A DNA stretch of 52,859 bases, taken from the NCBI RefSeq assembly GCF_029255125.1, contig NZ_JAPUVR010000082.1, positions 1 through 52,859 of the forward strand, in the 5' to 3' direction. The stretch comes from Accumulibacter sp. GTDB taxonomy: Bacteria > Pseudomonadota > Gammaproteobacteria > Burkholderiales > Rhodocyclaceae. Position 1 is the first letter of the stretch. Every line of letters starts with the position of its first letter. The position numbers and the translations under genes were made by a program. The notes under the pieces were generated by a model. It saw only the letters and a list, made by a program, of their open reading frames with translations, was not told the origin of the DNA and searched no databases. Positions 1 to 52,859 of the stretch are shown in pieces.

Positions 1-110
1 GAGTGCGCTATTACCCCCCACGAACGCCTCGGCCTTCGCAGCCTCGCGTATCAAAGAAGCCCATCTCCAAATGGCAGGTCGATAAAGGCAAACGAATCGC
101 CATGGCCTAA
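1..110 (+). CDS. Possible 3' end of an unidentified forward gene
   Basis: A forward frame is open from base 3 to a TAA at 108-110, giving a 35-residue tail ending in KKPISKWQVDKGKRIAMA. The basic, non-repetitive composition could be a true C-terminus running in from outside the window, converging on the minus-strand genes. It is too short to assign to a family. It overlaps the tail of a short minus-strand frame by a few bases. Everything beyond the open frame is inference. Confidence 0.25.
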   Translation, partial: VRYYPPRTPRPSQPRVSKKPISKWQVDKGKRIAMA

Positions 111-214
111 TTCAACAGCATTGCCCCACGGTCTCCAGCCTCGCCCGCGCCGGCGGCGGCATCGTCGATGCTGTCGAATTCGTCGATCGCTTCTCTCCAG
201 TCAGACGCTGTCAT
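107..214 (-). CDS. Possible 35-residue small protein
   Basis: An ATG at 214-212 is preceded on the minus strand by GGGGGAG about nine bases upstream, which is a credible ribosome binding site. The frame runs 35 codons to TAG at 109-107. The peptide is acidic (DWREAIDEFDSIDDAAAG) and has no recognised domain. It would follow cheR in the same direction after about 150 bases. Chance occurrence in GC-rich DNA is quite possible. The rest of 215-366 holds only a perfect 14-base GC palindrome at 319-332, perhaps part of a weak terminator after cheR. Confidence 0.2.
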   Translation of the reverse strand: MTASDWREAIDEFDSIDDAAAGAGEAGDRGAMLLN

Positions 215-366
215 GAACGCATTCTCCCCCAGTTGATCCGGATACGCAGCGGCTGCGCGACTGGATGCAGAGATGCGCAATGGTGGAAGAGCTCGAATGG
301 CGGAAAGAGCGCAAGGCGGCGCCGCGCGGCGCACGAGCGCCACGGGTGGTCGCCGGCCGCCCCGAT

Positions 367-1203
367 TCAGACCTTGCGATAGATCGTCGGGCGAACCGCG
401 GCGAGCCCAACGCCGATTCCGCTCAGCGACTCGGAATGGCCGACGATGAAATAGCCGCCCGGCAGCAGGCGTGGCAGGAGATGGCCGACGACCTGGCGTT
501 TGGTCTCTGTATCAAAATAAATCATCACATTGCGGAGGAAGACGACGTCGAAGGAGCCCACCCGCGGATCGATCGGACGGGTCAGGTTGACCTGCTGGAA
601 GCGGACGCGCTGACGAATCTGCGGCGCGATGCAGAAGCTGCGCTCGTCATCACCGGGCAAGCAATACTTGCGGCGCAGTGCGGGCGGGATGCCTTCGGTG
701 CGCGTGTTCGCGTAGAGACCGCTGCGCGCCTTGTCCAGTACGCGCGTGCTGATGTCCGAGGCGAAGACTTCCCAGGGCGAGTTGGCCAGCGCTTCGGCGA
801 GCACCATCGCCATGCTGTACGCTTCCTCGCCGGTCGAACTGGCGGCGCTCCAGATGCGAAAGGTGCTGGTCGAACGTCGTGTGGCGAGGACCGCATCGCG
901 CAGAAAGTCGAAGTGACCCGCTTCCCGGAAGAAATACGTCTCGTTCGTCGTTAACAGATCGACCATCGTCTGCAGTTCCGTCGGATGCTGTCCGCCGACC
1001 AGCAGGCGATAGTAACTGCCGAAATCGTTCAGGCCATACTCGCGCAGGCGGCGCTGCAGGCGGCCGACCAGCAGCACCTTCTTGGAATCGGCCAGGCTTA
1101 TCCCGGCAAGCTGGTGAATCAGGCGCTGAAACAGCGCGAACTCCTGGTCGCTGATCGTCGATGCGTTGGCGAGACCGGCACGCTCGCTGCCATAGGCCGC
1201 CAT
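367..1203 (-). CDS. cheR: CheR-type chemoreceptor glutamate methyltransferase
   Basis: A SAM-dependent O-methyltransferase that in chemotaxis methylates glutamates on chemoreceptor signalling domains. The N-terminal all-helical CheR domain (about residues 15-75) is followed by TNETYFFRE (about 90-98) and the SAM-binding stretch IWSAASSTGEEAYSMAM (about 118-134). The late motif DVVFLRNVMIYFD (about 227-239) is also typical of CheR. The 278-residue length is normal. The ATG at 1203 overlaps the TGA of the upstream thiolase (TGATG), so I prefer it to the GTG three bases earlier; translation is probably coupled. No other chemotaxis gene is visible here, so it may serve a chemotaxis-like or developmental pathway encoded elsewhere. 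Family assignment is firm, the partner unknown. Confidence 0.93.
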   Translation of the reverse strand: MAAYGSERAGLANASTISDQEFALFQRLIHQLAGISLADSKKVLLVGRLQRRLREYGLNDFGSYYRLLVGGQHPTELQTMVDLLTTNETYFFREAGHFDFLRDAVLATRRSTSTFRIWSAASSTGEEAYSMAMVLAEALANSPWEVFASDISTRVLDKARSGLYANTRTEGIPPALRRKYCLPGDDERSFCIAPQIRQRVRFQQVNLTRPIDPRVGSFDVVFLRNVMIYFDTETKRQVVGHLLPRLLPGGYFIVGHSESLSGIGVGLAAVRPTIYRKV

Positions 1204-2390
1204 CACAGCCGCTGATAGAGCGTCACGACACAGGCACCGCCGAGGCCGAGGTTATGCTGCAGCGCGTTGCGCGCGCCGCCGACCTGTCTTTCGCCGGCCT
1301 CCCCGCGCAACTGCTCGACGAGCTCGGCGCATTGCGCGAGGCCGGTGGCACCGAGCGGGTGACCCTTGCACAACAGACCGCCAGAAGGGTTGGTCACGAT
1401 CAGACCGCCATACGTGTTGGCGCCGTCGGCGACGAATTTTTCGGCGCCACCCTCCGGGCACAGGCGCAGGGCTTCGTAGGTGATCACTTCGTTCTGGGCA
1501 AAGCAATCGTGCAGCTCGACGACATCGATTTCGGACGGATCGACGCCCGCCTGCTGATAAACCAGATCGGCCGCTGCGCGGCTCATGTCGGCGCCGACCA
1601 GCGCGAGCATGCTGCGTTTGTCGAAAGTCCCCGGACGATCGGTGGTCATCGCCTGCGCCGCAATGACCACCCGCCGATCGAGCTTGCGCGCCGCGGCGAA
1701 GTCCGCCGAAACGAGCACTGCCGCCGCCGCGCCGCAGGTCGGCGGGCAGGCCATCAGGCGGGTCATTCCGGCCTCGGGACAAATCAGCGGCGCGGCCAGG
1801 ACATCCTCTTCGCTCACCACCTGGCGCAGCAGCGCGGTCGGGTTGCGTACGGCATGCCGGCTGGCTTTCGCTCGCACCTTCGCGAACAGATTCGCCTTGA
1901 CGCCGTAACGCGCCATGTACTCGAGCCCGGCGCCGCCGAAGTAGCGCAGAGCAAGCGGCGCCTCGAAGGGCGCAATCTCGGCGCACAGCTCGTCGAAGCG
2001 CGCAAACGGCGAAGGCCGATCGGTCCAGTGTTCGGTCAGCGCACCCGGCAGCATCTGCTCGAAACCCAGGGCCAGCACACAATCCGCGGCACCCGCCTCG
2101 ACCAGTTGGCGGGCGAGGAAAAGTGCGGTCGATCCGGTCGAGCAGTTGTTGTTTACGTTGATGATCGGAATTCCGCTCATGCCGACACCGTACAGCGCAC
2201 GCTGCCCGGAGGTCGAATCGCCATAGACGTAGCCGGCGATCGCCTGCTGCACGTCGGCGTAGCGCAAACCGGCGTCGGCCAGCGCCCGCCGGGTTGCCGC
2301 GGCGGCCATCAGATCGTAACTCTCGGTTGCGCCCGGCTTGCCGAAGGGGACGGTACCGACACCTGCCACGAAGACCTTAGCTTGGCTCAT
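1203..2390 (-). CDS. SCP2-type thiolase / acetyl-CoA acetyltransferase family
   Basis: A thiolase-superfamily enzyme of the SCP2 or lipid-transfer type, expected to condense or cleave acyl-CoA thioesters in the cytoplasm. The nucleophilic cysteine sits in NVNNNCSTGSTAL (C83). ELHDCFAQNE is the HDCF motif typical of SCP2 thiolases, and CKGHPLGATG carries the catalytic histidine. A C-terminal GLGGACV supplies the second cysteine. The start at 2390 is chosen because AGAGGAAAG lies just upstream and the protein then begins MSQAKVFVAGVG, as the family usually does; an upstream in-frame ATG at 2453 lacks this. It lies 55 bases after radA on the same strand and is coupled to cheR. The substrate (fatty-acid oxidation, polyhydroxyalkanoate or sterol-like side chains) cannot be read from sequence. 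Confidence 0.9.
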   Translation of the reverse strand: MSQAKVFVAGVGTVPFGKPGATESYDLMAAAATRRALADAGLRYADVQQAIAGYVYGDSTSGQRALYGVGMSGIPIINVNNNCSTGSTALFLARQLVEAGAADCVLALGFEQMLPGALTEHWTDRPSPFARFDELCAEIAPFEAPLALRYFGGAGLEYMARYGVKANLFAKVRAKASRHAVRNPTALLRQVVSEEDVLAAPLICPEAGMTRLMACPPTCGAAAAVLVSADFAAARKLDRRVVIAAQAMTTDRPGTFDKRSMLALVGADMSRAAADLVYQQAGVDPSEIDVVELHDCFAQNEVITYEALRLCPEGGAEKFVADGANTYGGLIVTNPSGGLLCKGHPLGATGLAQCAELVEQLRGEAGERQVGGARNALQHNLGLGGACVVTLYQRL

Positions 2391-2445
2391 TGCTGCTTTC
2401 CTCTTGTCCGATGAAGTTGCGTAACGGTCTGCTCGGAGTGCACAC

Positions 2446-3822
2446 TCAGGCAAGTTCGCGCAGGCGCCGTACAGCTTCTTCGATTCGCCGCACCGCGATC
2501 AATTCGAGACGGCCGATCGCCTGGCGCGGAGCATTCGCGGCGGGGATCAGCGCGTGCGTGAACCCGAGCTTGGCGGCCTCGCGCAAACGCTCCTGCCCAC
2601 GCGGCGCCGGGCGCACCTCGCCGGCCAGACCGACTTCGCCAAAAACCGCGAGTTTCTCGGGCAGTGCCCGGTTTTTCAGCGACGAAACGATGGCCATCAA
2701 CACCGCCAGGTCAGCCGCCGGCTCGCTGATCCGGACGCCGCCGACGGCATTCAGGAAGACGTCCTGATCGAAACAGGCAATCCCCGCATGCCGGTGCAGA
2801 ACGGCGAGCAGCATCGCCAGGCGCTGCCCGTCGAGACCGACCGTCAGCCGGCGCGGGTTGCCGTGCGCCTGGTCGACCAAGGCCTGAATCTCGACCAGCA
2901 GCGGACGCGTCCCCTCCTGGGTGACCAGCACACAGGAGCCTGCAACCTCGGTCGCGTGCTGCGAGAGAAAAATCGCCGACGGGTTGCTGACGCCTTTCAG
3001 CCCGCGCTCGGTCATGGCAAAAACGCCAATCTCGTTCACCGCGCCGTAGCGGTTCTTCACGGCGCGAATCAGGCGAAAGCTCGAATGCGTATCGCCTTCG
3101 AAATAGAGCACCGTGTCGACGATATGTTCGAGCACGCGTGGCCCGGCGAGGGCGCCTTCCTTGGTCACGTGCCCGACGAGAACGATCGTCGTTCCCGCCT
3201 GTTTGGCCAGGCGCGTCAGTTGCGCCGCGCATTCGCGCACCTGCGCCAGCGAGCCGGGCGCCGAGCTGAGCTGTTCGGACCATAGCGTCTGAATCGAGTC
3301 GATCACGGCGACCTGCGGCGCGCTCGACTGCAACGTGGCGATGATCGCCTCCAGCCGGATTTCGCTGAGCAGGGGAAGTTCCCCGCTAGACAGCGCCAGG
3401 CGCTGGGCGCGCAGCGCGATCTGCCGGGCAGACTCCTCGCCGCTGACGTAGAGCACGCGGTGGCGTGCCGACATCTCGGCGAGCGCCTGCAGCAGCAAGG
3501 TACTCTTGCCGATTCCGGGGTCGCCACCGATGAGCACGACGCCGCCGGCAACCAGGCCGCCGCCGAGCGCACGGTCGAACTCGCCGATGCCGGTCGGCAA
3601 CCGCGCTTCCTCGCGGACTTCGATGTTGCCGAGCACCTGCACGCCGCTGCTGCCAGCCAGCGCGGCATAGGGCTGGCGAGTGCCAGCAGGCGCTTCTGCT
3701 GGCGTTTCGACCAGCGTGTTCCAGACAGCGCAGCCCGGGCACTGCCCCTGCCACTTGCCGACAACCGCTCCGCACGCGCTGCAGCAGAAGACCGTCTTGC
3801 GGCTGCCGGGTGCCTGCCCCAT
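2446..3822 (-). CDS. radA: DNA repair protein RadA
   Basis: A RecA-like ATPase that promotes branch migration during homologous recombination repair. The N-terminal zinc finger has C14, C17, C28 and C31 (CSAC and CPGC). Walker A is GGDPGIGKST (about 99-108), and the RadA signature KNRYG appears as a KNRFG variant at about 257. The C-terminal third is the Lon-protease-like domain, containing GGVRISEPAADLA and GEVGLAGEVRPAPRG. The 458-residue length matches the family. It starts two bases after the alr stop, so it is almost certainly in an alr-radA transcription unit, an arrangement known in related bacteria. Confidence 0.97.
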   Translation of the reverse strand: MGQAPGSRKTVFCCSACGAVVGKWQGQCPGCAVWNTLVETPAEAPAGTRQPYAALAGSSGVQVLGNIEVREEARLPTGIGEFDRALGGGLVAGGVVLIGGDPGIGKSTLLLQALAEMSARHRVLYVSGEESARQIALRAQRLALSSGELPLLSEIRLEAIIATLQSSAPQVAVIDSIQTLWSEQLSSAPGSLAQVRECAAQLTRLAKQAGTTIVLVGHVTKEGALAGPRVLEHIVDTVLYFEGDTHSSFRLIRAVKNRYGAVNEIGVFAMTERGLKGVSNPSAIFLSQHATEVAGSCVLVTQEGTRPLLVEIQALVDQAHGNPRRLTVGLDGQRLAMLLAVLHRHAGIACFDQDVFLNAVGGVRISEPAADLAVLMAIVSSLKNRALPEKLAVFGEVGLAGEVRPAPRGQERLREAAKLGFTHALIPAANAPRQAIGRLELIAVRRIEEAVRRLRELA

Positions 3823-3824
3823 GT

Positions 3825-4928
3825 TCAGACGACGACCAGCGGAACGCGACGGGCCAGCGCGCAGAAGAGCTCGTAGCTGATCGTTCCGGCCGCCGCCGCC
3901 ACCTCGTCGGCCGGCATGCCCTCACCCCAGAGGACGACCGGCGCGTCGACGCCGACCGTCGGCAACTCGCTCAGGTCGCAGGCCAGCATGTCCATCGACA
4001 CCCGCCCGAGCGTCTGCGTGCGCTCGCCGGCGACCAGAATCGGCGTGCCGGTGCCGGCGTGCCGCGGGTAGCCGTCGGCGTAGCCACAAGCGACGATGCC
4101 GACGCGCGTCGGCTGCCGCGCAACGAAAGTACCGCCATAGCCGACGCGTTCGCCGGCCTCGACATGCTGCACGGCGATGATCCGGCTGCGCAGCGTCATC
4201 ACCGGCGCCAGTCCCAGTTGCGCCGCGCTTTCGTCGGCAAACGGACTACCGCCGTAGAGCATGATGCCGGGACGCACCCAAGCGCCGGCAGTCCTGGCGT
4301 AACGCAGGATCGCCGCCGAGTTGGCGAGCGAGACCGGCAAACCGGCGGCTGCCGCGCAGCCCTCGATCATCCGGGCGAAACGCTGCAGTTGCCAGTCGAT
4401 GCAGCGTTCGCGTTCAGTTCCGTCGGCCTCGGCAAAATGGCTCATCAGCGTCACCGGGCCGATCGTCGAGGCCCGCTCAATCTCGCGCCACGCCGCCGGC
4501 AACTCGTCGTCGCTCAAACCCAGGCGATTCATACCGGTATTCAGCTTGAGATAGATCGGCAAGGCGGCCGGCAGCACCGCGCGGCCGAGCATCAACAACT
4601 GCTCCAGGCGATGAACCACCACGGTCAGGCGATACTGTGCGCAGATCTCCAGATCGGCGGGCTCGAAGAAGCCCTCGAGCAGCAGCATCGGCTGCCGAAT
4701 GCCGGCTTCGCGCAAGCTGACAGCATCGGCCAGGTCGAGCAGGGCGAAGCCGTCGGCGAGATCGGCGAGCGCGCCGGCGGCACGCAGCAAGCCGTGACCA
4801 TAGGCGTTGGCCTTGATCACTGCCCACGCTTGCGCAGCCGGATTGCCCACGCGTGCCCGCCGCTGCGCCAGCAGATAGTTGTGGCGCAGTGCAGCCAGGT
4901 CGATGCGGGCTTCGATCGGGCGCGGCAT
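3825..4928 (-). CDS. alr: Alanine racemase
   Basis: A PLP-dependent racemase making D-alanine for peptidoglycan. The PLP lysine is K39 in AVIKANAYGHG. The opposite catalytic base is Y264 in GERVGYGGTF, and the SMDM motif (M312) lines the active site. The N-terminal TIM barrel and C-terminal beta domain are both complete, and the 367-residue length is usual. Its ATG shares one base with the stop of the upstream LysR gene (TGATG), suggesting coupled translation, and radA follows after two bases. Only one racemase is visible, so biosynthetic alr versus catabolic dadX cannot be decided from sequence alone. The lack of a neighbouring D-amino-acid dehydrogenase favours the biosynthetic role. Confidence 0.96.
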   Translation of the reverse strand: MPRPIEARIDLAALRHNYLLAQRRARVGNPAAQAWAVIKANAYGHGLLRAAGALADLADGFALLDLADAVSLREAGIRQPMLLLEGFFEPADLEICAQYRLTVVVHRLEQLLMLGRAVLPAALPIYLKLNTGMNRLGLSDDELPAAWREIERASTIGPVTLMSHFAEADGTERERCIDWQLQRFARMIEGCAAAAGLPVSLANSAAILRYARTAGAWVRPGIMLYGGSPFADESAAQLGLAPVMTLRSRIIAVQHVEAGERVGYGGTFVARQPTRVGIVACGYADGYPRHAGTGTPILVAGERTQTLGRVSMDMLACDLSELPTVGVDAPVVLWGEGMPADEVAAAAGTISYELFCALARRVPLVVV

Positions 4929-5830
4929 CAGAGCGAAATTTCCCGTAGCTTGCCGCGGGCGAACTCGACGAAGGTAAGAACGACGCGCGAGCGGAAGCGT
5001 TCGCGCGGATAGATCAACGAGATCGCCCGCTTCAGACGCGGACGCAGGGGAATGGCAACCAGCGTTCCAAGCTGCCTTTCCTTCTCGAAACTGGCGCGCG
5101 AGACGATCGAAAAGCCAAGTCCGGTGGCAACAAAGCCTTTCAGCGCTTCCGGGCTCGACAGCTCCATCAAGACCTTCAACGACCCCGGTTCGACGCCGCA
5201 GGCACGCAGATAGTCGTCGGTGACCTCGCGCGTTCCCGAACCTGCTTCGCGGGCAATGAATTCGTGTGCCAGCAGGCTGCGCGCGTCGACTTCGCTGTAC
5301 TGTCCGAGTGGGTGCGTCGGCATGCAGATCACCTGCAGTTCATCGTCACCGCAAACCTCGCACTGCAGCGTCGGATGGCTCACTTCCGATTCGATCAGGC
5401 CGATGTCGAGCGTGTGCGCGGCGATCGCGTTGGCGATCACTTCGGTATTGCCAACGATCAGACGCGCGCGCACCTGCGGATAGCGGACGTTGAATTCGCC
5501 GAGGATTGGCGGCAGGATGAACTCGGCGATCGTCGTGCTGGCGCCGACGAGCAGGCTGCCGCTCATCTGCCCGGTCATCTCGGCGACGCGGATGTCCATT
5601 TCCGTGGACAAGCTGAGAATCCGTTCGGCGTAGTCGAGAACAAGTGCGCCAGCCGGCGTCAGCGAAATGCGGCCGCCACCCCGATCGAACAGGCGCGTGT
5701 TGAAGCGTTCCTCCAGTTGCTTGATCTGAAAGGTCACCGCCGGCTGGGTCATGTGCAGCGCCTCGCCCGCTTTGGTAAACGAAAGATGCTTGGCCACGGC
5801 GTGAAACACCTGTAACCGACGATCAGCCAT
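4928..5830 (-). CDS. LysR-family transcriptional regulator
   Basis: A 300-residue LysR-type regulator. Its N-terminal winged helix-turn-helix (residues 1-62) contains LSFTKAGEALHMTQPAVTFQIKQLEERFNTRLFDR, given here as the overlapping segments LSFTKAGEALHMTQPAV and TFQIKQLEERFNTRLFDR. A linker helix and a periplasmic-binding-protein-like effector domain (about 90-295) follow. The sequence resembles the CysL/CbbR-like branch, but the effector is not recognisable. A good ribosome binding site (AAGGGGAG) precedes the ATG. It is divergent from lplT with 125 bases between, so it may control lplT, the alr-radA genes with which it is co-transcribed, or only itself. A clear T-N11-A box was not found with confidence. 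Confidence 0.93.
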   Translation of the reverse strand: MADRRLQVFHAVAKHLSFTKAGEALHMTQPAVTFQIKQLEERFNTRLFDRGGGRISLTPAGALVLDYAERILSLSTEMDIRVAEMTGQMSGSLLVGASTTIAEFILPPILGEFNVRYPQVRARLIVGNTEVIANAIAAHTLDIGLIESEVSHPTLQCEVCGDDELQVICMPTHPLGQYSEVDARSLLAHEFIAREAGSGTREVTDDYLRACGVEPGSLKVLMELSSPEALKGFVATGLGFSIVSRASFEKERQLGTLVAIPLRPRLKRAISLIYPRERFRSRVVLTFVEFARGKLREISL

Positions 5831-5884
5831 AGGCCAACTCCCCTTGTTCTACTTAGCGACTTATATCCGTATTCAAACACAAAA

Positions 5885-5940
5885 CCGGCGCGCCGGACAG
5901 GGAGCGGAGTGGACGACCGCCCGGCGCAAGCCGGCGGGTC
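5885..5940. promoter_or_regulatory. Divergent intergenic palindrome and hairpin between lysR-type gene and lplT
   Basis: Bases 5885-5896 form the perfect palindrome CCGGCGCGCCGG. Bases 5915-5940 can fold into a hairpin with 11-base arms (9 of 11 paired) closed by a GCAA loop of the GNRA type. They sit between divergent genes, just upstream of the likely lplT start. They could be an operator or leader structure. No strong -10/-35 pair is visible on the plus strand. Confidence 0.3.
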
Positions 5941-5955
5941 GAGTGAACAAGGTCG

Positions 5956-7278
5956 GTGCTTTCATGGTATAAGAACGACATACCAAGAAAACAGAACGAT
6001 TCGTCATCTCCCATGCCCTTTGGCTTCTACGTCATCATGGCGGCGCAGTTCTTTTCCGCGCTGGCCGATAACGCGCTGCTCATCGTCGCCATCGCGCTGC
6101 TGCGCGAGATGCAGGCGCCCAGCGAATACGAGCCTTTGCTGAAGACCTTCTTCACCGTTTCCTACGTCGTTCTCGCCGCCTTTGTCGGCGCTTTTGCCGA
6201 TTCGATGCCGAAGTGGCGCGTCATGTTCATCAGCAACGCGATCAAGATCCTCGGCTGCGCGCTGATGTACTGGGACGTGCACCCGCTGTTGGCCTACGCC
6301 GTCGTCGGCCTCGGCGCCGCCGCCTACTCGCCGGCCAAGTATGGCATCCTGACCGAGTATCTGCCGCATCGCCTGCTCGTCATCGCCAACGGCTGGATCG
6401 AAGGACTGACCGTCGGTGCGATCATCCTGGGCGTCGTGGTCGGCGGCACGCTGATCAAGGAAGACATCGCCGCGCTCCTGCTCGGCTTCGACTTCCCAAT
6501 CATCGATACTGGCGTCGATACGACCGGTGAAATGGCACTCTGCTTCGTCGCCGTCTTCTATCTGCTGGCCGCGCTGTTCAACCTCTACGTGCCGGATACC
6601 GGGGTCGACCACCGTGTGCTGCACAGGAACCCCTGGTACCTGCTGCGCGAGTTCAATCACTGCCTGCTCCTTCTCTGGCGTGACCGGCTGGGCCAGGTGT
6701 CGCTCGCCGTGACGACGCTCTTCTGGGGTGCCGGCGCCACGCTTCAGTTCATCGTCATCAAGTGGTCGGAACGCGCGTTGCAGCTCGATCTCTCGAAGTC
6801 GAGCATGCTGCAGGGCGTCGTCGCGCTGGGCGTCGCGCTCGGCGCCGTGGGTGCGGCCAAAATGATCACCCTGCGCAAATCGGTGCGCGTCATCCCGCTC
6901 GGCATCGCGATGGGAGTCATCGTCCTGCTGATGAACCTGGTGCATCACCTCGGCCTGGCGGTCGGCCTGCTGATCCTGATTGGGGCTCTATCCGGCTTTT
7001 TCGTCGTACCGATGAACGCCTTGCTGCAACATCGCGGCCATATCCTGATGGGCGCCGGCCACTCGATCGCCGTCCAGAACTTCAACGAGAACCTGTCGAT
7101 CCTGGCGATGACCGGGCTGTACTTCGTGATGATTCGCGCCGATTTGTCGATCTACTGGGTCGTCACGCTCTTCGGGCTCTTCGTCAGCGGCACGATGTAC
7201 CTGGTCAAGCAGCGCCACGAAAACAATCAGCGAATTCGCGACGATGTCGCACATCTCGACGACGACGACGCGCACTGA
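5956..7278 (+). CDS. lplT: Lysophospholipid transporter LplT (MFS)
   Basis: A major-facilitator flippase that moves lysophospholipids, mainly lyso-PE, across the inner membrane for re-acylation. The similarity to E. coli LplT is evident throughout: an N-terminal segment AAQFFSALADNALLIVAIALL, split here as AAQFFSALADNA and LLIVAIALL; then FVGAFADSMPKWRVM, GLGAAAYSPAKYGIL, LFWGAGATLQF and FFVVPMNALLQHRG. About twelve hydrophobic segments are visible. The open frame starts at 5956 with a weak AAGGT site upstream. An internal ATG at 6013 would give a 420-residue protein starting MPFGFYVIM, closer to the family N-terminus, so the start is uncertain. In enterobacteria the partner acyltransferase gene aas is adjacent; here it is not. 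Confidence 0.92.
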   Translation: MLSWYKNDIPRKQNDSSSPMPFGFYVIMAAQFFSALADNALLIVAIALLREMQAPSEYEPLLKTFFTVSYVVLAAFVGAFADSMPKWRVMFISNAIKILGCALMYWDVHPLLAYAVVGLGAAAYSPAKYGILTEYLPHRLLVIANGWIEGLTVGAIILGVVVGGTLIKEDIAALLLGFDFPIIDTGVDTTGEMALCFVAVFYLLAALFNLYVPDTGVDHRVLHRNPWYLLREFNHCLLLLWRDRLGQVSLAVTTLFWGAGATLQFIVIKWSERALQLDLSKSSMLQGVVALGVALGAVGAAKMITLRKSVRVIPLGIAMGVIVLLMNLVHHLGLAVGLLILIGALSGFFVVPMNALLQHRGHILMGAGHSIAVQNFNENLSILAMTGLYFVMIRADLSIYWVVTLFGLFVSGTMYLVKQRHENNQRIRDDVAHLDDDDAH

Positions 7279-7358
7279 GCGCGGTTAGCGCTGCCTCGGC
7301 GACGATTCGGCGAGCGCCCGGGAGGCAGTGCGGATCTGGGAGGGCATTTGAAAAGCGG

Positions 7359-7386
7359 TTGAAAGCTGCGGAAATTCGCATATACT
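7359..7386 (+). promoter_or_regulatory. Sigma-70 promoter for the Lrp/AsnC gene
   Basis: TTGAAA at 7359-7364 and TATACT at 7381-7386 are separated by 16 bases, matching consensus in five of six positions each. Transcription would begin near 7393, leaving a leader of about 13 bases to the first ATG (7406) or about 25 bases to the ATG at 7418. The short distance favours the second start or near-leaderless initiation. Confidence 0.65.
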
Positions 7387-7405
7387 GCGCACGTTTCTTG
7401 CACAA

Positions 7406-7939
7406 ATGGCAAAGAAAATGTCAAAGATCACCATTGATCGCTATGACCTGGCGCTCCTCGACGCCTTGCAGCGCAAGGGTAATGCCACCAACGCGACGCT
7501 CGGCGAACAGATTCGTCTCTCCGCTTCGCAGATCAGCCGCCGGATTCAGCGCCTCGAGGAGGACGGCGTCATCGCCGCCTACGTTGCCCTGCTGGCTCCG
7601 GGAGCGCTGGGACTGGGCGTCACCGCCTTCGCCCAGGTCATTCTCGAACGCCATAGCGAAACGGCCAGCGAAACCTTCGAGGCTGCCGTCGCGGCGATTT
7701 CGGAGGTCGTCGAGTGCTTCTCGGTGAGCGGCGACGCCGACTACATGCTGCGCATCGTCGTTCCCGATCTGGCCGCGTTTTCGGAACTGATGATGAAACG
7801 CCTGATGCACCTGCCCGGCGTTTCCCGCATCAAGACGAGCATCGCGCTGCAGAAGGTCAAGCAGACGCACGTGCTGCCGCTCGACCACCTGACCCAGCCC
7901 GGCAAGCCGAGCAAGCGCGTGCGTTACGCCGAAAGTTAG
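7406..7939 (+). CDS. Lrp/AsnC-family transcriptional regulator
   Basis: A small leucine-responsive-type regulator. The N-terminal winged helix-turn-helix is at about residues 10-65 (LSASQISRRIQRLEEDGVI is the recognition region). A RAM/AsnC ligand-binding domain follows at about 75-155 (VSGDADYMLRIVVPD, LPGVSRIKTSIALQ). The length of 177 residues is slightly long because of a short C-terminal tail. A second ATG at 7418 gives a protein beginning MSKITIDRYD and may be the true start, given the promoter position. It ends tail-to-tail with the TPM protein gene, the two stop codons overlapping by two bases. The ligand, probably an amino acid, is unknown. Confidence 0.93.
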   Translation: MAKKMSKITIDRYDLALLDALQRKGNATNATLGEQIRLSASQISRRIQRLEEDGVIAAYVALLAPGALGLGVTAFAQVILERHSETASETFEAAVAAISEVVECFSVSGDADYMLRIVVPDLAAFSELMMKRLMHLPGVSRIKTSIALQKVKQTHVLPLDHLTQPGKPSKRVRYAES

Positions 7940-8433
7940 ACGAAGAGCGGCGCGTTCGGCAGTTCGTCGGCGTTCTCGCCGGTCGCCGGGAAATGCTCGT
8001 ACAGCGCCTGCGTCACCGTATCCAGCGCGCACTGCAATCCACCGGCAAAATCCCCCGCGCGAAAGGCTGCCTCCATCTGCCGGCAGACCGCGTCCCAGAA
8101 CTCCTGGCCAAGCCGGGCATTGATCCCGCGATCGGCAACAATCTCGACCCGCCGGTCGAGAAGCTGCAGGTAAATCAAGACGCCGCTGTTCTCCTCGGTA
8201 TCCCAGACACGCAACTGGGCAAAGAGCTCGAGCGCGCGCGCGCGCGCCGACTGGTCAGCCAGCAAAGCGGGCAGCGGCAGGTTGCATTCAATCACCACAC
8301 GCAATTCGCCGCGATGCTTCGCTTCCGAGGCCGCCACCGCTCGCTCGACACTCTGCAGCAACGGCGGCGGAACAACCCGCCCGACCCACCAGTGGGGCAG
8401 TATCAGATGGCGCAACACGCGTTGTATCTGCAT
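7936..8433 (-). CDS. TPM-domain protein, second copy
   Basis: A 165-residue protein with one TPM domain (about residues 25-150), the fold shared by YgcG-type and plant TLP18.3/Psb32 proteins. Recognisable pieces are VERAVAASEAKHRGELRVVIE, split as VERAVAASEAKH and RGELRVVIE, then GVLIYLQLLDRRVEIVADRGI and a late FAGGLQCALD. No signal peptide or clear membrane segment is seen, so it probably sits in the cytoplasm or at the membrane surface. The start at 8433 is chosen because it shares a base with the upstream stop (TGATG); the open frame extends further into low-complexity sequence that belongs to the neighbour in another frame. A run of alternating GC at 8232-8247 encodes an Ala-Arg repeat. 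Function is not established. Confidence 0.82.
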   Translation of the reverse strand: MQIQRVLRHLILPHWWVGRVVPPPLLQSVERAVAASEAKHRGELRVVIECNLPLPALLADQSARARALELFAQLRVWDTEENSGVLIYLQLLDRRVEIVADRGINARLGQEFWDAVCRQMEAAFRAGDFAGGLQCALDTVTQALYEHFPATGENADELPNAPLFV

Positions 8434-9335
8434 CACCAATCTCCCGAAGCGCCGCCGCCGCCAAAACTGCCGCCGCCGCCCGAAAAGCTGTCGGAAAAGC
8501 CGCCCGAGCCACCGCCACCGCCCCAAGTGATGCCGCCCGACGACCCCCCTCCTCCTCCGCGCCGACCGCCACGCGCCTGCCCGGCGACCAGCGCCGCGAC
8601 GAAGGCGACGACACCCGCCATGATGCCGACGATGAGCGACGAAATCAGCACTGAAGCGATCACTCCGGCAACCGTGCCGACGATTCCCGCGGCGAAGAGG
8701 CGGCCGAAGATCGCCCGCAAGAAACGTCCAACGACGAAAACCAGGACAACTCCGGCGAACAGCACGATCGCCATGCGATCGTCGTCGCTGGCGCCCATCG
8801 GCTGCTTTGCCGCCGCTGGCGTCGGTGCCGGCAGCGCTTCGCCAGCAACGATCCTGATCATCGCGTCTACACCGGCGTCGATGCCGCCATAAAAGTCGCC
8901 CTGCTTGAAGCGCGGGCTGATCGTCTCGCTGATGATGCGCTTGGCGGTTGCGTCGTTGAGCACGCCTTCGAGCCCATAACCCACCTCGATCCGCAGCTTG
9001 CGGTCCTCCTTGGCGATGAGCAGCAAGGCGCCGTCGTCCACACCGCGTCGACCGAGGCGCCAGCTCTCGACGACGCGCAAGGCGTATTGCTCGACCGTCT
9101 CCGGCTTGACCGTGGCAACGATCAGGATGGCGATCTGGGCGCCCTTTGCGCGCTCTAAAGCGGCCAATTTTTCCTCAAGCCGGCTGCGCTGGTCGGCCGT
9201 CAGCGTTCCGCTGGTGTCGTTGACGCGCGCCGCCAAGCGCGGTACCGGCGCCAGATCCTGCGCGCCGGCGAGAGCGCAGGCGAGCAGCAGGACGAGGCCG
9301 AACGCCGCGCCAAGACGGCTGAGCGCGTAACGCAT
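8433..9335 (-). CDS. YgcG-family TPM-domain membrane protein
   Basis: A 300-residue membrane protein. An N-terminal signal peptide (about 1-25, ending near ALAGAQ) precedes a TPM domain (about 30-170, with LAARVNDTSGTLT, GDFYGGIDAGVDAMIRI). Two or three membrane helices follow (about 180-250), then a glycine-rich C-terminal tail ending in GGGGASGDW. This is the classical YgcG architecture, usually encoded with LemA. The tail could be a flexible linker or interaction tract. Its stop codon overlaps the ATG of the downstream TPM gene, and LemA lies three bases upstream, so the three genes form one operon. The molecular role is not established. Confidence 0.9.
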   Translation of the reverse strand: MRYALSRLGAAFGLVLLLACALAGAQDLAPVPRLAARVNDTSGTLTADQRSRLEEKLAALERAKGAQIAILIVATVKPETVEQYALRVVESWRLGRRGVDDGALLLIAKEDRKLRIEVGYGLEGVLNDATAKRIISETISPRFKQGDFYGGIDAGVDAMIRIVAGEALPAPTPAAAKQPMGASDDDRMAIVLFAGVVLVFVVGRFLRAIFGRLFAAGIVGTVAGVIASVLISSLIVGIMAGVVAFVAALVAGQARGGRRGGGGGSSGGITWGGGGGSGGFSDSFSGGGGSFGGGGASGDW

Positions 9336-9338
9336 CGC

Positions 9339-9983
9339 CTAGTTGCCGGCTGCCGGCTGGCTTTTCGGCGCCGGAGTTCCGCCGGCCGCACCTGGCTTGG
9401 AAAAGTCGACACGCGGCGCCACCGAAATCGCCTTCTCGTTCTCGACCGTGAAGTTCGGCTTGACCGTATAGCCGAAGACCATCGCCGTCAGGTTGTTCGG
9501 AAACGTACGTACCGAAACGTTATAGCCTTCGACCGCCTTGATATAGCGGTTGCGCGCCACCGTGATGCGGTTTTCGGTTCCTTCAAGCTGCGCCTGCAAG
9601 TCGCGGAAAGCGGCGTCGGCCTTCAACTGCGGATAGTTCTCGGCGACCACGAGCAGGCGGGAAAGCGCGCTCGACAGACCGGCTTGCGCCTGCTGGAACT
9701 TGGCGAAAGCCTCCGGGTTGTTGACCAGATCGGGGGTCGCCTGGATCGATCCCACCTGCGCGCGCGCCTGCGTCACCTGCGTCAGGACATCTTTTTCGTG
9801 GGCGGCGTAGCCCTGTACGGTGCTGACCAGGTTGGGAATCAGGTCGGCACGCCGCTGGTATTGATTGAGCACTTCCGACCAGGCCGACTTGATCGCTTCG
9901 TCGCCGGTCTGAAAGGTGTTGTAGCCGCAGCCGGAGAGCAGCCCGGCAAGGAGGACAAGCACAGCCAGCAGTCGTTTGCTCAT
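9339..9983 (-). CDS. lemA: LemA-family lipoprotein
   Basis: A 214-residue LemA protein, predicted to be a lipoprotein: the N-terminus MSKRLLAVLVLLAGLLSGC has a lipobox with the modified cysteine at position 19. The LemA helical core has the family hallmarks YQRRADLIPNLVSTVQGYA, FQQAQAGLSSALSRLL, YPQLKADAAFRDLQAQLEG and ARNRYIKAVEGYN. The C-terminal tail is Ala/Pro rich. The start at 9983 is supported by AAAGGGAAA just upstream on the minus strand; the longer open frame upstream is intergenic. It heads the LemA-TPM-TPM operon. The family's function remains poorly defined; links to envelope stress and membrane protein quality control have been suggested. Confidence 0.92.
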   Translation of the reverse strand: MSKRLLAVLVLLAGLLSGCGYNTFQTGDEAIKSAWSEVLNQYQRRADLIPNLVSTVQGYAAHEKDVLTQVTQARAQVGSIQATPDLVNNPEAFAKFQQAQAGLSSALSRLLVVAENYPQLKADAAFRDLQAQLEGTENRITVARNRYIKAVEGYNVSVRTFPNNLTAMVFGYTVKPNFTVENEKAISVAPRVDFSKPGAAGGTPAPKSQPAAGN

Positions 9984-10236
9984 GACAGTTTTCCCTTTCC
10001 GAAGAATGAAGCAAGAAGCACGTGCCCGCAACAGGGTGGCGCAGTGCGAATGGTCAACGACCAGTGGCCGGCAGTATGCCTCACACCTCGTCGCTTGTCT
10101 CGTTACCGCTGGTCGCACGCGCTGCGCGCCGACACGCATGGCCAGGCGCACAGGCCGCACGTGCGACCCCGACCCAAAGCGCACCAGCGCAGTCCGCTGC
10201 ACACCCAGCCGCATCCCGGCCAAGCCGCGCGCCGCC

Positions 10237-11049
10237 CTACGCCAGGCTGCGCATCAGGGCTCGCGCGCGGCACAGATCCTCCCAGGCCTTCGCCTTGTCG
10301 GGCAGAGTCCGCAGCAGATACGCCGGATGATAGGTGACGACGAGCGGAATCGGCCGCGTACTGCCAGCCGGCGGTGAATAGCTCAACGACCTGCCGCGCA
10401 GGCTGCCAAGCGAGCCGATTTCGCCGAGTAGCGCATGTGCCGCGGCACGCCCGAGGAGGACGATCAGGCGGGGCTGGATGAGGGCAATCTGGCGTTGCAG
10501 ATAGGGCGCACAGGCAGCCATCTCGCCGGCTTCCGGAGTCCGGTTTCGCGGTGGGCGGCACTTCACCGCGTTGGCGATATAGACGTCATCGCCCCGCCGC
10601 AGATCGATCGCTGCCAGCATCGCATCAAGCAGCTTGCCGGCCGGCCCGACGAACGGCTCGCCGCGTGCGTCTTCTTCGGCGCCTGGCCCTTCGCCGACGA
10701 ACAGCCAGTCAGCGTGCACGTCGCCGACCCCAAGCACCGCCTGCCGCCGTTCGCTGCAAAGCTGACAGGCGCGGCACGCGGCAACGCTCACTTGCAATTC
10801 CCGCCAGTCCATGTCCGCGATGCGCGCGGCTCGCCCAGCATCCGCCACGCCTGGCGTGTCGTCCGACGCCGGCAGCGCGTGCTCGGCGCGCGCCGCGTGC
10901 AGCGGGTCAACGGCCGGAGGTTCGGCCGCCACCATCGGCGGCGGGCTGGCGGCAACCGGCGTGCGCAGGCGCCAGATCGGCGACAAGCCCATCTCGTGCA
11001 GAATGTCCTCGCGCGTCAAGCCTTCTCCCGGCGACTTCACGGCGCGCAC
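10237..11049 (-). CDS. Family 4 uracil-DNA glycosylase
   Basis: A 270-residue uracil-DNA glycosylase of the iron-sulfur family 4, which removes uracil from DNA before base-excision repair. Motif A is GEGPGAEED (119-127) and motif B HPAYLLR (241-247). Cysteines C92, C95, C164 and C180 match the expected [4Fe-4S] ligands, and KCRPPRNRTP is typical. The first 80 residues are a proline/alanine-rich extension often seen in proteobacterial members, resembling the region once named as a DNA polymerase-associated subunit. The 5' end overlaps rimI by 13 bases, so it is the third gene of the tsaB-rimI-udg operon. Confidence 0.93.
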   Translation of the reverse strand: MRAVKSPGEGLTREDILHEMGLSPIWRLRTPVAASPPPMVAAEPPAVDPLHAARAEHALPASDDTPGVADAGRAARIADMDWRELQVSVAACRACQLCSERRQAVLGVGDVHADWLFVGEGPGAEEDARGEPFVGPAGKLLDAMLAAIDLRRGDDVYIANAVKCRPPRNRTPEAGEMAACAPYLQRQIALIQPRLIVLLGRAAAHALLGEIGSLGSLRGRSLSYSPPAGSTRPIPLVVTYHPAYLLRTLPDKAKAWEDLCRARALMRSLA

Positions 11050-11522
11050 CTGGCGCCCATGGCGAGTTGGCGGCGCAGGACAAGCGCATCCTCGCGTCCG
11101 TTCGCGGCCGGGTAGTACGCGCGCCGCAGGCCAATCCGGCTGAAGCCGAAGCGATCGTAGAGCGCCAGAGCAGCAGTGTTCGACGGCCGCACTTCGAGCA
11201 GCAGGCTCGCCGCTCCGGCGTCGCCGGCGATGCGCAACGCGTGCTCCAACAGCAGCGAGCCGTAGCCGACACCTTGGCAGCCGGGGGCTACGCTGATGTT
11301 GAGCAGATGCGCCTCGTCGACCACGGGCATGAGTACGAAGTAACCGACCAGTTGGCTGGGCAGGCGTCCACCCCAGATGCTATAGCCCGAGGCCAGCGAA
11401 TCGATGAAGTTGCCGCGCGTCCAGGGGAAAGCGTAGGCGCGCTCCTCGATGGCGAGAATCTCATCGACATCCGCGCAACTCATTGGCAGCATCGCCAACC
11501 GTTCGGCAACGACGGCACTCAC
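11037..11522 (-). CDS. rimI: Ribosomal protein bS18 alanine N-acetyltransferase RimI
   Basis: A GNAT acetyltransferase of 161 residues. The family motifs are EERAYAFPWTRGNFIDSLASG at the N-terminal side (split EERAYAFPWT, RGNFIDSLASG), the acetyl-CoA loop VAPGCQGVGYGSLLLEHAL, and the late LEVRPSNTAALALYDRFGF followed by RRAYYP. The start is a GTG whose codon overlaps the tsaB stop by four bases (GTGA), a sign of coupling; an internal ATG encoding MLPMSCADVD is an alternative. Adjacency of tsaB and rimI is widespread and supports the assignment. Confidence 0.94.
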   Translation of the reverse strand: MSAVVAERLAMLPMSCADVDEILAIEERAYAFPWTRGNFIDSLASGYSIWGGRLPSQLVGYFVLMPVVDEAHLLNISVAPGCQGVGYGSLLLEHALRIAGDAGAASLLLEVRPSNTAALALYDRFGFSRIGLRRAYYPAANGREDALVLRRQLAMGARCAP

Positions 11523-12196
11523 GCGCGCCCCCCGGCGGCGAGCCGTTCGGCAACGGTCATCGCGACCTTGTTGCGCACGTAGACCGGTACGGCATCCGCC
11601 GCATCGACGCCCTCGCCGCGCGCCAGAGCAGCCAGCGCCAAGCGCGCAACGGCACCGGCATCGGGGATCAATTCCGGCTGCCAGGCGTCGACGATCGGTG
11701 CCAACCGCGCACGTAGTGGCGGATGCGCCACGAGCCCGTTGCCGCAGGCCAGCCAGCCGCGTCCGGCGGGCAACTCGATCTTGTCGGCCGGCGCGACGAC
11801 GGTCGACGTCACCGGCTGGCCAGCCACGAAGGCGGCGAAATAGACTTCACCCATGCGCGCATCGAGTGCCACGAGGACGCGCTCGCCACCACTCGCGGCG
11901 GCCAGCGCGGCCAGTGTCCCGACCGCGATGACGGGCAGGTCGTAGGCGACGGCAAGTCCCTGGGCCACGCCACAGGCCACGCGCAATCCGGTGAACGAGC
12001 CTGGCCCGGCAGCAAAGGCAATGCCGTCCAGCTTGCCAAGCGACAGCCCGAGGTCGCCCAGCGTGTTGCTGATCAGCGGCAGCAGCGTCGCGGAATGCGG
12101 CACGCCGGCCGGGCAGGCGCGCCGCACGAGGTCGCCGTTACGGCAGAGGGCGATGCTTCCCGCTTCGGTCGAAGTCTCGATGGCCAGGAGATTCAT
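11519..12196 (-). CDS. tsaB: tRNA t6A biosynthesis protein TsaB
   Basis: A 225-residue ASKHA-fold protein that dimerises with TsaD in the complex forming N6-threonylcarbamoyladenosine on tRNAs reading ANN codons. It begins MNLLAIETSTEAGSIAL, and FAAGPGSFTGLRVACGVAQGLA is the TsaB signature (segments FAAGPGSFTG and LRVACGVAQGLA); LVALDARMGEVYFA follows. The start at 12196 gives the family N-terminus; the longer open frame is spurious. It is divergent from glgM and leads the tsaB-rimI-udg operon. As usual for TsaB, it lacks a full set of catalytic residues and acts as a structural partner. Confidence 0.95.
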   Translation of the reverse strand: MNLLAIETSTEAGSIALCRNGDLVRRACPAGVPHSATLLPLISNTLGDLGLSLGKLDGIAFAAGPGSFTGLRVACGVAQGLAVAYDLPVIAVGTLAALAAASGGERVLVALDARMGEVYFAAFVAGQPVTSTVVAPADKIELPAGRGWLACGNGLVAHPPLRARLAPIVDAWQPELIPDAGAVARLALAALARGEGVDAADAVPVYVRNKVAMTVAERLAAGGRA

Positions 12197-12346
12197 GCGC
12201 CGTATTCTACCCTTCCTGGTCAACTGCGTCCGCCACTTGGGCGCGCATCTCAGCACACCGCGCGCGAGGCGCACAGGCGCTCCTTCGGGGGCGCCACGAC
12301 GGGCTGGCGCAGCGCTTGCCGGATGGCCGTTCGAGCGCTTTCCCGA

Positions 12347-12352
12347 TACAAT
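12347..12352 (+). promoter_or_regulatory. Possible -10 box upstream of glgM
   Basis: TACAAT at 12347-12352 matches the -10 consensus in five of six positions, but the -35 hexamer 17 bases upstream (TGGCCG) is poor. It could be an activator-dependent promoter for the glgM-glgE unit. The remainder of 12197-12418 shows no other clear signal. Confidence 0.3.
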
Positions 12353-12418
12353 GCGATGGCCTTCACTCAAAGCGCGCGAAGAGCGTTCATCCACAATCAC
12401 AGCATAGAAAGTCCTCCG

Positions 12419-13624
12419 ATGAAAGTACTGCTATTGACGAGAGAATACCCTCCCTACGTCTACGGCGGAGCCGGTGTTCACGTTGAGTATCTGGCCGGCG
12501 AGCTGGCCAAGCTGATGCATGTCGAAGTCCGCTGTTTTGGTGACCAGGACACTGTAAATGACGGGGTACGGGTAAAGGGCTTTCCGTTCGGCAAGGGCAG
12601 CTTTGCCCACGTCGACCGCAAGCTGAGCGGCGCACTGGACACCTTCGAAAGCAATCTGGAAACGCTGAGCGAACAGGTCGACGCCGATCTCGTCCATGTG
12701 CACACCTGGTACGCCCACCTCGGCGGCATCCTGGCCAAGACGCTGTATGGCATCCCACTGGTACATACGGTTCATTCGCTGGAGCCCTTGCGGCCATGGA
12801 AGCGCGAACAGCTTGGCTGCGGTTACGACATGTCGTCGTGGATCGAGCGCACCTCGCTGGGCATGGCGGATGCCGTGGTTGCCGTTTCCGAAGGCACCAA
12901 GAAAGACATCCTCGAGCACTTCGACATCGACCCGGGGAAGATCAGCGTCATCTACAACGGCATCAACGTCGACCAGTATCACCCAACGCCGGACAGCGAA
13001 GCACTGGAGAAATACCACATCGATCCCGATCGGCCGTACGTCCTCTTCGTCGGCCGGATCACGCGCCAGAAGGGAATCATCCACCTGGTCAACGCGGTCA
13101 AGTACATCAATCCGGACGCGCAGGTCGTCCTCTGCGCCGGCGCGCCGGACACGCGCGAGATCCTCGCCGAGATGGAATCGGCGGTCAAACACGTTCGTCA
13201 GCAAGGCTTCAAGAACATCATCTGGATTCAGGAAATGGTCAGCAAAGCGGAAGCGATCCAGTTGTACTCGCACGCCCGGGTGTTCTGCTGCCCGTCGATC
13301 TACGAGCCCTTCGGCATCATCAATCTGGAGGCGATGGCCTGTCGCACGGCGGTGGTGGCGAGTGCCGTCGGCGGCATCAAGGAAGTCGTCATCGACGGCG
13401 TCACCGGATTCCTCGTGCCGCTCGAGCAGCTGCACGTCGCACCCTTCGAACCGGTCGATCCGGATACCTTCTCGCGCGACCTGGCCGCTGCGATCAACAA
13501 GGTGCTCGACGATCCGCAGCTTTGTGAGGCGATGGCCGCCGCTGGTCAGCGGCGCGCGCGCGAAGTGTTCAGTTGGTCGAGCATTGCCCAGCAGACCAAG
13601 GCGCTGTACAACTCGCTGGTTTGA
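12419..13624 (+). CDS. glgM: GT4 glycosyltransferase GlgM, maltose-1-phosphate synthase (GlgA-like)
   Basis: A 401-residue GT4 enzyme that in actinobacteria transfers glucose from ADP-glucose to glucose-1-phosphate, giving maltose-1-phosphate for GlgE. It resembles mycobacterial GlgM along its length: LTREYPPYVYGGAGVHVEYL, HTWYAHLGG, TVHSLEPLRPWKREQLG, the phosphate-binding VGRITRQKG (211-219) and the E-x7-E pair E296/E304 in YEPFGIINLEAM. Many databases call such proteins glycogen synthase; the linked glgE gene 134 bases downstream makes the maltose-1-phosphate role more likely. The start at 12419 gives the family N-terminus MKVLLLTREYPP; the upstream extension of the frame overlaps tsaB on the other strand and is spurious. 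True elongating glycogen synthase activity is the main alternative. Confidence 0.88.
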   Translation: MKVLLLTREYPPYVYGGAGVHVEYLAGELAKLMHVEVRCFGDQDTVNDGVRVKGFPFGKGSFAHVDRKLSGALDTFESNLETLSEQVDADLVHVHTWYAHLGGILAKTLYGIPLVHTVHSLEPLRPWKREQLGCGYDMSSWIERTSLGMADAVVAVSEGTKKDILEHFDIDPGKISVIYNGINVDQYHPTPDSEALEKYHIDPDRPYVLFVGRITRQKGIIHLVNAVKYINPDAQVVLCAGAPDTREILAEMESAVKHVRQQGFKNIIWIQEMVSKAEAIQLYSHARVFCCPSIYEPFGIINLEAMACRTAVVASAVGGIKEVVIDGVTGFLVPLEQLHVAPFEPVDPDTFSRDLAAAINKVLDDPQLCEAMAAAGQRRAREVFSWSSIAQQTKALYNSLV

Positions 13625-13758
13625 CGCCTCGTCCTTGGGCGACGTTCACCGCGCCAGCGCGCGCCGCCCTACGCCGCCCGCCGACGAGTCATGCCGTTTG
13701 AATTCACCAGAACAGGTTTCCGGCCATGCCGGAGAATTGGTACTTAGGAGCAGCAACA

Positions 13759-15717
13759 ATGGTCCCGCAAGACTACCCACGTGTAATCATCGAAGCGGTC
13801 GAGCCGCAGATTGATGGCGGCCATTTCCCGGTCAAACGCGTCGTCGGCGAAAAACTCGCCGTCAGTGCGGATATCTACAAGGAAGGGCACGACAAACTCG
13901 CCGCGCTGCTGAAAGTTCGCCCGGTGGGCACCGCCACCTGGCAGGAGAGCCCGCTGCAGCCGGGCGACAACGATCGCTGGCACGGCGAATTCACCGTCAC
14001 CTCGATTGGTCGCTGGGAGTACACCATCGAGGCTTACGCCGAGCGCTACCTTTCCTGGGTTGACGAAATCGGCAAGAAGAACGTGCCCGGTGCGCAGCTC
14101 ACCAGCGAACTGCTCGAAGGCCTCGCGATACTGAAAAAATCGGCCGCCCTCGCCCAGGGCGAAGACCGCAGCCGCATGCAAAGCATCATCGCCGCGATAG
14201 AGAGCGCACTCGCCGCCGGCGAACAGCAGGGCGCGGTCGATCTCGGAATCGGTAGCGTCATGCATGAAATGATGGCCAAGTATCCCGATCGCAGCGAAGG
14301 CTATCAGCTTGTACCGGCGCTGAGCGTCATGGTCAACCGACCGATCACTCGCTTCGCCGCCTGGTACGAGTTCTTCCCACGCTCGCAGGGAACGGTGCCC
14401 TACCGGCACGGTACGCTGCAGGACAGCATCCGGCGCTTGCCGGCGATCAAGGCAATGGGCTTCGACGTCATCTACCTGCCGCCCATCCATCCGATCGGCT
14501 ACGCCTACCGCAAAGGCAAGAACAACAGCCTGGTCGCCGAACCCGGCGATGTCGGCAGTCCATGGGCGATCGGCAACGAGCATGGCGGTCACATGGGGCT
14601 CGAACCCAAGCTCGGAACCTGGGCCGACTGGGACGAGTTTGCCGCCACCTGCCGCGAGTTGGGGATTGAAATCGCCCTCGACTACGTGATGAACTGCTCG
14701 CCTGACCATCCCTACGTCGCCGAGCATCCGGACTGGTTCTTTCATCGACCGGACGGCTCGATCAAGTACGCCGAGAACCCGCCGAAAAAGTATCAGGACG
14801 TCTACCCCTTGAACTTCGGGACCGCCGACCGTACCGGTTTGTGGCAGGAAATGCTGAAGATCTTCCTGTTCTGGGTGAGCAAGGGCGTGACGACTTTCCG
14901 CGTCGATAATCCGCACACCAAACCCGTTCCCTTCTGGGAGTGGGTGATTGCCGAAGTCCACCGTGAACACCCGGAGGTCATCTTCCTCGCCGAGGCGTTC
15001 ACCAAGCCGAAGATGATGCGCCTGCTCGCCAAGGTCGGATTCGCCCAGTCCTACACGTATTTCACCTGGCGCAACAGCAAACACGAACTGACCGAGTATG
15101 TCAGCGAACTGACTTGCGGGCCGATGAAGGAGTACTTCACCGGCAACTTCTTCGCCAACACGCCGGACATCCTGCCGCCGATCCTGCAACACGGTGGTCG
15201 GCCGGCGTTCATCATGCGGGCCGTCCTCGCCGCGACGCTGTCGACCGTGTACGGGATTTACAGCGGTTATGAACTGTGCGAGAACGCGGCACTTCCCGGC
15301 AAGGAGGAGTACCTCGATTCGGAGAAGTACGAGATCAAGGTGCGCGACTGGCTGGCGCCCGGCAACATCGTGGACATCATCACGCGGATCAACCAGATAC
15401 GCCACGAGTCGGCAGCCCTGCAGATCTACAATGACGTTCTGTTCATTGCCACCACCAATCCGCAGATCCTGGCCTATGCCAAGATGACCGACGACCGATC
15501 CGATGTCATCCTGTGCGTGGTCAATCTCGATCCGCACCACAAGCAGGCGGCGCTGCTCGACATCCCACTGGACGCTTTCGGGATCGCAGCCGAAGAGCAG
15601 TACCAGGCGCATGACCTGCTCTCGGACGAGCGCTACCGCTGGCAGGGACCGACCGCCTACGTCGAGCTTGGCCCGCCCAGCAAGATGGCGCACATCATCA
15701 AGATACGGCGCTGGTAG
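13759..15717 (+). CDS. glgE: Alpha-1,4-glucan:maltose-1-phosphate maltosyltransferase GlgE
   Basis: A GH13 enzyme of 652 residues that adds maltosyl units from maltose-1-phosphate to the non-reducing ends of alpha-1,4-glucan. An N-terminal beta domain (about 1-110) and helical insert precede the barrel. YEFFPRSQGTVPYRHGTL and FDVIYLPPIHPIGYAYRKGKNN (split FDVIYLPPIHPIG, YAYRKGKNN) are GlgE hallmarks. The nucleophile is D383 in FRVDNPHTKPVPFW and the acid/base E412 in FLAEAFTKPKMM. The start at 13759 is fixed by a textbook AGGAG eight bases upstream; the frame also opens at 13726 without one. Together with glgM and the convergent glgP it forms a maltose-1-phosphate glycogen module. No trehalose synthase or maltokinase gene is present here. 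Confidence 0.96.
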   Translation: MVPQDYPRVIIEAVEPQIDGGHFPVKRVVGEKLAVSADIYKEGHDKLAALLKVRPVGTATWQESPLQPGDNDRWHGEFTVTSIGRWEYTIEAYAERYLSWVDEIGKKNVPGAQLTSELLEGLAILKKSAALAQGEDRSRMQSIIAAIESALAAGEQQGAVDLGIGSVMHEMMAKYPDRSEGYQLVPALSVMVNRPITRFAAWYEFFPRSQGTVPYRHGTLQDSIRRLPAIKAMGFDVIYLPPIHPIGYAYRKGKNNSLVAEPGDVGSPWAIGNEHGGHMGLEPKLGTWADWDEFAATCRELGIEIALDYVMNCSPDHPYVAEHPDWFFHRPDGSIKYAENPPKKYQDVYPLNFGTADRTGLWQEMLKIFLFWVSKGVTTFRVDNPHTKPVPFWEWVIAEVHREHPEVIFLAEAFTKPKMMRLLAKVGFAQSYTYFTWRNSKHELTEYVSELTCGPMKEYFTGNFFANTPDILPPILQHGGRPAFIMRAVLAATLSTVYGIYSGYELCENAALPGKEEYLDSEKYEIKVRDWLAPGNIVDIITRINQIRHESAALQIYNDVLFIATTNPQILAYAKMTDDRSDVILCVVNLDPHHKQAALLDIPLDAFGIAAEEQYQAHDLLSDERYRWQGPTAYVELGPPSKMAHIIKIRRW

Positions 15718-15726
15718 CCGTCGTCA

Positions 15727-15765
15727 CGCGGCGGAGCGCGCGCAATGCGCGCGCGATCCGCCGCG
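15727..15765. terminator. Long hairpin between convergent glgE and glgP
   Basis: CGCGGCGGA (15727-15735) pairs perfectly with TCCGCCGCG (15757-15765). Inside it, an eight-base GC repeat (15736-15743) pairs with 15747-15754 around an AAT loop, with only a GA bulge. The 17 paired bases lie ten bases after the glgE stop and about 20 before the glgP stop, a position typical of a bidirectional terminator. No T-tract follows on either side, so termination could be Rho-assisted or the stem may act as a 3' end stabiliser. Confidence 0.5.
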
Positions 15766-15783
15766 CGGCGCCGAGTTCCCTTC

Positions 15784-18363
15784 TCAGTTCCCTTCGCTCG
15801 CCGCGCGCTTGAACTCCAGTTCGTCAGGCAACAAATCCCTGAGGTCGATGCGTACCGGCGCCACCTTCCAGATGTCGTCGCAATACTCCTTGATTGCCCG
15901 ATCCGACGAGAAGAACCCGGAGCGCGCGACATTGAGGATCGACATGCGCGACCAGCGGTCGGCGTCGAGGTAGGCGTCGGATACCCGATTCTGGCAGTCG
16001 ATGTACGACTGGAAGTCAGCGAGCAGCATGTAGTCGTCGTGATGAAGCAGATGGTCGACGATCGGCCGGAAGACTTCGCGATCGCCACGCGTGAAGAAAC
16101 CACTGGCAATCAGATCGATCACCTCGCGCAGGTGCGCGTTCGCGTCGTAGTAGTCGCGCGGACGGTAGCCGCGTCGGCGCAGTTCGACAACCTCGGGAAC
16201 GCCCATGCCGAAGAGGAAGAAGTTCTCGTCGCCGACCTCCTGCCGAATCTCGACATTCGCGCCGTCGAGCGTACCGATGGTCAGCGCGCCATTCATCTGA
16301 AACTTCATGTTGCCGGTTCCCGAAGCCTCCTTGCCGGCGAGCGATATCTGCTCGGAGAGATCGGAACCCGGAAAGATCAGTTGCGCGTTCTTGACGTTGT
16401 AGTTCGGGAAGAAAACCACCTGCAGGCGCCCCTGCATGGCCGGGTCACGCCCGACGACATCGGCCACCGCGTTGATCAAGCGAATGATCAGCTTCGCCAT
16501 CGCGTAGCCGGGAGCGGCCTTGCCGCCAAAGATCACCGTGCGCGGTGCGACCTCCAGGCCGGGATCATCCTTCAGGCGTTTGTACAGCGAAATGACGTGC
16601 AGCAGATTCAGGTGCTGGCGCTTGTACTCGTGCATGCGCTTGACCTGGACGTCGAACATCGAGGCCGGATCGACCTCGACATGCGCCGAACGTCTGATTT
16701 CGCGCACCAGGCACTCCTTGTTCTGTGCCTTGATCTGGCGCCACTCCGCACGAAAGCCCGGGTCGTCGGCGTACGCCTCAAGTGCGCGCAGTCGCCGCAT
16801 GTCGGTAATCCAGCCGCCGCCGATCGTGCGATCGATCAGTTGCGACATCGCCGGATTGGCCAGACGGACAAAGCGGCGCGGCGTCACGCCGTTGGTCTTG
16901 TTCCTGAACTTCTCCGGCCACAGGTCGTAGAAATCGGTCAGTACGTCCGACTTGAGCAGATCCGTGTGCAGCGCCGCCACGCCATTGATCGCGAAACTGC
17001 CGACCGCCGCCAGGTGCGCCATGCGCACGAAGCGCGGTCCGTCCTCGTCGATCAGCGACATCCGCCGCAGGCGCGCGTCATCGCCCGGGTAGCGAATCCT
17101 GACTTCGTCCAGGAAGCGGACGTTGATCTCGCAAATGATCTCGAAGTGACGCGGCAGGACACGCCGGAAGAGATCGAGCCGCCACTTTTCCAGCGCCTCG
17201 GGCAGCAGCGTATGGTTGGTGTAGGCAAAACTCTTCTGGGTGATCGCCCAGGCCGAGTCCCAGCCCATCGCGTACTCGTCTACGAGCAAACGCATCAATT
17301 CGGCGACGGCAATCGACGGATGCGTGTCGTTGAGCTGCACGACGAATTTCTCGTGGAAGCGCTCGAGCGTATTTTCCCTTTGCAGTTGCAGGCGGATCAT
17401 GTCGCGCAGGGAGCAGGTGACAAAGAAGTACTGTTGCTCGAGGCGCAGCGTCTGCCCGGCTTCGGTCTCGTCGTTCGGATAAAGCACCTTGGTGATCGTT
17501 TCCGACGAAATTTGCGCATCGACCGCCTGGAAGTAGTTGCCCGCGTTGAACGCTGCGAAATCGAACGACTCGGGTGCTTCCGCACTCCACAGCCTGAGCC
17601 GGTTCGGCGTATTCACCCCGTAGCCAAGAATCGGCATGTCCCAGGCGGTACCGCGGACGATCTTTGCCGGCACCCAGACGACGCGCGTCCGGCGTTCGCC
17701 GGTCGGCTCATGCACGTGTTCGGTATGGCCGCCCAACTGCACGTCGAAGGCGATGTTTGGTCGATGGATCAACCACGGACTGCCAGCCCGGAACCACTTA
17801 TCGGTCAGTTCGACCTGCCGGCCATCGCGAATCGCCTGCGTGAAAATGCCAAACTCGTAGCGGATGCCGTAGCCGATGGCGGGAATCTCGAGCGTCGCCA
17901 GCGAGTCGAGGTAACACGCGGCGAGGCGACCCAGACCACCGTTGCCCAACCCCGGTTCGTCTTCCTGGTCGAGCAGCATCTCCAGATCGAGGCCAAGCTC
18001 CGCCATCGCCTGGCGAGCACTTTCGAAGATTCCCAGGTTGATCAGATTGTTCCCCAGTTGCGGACCGATCAGGAACTCGGCCGACATGTAGCAGACCGTA
18101 CGGCTGCCCTGATCGCGATACGTTCTTGCCGTTTGCACCCAGCGATGCAACAGACGGTCGCGCACCGCTCCAGCCAGCGCATGAAAGCAATCGCGGCGCG
18201 TCGCGACCTCGGGGAAGCGCGCCTGCACATACATCAGCTTGTCCAGAAAAGCGCGCTTCAGGGCGTCCGCACCAAGTCCGGTGCGCCTGTCCTCACGCCC
18301 GGCGAGAGGCGCCGGGTCAAAATCCGTCAGCGCTGCGCTCGCCGCCTGCTTCTTATCGTCCAT
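15784..18363 (-). CDS. glgP: Glycogen/alpha-glucan phosphorylase
   Basis: A full-length GT35 phosphorylase (859 residues) that releases glucose-1-phosphate from glycogen. The PLP-binding lysine is K687 in EASGTGNMKFQMNGALTIG, the classical family signature. Other marks are GNGGLGRLAACYLDSLATL, VQLNDTHPSIAVAELMR and FFPNYNVKNAQLI. GGGGGTG-like bases (GGGGGTG) precede the ATG. It is encoded towards glgE and separated from it by a large hairpin, so synthesis and breakdown genes are adjacent but oppositely transcribed. Its product glucose-1-phosphate is also the acceptor substrate of GlgM, which ties the three enzymes into one cycle. Confidence 0.97.
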   Translation of the reverse strand: MDDKKQAASAALTDFDPAPLAGREDRRTGLGADALKRAFLDKLMYVQARFPEVATRRDCFHALAGAVRDRLLHRWVQTARTYRDQGSRTVCYMSAEFLIGPQLGNNLINLGIFESARQAMAELGLDLEMLLDQEDEPGLGNGGLGRLAACYLDSLATLEIPAIGYGIRYEFGIFTQAIRDGRQVELTDKWFRAGSPWLIHRPNIAFDVQLGGHTEHVHEPTGERRTRVVWVPAKIVRGTAWDMPILGYGVNTPNRLRLWSAEAPESFDFAAFNAGNYFQAVDAQISSETITKVLYPNDETEAGQTLRLEQQYFFVTCSLRDMIRLQLQRENTLERFHEKFVVQLNDTHPSIAVAELMRLLVDEYAMGWDSAWAITQKSFAYTNHTLLPEALEKWRLDLFRRVLPRHFEIICEINVRFLDEVRIRYPGDDARLRRMSLIDEDGPRFVRMAHLAAVGSFAINGVAALHTDLLKSDVLTDFYDLWPEKFRNKTNGVTPRRFVRLANPAMSQLIDRTIGGGWITDMRRLRALEAYADDPGFRAEWRQIKAQNKECLVREIRRSAHVEVDPASMFDVQVKRMHEYKRQHLNLLHVISLYKRLKDDPGLEVAPRTVIFGGKAAPGYAMAKLIIRLINAVADVVGRDPAMQGRLQVVFFPNYNVKNAQLIFPGSDLSEQISLAGKEASGTGNMKFQMNGALTIGTLDGANVEIRQEVGDENFFLFGMGVPEVVELRRRGYRPRDYYDANAHLREVIDLIASGFFTRGDREVFRPIVDHLLHHDDYMLLADFQSYIDCQNRVSDAYLDADRWSRMSILNVARSGFFSSDRAIKEYCDDIWKVAPVRIDLRDLLPDELEFKRAASEGN

Positions 18364-18662
18364 GTCAACACCCCCGCCAATGGTTCAGTCGTTATTCGAG
18401 TGATCCGGGCGTGGCTCTTAAACCGACAAACCACCCCAGTGTTTAGTCTATAGCATTCGTCGGCAAGGCGCACACAATGGTGCTGGGCGGACGGCGATCG
18501 CCAAGCTGCTGCGCGCCCTCGTCCGCCTCTCGCCACGCCCTTTTTCGCGCGCATGCGGCCGTGCCGACAGGATGATGCTACGATGACGCCGCGCGGCCGG
18601 TGGCGGCCGACCAGACAGGGCCACCCCGGCGCACCAAAATCAACTGCAGCGAGGAGACGACA

Positions 18663-19604
18663 ATGGGCCTGAGGATCGAAAACGACAAACTCATCGGCGA
18701 TCTGGTGAGCTACCGTGAAACACCGAATCGCGGCGGCAGCCTGCGCCCGAGCTACCTGATCATGCACTATACGGCTGGACGATCGCTTGAGAGTTCGGTC
18801 GAGTCGCTGTGCACGCGCAAGCCGCAAGGCAATGCGTCGGCACACGTCGTGCTCGGTCGCGACGGCAGGATCGTCCAGCTTGCACCGTTCAACGTCGTCA
18901 CCTGGCACGCTGGTGTGAGCACTTGGGCCGGGCTGGTCGGCCTCAATTCGCATTCGATCGGCATAGAAATGGACAATGCGGGTCTGCTGAAGCGGGTCGG
19001 CAACCAGTATCAGTCATGGTTTGGTCAGGTCTATCCCGACGGCGAGGTGACGCTCGCCGCGCATCGGAACGGCGGCCCGGTGTCGCCCTGGCACGCCTAC
19101 AGTCAAGCGCAGATCGAACGCGCACTCGAACTCGCCGACCTGCTGGTCGGGCACTACGGTTTGCAGGATGTGCTCGGCCACGAGGATATCGCGCCCGGCC
19201 GCAAGACCGACCCCGGCCCGGCTTTCCCGCTCGCCGCGGTGCGCAACCACGCGCTCGGGCGCGAGCACGATACCCCGGCGCGCTACCTGGTCACGGCGGC
19301 CAGCCTGAACATCCGCAAGGGGCCAGACGCCAGCTTCGAGCCGGTCGCACCAGCGCTGCGCAAGGGAACCGAGCTTGATCTGCTGGAAGCCCGCGACCGC
19401 TGGAGCCTGGTGGAGGTGGTACGCAATCCGGATGTCGAGGGCTGGGTCAGCAACAGCTTCATCGCGCCGGTCAGCGAGCCACGCGAACTCAGGCCGCAGG
19501 AGGCGCGCACCTTGGCGCCCGCTGACGAGGCACCGGCAGTGCTTGTCGAAAAGCGCAAGGGCCGCTCAGGAAAGAGTAAACGCAAGGCGGGTGGTCGCCG
19601 CTAG
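18663..19604 (+). CDS. N-acetylmuramoyl-L-alanine amidase with SH3b domain
   Basis: A 313-residue zinc amidase of the AmpD/PGRP (Amidase_2) fold. Likely zinc ligands are H35 (LIMHYTAG), H173 (GHEDIAPG) and D183 (KTDPGPAFP), the expected H-H-D set. The amidase domain spans about 20-190. A bacterial SH3 domain (about 205-265, starting YLVTAASLNIRKGPD and ending GWVSNSFIAPV) could bind cell-wall peptides. A strongly basic tail ends the protein (KRKGRSGKSKRKAGGRR). The start at 18663 is set by GAGGAGACGACA immediately upstream. No signal peptide is visible, so it resembles phage endolysins, AmpD-like recycling enzymes or exported effectors rather than a standard periplasmic amidase. The 299 bases before it, shared with glgP, show no clear promoter. 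Confidence 0.88.
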   Translation: MGLRIENDKLIGDLVSYRETPNRGGSLRPSYLIMHYTAGRSLESSVESLCTRKPQGNASAHVVLGRDGRIVQLAPFNVVTWHAGVSTWAGLVGLNSHSIGIEMDNAGLLKRVGNQYQSWFGQVYPDGEVTLAAHRNGGPVSPWHAYSQAQIERALELADLLVGHYGLQDVLGHEDIAPGRKTDPGPAFPLAAVRNHALGREHDTPARYLVTAASLNIRKGPDASFEPVAPALRKGTELDLLEARDRWSLVEVVRNPDVEGWVSNSFIAPVSEPRELRPQEARTLAPADEAPAVLVEKRKGRSGKSKRKAGGRR

Positions 19605-19686
19605 ACGTGCCGGCAGCGGCGCAAGGCAAGCGCCTTGCCCGCCTGCTCGCCGCCGGTCAGCGGCCGGCTTGATCTGGAGACAAAGA

Positions 19687-20439
19687 ATGGATTTATGGGG
19701 TTGCTCAGCGGTGGTGACCGGAGCAGCATCGGGCATGGGCGCCGAGACGGCGCGCTTTCTGGTCGACGCAGGCGCCAAGGTGAGCCTGATCGATATCGAC
19801 GGCGACGGCGTGCATCGCCTGGCCGACGAGATCGGTGGCTTGGCCATCGCCTGCGATGTCGCCGATGCCAGGTCTACCGAACAGGCGCTGGCAACCGCCC
19901 GGCAGGCACACGGAGCAGCGCGCGTACTGGTGCATTGCGTTGGCCGCGGGCATTCCGAACCGATCTTTGGTCCGGCGGGTCCACTACCGCTCGAAGACTT
20001 TCGCCAGCTCGTCGAGGTCAATCTGATTTCGACCTTCAATGTGATGCGCCTGGCGGCAGCCGATATGGCTGCCCTGCCCCAGATGGCCAACGGCGAACGC
20101 GGAGTGATCCTGTTTACCGCTTCGGTTTCGGCGTACGAAGGGCAAAGCGGCGAAGCGGCGTATTCGGCGTCAAAAGGAGGCGTCGTCAGCATGATCCTGC
20201 CGGCAGCGCGCGAACTCGGTCCGCTGGGAATCCGCGTCGTCGGCATCGCCCCGGGTCTGTTCGGCACGCAGACGCTATTCGCGATGGAAAAGAACCTTGA
20301 CTCGCGACTGGTTCATCAGATTCCCTTTCCACACCGCTTCGGCGACCCGGCTGAGTTCGCCATGCTCGTTCTGCATGTATTGAAAAACGTCATGGTCAAT
20401 GGCACCGTGCTGCGCCTGGACGGCGGCTATCACCGATGA
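19687..20439 (+). CDS. SDR-family dehydrogenase
   Basis: A classical short-chain dehydrogenase/reductase of 250 residues. The dinucleotide-binding motif is TGAASGMG (11-18), the structural asparagine N112, and the catalytic triad S146, Y159 and K163 (AYSASKGG). The acidic residue at the end of the second strand (LIDIDGDG) suggests NAD preference. The C-terminal VNGTVLRLDGGY is typical. Overall it resembles type II 3-hydroxyacyl-CoA dehydrogenases, but the substrate is not certain. The start at 19687 has GGAGACAAAG upstream. A small hairpin at 19625-19639 lies between it and the amidase gene, and the ppsR-like gene follows 37 bases downstream. Confidence 0.9.
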   Translation: MDLWGCSAVVTGAASGMGAETARFLVDAGAKVSLIDIDGDGVHRLADEIGGLAIACDVADARSTEQALATARQAHGAARVLVHCVGRGHSEPIFGPAGPLPLEDFRQLVEVNLISTFNVMRLAAADMAALPQMANGERGVILFTASVSAYEGQSGEAAYSASKGGVVSMILPAARELGPLGIRVVGIAPGLFGTQTLFAMEKNLDSRLVHQIPFPHRFGDPAEFAMLVLHVLKNVMVNGTVLRLDGGYHR

Positions 20440-20476
20440 GTCGCGCGGCTGACCCGGCGGCCCAAAGGGAAGCGGC

Positions 20477-21301
20477 GTGAGCAAGAAGACCATCGTTCTC
20501 CATCTCGTTTCGCATGCCTCGGGCGAACTGGTCGAAATGTTGGCGCGCAACGCCGTCGGACGACTTTCCGGCCTCAAGGTCGACCGTCGAATGTGGAAGA
20601 TGGTCCGCCACCTCGGGCAAGTCCCCGAAATCCTCGCCGCCATCGCGCGCTCGCCGGGTTACGTCATCCACAGCATCGCCCATAGCGATGTCCGGCAAGC
20701 GCTCGAAGAAGGCTGCAGTCGGCTCGGCGTTCCCTGTCACTTCGCCCTCGAACCGCTGATCGTTCGCCTTGCCGAGTACTCGGGCGCGCATGTGCAGTCG
20801 TCGACGAGTTCGCGCGATCCCTTCGACGAAGACTACTATCGTCGCATCGAAGCGATGAAGTTCACCTTGGCGCACGATGACGGGATCGCCAGCGACGATC
20901 TTGAATCGGCCGATGTCATCGTCGTCGGCGTCTCCCGGGCGACCAAGACGCCAACCTGCATGTACCTTGCCTCGCGCGGGATCAAGGCGGCCAATGTTCC
21001 GCTGGTGCCCGGCATCCCGCCACCGGCCGCGGTCCTGCGCGCGCGCTCGACGCTGGTTGTCGGCTTGACGATCGATCCCGGACATCTTTCGCGCGTGCGC
21101 AGCCAACGCCTGCTCGCGCTGCACGACGACGAAAACACCAGCTATGCCGACATCGAAGCGCTGCGCCGCGAGGTGCGTGAAGCGCAGCGGCTGTTCATCC
21201 GCTGCGGCTGGCCGATCATCGACGTTACCGACGGCTCGATCGAGCATACCGCAGCCACGATCATCGAGTTGCTGAAGGCGCGTGCCGGCGCTCAGCAGTA
21301 A
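20477..21301 (+). CDS. ppsR: PEP synthase / pyruvate phosphate dikinase regulatory protein
   Basis: A DUF299-family bifunctional kinase/pyrophosphorylase that switches PEP synthase or PPDK off by ADP-dependent threonine phosphorylation and on by phosphorolysis. The P-loop-like motif is GVSRATKTPT (151-160). FTLAHDDGI and VGLTIDPGHLSRVR are typical, and IIDVTDGSIEHTAATI closes the protein. It starts with GTG at 20477, preceded by AAAGGGAAG. The N-terminal motif reads VSHASGE where most members have VSDSTGE or ISDGTA, a change next to a conserved site. Residues 30-110 resemble the alphaproteobacterial PPDK-regulating branch more than E. coli PpsR, so which enzyme it controls is open. It would act at the glycolysis/gluconeogenesis switch. 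Confidence 0.9.
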   Translation: MSKKTIVLHLVSHASGELVEMLARNAVGRLSGLKVDRRMWKMVRHLGQVPEILAAIARSPGYVIHSIAHSDVRQALEEGCSRLGVPCHFALEPLIVRLAEYSGAHVQSSTSSRDPFDEDYYRRIEAMKFTLAHDDGIASDDLESADVIVVGVSRATKTPTCMYLASRGIKAANVPLVPGIPPPAAVLRARSTLVVGLTIDPGHLSRVRSQRLLALHDDENTSYADIEALRREVREAQRLFIRCGWPIIDVTDGSIEHTAATIIELLKARAGAQQ

Positions 21302-21345
21302 GCCCACCGCGGCCGCCGGCAGTGCCCCGCGCGGCGGACGATCCG

Positions 21346-21936
21346 TCACATGATGCGGAACTGGCTGACCAGCCTTTGATCCTTCCAGATGTCATCCGGA
21401 CTGATCGAGTTGCGGTGAAAGGGGAACTGTACGCCGGCCTTGCGGAACGCTTCGTACACCAGTTCCGAGCAGATGTACTTGCGATCGCGCACCTTGCGTC
21501 CGCGACGAAAGAGGATGCGCATGGCGATCCGGAAGATTTCCCAGTTGTCGTACGGCCGGGTCAGCGCGTCCATCCCGAAGCTGATGACCTTCTTGGTATT
21601 CTCCCCATCCGGCTCGGGCGACAACCGGCCGACCAGGATGTAGCCCTTGTACGGCTTGCTTCGGCCATGGTAATCGCGCAGGTACTTCGACAGCGGCACC
21701 AGGCGGACGCCGATCATCGTCTCGCTCTCGAGCACGAAGATACGTTCCAGGTGGTCATCCCGATAGATGATTCCGACGTGGCTCCAGAGCGACTTGGTAA
21801 ACCATTGAATCGCCCGTGAGAAAAAGTAGGTTCCCGAGCAGAAGACGATGTCGCCGGTGCGCAACTGCTGGCGTGCCTGCTCATAGTCGAGCACCGGGAA
21901 CTGGCTAACAGCCTTGACGGTCAGGGGTTCGGCCAT
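21346..21936 (-). CDS. YiiX/YebB-like permuted papain-fold protein
   Basis: A 196-residue protein of the permuted NlpC/P60-like (YiiX) type. The order is circularly permuted: the histidine comes first (H53 in WSHVGIIYRD) and the cysteine last (C156 in YICSELVYEAF), with LRTGDIVFCSG before them. These proteins are candidate amidases or thioesterases acting on lipids or peptides. No signal peptide is visible. A GGAG site seven bases before the ATG at 21936 fixes the start; the longer frame lacks one. It converges on ppsR and is divergent from the cytochrome b cluster. No substrate can be inferred. Confidence 0.85.
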   Translation of the reverse strand: MAEPLTVKAVSQFPVLDYEQARQQLRTGDIVFCSGTYFFSRAIQWFTKSLWSHVGIIYRDDHLERIFVLESETMIGVRLVPLSKYLRDYHGRSKPYKGYILVGRLSPEPDGENTKKVISFGMDALTRPYDNWEIFRIAMRILFRRGRKVRDRKYICSELVYEAFRKAGVQFPFHRNSISPDDIWKDQRLVSQFRIM

Positions 21937-22148
21937 GGGCAACTCCACGCGCTGAGGAAACGTCCTGCGCACCGGGCAGGAACTGAGCCGGCGAGTGTAT
22001 GCGCTGCGGCAAGCCGCGGTCAATCGCCGGCGATGTCGGCAACGACCGTTCCCGCGGATTTGACTCCGGTCAATTCCGCCTTCGACCCGGATCTATATGA
22101 TCAAGGGCTAATAATGACGACTGACCGCGATCCAGGAAGCTTTCCGAC

Positions 22149-23720
22149 GTGAGTTTCCACACAGCCTTGCGCAAGGCGGTGCGGCGCATCTTCCTGTCTG
22201 TCGAAGAGGCGCTCGACGGACCTTTCGGTGGTGCGGACAACCCGCTGCGCCACCTCGGCGCGATGGGCTTGTACCTGCTGTGGATCGTCGTCGGCAGCGG
22301 GCTGTACCTGTACACGGTGCTCGATACCGGCATCGACGCCGTCTACACCTCGATCTCGGCCCTCTCCCGCGAGCAGTGGTACTTCGGCGGGATCATGCGC
22401 AGCCTGCACCGCTACGCGGCCGATGGCTTCATCCTGGTCATGCTGCTGCATCTGCTGCGCGAGTGGTCGTACGAGCGCTATCACGGCTTCCGCCTGTATT
22501 CGTGGATGACCGGCATACCCCTGATCTGGCTCGCCTATGCCGCCGGAATCGGCGGCTACTGGATCGTCTGGGACCAGCTCGCGCAACTCTCGGCGACGGC
22601 GAGCAGCGAGTTGCTCGACTGGCTGCCGATCTTCAGCGAGCCGTCGGCGCGCAACTTTCTGACCCCCGATTCGATCAGCGACCGCTTCTTCACGATGCTG
22701 GTCTTCATCCACCTGGGGATTCCCTTGCTGCTCATCCTCGGCCTGTGGGCGCACGTGCATCGGATCGCGCACGTCGACTATCTGCCGACGCGGCGTGTGA
22801 TGCTCGCGACCTTGGCCGCGCTGACGCTGCTCGCGCTGCTCCAGCCGGCGCTGAGCAATCCGCCGGCCAACCTGGCGCAGGTGCCCGGCGCGCTCGACTT
22901 CGACTGGTTCATCCTGTTCATTCATCCGCTGACCAGCGCCAGCTCGCCGGCTTTCGTCTGGTCGCTGCTCTTCGCGCTGACCGCGCTGCTCTTTGCCCTG
23001 CCGCTGCTGCCTCATCCGCCAGCCGACGCGGTCGCCGTCGTCGATGGCGCCAACTGTACCGGCTGCGACCGCTGTCTGGCCGACTGCCCGTATGCGGCGA
23101 TCGCCATGCAGCCGCATCCGACGCGGCGTGGCCTGAAGATCGCCGTCGTCGATGCCGATCTCTGCGCCGGCTGCGGCATCTGCGCCGGCGCCTGTCCCTC
23201 GTCGACTCCTTTTCGCCGTCTCGAACCGCTGGTCACCGGCATCGACCTCCCACGACTGGCCACCAACGACCTGCGCCGGCAACTCGAAGACGCGTTGGAA
23301 CGTCTCGCCGGCAGAACGCCGATCGTCGTCTTCGCCTGTTGCCGCGGCGCGCCCAGCCTTGCCCTGCGGACGGTCGATACGGCGGTCATCGAACTCGTCT
23401 GCGCGGCCATGCTGCCCCCGGCCTTTGTCGAATACGCGCTGCGCGGTGGCGCCGACGGCGTTGTCGTCGCCACCTGTCGCAGCGCGGGCTGTGCCTTTCG
23501 CCTCGGCGAACGATGGACCCGTGCGCGCCTGCTCGGCCAACGCGAACCCCATCTCAGGCGCAGCGTACCTTCCTCGCGCCTGCACATCGTTGGCGCGGCA
23601 GCGTCCGACGCGTCGCTGCTGGCCGCCGAGCTGAGCCAGTTCAGGGCGGCACTGGCGATGCTGCCGGCGTCCGCCGACCGACTTCCCACCTACCTGCGGA
23701 GACCCTCTCATCATGCTTAA
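22149..23720 (+). CDS. Cytochrome b fused to 2x[4Fe-4S] ferredoxin and MvhD-like domain
   Basis: A 523-residue membrane redox fusion. Residues 1-290 form a cytochrome b/b6 N-terminal-type domain with bis-haem ligand pairs H87/H101 and H188/H202, each 14 apart. A double-cluster ferredoxin follows with C303-x2-C306-x2-C309-x3-C313 and C339-x2-C342-x2-C345-x3-C349. Residues about 390-460 resemble MvhD, the electron-transfer subunit of methanogen hydrogenase/heterodisulfide reductase complexes (VVFACCRG, GADGVVVATCRSAGCAFRLGERW). This would carry electrons between quinones and a soluble low-potential partner. It starts with GTG at 22149, with AGGAA upstream. The following gene overlaps it by eight bases. 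The N-terminus is clearly paralogous to the cytochrome b fusion at 24.3 kb. Confidence 0.88.
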   Translation: MSFHTALRKAVRRIFLSVEEALDGPFGGADNPLRHLGAMGLYLLWIVVGSGLYLYTVLDTGIDAVYTSISALSREQWYFGGIMRSLHRYAADGFILVMLLHLLREWSYERYHGFRLYSWMTGIPLIWLAYAAGIGGYWIVWDQLAQLSATASSELLDWLPIFSEPSARNFLTPDSISDRFFTMLVFIHLGIPLLLILGLWAHVHRIAHVDYLPTRRVMLATLAALTLLALLQPALSNPPANLAQVPGALDFDWFILFIHPLTSASSPAFVWSLLFALTALLFALPLLPHPPADAVAVVDGANCTGCDRCLADCPYAAIAMQPHPTRRGLKIAVVDADLCAGCGICAGACPSSTPFRRLEPLVTGIDLPRLATNDLRRQLEDALERLAGRTPIVVFACCRGAPSLALRTVDTAVIELVCAAMLPPAFVEYALRGGADGVVVATCRSAGCAFRLGERWTRARLLGQREPHLRRSVPSSRLHIVGAAASDASLLAAELSQFRAALAMLPASADRLPTYLRRPSHHA

Positions 23721-24210
23721 GCCCGCCGCCATCGCCGGTCAGGTGATTCTCTATGGGGCGTTTGCTGCCTTCATCGGCTACTTCGCGACTTCGCCGAAGT
23801 ATCGGCAGATTCCCCCCGATGTCGCGCTGATCAAGCTGTCGATCAGCCATCTCGGCGATCGCGAATGCCGCAAGCGTACACCGGAAGAACTCGCCAAGCT
23901 GCCGCCGAACATGCGCGCACCGCTCGACTGCCCGCGCGAGCGCTCGGACATCAGGCTCGAAGTCGACCTCGACGGTCAACCGGCATTCCAGACGGTGATG
24001 CACCCAACCGGGCTCTACAAGGACGGCGTATCGACCGTCTACAAGCGCTTCGAGGTCAAGGCCGGCGTGCACCGGGTGGCCGTGCGGATGAACGACAACC
24101 GTAGCAAACCGGGCTTCAACTTCGTCAAGGAAGGCGAAATCAGGCTCGCCCCGGCGCAGGTGATGGTCATCGACTTCAATCCGGACAAGGGCGGACTCTT
24201 CTTCAAATGA
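23713..24210 (+). CDS. Conserved membrane-anchored protein of the cytochrome b cluster
   Basis: A 165-residue protein not recognised as a known family. One N-terminal membrane helix (about residues 7-26, VILYGAFAAFIGYFAT) anchors a soluble, predicted periplasmic domain with a likely beta-sandwich (LEVDLDGQPAFQTV, FEVKAGVHRVAVRMND). Two cysteines (in DRECRKRT and LDCPRER) could form a disulphide. Its ATG lies inside the end of the upstream cytochrome gene (8-base overlap), and the second cytochrome fusion starts 97 bases downstream. The tight arrangement suggests a structural or assembly subunit linking the two redox fusions. Confidence 0.85.
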   Translation: MLKPAAIAGQVILYGAFAAFIGYFATSPKYRQIPPDVALIKLSISHLGDRECRKRTPEELAKLPPNMRAPLDCPRERSDIRLEVDLDGQPAFQTVMHPTGLYKDGVSTVYKRFEVKAGVHRVAVRMNDNRSKPGFNFVKEGEIRLAPAQVMVIDFNPDKGGLFFK

Positions 24211-24307
24211 CGCGTGCCCCCTCGACCTCAGGCCGGGCTCGTCGCCCGTTCCGCTGCGGCTTCACTCGGGCCGCAGCACGCCTTCTTTTCGCGAGCTGAC
24301 ATCGATC

Positions 24308-26224
24308 ATGGTGAAATTCCTGCAACAAGTCATCCGCTGGCTGTTCATGCGCCTCGAGAACGTTTTCAACATCGCTTTCGGCGAGAAGCTGAACCCCTTC
24401 TACCACCTCGGAACGATCAGCTTCTGGCAGTTCTGGCTGCTCCTCGTCTCCGGCCTCTATTTGTACATTTTTGCCGACACCGGCGTGCATGACGCCTTCG
24501 AATCGCTCGAGCGGATCACGCATGACCAGTGGTGGGCCGGCGGAATTCTGCGCAGCATCCATCGCTACGCAACCGACGGCATGATCCTGACCATGCTGCT
24601 GCACATGTTGCGCCACTTCGCCTATGACCGCTATCGCGGCTTCCGCTCGTTCTCCTGGCTGACCGGCGTCGCCTTGCTCTGGCTGATCTACATCGCCGGT
24701 GTCAATGGCTTCATGCTCGTCTGGGACAAGCTGGCCCAGTTTGTCGTCATTGCCACCGCCGAATGGTTCGATGTCCTGCCGATGTTCAACGGCACGCTGA
24801 TCCGCAACTTCCTCTACCTGGAAAGCGTCAACAGCCGGCTGTTTACGCTGCTCGCCTTTGTCCACATCGGGGCACCGCTGATCGTTGGTTTCATCATGTG
24901 GGTACACGTCCAGCGCGTGCCACGTGCGCACATCAACCCGCCGCGCGATATTGCTCTGGCCGTCACCCTGATGTATTTCGCGCTCGCCATCGCCAAGCCG
25001 ATCCTCAGCCAGGGTGGCGAGGCCGACATGTCGGTCGTCCCGACGAACATCGAGTTCGACTGGTTCGAGTTGCCGGTGCTCGCGCTGGTTTATGTGATCA
25101 ACCCGATGCATCTCTGGTACTGGGTCATCGGCCTGACCACTTTCCTCTTTCTGCTTCCCTGGTTGCCGCCGAAACGCCGCGGCGCACTCGTCGGCGAGAC
25201 CTCGATCACCTTCCACCCCGACCGCAAAACCGTGCACGCGCGTTTCGGCGAGACGCTGCTCGACGCCGGCCTGCGCCAGGCGATAGACCTCCCCTACGAG
25301 TGCCGCAACGGCGGTTGCGGCGTCTGCAAATGTACTGTTCTGCAAGGCCAGGTCGATCCCGGCCTGTATCAGCCGAGCGCCCTGTCGGCCGCCGAGCTGG
25401 CGCAGGGCAAAGTCCTCCTGTGCTGCGCGACGGCGCTCGCCGATGTCGAAATCGAGTACCGCGCCGGCCAGGCGCTGGCAACGATCCAGGAATACACGGC
25501 GCGCGTCGCCCGCCTGGAGCGGCTGGCCCCCGACGTCATGCGCGTACTGCTCGCGCTGCCCGAGGGACAACGCATTTCGTTCAAGGCCGGACAATACATC
25601 AACATCATCCTGGCTGACGGCGAGCGACGCGCCTTCTCGTTCGCCAACGCGCCGCATGAGCCCGAGTTCGTCGAGCTGCAGATTCGCCTGATGCCGGGTG
25701 GCCGCTTCACGACCTACGTCTTCGAGCAGATGAAGGAGGGCGACAGCCTGCGTTTCGAAGGGCCGATCGGCGACTTCACGCTGCGCGAATCGTCGCGCCC
25801 GATCGTCTTCGTTGCCGGCGCGACCGGCTTCGCACCGGTCAAGAGCATGGTCGAAGACGCCTTCCAGCGTGGCCTGAAACGCGAGATCTACCTGTACTGG
25901 GGCGTGCGCACGCTGCGCGACCTCTACCTGCCCGGCTTGCCTGAAGCCTGGGCACGCGAGCACCCGAACTTCCACTTCATCCCGGTGCTTTCGGAACCCA
26001 CACCGGCCGATGCCTGGAACGGCCGAACCGGTCTCGTCCACGAGGCGATCCTGGAGGACTTCCCGGAACTGAAGGAGCACGAGATCTACGCCTGCGGTTC
26101 GGTGCGCATGGTCGAGGCCATCTTCCCCTTCCTGAAGAAGCACGGCGCCGAGGATGGCGCCTGTTTCTCCGACGCGTTCAGCGTTTCCGCGCGTTCGCTG
26201 GCCTTCCAGCCGCGTCAGTCATGA
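24308..26224 (+). CDS. Cytochrome b fused to 2Fe-2S ferredoxin and FAD/NAD(P) reductase
   Basis: A 638-residue fusion. The cytochrome b part (1-290) has haem ligand pairs H85/H99 and H186/H200. Next is a plant-type [2Fe-2S] ferredoxin with C332, C337 and C340 and a fourth cysteine at C372 or C373. The C-terminal half is a ferredoxin-NADP reductase: FAD motif RAFSFANAPHE (about 441-451), NAD(P) motif FVAGATGFAPVKSM and YACGSVRMVEA. Electrons could pass between NAD(P)H and the quinone pool in either direction through one polypeptide. I recall this architecture from Accumulibacter, where it was proposed to support anaerobic quinol re-oxidation; this is from memory. The ribosome binding site is weak. 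It is the third gene of the 22.1-26.2 kb cluster. Confidence 0.9.
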   Translation: MVKFLQQVIRWLFMRLENVFNIAFGEKLNPFYHLGTISFWQFWLLLVSGLYLYIFADTGVHDAFESLERITHDQWWAGGILRSIHRYATDGMILTMLLHMLRHFAYDRYRGFRSFSWLTGVALLWLIYIAGVNGFMLVWDKLAQFVVIATAEWFDVLPMFNGTLIRNFLYLESVNSRLFTLLAFVHIGAPLIVGFIMWVHVQRVPRAHINPPRDIALAVTLMYFALAIAKPILSQGGEADMSVVPTNIEFDWFELPVLALVYVINPMHLWYWVIGLTTFLFLLPWLPPKRRGALVGETSITFHPDRKTVHARFGETLLDAGLRQAIDLPYECRNGGCGVCKCTVLQGQVDPGLYQPSALSAAELAQGKVLLCCATALADVEIEYRAGQALATIQEYTARVARLERLAPDVMRVLLALPEGQRISFKAGQYINIILADGERRAFSFANAPHEPEFVELQIRLMPGGRFTTYVFEQMKEGDSLRFEGPIGDFTLRESSRPIVFVAGATGFAPVKSMVEDAFQRGLKREIYLYWGVRTLRDLYLPGLPEAWAREHPNFHFIPVLSEPTPADAWNGRTGLVHEAILEDFPELKEHEIYACGSVRMVEAIFPFLKKHGAEDGACFSDAFSVSARSLAFQPRQS

Positions 26225-26228
26225 GGCT

Positions 26229-26260
26229 GCGCACCCGGCGCCCGCCAGCCAAGGGTGCGC
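26229..26260 (+). terminator. Hairpin after the cytochrome b-reductase gene
   Basis: GCGCACCC (26229-26236) and GGGTGCGC (26253-26260) form a perfect eight-base stem around a 16-base loop, starting five bases after the stop codon. There is no T-tract, so intrinsic termination is uncertain. Confidence 0.35.
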
Positions 26261-26601
26261 CGGTGCAACGCGCACGCGCGATGAAAGTGCGGTGAACGCG
26301 CAGTGAACGCGCAGTGAACGAATTCCCCCGAAAAATTGTCGTCCCTGTCGTTCTGCCGTAAGATTGCCCGATCGTCGGTCGGCAGCCTCGCCTCGTTTCC
26401 CGTGCTCGGTCATCGCGCAGGGCCGATTACCTGGGATCGCCGGACGCGACTCGGCCGGGCAAGCCGCTGGCGGCGCAAGATCGCGCCGCGCTTGGCGCGT
26501 GTGGCCGAGTGCAGGTACAAGCCCGCGCAGCAGTTCGACCCGAAGGACCAGCGCGACGATTTCACCCCCTCAGACAGATAGCCGATATTCGACGAGGCCG
26601 C
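26261..26601. promoter_or_regulatory. Intergenic region with 11-base direct repeats and a candidate promoter
   Basis: GTGAACGCGCA occurs at 26292-26302 and 26303-26313, with a partial third copy at 26314-26320. Downstream, TTGTCG (26336-26341) and TAAGAT (26359-26364) are 17 bases apart, four of six matches each, and would drive the FHA gene with a leader of about 230 bases. The direct repeats just upstream of the -35 could be regulator sites. No gene is seen here. Confidence 0.4.
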
Positions 26602-27975
26602 ATGCAAGCTCCTGTGGACGACCGAGCAACCCGCCTGATCGCGCCAGCCGCGCGCGAACCCCTGTTGTGCCTGAGCATCCGGAGCCCGACTGACCTCGCC
26701 GAAGGACAGCTCGTTTCCGCCCGCCTCGGCGCCATCGGCAGCCTGTCGATCGGTCGCGACGAACGCGCCGACTGGCTGCTCGCCGACCGCTCGGGTGGCA
26801 TCTCGCGCGAACACTGCCTGATCGCCTTCGCCGCCGGCGCTTTCGTCCTCGAAGACAAATCGGCCAACGGGACCTTCGTCAATGGCTCGAGCACGCGCCT
26901 GCGCGGCCCCTACCGACTGTGCAACGGCGACCAGTTGTGTATCGGTCCCTATGTCATCGAGGTGCAGGTAAGCGGCATCGCCGAAGCGCTGCCCGCCGCG
27001 GCAAGCGAGTCGGCCACCGCCAGTCACCCGCCAAGTGAGCAGCCGGCGCCAAGACCGGCGCCAGTACCGCCGGCTGCCCTGCGGCGCGGTGGCGATCCGG
27101 CGGCACTGTTCGCCGATGCGCCGGCAGCGGATCTCGCCCACCCAGCAGCCGCACCCGTTCCCCCGCCCGTGCCCGCAGCGCGCCCGGTACCGGCGAACAC
27201 GCCGGGCGACGAGTTCACCCGCCTCGCCCGGGTCGCCAGCCCGCGCGCAAGCCCCCCGACCGTGGGCGTCGCGCCAACCCCGAGCGGCGAGCCGCCCGAT
27301 GCAGCGCCTGCGCCGGCAAGCGCGGCGACGAGCGCCAGCGACACGCCGGCGGACGATGCCGCCGCGGCTCGGCGCGTGCGGGCGGCGATCGCGCGTGGCC
27401 TGGGTCTGTCGATCGACGACCTGCACGAAAGCGATCCCGCCGTACTCGGCGAGCAAATCGGCGAACTTCTCCGCCTGCTCACCGGCGAGCTACGGCAACT
27501 TGTCGCCCGCCGCGCAGCGGCGCTCGACGAACCGCCGACCCTGCATTCGGCAATCGGTGGGAGCAATCCGCTGGCGATCATGCCGAGCAGCGAGGAAGCC
27601 CTGCGCATCCTCTTCGGCCCGCCCCGGCAGGCTTTTCTCGCACCGCGCGAAGCCTACGCCAGCAGCCTGCACGAGGTCGCGCAGCACTGGCGAGCCACCG
27701 AAGCGGCGATGGACACGGCAACGCGCGTGCTGGCCGGCGAGCTCGCGCCGAGCGTAATCGAGCAGAGCGCGCAGACCGACAAGGGCTTCGGCCAACTGCT
27801 TGGCGCACGCAAAGGGAGATACTGGGAGATGTACTGCGAGCGCTGGAGCAAACGCCCGGCGCTGCAGCCGGAACGCCCGCTCGCATCGTTCCTGCGCACA
27901 TTCGCTGAACACGCGCTGGACGGCAGCGGTGGCCCCGGCAAGACGGGTGGCAGCGAGGGCGGCGCCGGCGCTTGA
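26602..27975 (+). CDS. T6SS-type FHA domain protein (TagH/ImpI-like)
   Basis: A 457-residue protein. An N-terminal forkhead-associated domain (about 45-120) has the phosphothreonine-binding hallmarks SIGRDERADW, ISREHC and SANGTFVNG. A long Ala/Pro-rich linker (about 135-270) leads to a C-terminal domain (about 330-435, LAPREAYASSLHEVAQHW to GRYWEMYCERW) resembling the C-terminal module of type VI secretion FHA proteins such as TagH/ImpI. No other T6SS gene is in the window. The ATG at 26602 has GAGG nearby; an earlier ATG at 26509 lacks family-like sequence. It starts a compact run with the cNMP-binding and redox fusion genes, which suggests a phospho-threonine signalling role attached to that redox enzyme, or an orphan T6SS regulator. 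Confidence 0.82.
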   Translation: MQAPVDDRATRLIAPAAREPLLCLSIRSPTDLAEGQLVSARLGAIGSLSIGRDERADWLLADRSGGISREHCLIAFAAGAFVLEDKSANGTFVNGSSTRLRGPYRLCNGDQLCIGPYVIEVQVSGIAEALPAAASESATASHPPSEQPAPRPAPVPPAALRRGGDPAALFADAPAADLAHPAAAPVPPPVPAARPVPANTPGDEFTRLARVASPRASPPTVGVAPTPSGEPPDAAPAPASAATSASDTPADDAAAARRVRAAIARGLGLSIDDLHESDPAVLGEQIGELLRLLTGELRQLVARRAAALDEPPTLHSAIGGSNPLAIMPSSEEALRILFGPPRQAFLAPREAYASSLHEVAQHWRATEAAMDTATRVLAGELAPSVIEQSAQTDKGFGQLLGARKGRYWEMYCERWSKRPALQPERPLASFLRTFAEHALDGSGGPGKTGGSEGGAGA

Positions 27976-27991
27976 GCGAGAGGACGCGCAG

Positions 27992-28462
27992 ATGAAGTTT
28001 TTCAGTTACGACGATCCGGACGAGCGGCTGAGCGACGACGCCACCGTGGCGCTGCGCCCCGCCCTGCGCGACTTTTCCGAAGCGCAGCTCGATGCCCTGC
28101 ACAGCTTCGTCGCGGAACTGCGCTTTGCTCCCGGTGCGCGCGTCGTCGCGATCGGCGAGCACAGCCCTACCCTGTTCATCATCGTTTCGGGCAGCGTCCG
28201 CATTGCCGCGCACCAGGCTGGCAACGCCGGGCGCGCAGGCCTCGTGCTCGGCGAGGGCGAAGTGTTCGGAATTTCGTCGTTCCTCGACGGCGAAGCCAGC
28301 GCGATCAGCGCCGAGGCGTGCGAGGGTTGCGAGGTCCTCGCTCTGCGCCGCGCGTCCTTCGACCAGTTGGCAGCCTGGCAGCCAGCGCTCGCCATCGCCC
28401 TGCTGCACGATCTGGCGACCTACGCCAGCCGACGCCTGCGCGTGCTCAACGCCGCTTGCTGA
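27992..28462 (+). CDS. Cyclic nucleotide-binding domain protein
   Basis: A 156-residue protein made almost entirely of a CRP-type cyclic-nucleotide-binding beta roll (about 25-145; FAPGARVVAIGEHSPTLFIIVSGSVRI given as FAPGARVVAIGEHSP and TLFIIVSGSVRI, then GEVFGISSFLDGE). There is no helix-turn-helix domain, so it is not a transcription factor. The phosphate-binding arginine is not obvious: the FGISSFLDGEASAI loop lacks the usual RxA pattern, so it may bind another ligand or none. AGAGGA lies eight bases before the ATG. It sits 16 bases after the FHA gene and 25 before the redox fusion and is presumably a sensory subunit for one of them. Confidence 0.87.
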   Translation: MKFFSYDDPDERLSDDATVALRPALRDFSEAQLDALHSFVAELRFAPGARVVAIGEHSPTLFIIVSGSVRIAAHQAGNAGRAGLVLGEGEVFGISSFLDGEASAISAEACEGCEVLALRRASFDQLAAWQPALAIALLHDLATYASRRLRVLNAAC

Positions 28463-28487
28463 AGCGACCGCCACGACGAGCAATCCG

Positions 28488-31154
28488 ATGAACCGCCAAG
28501 CGAACCCCGAAACCTTCTTCGCCAACTACACCAAACGGCGCTCCACGCTGCCGCCAGCCGCGTGGCTGGCCTTGCGCGTGCTCGTCCTGCTCGTCACGCT
28601 GGCGTTGGCCGGCTTGCTTGCCGTGCATCCTGCGCTCGGCCTGAAGCTATGGTGGGGGCTGGCGATTCCCGTCGTTCCGGCACTCCTCGTCGTCGCCCCG
28701 GGGCTCTGGCGACAGGTCTGCCCGATGGCTTTCCTGAACCAGATTCCCCGCCTGACCGGCAAGAGCCGCGCCCGGCCGCTGCCTGGACGGTTGAAGAACG
28801 CCGCTTTCGTGATTGCCGTGGCGATCTTTCTCGCCTGCGTCGCGGCGCGCGCGCCACTGCTCAACCGACATGGCGAACTGGTTGCCGTCCTGATCGTCGG
28901 CGTTCTCCTCGTCGCTCTTGCCGGCGGTTTGGTCTTCGCCGGACGCAGCGGCTGGTGCGGTACTTTCTGTCCGCTCGGGCCGATTCAGCGCACGTATGGG
29001 CACGCGCCGCTGGTCGTCGTTCCGAATGGCTACTGCCCGACCTGCGTCGGCTGCCAGAAAAACTGTTACGACTTCAACCCCCGCGGCGCGATCTTCGCCG
29101 ATCTGGCCGATACCGACCCGCGCTATGCCGCGCAACGGCGCCTCTTCATCGGCCTGCTGCCCGGCCTGATCTGCGCCTACTTCATGCAGGGCCCGGCGCC
29201 CGAATACTCGTATCCCGTCTACCTGCTCGTTCTGCTCGCCGGCTGTTGCGCCTCGGCCGGGCTCTACGCGATCCTCACCAGTTGCTTTCCGCTGTCGCCG
29301 CATCGGGTCGCGGCGGTTTTTGCGGCGCTCGCGCTGCTCATCTTCTACGGGTACGCCGGCCCGATCATTCTCGCCACGCTGGCCCATTTTCTTGCTTTCA
29401 CCGCGCCCGAATGGGCGATCGCCGCCAGCCGCGGCACCGGTTTGCTCGCCGGTTTGACGCTGCTGATCGCCAGCCTCCACGCCGAGCGGCTTTTCCATCA
29501 GGCAGCGACAAAAGCAGTCGAGCTGCCCGTCGACAACCAGCGCAAGACGCAGTTGCGCACGCGCTTCGGCGGCAAGCAGGGTGCCACCGTCACCGATCGC
29601 GAGAGCGGCGTCGCTTTCCCGGTAGCGCCCGGCGCCACCCTGCTCGACGCGATCGAGACCGCCGGCCTGAAGATCAACTACGGCTGCCGAGCCGGCCTCT
29701 GCGGCGCCGATCCGGTCGTCGTCTGCGCGGGCGCGAACTACCTCTCGGCACCCAGCGACGACGAAAGCGCGACGCTGCGTCGACTCGGTCTCGAAGGTAA
29801 GGCACGCCTGGCGTGCATGTGCCGGGTCAGCGGCCCGGTCGTCATCGATCGCGATCCGAACTCCGCCGGGCCGTCCACAACCCCCGCCGCGGCCAGCCCG
29901 CCGGCCACCGACCATGCGCTCGCCGCCGGCGTCAAGCGCGTCGTCATCGTCGGCAACGGCGTCGCCGGAATCAGCGCCGCCGAGCAGTTGCGGCGCCTGA
30001 GCAGCTCGCTGCAGATTGATGTCGTGAGCAGCGAGCCGCTCCATTTCTACAACCGGATGGCGATCGGCCGTCTGATTTATGGCCGCACCGGCATGGACGG
30101 CCTGCAACTGATTCCCGACGCCTGGTACGGCAAGAACCGGGTCGAAGTCTGGCGCAACTCGATCGTCCGCGCGATCGACCGCAGCGAGCAACAAGTTATC
30201 CTGGCGACTGGCGAGCGCCTGCCCTACGATCGGCTGATCCTCGCCACCGGCGCGCACGCGACGACGCCCGCGGCCGATTTCCTGTCTTTCGCCAACGCCT
30301 TCGTCCTGCGTTCGGCGGACGATGCGCAGGCCTTGCGCAGCGCCGCCCAGGTCCGACGAGCCCGCCGCGCGCTGGTCATCGGCGGCGGCGTCCTCGGCGT
30401 CGAGGCGGCCGATGCGCTGCACCACCTGGGCTTGCACGTCGTTCTCCTGCAGCGCGCCGACCGCCTGATGAACGCGCAGCTCGACGCGCCAGGTGCCGCG
30501 CGGCTGACCGCTTACCTTGAAGGAATCGGCATCCAGGTTCTCACGCAAGCGGTCGTCGAGCGCTGGGAGGGCAAGGGCGACCTGCTGCGCGGCGCCTGGC
30601 TGGCGCACGGACCCTGCGCGCGCGCCGATCTCTTCGTCGCCTGCCTGGGTATCGGCGCCAACGTCCAGTTGGCGCGCGCCGCCGGCCTGCATGTCGAACG
30701 CGGCATCGTCGTCGACGCCGCCATGCGCAGCAGCGACCCGCACATCTACGCGGTTGGCGATGTCGCCGAACTGCCAGGAACCCCTGGCGGCCTGTGGCCG
30801 ATCGCCGCCGCCCAGGCGGCGGTCGCCGCCAGCGCGCTGCTTGGCCAACCGGCTGCCTACACGCCGCCGCGCGTCGTCCTGCAATTGAAGTGCGACGGTA
30901 TCGACCTGCGCAGCTTCGGCGAGATCAGCGCGCGGCCCGGCGACGAGGAATTCACCGCTGCCCCGGGCGATCCCGCCTGGTGGCGCCTGATCCTGCGCCA
31001 AGGCGTGCTCGCCGGCGCGCTCTACGTCGGCCCGCCACGCTCGGCCAAGGACTTTACACGCGCCGTTCAGGAAGGTCTCGACCTCACGCCGCTGCGTGCC
31101 GAGCTGCGCCGCGGCGACCTCACTGCGCTTGCCCGCCTGGCCTCCGGCCGGTAA
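28488..31154 (+). CDS. Membrane 4Fe-4S / 2Fe-2S / FAD-dependent oxidoreductase fusion
   Basis: An 888-residue fusion. Residues 1-340 form a polytopic membrane domain with NapH/CcoG-like iron-sulfur loops: GWCGTFCPLG (C157, C161) and C183-x2-C186-x2-C189-x3-C193 (YCPTCVGCQKNC). Residues about 360-455 are a plant-type ferredoxin in which the third ligand position is aspartate (CRAGLCGADP: C400, C405, D408), with cysteines C413, C443 and C445 nearby. From about 483 to 810 is a pyridine-nucleotide-disulfide/rubredoxin-reductase-type flavoprotein: VVIVGNGVAGISAAEQL (FAD), LVIGGGVLGVEAADAL (NAD) and IYAVGDVAEL. The enzyme could pass electrons from NAD(P)H through flavin and clusters to a membrane acceptor. 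It follows FHA and cNMP-binding genes, so its activity may be signal-gated. Confidence 0.86.
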   Translation: MNRQANPETFFANYTKRRSTLPPAAWLALRVLVLLVTLALAGLLAVHPALGLKLWWGLAIPVVPALLVVAPGLWRQVCPMAFLNQIPRLTGKSRARPLPGRLKNAAFVIAVAIFLACVAARAPLLNRHGELVAVLIVGVLLVALAGGLVFAGRSGWCGTFCPLGPIQRTYGHAPLVVVPNGYCPTCVGCQKNCYDFNPRGAIFADLADTDPRYAAQRRLFIGLLPGLICAYFMQGPAPEYSYPVYLLVLLAGCCASAGLYAILTSCFPLSPHRVAAVFAALALLIFYGYAGPIILATLAHFLAFTAPEWAIAASRGTGLLAGLTLLIASLHAERLFHQAATKAVELPVDNQRKTQLRTRFGGKQGATVTDRESGVAFPVAPGATLLDAIETAGLKINYGCRAGLCGADPVVVCAGANYLSAPSDDESATLRRLGLEGKARLACMCRVSGPVVIDRDPNSAGPSTTPAAASPPATDHALAAGVKRVVIVGNGVAGISAAEQLRRLSSSLQIDVVSSEPLHFYNRMAIGRLIYGRTGMDGLQLIPDAWYGKNRVEVWRNSIVRAIDRSEQQVILATGERLPYDRLILATGAHATTPAADFLSFANAFVLRSADDAQALRSAAQVRRARRALVIGGGVLGVEAADALHHLGLHVVLLQRADRLMNAQLDAPGAARLTAYLEGIGIQVLTQAVVERWEGKGDLLRGAWLAHGPCARADLFVACLGIGANVQLARAAGLHVERGIVVDAAMRSSDPHIYAVGDVAELPGTPGGLWPIAAAQAAVAASALLGQPAAYTPPRVVLQLKCDGIDLRSFGEISARPGDEEFTAAPGDPAWWRLILRQGVLAGALYVGPPRSAKDFTRAVQEGLDLTPLRAELRRGDLTALARLASGR

Positions 31155-31191
31155 ACGGGCGGGCTTGTCGTTCACGCTGACGGCGCGCAAC

Positions 31192-32352
31192 ATGCCCTTC
31201 CTGCTCAAGCTGGCCAGGCTGATCAGCGGCTGGCGCGCGCTGACCGCGGCGCTGGCGCTGCTCTGCGCCTTGGCCCCGGCGCGCGTCTTGGCACAGGTAT
31301 TCGACAGCGAGCTGCAGCGCTTTCGGCTGACGATCGTCACCGGCGGATTGGAACATCCATGGGGGCTGGCTTTTCTGCCCGACGGACGCATGCTGGTCAG
31401 CGAACGACCCGGACGGCTGCGCCTGATTGACGCCAAGGGTAACCTGGACCCGCAAGCCGTACAGGGCCTGCCGCCGATCGCGGCAATCGGTCAGGGCGGC
31501 TTGCTCGACGTCGCCGTACACCCGGCTTTCCGTCAGAACGGCTGGATCTACCTTTCGTACGTCGCTGCCGGTACCGGCGGCTACGGCACCGAGGTGCTGC
31601 GCGCGCGGCTCAGGAACAAAGCGCTGCACGATGTCCAGGTCGTCTTTCGCATGCGCCCGAAATCAGCCACCGGCTACCATTTCGGTTCGCGGCTGGTCTT
31701 CGACCGGCAGGGATATCTCTACATCACGCTCGGCGATCGCGGCGAGCAGGAGCGGGCGCAGCGCCTGGACGACCACGCCGGATCGGTGATTCGCCTGCAC
31801 GACGACGGCCGTGTGCCGGCCGACAATCCTTTCGTCAGGCAAGCCGGGGCACTGCCCGAAAAGTTCACGCTCGGCAACCGAAACATCCAGGGGGCGGCCG
31901 TGCATCCCGCCACCGGCGAGCTGTGGGCGCACGAACACGGCCCACAGGGCGGTGACGAGATCAACGTGATCCGGGCGGGGGTCAATTATGGCTGGCCGGT
32001 GATTACCTATGGACGCAACTACGGCAGCGGAACGCGCATTGGCGAAGGCAGCGAGAAAGCGGGCATGGCGCAGCCGGTGCTGCAGTGGACGCCGTCGATT
32101 GCCCCGTCCGGCATGGCTTTCTACACCGGAAATCGATTTCCTGCCTGGCAGGGCGATCTATTCGTCGGCGCGTTGCGCGACCAGATGCTGCTGCGCATCC
32201 GCCTCGACGGGGAACGCGTCGTGCGCCAGGAGGCACTGCTGAAATCGGTCATCGGTCGTATCCGCGACGTGCGCAACGGCCCGGACGGTCTGCTCTACCT
32301 GCTGACCGACAGCCCGAGCGGCGTGCTTGCCCGTCTGCAACCGGCGCCCTGA
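31192..32352 (+). CDS. PQQ-dependent sugar dehydrogenase (YliI/Asd-like)
   Basis: A 386-residue six-bladed beta-propeller of the glucose/sorbosone dehydrogenase family. A signal peptide (about 1-35, ending ARVLAQ) sends it to the periplasm. Family motifs are LEHPWGLAFLPDGRMLVSERPG, given as LEHPWGLAFLPDGR and MLVSERPG, then GGLLDVAVHPAF, YHFGSRLVFD, GNRNIQGAAVHP, LWAHEHGPQGGDEINVI and GVNYGWPVITYG. It would oxidise an aldose with PQQ as cofactor and feed electrons to the respiratory chain. The start at 31192 is chosen for the signal peptide; the ribosome binding site is weak. It begins 37 bases after the redox fusion and may be in the same unit. No PQQ biosynthesis genes are seen. Confidence 0.92.
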   Translation: MPFLLKLARLISGWRALTAALALLCALAPARVLAQVFDSELQRFRLTIVTGGLEHPWGLAFLPDGRMLVSERPGRLRLIDAKGNLDPQAVQGLPPIAAIGQGGLLDVAVHPAFRQNGWIYLSYVAAGTGGYGTEVLRARLRNKALHDVQVVFRMRPKSATGYHFGSRLVFDRQGYLYITLGDRGEQERAQRLDDHAGSVIRLHDDGRVPADNPFVRQAGALPEKFTLGNRNIQGAAVHPATGELWAHEHGPQGGDEINVIRAGVNYGWPVITYGRNYGSGTRIGEGSEKAGMAQPVLQWTPSIAPSGMAFYTGNRFPAWQGDLFVGALRDQMLLRIRLDGERVVRQEALLKSVIGRIRDVRNGPDGLLYLLTDSPSGVLARLQPAP

Positions 32353-32522
32353 GGGCGGCAGCACCTGCCGCGCGCCGGCTCACGCCGCGCGCAGGCCGAA
32401 TTGCTGCCGCCCGCCTGACTGGCCGCGCCGGTCAAGAGCAAGTGCCGAAAGCCGCCACGATTAACCCGTTTACTCGCCCGGCGCTGCACGCAGCCCTAAG
32501 GAAATCCGCCTGCGTGCCGTAG

Positions 32523-32542
32523 ATGGAGCGTGGAGCAACGCT
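32523..32542. other. Short perfect hairpin ahead of the export cluster
   Basis: GGAGCGT and ACGCTCC pair over seven bases around a six-base loop, within the 264-base gap between the sugar dehydrogenase and the GAF-HlyD gene. It has no T-tract. Nothing else recognisable is in 32353-32616. Confidence 0.3.
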
Positions 32543-32616
32543 CCGATGATCGGGTCTCTGCCGGCGGCGGATCATTCATCGGCACGGCATTGACCGGTGG
32601 ATAACGCGCAGACGGT

Positions 32617-34461
32617 ATGGAATCGACAATACAGGATTGGCTCAGTCAGCTATGCGGCAAGGTGACCGGCGTGCGCAGCGCGCTGATCCTGCTCGCTGCG
32701 CGCCCCGGACAATCGCTGCCGGCGGCGGTCTGGCCGGCGAACAGCCGGCCACCGACCGAGGTCTACACGGCGGCACGCGATACCGTGCTGGGCGAACTCG
32801 CAGTGCACTGCGTCAGTCCCTCGACAACGGCGCAGTATCACATCTTCTCGCTCCCCCTGCGCCTCGCGAACTGGGCAGGAGGCGCCTTCGCGATTGCCGT
32901 CGACCCCGCCGCGGCAGCGTCCGACGATATCGTCCTGGGCACCATCAGGCCGGCCGTTGCCCAGCTCCATCCCCTTCTGGCCACGCTGCAGCCGGCCAAT
33001 CCCGGTAGTTCCGAGGCATTGCGACTGACCGCCGCGCTGCTTGCGCATGACGATCTCGCATTGGCGTGTACGGCCTTCGCCAACGAGCTCGCCAACATCT
33101 TTCGCTGCCACCGGGCGAGCATCGGTCTGCTGCAAGGCGGGCACGTGACGGTTGCCGCGATCTCGCACGGGAGCGGACGAATCACCCCGGGGCAGTCGTT
33201 TGCCGAGGTCGAGGCGGCGATGGAGGAGGCGATCGACCAGGGAGCGACGGTGCAATATCCGCTGGGCAAGGACGCCCGAGCGCTCGTCGTGCTCGCCCAC
33301 ACAATTCTCGCCAAAGGTGCGCAGGAGTCGATTCTGACTGCCCCGCTGGTCGTCGAGCAGCAGATCATCGGTGCGATCACCCTCGAAAGTCCGGGCGATG
33401 CTGCGTTCAACGAAGACGAGAAGATCTTGCTCGAACATCTGGTTGGCTTGCTGGCACCGCTCCTCAGTCTGAAGCGACGCGCCAGCGAAACGGCCTGGCA
33501 GCGCAGCCGCAGCGAGCTGGCCCACTACTGGGCGCAGTTGCGCGCGCCCGGACTCAACCGTTGCAAGCTGGTGAGCGCGACATTCGCCGCGGTCGTTCTC
33601 GTTCTCGCGGCGGTACCGGTACCGTATCGCGTGACCGCGCCGGCCCGAGTCGAAGGCGAAGTGCAGCGCGTTCTCGCGGCGCCGAGCGACGGCTTCCTGC
33701 AGCAGGTTCATGCCCGACCAGGCGACGAAGTGAAGCAGAACCAGATTCTGATCGAGCTTGCCCAGCACGATCTGCTGCTCGAACAGCGCAAATGGCAGAG
33801 CGAGCTCGCCCAGCACGAAAACGCGTACGGCGCGGCAATGTCGAAAGGCGACCGTACGCAGCTTGCGGTCAGCATGGCGCGGATTCAGGAAGCGCAGGCT
33901 CAGCTTGGCCTGGTCGAACAACAACTGGCGCGCAGCCGCCTGACCGCCCCCTTCGACGGGATCGTCAGCGAAGGCGATCTGGCTCAGTCGCTCGGCTCGC
34001 CGGTGAAGAAGGGCCAGATCCTGATGACCGTTGCCCCGCGTGGTCGTTACCGGATCGTCGTCGAAGTCGACGAGATCGACATCCGGCACGTGCAGGACGG
34101 TCAGTCGGGAAGCCTGACGCCGACCGCCAGACCAGGCGACAGCCAGACATTCGTCGTCAGCCGGATCACGCCGGTGGCAACGGTGGTCGACACGCGCAAC
34201 GTTTTCGAAGTCGAAGGCGCTCTGCATGGTGGCGAGCCAGGCCTCGCCGCCAGCGCATTCGAAGCGCCGGCAAAAGCACCGACGAGCACGCCTCTGCCAG
34301 CCCCTGGCAGCGCACCGGCAGCGGCGGCGAGCAGCGACCGCCTGCGACCGGGAATGCGCGGAGTCGCCAAGATTTCCACCGGCTACCGGCCGCTCGGCTG
34401 GATATTTTTTCACCGCCTGGCAAACTGGGCCAGGCTCAATCTCTGGCGCTGGGGATTCTGA
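32617..34461 (+). CDS. GAF-domain HlyD-like membrane adaptor
   Basis: A 614-residue protein with an unusual order: an N-terminal region (1-130), a GAF-like domain (about 140-285, FRCHRASIGLLQGGHVTVAAI, split FRCHRASIGLL and QGGHVTVAAI, then LTAPLVVEQQIIGAITLES), a single membrane helix (about 318-334) and a HlyD/biotinyl-lipoyl adaptor with coiled coil (about 345-545; LAAPSDGFLQQVHARPGDEV, SRLTAPFDGIVSEGDL). The GAF part would lie in the cytoplasm and the adaptor in the periplasm, so a ligand inside could influence export outside. A Pro/Ala-rich insert (about 550-575) precedes the last strand. The stop lies one base before the next ATG. It is the first gene of the putative export operon. Confidence 0.85.
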   Translation: MESTIQDWLSQLCGKVTGVRSALILLAARPGQSLPAAVWPANSRPPTEVYTAARDTVLGELAVHCVSPSTTAQYHIFSLPLRLANWAGGAFAIAVDPAAAASDDIVLGTIRPAVAQLHPLLATLQPANPGSSEALRLTAALLAHDDLALACTAFANELANIFRCHRASIGLLQGGHVTVAAISHGSGRITPGQSFAEVEAAMEEAIDQGATVQYPLGKDARALVVLAHTILAKGAQESILTAPLVVEQQIIGAITLESPGDAAFNEDEKILLEHLVGLLAPLLSLKRRASETAWQRSRSELAHYWAQLRAPGLNRCKLVSATFAAVVLVLAAVPVPYRVTAPARVEGEVQRVLAAPSDGFLQQVHARPGDEVKQNQILIELAQHDLLLEQRKWQSELAQHENAYGAAMSKGDRTQLAVSMARIQEAQAQLGLVEQQLARSRLTAPFDGIVSEGDLAQSLGSPVKKGQILMTVAPRGRYRIVVEVDEIDIRHVQDGQSGSLTPTARPGDSQTFVVSRITPVATVVDTRNVFEVEGALHGGEPGLAASAFEAPAKAPTSTPLPAPGSAPAAAASSDRLRPGMRGVAKISTGYRPLGWIFFHRLANWARLNLWRWGF

Positions 34462-34462
34462 G

Positions 34463-36604
34463 ATGAGCGGCGCGCTGGTTCACCCGCACTGGTACCGCAT
34501 CGCCGAACTGCACCCCACCCTACGTGGGCACGTGGTGACTCGCCGACATGTCGTTCGTGGCGAGGTCTGGTACGTGCTCAGCGACCCCGCCGAAGACCGG
34601 CACTTTCGCCTCAACCCGGCGGCCTACCGCTTCGTCGGGCTGTGCGACGGCCGACGCAGCGTCGAGGAAGTGTGGCACTCGCTCAATGACGCGCTTGGTG
34701 AAGCGGCCCCCACCCAGGCTGAGGTGGTGAACATCATCGCCCGCCTGTCGCACGGCAACCTGTTGCGTAGCGAGGTGCTGCCTGATGTCGATCTGATGTT
34801 CGAGCAGCGGACCATCGCGCGCGAGCAGCAGCGCTGGTCGCAACTCAACCCCCTGTTCTTTCGTGTCGGTCTGCTCGATCCAAGCGCCTGGCTGCTGCCC
34901 TTCGACCCCTGGCTGAAACGCCTCTTCTCGCGCACCGCGCTGTTGCTCTGGTGCGCGCTGCTCGTCGTGGCAGCGACCGCGGCAGCGGTGAATTGGTCCG
35001 AGCTGGTGAAGCAGATGGCCGACCGGATGCACAGCCCGGCTTCTCTCCTGCTCACCTGGCTCGCCTACCCGCTGATCAAGACCTTGCACGAACTCGGGCA
35101 CGCGCTGGCGATTCGCCGCTGGGGCGGTAGCGTCCGGAAAATCGGCGTCACCCTGATCTTCTTCATGCCCGTCCCCTGGGTCGACGCCGCTGCCTCGGCG
35201 GCGTTCCCCCTGCGTCGGCAGCGGCTCATCGTCAGCGCAGCCGGGATGATGGTCGAAGCCTTGCTCGGCGCACTCGCCTTGGCCGTCTGGCTGACCGCCG
35301 AGGCAGGCGGCGTGCGCGAGGCGGCGCTCGCGGTGGTGCTGGTCGCCGGCGTGTCGCTGCTGTTCTTCAACGGCAACCCGCTGATGCGCTACGACGGCTA
35401 CTTCATCCTCACCGACCTGCTCGATCTCCCCAACCTGGCAGCGCGGAGCAACGCCTACTGGACTTTTCTGATCCGGCGGCACCTGTTCCGGATCGACGCC
35501 GACGAACCGGCCACCGCCCCCGGCGAGCGCCGCTGGCTCGTCTGCTACAGCCCTGCCTCGCTCATCTATCGGGTCATCGTCGCGCTCAGTGTCGTCGTCT
35601 GGCTGAGCAGCTACTCTGCGCCGCTCGCCGGCGTCGCGGCGCTTGGGCTGATCTGGGGATTCTTTGCCAAACCTGGCATCGCCCTCTGGCGCGCGCTCTG
35701 GCAGGAAGGCGACGACCCCCGGCAGGCGCGGCGTGCGCGGCGCATCGCCTACGCCAGCGCGACACTGCTGTCGGTCGCCCTCTTCGCCTGCCCCTTCCCG
35801 CTGCGCGTCGTCACCGAGGGCATCATCTGGTTGCCGGAAGATGCGCGCGTTCGCCCGGAAACCGACGGCTTCATCGTCCGCACGCTGGTCGCCGACGGCA
35901 GCAGCGTCAGCCGCGGACAGGTTCTGTTCGAGCTCGCCGACGCCGAACTCCTGGTCGAACGCGAGCGCCTGAGCTCGCGCCTCGCCCAGCTTCAGGCCGA
36001 ACAGTACGCCGCCTTCCCCCGCCAGGCCGAACGCGCCCAAAATCTGGCCGAAGAGATCGAGAGCGTCCGTGCCGCGCTCGCACTGAACGAAACCCGCGTG
36101 CAGAATCTGCAGGTGCGCGCCGGCAGCAGCGGTCGCCTGGTCGTTCCGCGCGAAGCCGACCTTGCCGGACGCTTTGCTGCGCGCGGCACCGACATCGCCT
36201 ACATTCTTGGCGAGACGACGCCACGCGTGCGCGCCGTGCTGGCGCAACAGGACGTTTCGCTGATCAGCGAGCGATTGCGCGGCGCCGAGGTCTGGCAAAG
36301 CGAAAGCGCGACGACCGCGCGCGCGACGCCAGGCCGCACTACACCAGCGGCAACCAGCGCGCTGCCCAGCGCCGCCCTCGGCGATCGCGCCGGTGGGCGC
36401 ATCGTCACCGATCCGCTGGACCGCAAGGGCGTCGCCGCGCTCGAACCGGTCTTTGTCGTCGACCTCGAGCTGCCCTGGCAGTTGCTCGAGCGCGTCGGCG
36501 CGCGCGCCGAGGTCCGCTTCGACCTCGGTTGGGAGCCGCTCGCCGGGCAAGCCTGGCGCCGGCTGCGACAGACCTTCCTGAGCCATCTGAGCCAGGTGGG
36601 CTGA
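34463..36604 (+). CDS. PqqD-M50 peptidase-lipoyl adaptor protein
   Basis: A 713-residue polytopic protein. Residues about 25-105 look like a PqqD-type peptide-binding domain (WYVLSDPAEDRHFRLNP). The membrane core is a site-2-protease (M50) domain with HELGH (H209, E210, H213) and NPLMRYDGYF (305-314) as the second metal motif. The C-terminal third (about 450-690) is a HlyD-like lipoyl/coiled-coil section (RPETDGFIVRTLVADGSSVS, LLVERERLSSRLAQLQAE). Such PqqD-M50-HlyD proteins occur beside exported peptides and proteins and are thought to process or export them. The metal site is complete, so it could be an active intramembrane protease. It sits between the GAF-HlyD and SecA-like genes with 1- and 4-base gaps. 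Confidence 0.87.
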   Translation: MSGALVHPHWYRIAELHPTLRGHVVTRRHVVRGEVWYVLSDPAEDRHFRLNPAAYRFVGLCDGRRSVEEVWHSLNDALGEAAPTQAEVVNIIARLSHGNLLRSEVLPDVDLMFEQRTIAREQQRWSQLNPLFFRVGLLDPSAWLLPFDPWLKRLFSRTALLLWCALLVVAATAAAVNWSELVKQMADRMHSPASLLLTWLAYPLIKTLHELGHALAIRRWGGSVRKIGVTLIFFMPVPWVDAAASAAFPLRRQRLIVSAAGMMVEALLGALALAVWLTAEAGGVREAALAVVLVAGVSLLFFNGNPLMRYDGYFILTDLLDLPNLAARSNAYWTFLIRRHLFRIDADEPATAPGERRWLVCYSPASLIYRVIVALSVVVWLSSYSAPLAGVAALGLIWGFFAKPGIALWRALWQEGDDPRQARRARRIAYASATLLSVALFACPFPLRVVTEGIIWLPEDARVRPETDGFIVRTLVADGSSVSRGQVLFELADAELLVERERLSSRLAQLQAEQYAAFPRQAERAQNLAEEIESVRAALALNETRVQNLQVRAGSSGRLVVPREADLAGRFAARGTDIAYILGETTPRVRAVLAQQDVSLISERLRGAEVWQSESATTARATPGRTTPAATSALPSAALGDRAGGRIVTDPLDRKGVAALEPVFVVDLELPWQLLERVGARAEVRFDLGWEPLAGQAWRRLRQTFLSHLSQVG

Positions 36605-36608
36605 AGCG

Positions 36609-38594
36609 ATGCACGCCGCCACAAGCACCAGCCGGCCGACGCCAGGGCTTTTCTGGGGCGCCTACCCGGAGCGTTCGCGGCCGCGCACACGAGGTTTCGA
36701 GCGCCTGATCGAACGCGCCATCGTTCGCCTGCAGCCGCCCGCCGTGCTGCGTATGCACACGTACCGTTGCTGCCTGGCGCGCGTCGCCGCCTATCAGGCA
36801 GTGGCTGACACCGCGGCCGGACAGGAGGCGCGCCTCGCCGAGCTGAAGGCGCAGCTCGCGCGCGGCGGCCTGTGCGGCGAAGCGCTGGCGCAGGCGCTGG
36901 CGCTGGTCGCCGCGCACTGCCGGCCGACGCTCGGCATGGCGCCTTTCGACCATCAGTTGATCGCCGCACGCGCGCTGCTCGACGGCCTGTTGGTCGAAAT
37001 GGCCACCGGCGAAGGCAAGACGCTGGCCGTCGCGATCGCCGCCGCGGTCGCCGCGCTGGCCGGAATTCCAGTCCACGTGATCACCGCCAACGATTACCTG
37101 GTCGAACGCGACGGGGAGCGCCTGGCGCCGCTGTATGCAGCCCTCGGCCTGCGCGTCGGCTGCGTCGTCAGCCGCCTCGACGGCACGCAGCGGCGCGCGG
37201 CCTACGCTTGCGACATCACCTACTGCACCGCCAAGGAGCTCGGTTTCGATTATCTGCGCGACCGTGCCGGCGCCCGCCGCCAGCGTGGCGACCTGCGCTG
37301 GCGTGCCGATCGCCTGGCCGGCGGCGCCGCGAGCGAGCCGCTGCTGCGCGGCCTGTGCATGGCCATCGTCGACGAAGCTGACAGCGTTCTGATCGACGAA
37401 GCGCGCGTTCCTCTGATCCTCGCCCGCTCGGTCGACAGCGCGCGCGAACGCGCCGACCATGCGCTGGCGCTGGAACTGGCAAGCCAACTCAAAGCGGACG
37501 ACGATTTCACCCTCGATGCGGCGTCACGCCGAGTCCGCATCCTGCCCCTGGGCGAGGCGCGGCTCGCCGGGCTCGTCGCCACGCTGCCCGCTTCCTGGCA
37601 CAACCGCCGCTTCCGCGAAGAATGGATAGGACAAGCGCTGAGCGCACTGCACTGCTTCCACCGCGACCGCGACTACATCGTGCGCGATCACCGCGTCGAG
37701 ATCGTCGACCCGACCACGGGCCGCGTCGCCAGCGGCCGCACCTGGTCGCGCGGGCTGCACCAGATGATCGAGCTCAAGGAGAACTGTGCGCCAACGCCAG
37801 CGCACGTCACTGCCGCCCAGATCACCTTTCAGCGCCTTTTCCGGCGCTACCACAGGCTCGCCGGCGTCAGCGGAACGCTGGCCGAGTCGGCCAGCGAGCT
37901 GGCCGAAATCTACGGCCTGCACGTCCTGCGTGTGCCGCTGCGGCAAGCCTCGCAACGCCGGCTCCTGCCAACGCGTGTCATGGCCGATCGCGCGGCCCTA
38001 TGGGCAGCGGTCAGCGAGCGCGCCGCCGACCTGCGTGCGGCCGGACGGCCGGTGCTGATCGGAACCGACTCGGTCGCCGATTCCGAAGCACTCGCGCGCA
38101 CGCTGGCCAGCGCCGGGATCGATTGTCGAATCCTCAACGCGCGCCAGGATCGCGCCGAGGCAGAGACCGTCGCGCTCGCCGGTTTGCGCGCGCAGGTGAC
38201 TGTCACTACCAACATGGCCGGTCGCGGAACCGACATCCCGCTCGGTACCGGCGTTGCAGCGCTCGGCGGCTTGCACGTCATCTCCTGCCAGCACAATGCT
38301 TCGCGCCGAATCGACCGCCAATTGCTCGGCCGCTGCGCGCGCCAGGGACAGCCGGGCAGCGCCGAGGCGCTGCTTGGCCTCGATTCCGATCTCCTGGCGA
38401 AGCGCTGCTCGCCGTACTGGCTGGCCCGCCTGCAACGTCATCTCGCTATCCGGCCGACGCAAGCGCTGGCCCGCTTCCTCGCCTACCTCGTCCAGCGCGC
38501 CGAGGAGGCGCGCGAGCGCGCCGCACGGCGGCGCATGCTGCTCGACGACGAGCGCACGGAAAGTCAGCTCGCGTTGGGCGGCGAAGGAGACTGA
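36609..38594 (+). CDS. Reduced SecA-like ATPase
   Basis: A 661-residue SecA-family motor. Nearly every SecA ATPase motif is present: MATGEGKT (131-138), VITANDYLVERDGE (158-170), CDITYCTAKELGFDYLRD, AIVDEADSVLIDEARVPLI (252-270), VDPTTGRVASGRTWSRGLHQ (366-385), GVSGTLAESASEL (419-431), VTTNMAGRGTDIPLG (532-546) and RRIDRQLLGRCARQGQPGS (566-584). After that only about 77 residues remain, so the helical wing/scaffold with the two-helix finger and the zinc-binding C-terminus are missing. The late motif reads RQGQ instead of RQGD. The stretch between VDEADS and VDPTTGR is about 112 residues, seemingly shorter than in housekeeping SecA, so the preprotein cross-linking domain is reduced. It is not the general SecA; a dedicated motor for a neighbouring substrate is the best inference. 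Confidence 0.88.
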   Translation: MHAATSTSRPTPGLFWGAYPERSRPRTRGFERLIERAIVRLQPPAVLRMHTYRCCLARVAAYQAVADTAAGQEARLAELKAQLARGGLCGEALAQALALVAAHCRPTLGMAPFDHQLIAARALLDGLLVEMATGEGKTLAVAIAAAVAALAGIPVHVITANDYLVERDGERLAPLYAALGLRVGCVVSRLDGTQRRAAYACDITYCTAKELGFDYLRDRAGARRQRGDLRWRADRLAGGAASEPLLRGLCMAIVDEADSVLIDEARVPLILARSVDSARERADHALALELASQLKADDDFTLDAASRRVRILPLGEARLAGLVATLPASWHNRRFREEWIGQALSALHCFHRDRDYIVRDHRVEIVDPTTGRVASGRTWSRGLHQMIELKENCAPTPAHVTAAQITFQRLFRRYHRLAGVSGTLAESASELAEIYGLHVLRVPLRQASQRRLLPTRVMADRAALWAAVSERAADLRAAGRPVLIGTDSVADSEALARTLASAGIDCRILNARQDRAEAETVALAGLRAQVTVTTNMAGRGTDIPLGTGVAALGGLHVISCQHNASRRIDRQLLGRCARQGQPGSAEALLGLDSDLLAKRCSPYWLARLQRHLAIRPTQALARFLAYLVQRAEEARERAARRRMLLDDERTESQLALGGEGD

Positions 38595-38854
38595 GTCGGC
38601 ACAGTCGCCGCAATCGATCTGATCGGATGCCGCAGGCGAAGCCACCTGCCTGCAGCACGCGCGTTGCCCCCTCCCGGCCTTGACGATCTTGCATCACCCG
38701 AGGCGAGTGACGACATTGAGCAAGGCGAAGGTTAAAGATCGCGGCCAGGTTGCCGTTCCCTATCGAGTGAGACTAGTTCACACCGCGCGCCGATGCGCGG
38801 TCGGCGGGCGTCACCATATGGAGCTGGCGCACGATCAGAAATCCAGGAAAACCC

Positions 38855-39955
38855 ATGAATCTCAGAAGTGGTCACCCGACGGACCGCTGGACGTTGCTGG
38901 CGCTCACTCTTTTTGCGGCGTTGCCGGTTCACGCCGCGCCGGCACTTGGCTGCCTGATCGAGCCCTATCAGGTAGCCGAAGTGGGCAGCCAGGTCATCGG
39001 CGTCCTCGACAAGGTGCTCGTCGATCGCGGATCGGCGATCCAGAAGGGCCAGGTTCTCGCCACGCTCAAAGCCGACGTCGAGAAAGCGGCTGCCGGCATC
39101 GCGCGCAGCCGTGCGCAGGCGCAAGCGGACCTGCAGGCAGCGCAGGCCAGCCGCGATTACAACCGACAGCGCCTGGCGCGCGCCAATGACCTCGTTGCCA
39201 GAAACTTCATCTCGCCACAGGCACGCGAACAAACGCAGAACGAGACCGAAGTCGCCGAGCAGCGTCTGGCGCAGGCGCGCGAACAGAAGCGGATCTGGGA
39301 TTACGAATACGAGATGGCGCGTGCGCAGTTGTCGCTGCGCAAGCTGCTCAGCCCGCTCTCGGGAGTCGTCATCGAACGCTATCTGTCGCCGGGCGAACGC
39401 GTCGAAGATCGCCCGGTACTGAAAGTGGCGACGATGGACCCGCTGCGGGTCGAGGTTTTCATGCCGGCGGCCAGTTACCGCCAGGTCAAACCCGGGATGA
39501 GCGCCACCGTCTACCCGGACCTGCCCGACGCTGGCCAGCACAGCGCCACGGTCACCCTGGTCGATCAGTTCATCGATCCAGCCAGCAACACCTTTCGCGT
39601 TCGCCTCGAACTACCTAACCCGAACAACGAATTACCGGCAGGCTTGCGGTGCAAGGTGGCGATCGGCGACCAACCGATCAGCAACCCGATCAGCTCGGGC
39701 CGGGACTCCATGCAGAGCGTGCCCGCCCCGGCCGCAGGCACACCGCCAGGACCACCAGCGGCGACTCGCCCACCAACCTTCGGCACGCCTCCGCCAAGCC
39801 CGCGTGCACCCGCCCCGGCCGCTCCGCCGACCGGCGCCTTGCCACGGCAGCTTGCCCCAGCGGTAAGCGTCGACCGCTCGGCCATGCTGCCCGCGGCGCC
39901 ACCGGCACTCGACGCCGCGGCATGGTTCCTGCAAAACGCGCGGGCGGTACGATGA
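38855..39955 (+). CDS. RND/HlyD-type periplasmic adaptor
   Basis: A 366-residue membrane-fusion protein. An N-terminal signal peptide (about 1-28, LLALTLFAALPVHAA) leads to a biotinyl-lipoyl half (IGVLDKVLVDRGSAIQKGQVL), given as IGVLDKVLVDRGS and AIQKGQVL. A coiled-coil hairpin (about 75-155) and a beta-barrel domain follow (LLSPLSGVVIERYLSPGERV, PLRVEVFMPAASY, GLRCKVAIG). The last 90 residues are a Pro/Ala-rich disordered tail. AGGA precedes the ATG. There is no inner-membrane RND pump or outer-membrane channel gene beside it, so it probably works with the neighbouring HlyD-like proteins. The 260-base gap before it shows no gene or convincing promoter. Confidence 0.88.
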   Translation: MNLRSGHPTDRWTLLALTLFAALPVHAAPALGCLIEPYQVAEVGSQVIGVLDKVLVDRGSAIQKGQVLATLKADVEKAAAGIARSRAQAQADLQAAQASRDYNRQRLARANDLVARNFISPQAREQTQNETEVAEQRLAQAREQKRIWDYEYEMARAQLSLRKLLSPLSGVVIERYLSPGERVEDRPVLKVATMDPLRVEVFMPAASYRQVKPGMSATVYPDLPDAGQHSATVTLVDQFIDPASNTFRVRLELPNPNNELPAGLRCKVAIGDQPISNPISSGRDSMQSVPAPAAGTPPGPPAATRPPTFGTPPPSPRAPAPAAPPTGALPRQLAPAVSVDRSAMLPAAPPALDAAAWFLQNARAVR

Positions 39956-40557
39956 ACCCCGCTCGCATCGCCCGCCTGGCATGACCGTCGACCGCGCACG
40001 CGCACGTTCATGAAAACCAGCCAACGGCCTCTCGCGCCGCCCCACCTTCTGCTCGAAGCACTCGCTGGCCACGAGCCGTGTTGGCACGATCGCGCGAGCG
40101 GCGGCTCGCCGCTCACCGTGGCGATGACGCCGACGACCTCGGCCTCCGACAAGCACGACATCAGCAACAGCCGGTACCTCGACGCATCTGCTGCCTCGAC
40201 CGATGACGAGCTGGAGAACACCGGCCACGTGCGACCGAACGCCCGCACACGAGCAGCGGGTAGGCTCAGCGCAACTTACGCGCCGGGCAAGCCGCGCCTT
40301 ATCAACCGAGCCGGCAAAGCCGGCAGCGCGCGCGACCGCCCTGCGATAAGCCGCGTCCACCTGCGTGTACAGCACCGGATCGACGATCTAGCCCTCAACA
40401 CCAGCAATTTCTTGACGCGGGTCGACTGCAGGTGCCGCCGGCTGACCGCGGGCGAGCAGAGACAGAACTGGCGAACGGCAAACCCGGCGGCTGCCCGCCG
40501 ACCACGCTGCGCCGATCACCGCTCGCGCGCCCGAACAGCCGACCGGGAGCAGCCCGC
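39956..40557. other. 602-base gap before the giant gene
   Basis: No convincing gene. A 183-codon forward frame (40010-40561) has ordinary codon use for its first 60-80 codons but no ribosome binding site, no recognisable domain, turns Arg-rich and runs over the ATG of the giant gene. Reverse-strand frames are equally unconvincing. The region may be a decayed gene or the leader of the giant gene. A TTGACG at 40412-40417 has no matching -10 box. Confidence 0.4.
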
Positions 40558-43500
40558 ATGAACGCCCGCCAGCCCTTCGCCAAGCGTCCGATCGTCGAAG
40601 AACTCGAACCGCGGCTGCTCTATTCCGCCGATCTGTCGCCGCTGCACACGCTGGCCACCGACGGCGGCAATGAGGTCCGCTGGCTGGAAACGACCGCGCC
40701 ACCCAACGCCACGCCGACGGAGCGCGCTCAGACGCAGACCGAAAAACGGCACGAAGTGGTGATCATCGACGGCGGCATCGCCAACTGGTCGGCACTGCTC
40801 GCCGACCTGCCGACCGCCGATGACGACCGGAAGCTGGAGATCGCTGTCCTCGACCCCAACGATGACGGCCTGCAGCAGATCAGCGAGATTCTTGCGCAAT
40901 TCGACGATCTGGCCGCCGTGCACCTGGTCAGCCACGGCGCCAGCGGTGAAGTCATCCTGGGCAATCGCCACCTCGACCGGCAAGCGCTGCAAGAAAACGG
41001 CGAACTGCTGCAACGCTGGGGACAGTCGCTGTCCGCCGACGGCGACCTGCTGCTCTACGGCTGCCAGGTCGGCGAGGGTAGCGCCGGACAAGCCTTCATC
41101 ACCGAATGGGCGCGCCTGTCGGGGGCCGATGTGGCGGCCAGCGACGACGCCACCGGAGCCGCCGCCGCGGGTGGCGACTGGACGCTGGAAGCCAGTGTCG
41201 GCCGCATCGAAGCCCAGGCTCTGACGGCGGCCGACTGGCAGGGGACGCTGGCCCTCAGCGCCCAGGGCGCGGAAACCCGCGTCAACACCAGCACCACCAG
41301 TACCCAGGAAACCGCCGAATACAACGGCGGCAGCGTGGCGATGGACGCCAACGGCAACTTCGTCGTCGTGTTCCACGACTACAACGACGATTACATCTAC
41401 TTCCAGCGTTTCAACGCCGCCGGCGTGGCGCAGGGCGCGCAGACGCGGGTCAACCCCGCCGTGTACCAGTACCGCGACCAGCCCTGCGTGGCGATGGACC
41501 CCAGCGGCAACTTCGTGGTGGTCTGGGCCAGCGCCAACCAGGACGCAGCCTCCTCCCTGGGCATCTACGCCCAACGCTTCAGCGCCAGCGGCGTGGCCCA
41601 GGGCGGCGAGTTCCGCGTCAACACCCTGACCGCCGGCGACCAGTACTCGCCTGCCGTCGCGACGGACGGCAGCGGCAACTTCGTGATCACCTGGACCGAC
41701 GCCGGCACCGCGACCGTCAAGGCGCAGCGCTACAACGCCAGCGGCGTGGCCCAAGGCGGCGAGCTCGTCGTCGATGGCTACGCCCCCAACGCCTACGGCA
41801 CCTCGGTGGCGATGAATGCCAGCGGTGCTTTCGTCGTCGGCTGGTCGGACTACAGCTCGGGCAACAGCTTCGAGATCTACTGTCAGCGCTTCGACGCCAG
41901 CGGCGCGGCGCAGGGCGGCAAGACGCGCGTCAACACCAGTACCACCGGCTACCAGGAAGGCGCTGCGGTGGGCATGGCCGACGACGGCAGCTTCGTGGTC
42001 GCGTTCGAGGACAGCGACTCGACCAGCGGCGACATCTACTTCCAGCGCTACAACGCCAGCGGCGTGGCACAGGGCGGCAACGTCCGTGCCAACACCTACA
42101 CCACCAGCAATCAGTTTTACGCGGCCGTGGCGATGAATGCGAGCGGCAGCTTCATCGTCACCTGGCAGAGCTTCGGCCAGGACGCCGGTTCCAGCCAAGG
42201 CATCTACATGCAGGCCTACAACGCCGACGGCAGCGCCTCGGGCAGCGAGACGCGCGTCAACACCACCACCGCCGGCGGCCAGTATTGGCCCTCGGTGGCT
42301 TACGAAGGCGGCAACGCGGTGGTGGTGTGGAGCGGCATGGGCCCGGGCGATGCCACCGACGGCGGCATCTTCTTCCAGCGCCTAGCCGAGCCGGCCAACA
42401 CCGCGCCCACGTTCAACGGCGCGGCCTTCGGCGGCGGCGACGGCATCGCCACCACCGCATTGGGCTCGGCTGCCGACGATGCCTACAGCCTGGCCGTCCA
42501 ATCCGACGGCAAGGTGGTGGTGGCGGGAACCAGCTTCAACGGCACCAACTACGACTACGCGGTGGTGCGCTACAACGCCGACGGCACGCTCGACACCACC
42601 TTCAGCGGCGACGGCAAGCTCACCACCGTGGTGGCCTCGGGCGACGATGTGGCCCAGGCCGTCACGCTGCAGGCCGACGGCAAGATTCTGGTGGCCGGCT
42701 ACAGCAACAACGACTTCGCGCTGGTGCGCTACAACACCGACGGCACGCTGGACACCACTTTCAGCGGCGACGGCAAGCTGACCACCGCGATCGGGGCCTC
42801 GGGTGACTACGCAACCGGCGTTGCCGTCCAAGCCGACGGCAAGATCGTGGTGGCCGGCTACTACCTTAGCGGCAACTACAAGTTTGCCGTGGTGCGCTAC
42901 AACGCCGACGGCACGCTGGACACCAGCTTCAGCGGCGACGGCATCGCCACCCTCTCGTTCGGCACCTCCAACGAATACGGCTACAGCCTCGCGCTGCAGG
43001 CCGACGGAAAGATCCTGGTGGCGGGCGAGGCCAACATGAGCGGCAACGTCGACGTCGCGCTGGCCCGCCTGAACACCGACGGCACGCTCGACGCCAGCTT
43101 CAGCGGCGACGGCATGGTGACCACCGCCATCGGCACCGGGATCGACTCCGGCCGCGGCGTCACCGTGCAGTCCGACGGCAAGATCGTCGTCGCTGGCTCC
43201 AGCTCCAACGGCAGCAACAACGACATCGCGGTCGTGCGCTACAACACTGACGGCACGCTGGACACCAGCTTCAGCGGCGACGGCAAGCTCACCACGGCCG
43301 TCGGCAGCGGGGCCGACGAGGGGCGCGGCGTCGTCGTGCAGTCCGACGGCAAGATCGTGGTGACGGGCTACAGCGTCAACAGCAACAACGACTTCGCGCT
43401 GGTGCGCTACAACAGCGATGGCACGCTGGATACCAGCTTCAGCGGCGACGGCAAGCTCACCACGGCCGTGGGCGCGGGCACCGACTGGGCCTACAAGGCC

Positions 43501-46500
43501 GCCGTTCTGTCCGACGGCAGGATCCTGGTGGCGGGCGAGTCCAACAACGGATCGAACATGGATTTCGCGCTGGTGAGCTACAACAGCGACGGCTCGCTGA
43601 GCACCGCGCCGATCACCACGCTCAACGCCACCCCCAGCTTCACCGAAGGCGGCTCGGCGGTGGTCCTGGACGCCGATGTGCAGGTGACCGATGCCGAGCT
43701 CAGCGCCGGCAACTTCAGCGGCGCCACGCTCACGCTGGCGAGGACCGGCGGCGCCAACGCGCAGGACGTGTTCGGTGCGAGCGGCACCCTCGGCACCCTG
43801 ACCCAGGGCGGCAACCTCGTGGTCGGCGGCACGACCATCGGCACCGTCACCACCAACAGTGCCGGCCTGCTGGTGCTGACTTTCAACACCAACGCCACCA
43901 ACGCGCTGGTGAACTCGGCGATGCAGCAGATCGCCTTCAGCAACTCCAGCGACGCCCCGCCGGCCTCGGCGCAGATCAACTGGACCTTCAGCGACGGCAA
44001 TACCGGTGCGCAGGGCGTCGGCGGTGCGTTGTCTGCCACCGGATCGACTACGGTCACCATCACCGCGGTCAACGATCCCCCGGTCAACACCGTGCCCGGC
44101 GCGCAGACCACCGGCGAGGACACGAACCTCGTTTTCTCGACGGCAAACGGCAACGCGCTTTCGATCGCCGACCCGGATGGGGGCGCGGGCACGTTCGAAG
44201 TCACGCTGTCGGTCACCAACGGCACGCTCACGCTCGGTGGCACGGCGGGTCTCAGCTTCGTCAGCGGCGACGGCAGCGCAGACACGACGATGACCGTGCG
44301 CGGCACACTGTCCGACCTCAATGCCGCGTTGCAGGGGCTCACTTACGCGCCGACGGCCAACTACAGCGGCGGCGCCACGCTGACGCTCCAGACCTCGGAC
44401 CTGGCTCTGTCGGACACCGATCCGGTGGCCATCACGGTTGCCGCCGGCAACGACGCGCCGACCTTCACCTCAGACGGCAACGGCACCGTCACCACGGCGA
44501 TCGGAGCCGGCACCGACGCCGCCGAGGAAGTCGTCGTCCAGGCCGACGGCAAGTACGTCGTCGTCGGCCGGAGCAGCAACGGCGCCAACGACGACTTCGC
44601 CATCGCGCGTTACAACAGCAATGGCACGCTCGACACCACCTTCTCCGGCGACGGCAAGACTACGGTGGCCATCGGCAGCGGACTGGACCAGGCGTTCGCC
44701 GTGGCCCTGCAAAGCGACGGCAAGATCGTCGTGGCAGGTAACAGCTACAACGGCACTGACACAGACTTCGCGGTTCTGCGCCTCAATACCGATGGCTCGC
44801 TGGACACCACCTTCTCGGGCGATGGCAAGGTCACCACCGACCTCGCACTCGGCAATGACGACGCCAACAGCGTGCTGATCCAGTCCGACGGCAAGATCGT
44901 GGTCACGGGCTCGGCGGACAACGGTGTGTCCTACGACTTCGCCGCCGTGCGCTACAACACCAATGGCACGCTCGATACCAGCTTCTCCATTGATGGCAAG
45001 GTCACCACGTTCTTCGGCGTCAATCACGACGAATCGTGGGACTCGCTGCTGCAGTCCGACGGCAAGATCGTCCTCGTCGGCAGCACCAACCTCGGCGCTT
45101 CCGATGACTTCGCCATTCTGCGCTACAACACCGATGGCACGCTCGACACGACGTTCTCCGGCGATGGCAAGCAGACGGCAAGTTTTGGCGGCAACCTGGA
45201 CGTTGCCTATTCCGTGGTGCAGCAAGCCGACGGCAAGCTGGTGCTGGCAGGCAAGTACTTCGACGGTTCGAGCTACGCATTCGCCATCTCCCGGCTGACG
45301 ACGACCGGCAGCCTTGACACCACGTTCTCCGGCGATGGCCTGCAGCTCGTGGATGTGTCAGCAAGCGCGGACGCGGCCTACAGCGTTGCGCTGCAGTCCG
45401 ACGGCGCCATCGTGCTGGCCGGCCCCAGCGGCAACGGCAGCACCGACGACTTTGCCGTCGTCCGGCTGACCTCCGCCGGCGCCCTCGACACCACCTTCTC
45501 CGGGGACGGCATGCTGACCACCTCGCTCGGCGGCCTCGACCAGGCCGCGAGCGTGGTGGTGCAGTCGGACGGCGCGATCGTCGTCGCCGGCGTCGGCGCC
45601 GGCGACTTCGCGCTGGTCCGCTACGGGAGTACCGGCACGCTCGATGCCACATTCAACGGCACCAACACGCTCGACGGCGCACCGAGCCACACCGAGGGTG
45701 GCAGCCCGGTGGTGCTGGACGGCAACGTGCAAGTGTTTGATGCCGAGCTTTCGGGCGCCGGCAATTACAGTGGCGCCACGCTTACACTGGCACGCCACGG
45801 CGGCGCCAACGCGCAGGATGTGTTCAGCGCCACCGGCGTGTTAAGTTCCATCGCTGCGGCCAGTGGCAACGTAGTGGTCAGCGGAACCACCATCGGTACC
45901 TACACCAACAGTGCCGGCACGCTCGTCTTCACGTTCAACGCCAGCGCCACGCAAACGCGGGTGAACTCAGCGATGCAGGCCATCGCCTACAGCAACGCCA
46001 GCGACGCGCCACCCGCCAGTGTGCAGATCGACTGGACGTTCAACGACGGCAACAGCGGCGCGCAGGGCAGCGGCGGCGCGCTCAGCGCCACCGGCAGCAC
46101 CACGGTGAGCATCACCGCGGTCAACGATCCGCCGGCGAACGCGGTTCCCGGCGCGCAGAGCACCAACGAGGACACGGTCAAGGTGTTCTCGTCGGCCAAC
46201 GGCAACGCGATTTCGATCACCGACCCCGACGACAGCGGCGCCACCTTCGAGGTCACGCTGTCGGTCACCAACGGCACGCTGACGCTCGCCGGCACCAGCG
46301 GCCTGGCCTTTACTGTCGGCGACGGCGGCGCCGACACGACGATGAGCTTCAGCGGTACAGTGGCCAACATCAACACCGCCCTGGATGGACTGACTTTCTC
46401 GCCCACCACCAACTTTACCGGCGGAGCAACGCTGACGCTCGCCACCGCGGATTCGGTCCTCGCCAGCCTGAACATCGACGCCAACCTGCACGCGCGCTAC

Positions 46501-49500
46501 ACGTTCGAGAACAGTGCCAGCGATGTCGCCCCTGGAACGACGCAGAACGGTGTTCTCGGCGGCGACGCGAACTACGCCGCCGATGGTACACGCGGCCGCG
46601 TACTCGGCCTGGACGGCGCCGGCGACTACGTCAGCATCGCCGACACCAGCAGCTTCCGGGCGCTGACCCAAGGGACGATCGCGTCCTGGGTGAAGTTCAC
46701 CGACACAGGGTTCAGGGTGATCTTCTCGGTCACCGACGGAGCAAGCAATCAGAACTATTTGAATCTATTCGTCAACAACGGCAAGCTCGGCGCGCAGACG
46801 GTAGACGGGAATAGCTGGATCTTCGAAACGGTTTCAACCGCCACGATCAATGACGGCAACTGGCACCATGTCGCCTTCACGGTGAACGGTTCGGGCAACC
46901 AGTTGTACATCGACGGCACCGCGGCGGCCCGCACGTTCAACCAAGGCAACGCGGCAACGTCGTCGTTCTACGCGTCGCTCAATAGCGTAACCAGCGTGAC
47001 GATTGGCGCCACCTACACTGTGCCAGGTTCCTACCTCAGCGGCTTCTCCGGCCAAATCGACGATCTGCGCGTCTACAGCCGCGCCCTGACGGCGGGCGAG
47101 TTGTCGCTGCTGGCGGCCGATCAGAGCCTGACCGACAGCGACACGGTAGCGATCACCGTGAGTGCCGCCAACGACGCGCCGACCTTCGCCATTGGCACCG
47201 GCATCGTGACGACCAACGTCACGCCGGCTGCCGATCACGGCAACGCAGTGATCGCGCAGAGCGACGGCAAGCTTCTGGTCGCCGGCGAAGGTAACGGTGA
47301 CTTCGTGCTCGTGCGCTACAAGACCGACGGCACGCTCGATACGGCCTTCGGTGGTGGCGACGGGATGGTGTCCACCGCGGTCGGCAGCGGAGGCGGCTTT
47401 GCCTCCAGCCTTGCGCTTCAGGCGGACGGAAAGATCATCGTCTCAGGTTATGCCAGCAACGGCAGCAATGACGACTTTGCCCTTGTCCGCTACAACCCGG
47501 ATGGCTCGCGGGACACCGACTTCGGTACCGGCGGCAAGGTCACCACCGCGATCGGAGCCGGCGACGACCGGGCGCTAGGCGTCGCCGTGCAAAGCAACGG
47601 CCGTATCGTACTCGCGGGGTACAGCTACAACGGCAGCAACAACGATTTTGCCGTCGTGCGCTATAACAGCGATGGCACGCTGGACACCACATTCAGCGGC
47701 GACGGCAAGCTGACCACGGCAATCAGCACCAGCAACGATGACGCCTACGCAGTACTGGTGCAAAGCGACGGCAAGATCGTCGTTGTCGGCAGCAGCCTGA
47801 TCGGCGGCACGAACTGGGACTTTGCCGCCGCGCGCTACAACAGCGACGGAACACTGGACACCAGCTTCAGCGGCGACGGCCTGGCCAATTTCGCCGTCGG
47901 CACCGGCCATGATTATGCCTGCGGCGTGGCGCTGCAGCCGGATGGCAAGTTGGTGCTGGCCGGCTACGGAGTCAACGGCGCGACCAGTGACTTTGCCGTC
48001 GTGCGCCTGAATAGCAGCGGCACGCTCGACACCAGCTTCAGTGGCGACGGCAAGCTCTTCACCGCGATCGGGGCGAGCGAGGACCTGGCGACCAGCGTGA
48101 CGCTGCAGACGGATGACAAGATCGTGCTCGCCGGTACCTATGCCAATGGCGCAAACACCGATCTGGCCGTGGCCCGGTATAACGTTGACGGCTCGCTCGA
48201 CACCAGCTTCGACAGCGACGGGATCAAAACTCTGGCACTGCCCGCAGGCAGCAACCAAGTCACTGGCGTCGCCGTCTCGAACGGGCGGATCGTCGCCGTC
48301 GGCACCACGCAGTCCAAACTCGCCGCCGTGTTCCTGGGGACAAACGGCACGCCCGAGGCCACCATCGGCGCCGTCAACACGCTGGACGGCGCGCCAACGT
48401 ACACCGAAGGCGGTGCCCCGGCGGTGCTGGATGCCAATGTCCAGATCTTCGATGCCGAGTTGTCCGCGAACAACAACTTCAGCGGGGCCACGCTGACGCT
48501 GACGAGGAACGGCGGCGCCAATGCGCAGGACGTGTTCAGCGCCAGCGGTACGCTCGCCACGCTGACCCAGGGCGGCAACCTGACCGTCGGCGGTACGACC
48601 ATCGGCACCGTCACCACCAACAGCGGCGGAACGCTGTTGCTCAGCTTCAACGGCAGCGCCACCAACGCGCTGGTCAACTCGGCAATGCAGCAGATCGCCT
48701 ACAGCAATACGAGCGACGCGCCAGCAGCCAGTGTACAGATCAACTGGACGGTCAACGACGGCAACAGCGGCACCCAAGGCAGTGGCGGCGCGCTGCAGAA
48801 CACCGGCAGTACCACGGTCACCATCACTGCGGTCAACGACGCGCCGGTGCTCGCCGATACCGCGCTGTCGATCACCGTCGCCGAGGATGCCGTCGTGCCG
48901 AGCGGCGCGGTGGGCTCCTTGCTCAGCGCTTTCACCGGCGGCATCTCCGACGTCGACAGCGGCGCGCTCAAGGGCATCGCCATCACCGCCAGCAACGAGA
49001 CCAATGGCACCTGGTACTACAGCACCAACAGCGGCACCAACTGGAGCACTGTCGGCGTGGTGAGCAACACGTCGGCGCTGCTGCTCGCTGACGACGGCAA
49101 CACACGGCTATATTTCACACCGAACGCCGACTACAACGGCACCGCCAGTAGCGCGCTCACCCTGCGCGCCTGGGACCGCAGCAGCGGCAGCGCCGGCAGC
49201 AAGGTCGATACCAGTTCCAACGGCGGCAGCACCGCCTACTCCAGCGCCACCGACGTCGTCGACGTGACGGTGACCGCGATCAACGACGCGCCAACCTTCG
49301 GCGTCGGAGCCGGCGGCCTCACCATCCCGGCGGGATCGGTGGGCGGCGAGGCATACAGCGTCATCGTGCAAGCCGACGGCAAGATCATCACGGCCGGCTA
49401 CCGCAACGACGCCGGCCAACTGGACATTCAACTGATCCGCTGCAACGCCGACGGCAGCGTGGACACCGGCTTCGGCAACAACGGCAGGGTGATCACCGCG

Positions 49501-52500
49501 ATCGGGGCGGGCGCTGACTTCGCTTGGGAAGTGGCCTTGCAGGCGGACGGCAAGATCCTGGTCGCTGGCGAAAGCTACAACGGCAGCAACAGCGACTTTG
49601 CGCTGGTGCGTTACAACACCGATGGCAGCCTCGATGCCAGCTTCGGCAGCGGTGGCAAGGTGACCACCGCGATCGGCTCAGGCAACGAACAAGCCATGGG
49701 ACTCGCGGTGCAGGCCGACGGCAGGATCGTGCTCGCCGGCTGGTCCGGAAGTGACTTCGCACTGGCGCGCTACAACACCGACGGCAGTCTGGACGCGAGT
49801 TTCGGCACCGGCGGCAAGGTCGTCACTTCGTACGGAGCCAACAGCGGCGCGTATTCCGTGGCGGTCCAGCCCGACGGCAAGATCGTGCTCGCCGGCAGCA
49901 TCTGGAACGGCAGCAATTACGACGTGGCGGTGTTGCGCTACAACACCAACGGCACGCTGGACGCCGGATTCGGCAGCGCTGGCAAGGTCACCACGGCCGT
50001 CGGCACCGGGCATGACTTCAGCTACGATCTGGCACTGCAAGCCGATGGCCGGATCGTGCTGACCGGATCGACCAGCAACGGCGGCAGTGGCAGCGTCCTG
50101 GTGCTGCGCTACAACGTCGACGGCAGCCTGGACACCAGCTTCAACGGCACCGGCAAGGTGAGCACTGCCGTGGGTTCCTACAGCGCCTACGGCGAAAGCG
50201 TGGCCATCCAGCCCGACGGCAAGATCGTCGTCGTTGGCGCCGCCAGAAACGCCAGCAACACCTACGACGATTCGCTGGTGCTGCGCTACAACACCGACGG
50301 CAGCCTGGACACGAGCTTCAATGGCAGCGGCAAGCTCACTTCGGAGCTCAGCAGCGCCGGCGACCACTTTTATGACCTCGCCCTGCAGCCCGACGGCACT
50401 ATCGTGGCCGCAGGGTACGCGACGATCAATGGCACCCAGGAATTCCTGCTGGCGCGCTACACTGCCAGCGACACCCTCGACCCGACCTTCGGCACGATCC
50501 TCGGCCCGCTCGACGGCGCGCCGAGCTATACGGAAGGCGGCAGCGCCGTCGTGCTCGACAGCGATGTTCGCGTCTACGATGCCGAACTGACCGCCAGCAA
50601 CTTCAGCGGTGCAACGCTGACGCTGGCGAGGAATGGCGGCGCCAACACACAGGACGTGTTCAGCGCCAGCGGCACGCTCGCCGCACTGACCCAGGGCGGC
50701 AACCTGACCGTCGGCGGAACGACCATCGGCACCGTCACCACCAACAGCGCCGGCACGCTGCTGCTCAGCTTCAACGCCAGCGCCACCAACGCGCTGCTCG
50801 ATTCGGCGCTGCAGCAGATCGCCTACAGCAATTCAAGCGACACCCCGCCCGCCTCGGTCCAGATCGACTGGACCTTCAACGACGGCAACGCCGGCGCCCA
50901 GGGTACCGGCGGCGCCCTCGCCGATGTCGGCCACACCACGGTGACGATCACAGCGACGAACGACGCCCCGACCGGCAGCGTCACCATCGACGACACCACG
51001 CCAGCCCAAGGCCAGACGCTCACCGCCAGCAACACGCTCGCCGACGCCGACGGCCTCGGTGCGATCAGCTACCAGTGGCAACGTGCCGGCATCGACATCG
51101 GCGGCGCTACCGGCAGCACCTACACCACGACGCAGGCCGATGTCGGCCAGATCCTGCGCGTCGTCGCCAGCTACACCGACGGCCAGGGCACCCTCGAATC
51201 GGTCCCCTCCGCTGGGACGAGCGCAGTTACGAATGTGAACGACGCGCCGACCGGCAGCGTCACCATCGACGACACCACGCCAGCCCAAGGCCAGACGCTC
51301 ACTGCCAGCAACACCCTCGCTGACGCCGACGGCCTCGGTACGATCGGCTACCAATGGCAGCGTGGCGGCGTCGACATCGTCGGCGCCACCGGCACCACCT
51401 ACACCACGACGCAGGCCGATGTCGGACAGATCCTGCGCGTCGTCGCCATCTACACCGACGGCCAGGGTACCCTCGAATCGGTCCCCTCCGCTGGGACGAG
51501 CGCAGTTACGAATGTGAACGACGCGCCCAGCGGCAGCGTCACCATCGACGACACCACGCCAGCCCAAGGCCAGACGCTCACCGCCAGCAACACGCTCGCC
51601 GACGCCGACGGCCTCGGTACGATCGGCTACCAATGGCAGCGTGGCGGCGTCGACATCGTCGGCGCCACCGGCAGCACCTACACCACGACGCAGGCCGATG
51701 TCGGCCAAGTCCTGCGCGTCGTCGCCAGCTATACCGACGGCCAGGGAACGCTCGAATCGGTGCCGTCCGCCGGAACGAGCGCCGTTACCAACGTCAACGA
51801 CGCGCCCACCGGCAGCGTCACGATCGACGACACGACACCAAGCCAAGGCCAGACGCTCACCGCCAGCAATACGCTGGCGGACGCCGACGGCCTTGGTGCG
51901 ATCAGCTACCAGTGGCAACGTGCCGGCGTCGACATCGTCGGCGCTACCGCCAGCACCTACACCACGACGCAGGCCGATGTCGGCCAGATCCTGCGCGTCG
52001 TCGCCAGCTACACCGACGGCCAGGGTACGCTCGAATCGGTGCCGTCCGCTGGAATCAGCGCCGTCACCAACGTCAACGACGCGCCGACCGGCAGCGTCAC
52101 CATTGGCGATACGACGCCAGCCCAAGGTCAGACGCTCACCGCCAGCAACACCCTCGCTGACGCCGACGGCCTCGGCGCAATCAGCTACCAATGGCAGCGC
52201 GCCGGCGTCGACATCGTCGGCGCTACCGGCAGCACCTACACCACGACGCAGGCCGATGTCGGCCAGATCCTGCGCGTCGTCGCCAGTTATACCGACGGCC
52301 AGGGAACGCTCGAATCGGTCCCGTCCGCTGGGACAAGCGCCGTCACCAACGTCAACGACGCGCCAAGCGGCAGCGTCACCATCGACGACACCACGCCAGC
52401 CCAAGGCCAGACGCTCACCGCCAGCAACACGCTCGCCGATGCCGACGGCCTCGGCGCGATCAGCTACCAATGGCAGCGTGGCGGCGTCGACATCGGCGGC

Positions 52501-52859
52501 GCTACCGGCAGCACCTACACCACGACGCAGGCCGATGTCGGCCAGATCCTGCGCCTCGTCGCCAGCTACACCGACGGCCAGGGTACGCTCGAATCGGTCC
52601 CGTCCGTTGGAACAAGCGCCGTCACCAACGTCAACGACGCGCCGACCGGCAGCGTCACCATCGACGACACCACGCCAGCCCAAGGCCAGACGCTCACCGC
52701 CAGCAACACGCTGGCCGACGCCGACGGCCTCGGCGCGATCGGCTACCAATGGCAGCGTGGCGGCGTCGACATCGGCGGCGCTACCGGCAGCACCTACACC
52801 ACGACGCAGGCCGATGTCGGCCAGATCCTGCGCGTCGTCGCCAGCTACACCGACGGCCA
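40558..52859 (+). CDS. Giant repeat-rich surface protein with LEPR-XLL motif and DUF4347 (3' end outside window)
   Basis: A frame of at least 4100 codons, still open at the right edge. The start is ATG with GGGAG upstream. Residues 11-24 (PIVEELEPRLLYSA) match the LEPR-XLL N-terminal motif of very large exported proteins; there is no classical signal peptide. DUF4347 follows (about 65-215), with H126 in VSHG and C169 in LLYGC, a His/Cys pair as in caspase-like folds. Then come, in order, seven 53-residue propeller-like repeats, four blocks of delta-60 (DUF5122) repeats, four cadherin-like modules, one LamG domain and a 93-residue tandem array. It is most likely a secreted adhesin or matrix protein. 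Reading frame continuity was checked at many points by hand, not at every codon. Confidence 0.9.
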   Translation, partial: MNARQPFAKRPIVEELEPRLLYSADLSPLHTLATDGGNEVRWLETTAPPNATPTERAQTQTEKRHEVVIIDGGIANWSALLADLPTADDDRKLEIAVLDPNDDGLQQISEILAQFDDLAAVHLVSHGASGEVILGNRHLDRQALQENGELLQRWGQSLSADGDLLLYGCQVGEGSAGQAFITEWARLSGADVAASDDATGAAAAGGDWTLEASVGRIEAQALTAADWQGTLALSAQGAETRVNTSTTSTQETAEYNGGSVAMDANGNFVVVFHDYNDDYIYFQRFNAAGVAQGAQTRVNPAVYQYRDQPCVAMDPSGNFVVVWASANQDAASSLGIYAQRFSASGVAQGGEFRVNTLTAGDQYSPAVATDGSGNFVITWTDAGTATVKAQRYNASGVAQGGELVVDGYAPNAYGTSVAMNASGAFVVGWSDYSSGNSFEIYCQRFDASGAAQGGKTRVNTSTTGYQEGAAVGMADDGSFVVAFEDSDSTSGDIYFQRYNASGVAQGGNVRANTYTTSNQFYAAVAMNASGSFIVTWQSFGQDAGSSQGIYMQAYNADGSASGSETRVNTTTAGGQYWPSVAYEGGNAVVVWSGMGPGDATDGGIFFQRLAEPANTAPTFNGAAFGGGDGIATTALGSAADDAYSLAVQSDGKVVVAGTSFNGTNYDYAVVRYNADGTLDTTFSGDGKLTTVVASGDDVAQAVTLQADGKILVAGYSNNDFALVRYNTDGTLDTTFSGDGKLTTAIGASGDYATGVAVQADGKIVVAGYYLSGNYKFAVVRYNADGTLDTSFSGDGIATLSFGTSNEYGYSLALQADGKILVAGEANMSGNVDVALARLNTDGTLDASFSGDGMVTTAIGTGIDSGRGVTVQSDGKIVVAGSSSNGSNNDIAVVRYNTDGTLDTSFSGDGKLTTAVGSGADEGRGVVVQSDGKIVVTGYSVNSNNDFALVRYNSDGTLDTSFSGDGKLTTAVGAGTDWAYKAAVLSDGRILVAGESNNGSNMDFALVSYNSDGSLSTAPITTLNATPSFTEGGSAVVLDADVQVTDAELSAGNFSGATLTLARTGGANAQDVFGASGTLGTLTQGGNLVVGGTTIGTVTTNSAGLLVLTFNTNATNALVNSAMQQIAFSNSSDAPPASAQINWTFSDGNTGAQGVGGALSATGSTTVTITAVNDPPVNTVPGAQTTGEDTNLVFSTANGNALSIADPDGGAGTFEVTLSVTNGTLTLGGTAGLSFVSGDGSADTTMTVRGTLSDLNAALQGLTYAPTANYSGGATLTLQTSDLALSDTDPVAITVAAGNDAPTFTSDGNGTVTTAIGAGTDAAEEVVVQADGKYVVVGRSSNGANDDFAIARYNSNGTLDTTFSGDGKTTVAIGSGLDQAFAVALQSDGKIVVAGNSYNGTDTDFAVLRLNTDGSLDTTFSGDGKVTTDLALGNDDANSVLIQSDGKIVVTGSADNGVSYDFAAVRYNTNGTLDTSFSIDGKVTTFFGVNHDESWDSLLQSDGKIVLVGSTNLGASDDFAILRYNTDGTLDTTFSGDGKQTASFGGNLDVAYSVVQQADGKLVLAGKYFDGSSYAFAISRLTTTGSLDTTFSGDGLQLVDVSASADAAYSVALQSDGAIVLAGPSGNGSTDDFAVVRLTSAGALDTTFSGDGMLTTSLGGLDQAASVVVQSDGAIVVAGVGAGDFALVRYGSTGTLDATFNGTNTLDGAPSHTEGGSPVVLDGNVQVFDAELSGAGNYSGATLTLARHGGANAQDVFSATGVLSSIAAASGNVVVSGTTIGTYTNSAGTLVFTFNASATQTRVNSAMQAIAYSNASDAPPASVQIDWTFNDGNSGAQGSGGALSATGSTTVSITAVNDPPANAVPGAQSTNEDTVKVFSSANGNAISITDPDDSGATFEVTLSVTNGTLTLAGTSGLAFTVGDGGADTTMSFSGTVANINTALDGLTFSPTTNFTGGATLTLATADSVLASLNIDANLHARYTFENSASDVAPGTTQNGVLGGDANYAADGTRGRVLGLDGAGDYVSIADTSSFRALTQGTIASWVKFTDTGFRVIFSVTDGASNQNYLNLFVNNGKLGAQTVDGNSWIFETVSTATINDGNWHHVAFTVNGSGNQLYIDGTAAARTFNQGNAATSSFYASLNSVTSVTIGATYTVPGSYLSGFSGQIDDLRVYSRALTAGELSLLAADQSLTDSDTVAITVSAANDAPTFAIGTGIVTTNVTPAADHGNAVIAQSDGKLLVAGEGNGDFVLVRYKTDGTLDTAFGGGDGMVSTAVGSGGGFASSLALQADGKIIVSGYASNGSNDDFALVRYNPDGSRDTDFGTGGKVTTAIGAGDDRALGVAVQSNGRIVLAGYSYNGSNNDFAVVRYNSDGTLDTTFSGDGKLTTAISTSNDDAYAVLVQSDGKIVVVGSSLIGGTNWDFAAARYNSDGTLDTSFSGDGLANFAVGTGHDYACGVALQPDGKLVLAGYGVNGATSDFAVVRLNSSGTLDTSFSGDGKLFTAIGASEDLATSVTLQTDDKIVLAGTYANGANTDLAVARYNVDGSLDTSFDSDGIKTLALPAGSNQVTGVAVSNGRIVAVGTTQSKLAAVFLGTNGTPEATIGAVNTLDGAPTYTEGGAPAVLDANVQIFDAELSANNNFSGATLTLTRNGGANAQDVFSASGTLATLTQGGNLTVGGTTIGTVTTNSGGTLLLSFNGSATNALVNSAMQQIAYSNTSDAPAASVQINWTVNDGNSGTQGSGGALQNTGSTTVTITAVNDAPVLADTALSITVAEDAVVPSGAVGSLLSAFTGGISDVDSGALKGIAITASNETNGTWYYSTNSGTNWSTVGVVSNTSALLLADDGNTRLYFTPNADYNGTASSALTLRAWDRSSGSAGSKVDTSSNGGSTAYSSATDVVDVTVTAINDAPTFGVGAGGLTIPAGSVGGEAYSVIVQADGKIITAGYRNDAGQLDIQLIRCNADGSVDTGFGNNGRVITAIGAGADFAWEVALQADGKILVAGESYNGSNSDFALVRYNTDGSLDASFGSGGKVTTAIGSGNEQAMGLAVQADGRIVLAGWSGSDFALARYNTDGSLDASFGTGGKVVTSYGANSGAYSVAVQPDGKIVLAGSIWNGSNYDVAVLRYNTNGTLDAGFGSAGKVTTAVGTGHDFSYDLALQADGRIVLTGSTSNGGSGSVLVLRYNVDGSLDTSFNGTGKVSTAVGSYSAYGESVAIQPDGKIVVVGAARNASNTYDDSLVLRYNTDGSLDTSFNGSGKLTSELSSAGDHFYDLALQPDGTIVAAGYATINGTQEFLLARYTASDTLDPTFGTILGPLDGAPSYTEGGSAVVLDSDVRVYDAELTASNFSGATLTLARNGGANTQDVFSASGTLAALTQGGNLTVGGTTIGTVTTNSAGTLLLSFNASATNALLDSALQQIAYSNSSDTPPASVQIDWTFNDGNAGAQGTGGALADVGHTTVTITATNDAPTGSVTIDDTTPAQGQTLTASNTLADADGLGAISYQWQRAGIDIGGATGSTYTTTQADVGQILRVVASYTDGQGTLESVPSAGTSAVTNVNDAPTGSVTIDDTTPAQGQTLTASNTLADADGLGTIGYQWQRGGVDIVGATGTTYTTTQADVGQILRVVAIYTDGQGTLESVPSAGTSAVTNVNDAPSGSVTIDDTTPAQGQTLTASNTLADADGLGTIGYQWQRGGVDIVGATGSTYTTTQADVGQVLRVVASYTDGQGTLESVPSAGTSAVTNVNDAPTGSVTIDDTTPSQGQTLTASNTLADADGLGAISYQWQRAGVDIVGATASTYTTTQADVGQILRVVASYTDGQGTLESVPSAGISAVTNVNDAPTGSVTIGDTTPAQGQTLTASNTLADADGLGAISYQWQRAGVDIVGATGSTYTTTQADVGQILRVVASYTDGQGTLESVPSAGTSAVTNVNDAPSGSVTIDDTTPAQGQTLTASNTLADADGLGAISYQWQRGGVDIGGATGSTYTTTQADVGQILRLVASYTDGQGTLESVPSVGTSAVTNVNDAPTGSVTIDDTTPAQGQTLTASNTLADADGLGAIGYQWQRGGVDIGGATGSTYTTTQADVGQILRVVASYTDG
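41266..42393 (+). repeat. Seven imperfect ~53-residue repeats in the giant protein
   Basis: Each unit has the pattern RVN, a variable segment, VAM.., GNFVVVW, then IYFQRFNASGVAQGG, at roughly 160-base spacing. They are likely blades of a beta propeller placed directly after DUF4347. Confidence 0.8.
42420..43610 (+). repeat. Delta-60 repeat block 1
   Basis: About seven repeats of 53-57 residues with the pattern QSDGKIVVAG, NDFALVRYN, DGTLDTSFSGDGKLTT, as in delta-60/DUF5122 proteins. Unit landmarks GACGGCAAG or its variant fall at 42505, 42676, 42835 and 43003. Confidence 0.85.
43612..44445 (+). repeat. Cadherin-like module 1
   Basis: Begins FTEGGSAVVLDADVQV and continues through LARTGGANAQDVF, INWTFSDGN and TVTITAVNDPP to a second domain ending near LALSDTDPVAI. 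The same module recurs near 45650, 48370 and 50505. It is a cadherin/VCBS-like adhesin fold. Confidence 0.75.
44455..45650 (+). repeat. Delta-60 repeat block 2
   Basis: A second run of about seven delta-60 units (QSDGKIVVTG, AVRYNTNGTLDTSFS). Confidence 0.85.
45650..46470 (+). repeat. Cadherin-like module 2
   Basis: Starts HTEGGSPVVLDGNVQVFDAE and follows the same order as module 1, including AVNDPPANAVPGAQ. Confidence 0.75.
46470..47165 (+). other. LamG / concanavalin-like domain in the giant protein
   Basis: LHARYTFENSASDVAPG, VLGLDGAGDYVSIADTSSF, GTIASWVKFTDTG, NWHHVAFTVNGSGNQLYIDG and GFSGQIDDLRVYSRALT are the classical LamG pattern. Such domains bind glycans or other ligands. It is present in only one of the four cadherin-like sections. 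Confidence 0.85.
47185..48370 (+). repeat. Delta-60 repeat block 3
   Basis: A third run of about seven delta-60 units following the LamG domain. Confidence 0.85.
48370..49290 (+). repeat. Cadherin-like module 3
   Basis: YTEGGAPAVLDANVQIFDAE opens the module. It carries an extra domain (LSITVAEDAVVPSG to YNGTASSALTLRAWDRSSG) before the next delta-60 block. Confidence 0.75.
49300..50500 (+). repeat. Delta-60 repeat block 4
   Basis: A fourth run of about seven delta-60 units (QADGKIIT, LVRYNTDGSLDASFGSGG). Confidence 0.85.
50505..50961 (+). repeat. Cadherin-like module 4 (short)
   Basis: YTEGGSAVVLDSDVRVYDAE followed by the same first domain only, running straight into the 279-base tandem array. 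Confidence 0.75.
50962..52859 (+). repeat. Tandem array of 279-base (93-residue) Ig-like repeats
   Basis: Units start at 50962, 51241, 51520, 51799, 52078, 52357 and 52636, exactly 279 bases apart, and the last is cut by the window edge. Each encodes DAPTGSVTIDDTTPAQGQTL, ADADGLGAISYQWQ, DIGGATGSTYTTTQADVGQI and YTDGQGTLESVPS, an Ig-like adhesin domain. Copies are nearly identical at the DNA level, showing recent duplication or gene conversion. The array probably continues outside the window. Confidence 0.97.

Follow-up and report, generated by a model that had tools for sequence, protein, structure and literature searches.

A PqqD-M50-adaptor gene cluster that accompanies giant LEPR-XLL proteins as a candidate export machine

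Genes at the locus

The window, the whole stretch of 52,859 nucleotides that was analyzed, is an entire contig (C82) of a 3.83-Mb draft genome of Accumulibacter sp. The following features were identified in it.

32617..34461, + strand: GAF-HlyD protein, 614 aa; a GAF domain, then an HlyD/barrel-sandwich part (matches to HlyD_D23/HlyD_3 and GAF)
34463..36604, + strand: PqqD-M50-HlyD protein, 713 aa from the ATG at 34463 (profile matches and AlphaFold2 model)
34571..34756, + strand: PqqD-like domain, predicted to be likely leader-binding (Pfam PqqD, 1.6e-4; residues 116-177 from the longer start)
35087..35101, + strand: M50 zinc site HExxH (HELGH), in 80/80 M50 ORFs of the fetched loci and invariant in alignment A2
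35369..35395, + strand: second M50 motif, N-x-N-P-L-x3-D; NxNPxxxxD in 80/80 M50 ORFs
36609..38594, + strand: SecA-like ATPase, 661 aa (SecA_DEAD, 4.5e-83)
38855..39955, + strand: second periplasmic adaptor, 366 aa (RND_mfp, 123.7 bits, above the cut-off of 94.9)
39179..39214, + strand: adaptor RLT motif, predicted to dock TolC, RANDLVARNFIS (motif comparison)
40558..52859, + strand: giant LEPR-XLL protein, about 4100 aa visible, with delta-60 and other tandem repeats (start ATG at 40558)
40591..40644, + strand: LEPR-XLL leader motif, VEELEPRLLYSAD (NF012209, above cut-off)
40756..41238, + strand: DUF4347, directly after the leader (PF14252, 1.1e-50)

A sequence-only reading of this DNA had described the first three genes as tightly packed and followed by a second periplasmic adaptor and a giant LEPR-XLL protein 3' of the SecA-like gene. 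The packing was confirmed, with gaps of 1 base before and 4 bases after the PqqD-M50-HlyD gene, and both downstream genes are present in the window. The ATG at 34463 is one base past the GAF-HlyD stop; the ORF list has a longer start, at 34226. Among 80 loci collected by M50 similarity, the order GAF-HlyD, M50, SecA-like was found on one strand in 68, and in the remaining 12 either contig ends interrupt the order or no SecA-like gene was recognized. Because same-strand order is so widely kept, the arrangement is beyond what would be expected by chance. A homologue of the GAF-HlyD protein, which would have a cytoplasmic GAF domain, a single membrane helix, and a periplasmic HlyD part, was found in 74 of the 80 loci.

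The PqqD-M50-HlyD protein consists of an N-terminal PqqD/RRE-like domain, a multi-helix M50 part, and a C-terminal membrane-fusion-protein domain with a helical hairpin. It scored just under the Pfam cut-offs for M50 (21.7 versus 27.2 bits) and PqqD (22.4 versus 23.4 bits). In the AlphaFold2 model (mean pLDDT 87.9) the PqqD-like domain has three strands followed by three helices, and its profile matched the PqqD structure 3g2b (E of 1.1e-4). PqqD/RRE domains bind peptide leaders. The HExxH site and the second conserved Asp motif are those of site-2 (M50) proteases, and proteolysis is predicted from them. MexA was the best Foldseek match of the HlyD part (3.2e-11), and all 50 PDB matches listed for the model were adaptors, so that no site-2 protease fold was recovered among them. 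The top named NCBIfam match of the M50 protein was the daptide membrane protease NF041824, an identity that was rejected (151 bits versus a cut-off of 300). The protein shares with this RiPP protease an HExxH membrane protease with a PqqD-like domain in front, but differs in being fused to an adaptor domain and in having giant proteins rather than small peptides as partners.

The second adaptor has a hydrophobic N-terminus resembling a signal peptide. Its RLT motif corresponds to the TolC-docking motif reported in HlyD, AcrA, and MacA in the sections of PMC3391258 covered. This motif fell at one alignment column in 36 of 55 adaptors and occurred anywhere in 41 of the 55 (shuffle mean 12, maximum 22). 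It was not enriched in GAF-HlyD proteins (38/72 versus a shuffle mean of 31) and was below chance in the M50 proteins (18/62 versus 32). No TolC gene was found in the window operon, and the seven OEP proteins of the genome are all encoded on other contigs.

The contig stops at 52859 inside the giant gene, within a 279-bp tandem repeat, so the C-terminus of the product is missing. The visible part carries 27 delta-60 stretches. It matched the LEPR-XLL/LEPR-8K family NF012209, whose one-line description names no exporter, at 20.6 bits (cut-off 17) and at 27 bits in the genome-wide search. LEPR N-termini do not resemble signal peptides: a mean hydropathy of 1.6 was reached by 3 of 80, versus 40 of 55 adaptors, which argues against a Sec signal peptide on the 77 others. 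These N-termini were selected by a pattern fixing the E, R, and S/A or DG positions, which makes motif statistics on them partly circular. Pfam and NCBIfam models found no type 1 C-terminal target domain in the closed-frame cargo of four loci (L084, L094, L242, L240). Open frames with the LEPR motif reach 14,414 codons, and such large proteins occur across many environmental genomes. Variants missed by NF012209 (LETR, QERR, VEPR, and LEPRLLLSGG) were also found.

The same genome has a second module on contig C122, where NF012209 had no match, and a second LEPR giant on contig C105, where no M50 match was found.

Association of the cluster with LEPR-XLL proteins

LEPR-XLL proteins above the NF012209 cut-off were found in 28 of 323 genomes of the class. 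A strong M50 match (E<1e-50, our own cut, with the best three candidates per genome scored) was present in 24 of these 28 versus 7 of the 295 others (Fisher, 4.4e-26). Per family the figures were 18/21 versus 4/144 (1.8e-17), with families tallied by hand and the total of 165 being the highest label shown. Moreover, four of the seven genomes with M50 only (G234, G259, G228, and G081) have a motif-bearing ORF beside the module that NF012209 missed.

The two components are also neighbors. Among the 80 M50 loci, which were fetched independently, an LEPR-motif ORF lay within 1.8 kb of the operon in 36, and in 24 an LEPR-type ORF was no more than 1.7 kb downstream in the same orientation; seven loci (L083, L087, L128, L135, L139, L147, and L148) were left out of the genome-wide LEPR check. 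An 18-position profile of the motif had no other match in the first 250 residues of 10,683 ORFs (E up to 1). At 15 further junctions, chosen since coordinates hinted at closeness, the LEPR ORF ended 0 to 1.8 kb upstream of the GAF-HlyD gene on the same strand in 11; one was convergent and adjacent, two were within 5 kb, and one was 8.5 kb away. The conserved linkage on which the sequence-only reading depended was thus borne out by both co-occurrence and proximity.

There were exceptions. LEPR-like ORFs (LEQRxLLS) without an M50 match occur in two genomes (G066 and G189), and three others (G312, G161, and G235) yielded the module but no LEPR ORF; in G161 and G235 the contig ends nearby. NF012209 had no match in 10 of 49 further module genomes. 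Of those 49, G323 and G332 share their contig places with G007 and G298 and do not count as independent.

A second form of the motif, LEPRxLFDGA (D-type, ending in DGA), accompanies a divergent M50 group. All 32 tree rows bearing an ORF with the S-type motif (ending in SAD) fell within the main M50 clade, and the D-type was read in all five divergent-M50 genomes or records with a readable LEPR N-terminus (G198, G280, G284, G145, and an E. coli plasmid; in G280 it is on another contig). Operons of the divergent group, which is also found on E. coli plasmids, can include a linked OEP/TolC gene. Besides Proteobacteria, the cluster occurs in records with the titles Desulfobulbaceae, Myxococcota, Nitrospiraceae, Omnitrophota, and Rokubacteria.

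In terms of gene content, therefore, cargo and machine travel together. Because the cluster is found beside and together with LEPR-tagged giants, we interpret the locus as a tripartite, type-1-like, ABC-free machine for the export and surface display of large proteins with an LEPR-XLL leader, with a probability of about 0.63.

ABC transporters, the SecA-like ATPase, and alternative readings

No ABC gene was found within 32617-52859 or inside the annotated operons of four other loci (L251, L252, L253, and L259). Unrelated uptake ABC genes are present at greater distance in L252 and L253. The LssB family of ABC exporters was above its cut-off in 9 of 28 LEPR genomes versus 6 of 26 background genomes (p=0.55). 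At a loose limit (E<=1e-100) there was a weak association (19/28 versus 9/26, p=0.03), and nine of the 28 LEPR genomes, including the single-contig G049 and G090, had no LssB match, with the top 13 candidates of each genome scored. Consistent pairing with a type 1 ABC exporter, which would have spoken against the first interpretation, was therefore unsupported over the cut-off, with a weak association at the loose threshold.

The SecA-like protein has both nucleotide-binding domains and the preprotein cross-linking domain, and its C-terminal end is one long helix. It aligns with B. subtilis SecA residues 34-583, and its model (pLDDT 90, pTM 0.91) matched 1tf5 in Foldseek (2.5e-49) and 6itc with a TMq of 0.84. 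Identity as a canonical SecA was rejected (TIGR00963, 476.7 versus 800 bits), as was identity as SecA2 (TIGR04397, 442.8 versus 1085; TIGR04221, 387.6 versus 725; TIGR03714, 370.5 versus 930). Like the SecA2 of accessory Sec it is a second SecA paralogue, but unlike SecA2 it has just one helix beyond its second nucleotide-binding domain. The ATPase motif GEGK[TS] was present in 68 of 69 homologues above 400 bits; rows of alignment A3 were selected for GEGKT, the three excluded homologues have GEGKS, and L120 has neither in the frame read.

The sequence-only reading had made this protein a fixed motor, a claim that did not hold. The SecA-like gene adjoins the M50 gene in 75 of 79 loci with sufficient sequence. 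A second SecA was found in 22 of 31 strong-M50 genomes and a single SecA in the other 9, within 74 chosen and partly draft genomes (27 LEPR, 7 M50-only, 14 weak-M50, and 26 background). In G048 the gene could sit in an assembly gap because the M50 and adaptor genes are at two contig ends. However, four drafts with one SecA each (G304, G165, G184, and G170) have complete GAF-HlyD/M50/adaptor/LEPR operons without a SecA-like gene. On the M50 tree (FastTree; rows L240 and L241 are long) the SecA neighbor was lost or gained repeatedly, with at least nine label changes; with unknown rows grouped among the others, supported branches force six for the SecA label or seven for the no-SecA label. Proportions on this tree are no census because 22 loci were added, partly for their absent SecA. 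These results reject the SecA-like protein as a universal, defining partner. What stays constant is the PqqD-M50-adaptor set together with the LEPR leader, and the SecA-like protein is a frequent, optional power unit.

One alternative is that the module is a processing or anchoring station: the giant would cross via housekeeping Sec or a type 1 ABC exporter, and the PqqD-M50 protein would remove its leader or release or retain it. The nine single-SecA genomes, which do not require a dedicated SecA-type motor, the intact protease motifs in all 80 M50 proteins, the daptide protease as best named match, and the excess of LssB at the loose limit are consistent with such a station. However, three HlyD-type proteins, the TolC-docking motif, and the linked TolC of the divergent operons suggest a conduit, 77 of 80 LEPR N-termini are without a strongly hydrophobic stretch, and nine LEPR genomes are without LssB even at the loose limit. 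We consider this alternative unlikely.

It is still less probable that the SecA-like protein is an essential engine that pushes the giant into the M50/adaptor complex and replaces the ABC transporter everywhere. Its adjacency to M50, the second SecA in most strong-M50 genomes, and the near-universal ATPase motif agree with this proposal, which as a hypothesis is also found in the published sections covered (PMC4452313), but the SecA-free operons and the label changes on the tree do not. That the module exports another substrate, a small peptide or lipid, with LEPR proteins as merely regular neighbors, is very improbable: a radical SAM protein, a methyltransferase, and DUF3467 near the L100 module, look-alikes in L132 and L145, and the resemblance of M50 to a RiPP protease would fit it, but genome-wide co-occurrence, linkage upstream as well as downstream of the operon, and a motif form that tracks the M50 group oppose it. 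Thus, of the original interpretation, the conserved linkage and the lack of a consistent ABC pairing stand and the fixed motor does not.

A candidate ABC-free export route

This locus was described by Kamneva, Poudel and Ward (2015), who put forward an exporter powered by SecA and lacking an ABC transporter, with SecA_DEAD as the ATPase and M50 as the pore (PMC4452313, sections covered). In Methylobacterium extorquens AM1 the published operon is META1p2402-2399. Their secondary SecA_DEAD locus has the same gene set, namely a SecA_DEAD protein without all or most of SecA_SW, M50-HlyD, GAF-HlyD, an HlyD/biotin-lipoyl protein, and sometimes OEP. The window has a SecA_DEAD protein without SecA_SW beside M50-HlyD and GAF-HlyD. 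The sections of PMC4452313 covered define the locus by SecA_DEAD and name no cargo or leader motif; the additions here are the LEPR-XLL cargo, the optional SecA, and the TolC-bearing sister group, which is also on E. coli plasmids. The machine itself is therefore already known, and its assignment to LEPR-XLL cargo is new. No paper was found that links LEPR-XLL/DUF4347 proteins to the machine, including the covered sections of the giant-protein papers PMC10066038 and PMC11573180, or that gives an export route for LEPR-motif giants, in a search with preprints and most subscription papers outside it.

In the export machine favored here, the M50 protein would bind the LEPR leader through its cytoplasmic PqqD domain, by analogy with PqqD/RRE domains, and its M50 part would hold the leader at the inner membrane and probably cut it. 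Three HlyD-type domains, those of the GAF-HlyD protein, the M50 protein, and the adaptor, may form a periplasmic conduit to a TolC-family channel. In most lineages the SecA-derived ATPase, which is without the SecY-working part of SecA, would feed or unfold the chain. Lineages without it would need another energy source, the simplest of which would be housekeeping SecA/SecYEG. As judged from sequence, the active-site motifs of M50 and the ATPase motif of the SecA-like protein are intact; export, recognition of the leader, and its cleavage are the steps that such a model would add.

The machine would share with the type 1 secretion system (HlyB-HlyD-TolC) its HlyD-type adaptors, the RLT TolC-docking motif, and giant repeat cargo. 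Unlike in that system, there is no ABC gene in the operons read, the leader is N-terminal, and the closed-frame cargo tested has no C-terminal target domain that was found. The chances are about even that this is a distinct class of secretion system that serves as the general way out for giant repeat proteins lacking a signal peptide. A fusion of PqqD, site-2 protease, and adaptor would then read the LEPR leader and replace the inner membrane transporter, the two leader dialects (SAD and DGA) would each correspond to one of the two protease groups, and a truncated SecA would be an add-on engine.

These findings provide a candidate cargo for a conserved ABC-free machine and a candidate route for LEPR giants, and both can now be tested in common laboratory bacteria. 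For the driving force of transport, lineages that naturally lack the SecA-like gene provide a comparison. If the M50 protein does form the inner membrane station, a protease would be performing a transporter's job.

Module and probable cargo in the host genome

The window makes up the entire contig C82 in a draft assembly of 3.83 Mb, and carries the four module genes followed by a gene for a giant protein.

Features of the window locus
32617-34461, + strand: GAF-HlyD protein (Pfam and NCBIfam domains)
34463-36604, + strand: PqqD-M50-HlyD protein, here M50 (Pfam and NCBIfam domains)
36609-38594, + strand: SecA-like ATPase (Pfam and NCBIfam domains)
38855-39955, + strand: second adaptor (Pfam and NCBIfam domains)
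ATG 40558 to contig end, + strand: giant protein (LEPR-XLL, DUF4347, delta-60 stretches)

The tight packing of the first three genes described in the sequence-only reading was borne out, with spacings of 1 and 4 bases. A consensus scan of 32300-40700 found no promoter-like sites, and 7 terminator-like sites versus 4.8 expected. The giant protein begins with MNARQPFAKRPIVEELEPRLLYSAD, scores above the curated LEPR-XLL cut-off, and continues after the leader with DUF4347 and 27 delta-60 stretches (Pfam/NCBIfam). The contig end falls within a 279-bp tandem repeat, so the gene is incomplete. Farther upstream, 26509-27975 encodes a type VI secretion-type FHA protein (PF20232), with no other type VI genes among the 10 upstream ORFs scanned.

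The genome encodes three SecA_DEAD proteins: the housekeeping type, the window copy, and a copy from contig C122, where a second module lies (L010; GAF-HlyD, M50, SecA-like, and adaptor genes). A search of the genome for the leader motif (NF012209) matched two proteins, that of the window and one on contig C105 (open frame of 7443 aa), and none on C122; the M50 search of the genome gave no match on C105. This second LEPR-XLL giant has the leader FESLEPRILLSAD (L006-L007; L007 1-2295 and 11451-17747), and its contig also carries genes resembling those for PrsK/PrsR, regulators of the PEP-CTERM system, and for a TPR lipoprotein of PEP-CTERM type.

Linkage and co-occurrence of module and LEPR proteins

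Species genomes were scanned with 22 aligned M50 proteins, and in the best 80 of at least 587 relatives the order GAF-HlyD, M50, SecA-like was kept at 68 loci. A motif profile made from 21 LEPR contexts, scanned against the first 250 residues of 10,683 ORFs with matches to E 1, matched one ORF in each of 24 of the 80 loci and nothing else among those ORFs. All 24 followed the last operon gene on the same strand, at a distance of no more than 1.7 kb, and several were interrupted by contig ends. NF012209 matched at E<=0.01 in 39 of the 49 other module genomes searched (L148 left out). Where coordinates hinted at proximity of a LEPR ORF and the module, 15 junctions were fetched; in 11 the LEPR ORF preceded GAF-HlyD on the same strand and ended 0-1.8 kb before it, one was convergent and adjacent, two were within 5 kb, and one was at 8.5 kb. 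Overall, a LEPR ORF adjoined the module in 36 of 80 loci. When non-operon ORFs were clustered, the commonest neighbor family (30 loci) took in LEPR/DUF4347 proteins, the second (16 of 80 loci) was exemplified by the GGDEF-EAL protein of locus L094, and the third (14 loci) took in another giant.

Two complete plasmid records have the same arrangement. That of Alisedimentitalea scapharcae (L255) has a giant, HlyD, 'peptidase M50', and SecA; its 24-kb giant gene has been annotated with a start downstream of the LEPR motif VVEQLEPRLLLAAD, and the annotated protein therefore lacks the leader. That of Pseudosulfitobacter has a giant with FEPRVLLSAD, DUF3467, an adaptor, a PqqD protein, and a 'translocase'.

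Among 323 genomes drawn evenly across the class, NF012209 matched in 28, and the window M50 protein matched in 78 at E<=0.001, 31 of them at E<1e-50 (strong M50). Strong M50 was present in 24 of the 28 LEPR genomes (Fisher 4.4e-26) and, tallied by family, in 18/21 versus 4/144 (1.8e-17). Two of the remaining LEPR genomes had motifs ending in DGA (D-type) and a divergent M50 (G198, LEPRLLFDGA, 4.5e-43; G280, LEPRILLDGA, 1.6e-34), and the M50 search of the other two, G066 and G189, whose LEPR-type motif is LEQRxLLS, was without a match. Seven of the 31 strong-M50 genomes had no NF012209 match. In four of these a motif-bearing ORF nevertheless directly adjoined M50 or the adaptor (G259, LETRLLYSAD; G234, VEPRLLFSAG; G228, QERRILFSAD; G081, LEPRLLLSGG); no such ORF was found beside the module in G312, G161, and G235, the contigs of the last two ending nearby.

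The S-type motif, which ends in SAD, had the consensus [FLV]-E-x-L-E-P-R-[LIV]-L-[LYF]-S-A-D over 75 distinct N-termini, a form partly set by the rule used for picking rows. With start codons also picked by rule, net charge upstream of the motif was positive in 67 of 80 LEPR N-termini, and signal-peptide-like hydrophobicity was found in 3/80, versus 40/55 adaptors. Four closed-frame cargo proteins, searched against both Pfam and NCBIfam, had Ig/cadherin-type domains, two with DUF4347 and one with a lectin-like domain; neither library found a type 1 target domain in these four.

The optional SecA-like ATPase

The sequence-only reading had a SecA-like motor feeding the giant protein to an M50/adaptor complex in place of an ABC transporter. 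A second SecA was found in 22/31 strong-M50 genomes, the host genome of the window being one of the 22, versus 1/26 background genomes, and a SecA-like gene in 75 of the 79 loci with enough sequence, being missing at L074, L091, L107, and L145. Nine strong-M50 genomes had a single SecA (G048, G159, G165, G170, G184, G252, G304, G081, and G259), although the SecA-like gene of G048 could lie in an assembly gap. In G304, G165, G184, and G170 the operon consists of GAF-HlyD, M50, adaptor, and LEPR ORF without SecA, a GGDEF-EAL gene preceding the LEPR ORF in G170; in G070 and G273 a SecA-less operon adjoins the LEPR ORF and SecA is located elsewhere in the genome. On a FastTree M50 tree of 104 rows, whose added rows were no random sample, the SecA label required at least nine changes. 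The SecA-like ATPase is thus an optional part of the module, and the proposed engine could apply at most in SecA-bearing lineages.

The GEGK[TS] motif was found in 68/69 SecA-like homologues. The window protein aligned with residues 34-583 of B. subtilis SecA, and its model was near SecA of the SecA-SecY complex (Foldseek 6itc, TMq 0.84) and terminated in a single 40-residue helix. In SecA the missing part carries the wing and two-helix finger, which act on SecY. Separately, a SecA_DEAD match in genome G282 (C1:2166885-2168012) lies within a 3151-aa open frame, ~20 kb from the module.

Proposed leader recognition and export, and earlier work

Divergent M50 proteins (E 4e-25 to 1e-43) were the best M50 match in 16 class genomes, of which only G054 had a second SecA, a very divergent one. 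Operons of this sister group contain adaptor, HlyD, and M50 genes, with an OEP gene as well in G102 and G284. An Azospirillum brasilense plasmid carries a giant, TolC, adaptor, HlyD, and M50, and E. coli plasmid NZ_CP081785.1 (48490-68241; L251, L254) carries a giant, TolC, adaptor, HlyD, and M50-HlyD. For the E. coli giant (DUF4347/Ig), the record coordinates give a length of 4459 aa; its N-terminus is RFALESRQLFDGAAL, with leader LESRQLFDGA followed by DUF4347. Among 5426 complete E. coli genomes the sister-group M50 gene was present in 24, and 21 of its 25 places were on plasmids. The motif ended in DGA, not SAD, in all five sister-group N-termini read (G198, G280, G284, G145, and E. coli), and all 32 tree rows with S-type ORFs fell within the main M50 clade. 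Leader form and protease group therefore covary, and this covariation gives the best hint of leader reading by the M50 protein.

The M50 motifs HExxH and NxNPxxxxD were intact at 80/80 loci. The window M50 model (pLDDT 87.9) has a PqqD-like start of three strands and three helices, followed by a membrane part made of helices and then by a barrel-sandwich domain that includes a helical hairpin. Its best Foldseek match was MexA (3.2e-11), and no site-2 protease fold was among the 50 matches listed, a weak point for the M50 reading. An RLT TolC-docking motif occupied one alignment column in 36/55 adaptors (RANDLVARNFIS in the window adaptor). We infer that the module exports the giant proteins and binds and cleaves their leaders, and its source of energy is likewise conjectural.

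GGDEF/EAL or GGDEF genes adjoin modules at L094 (17744-20866), L234 (3024-6149), and L242 (2827-4398), which hints at c-di-GMP control of giant surface proteins. At L100 (3316-7695) the neighbors are DUF3467, O-methyltransferase, and radical SAM genes, with look-alikes at L132 and L145, and the L253 operon contains an annotated DUF3467. In a Candidatus Omnitrophota record (L091, 12648-22100), where no SecA-like gene is present, GAF-HlyD/M50 is followed by an ORF that encodes at least 3151 aa and contains FEAMESRILLSAN; giant proteins of Omnitrophota may therefore be served by the module as well.

The mechanism of the sequence-only reading is largely a rediscovery, because Kamneva, Poudel and Ward (2015) had already proposed SecA_DEAD as the ATPase and M50 as a membrane pore replacing the ABC transporter (PMC4452313). 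In the available portion of that text the cargo of the locus is unnamed and its broader role is termed completely unknown (PMC4452313). The new element here is the link of the module to LEPR cargo.
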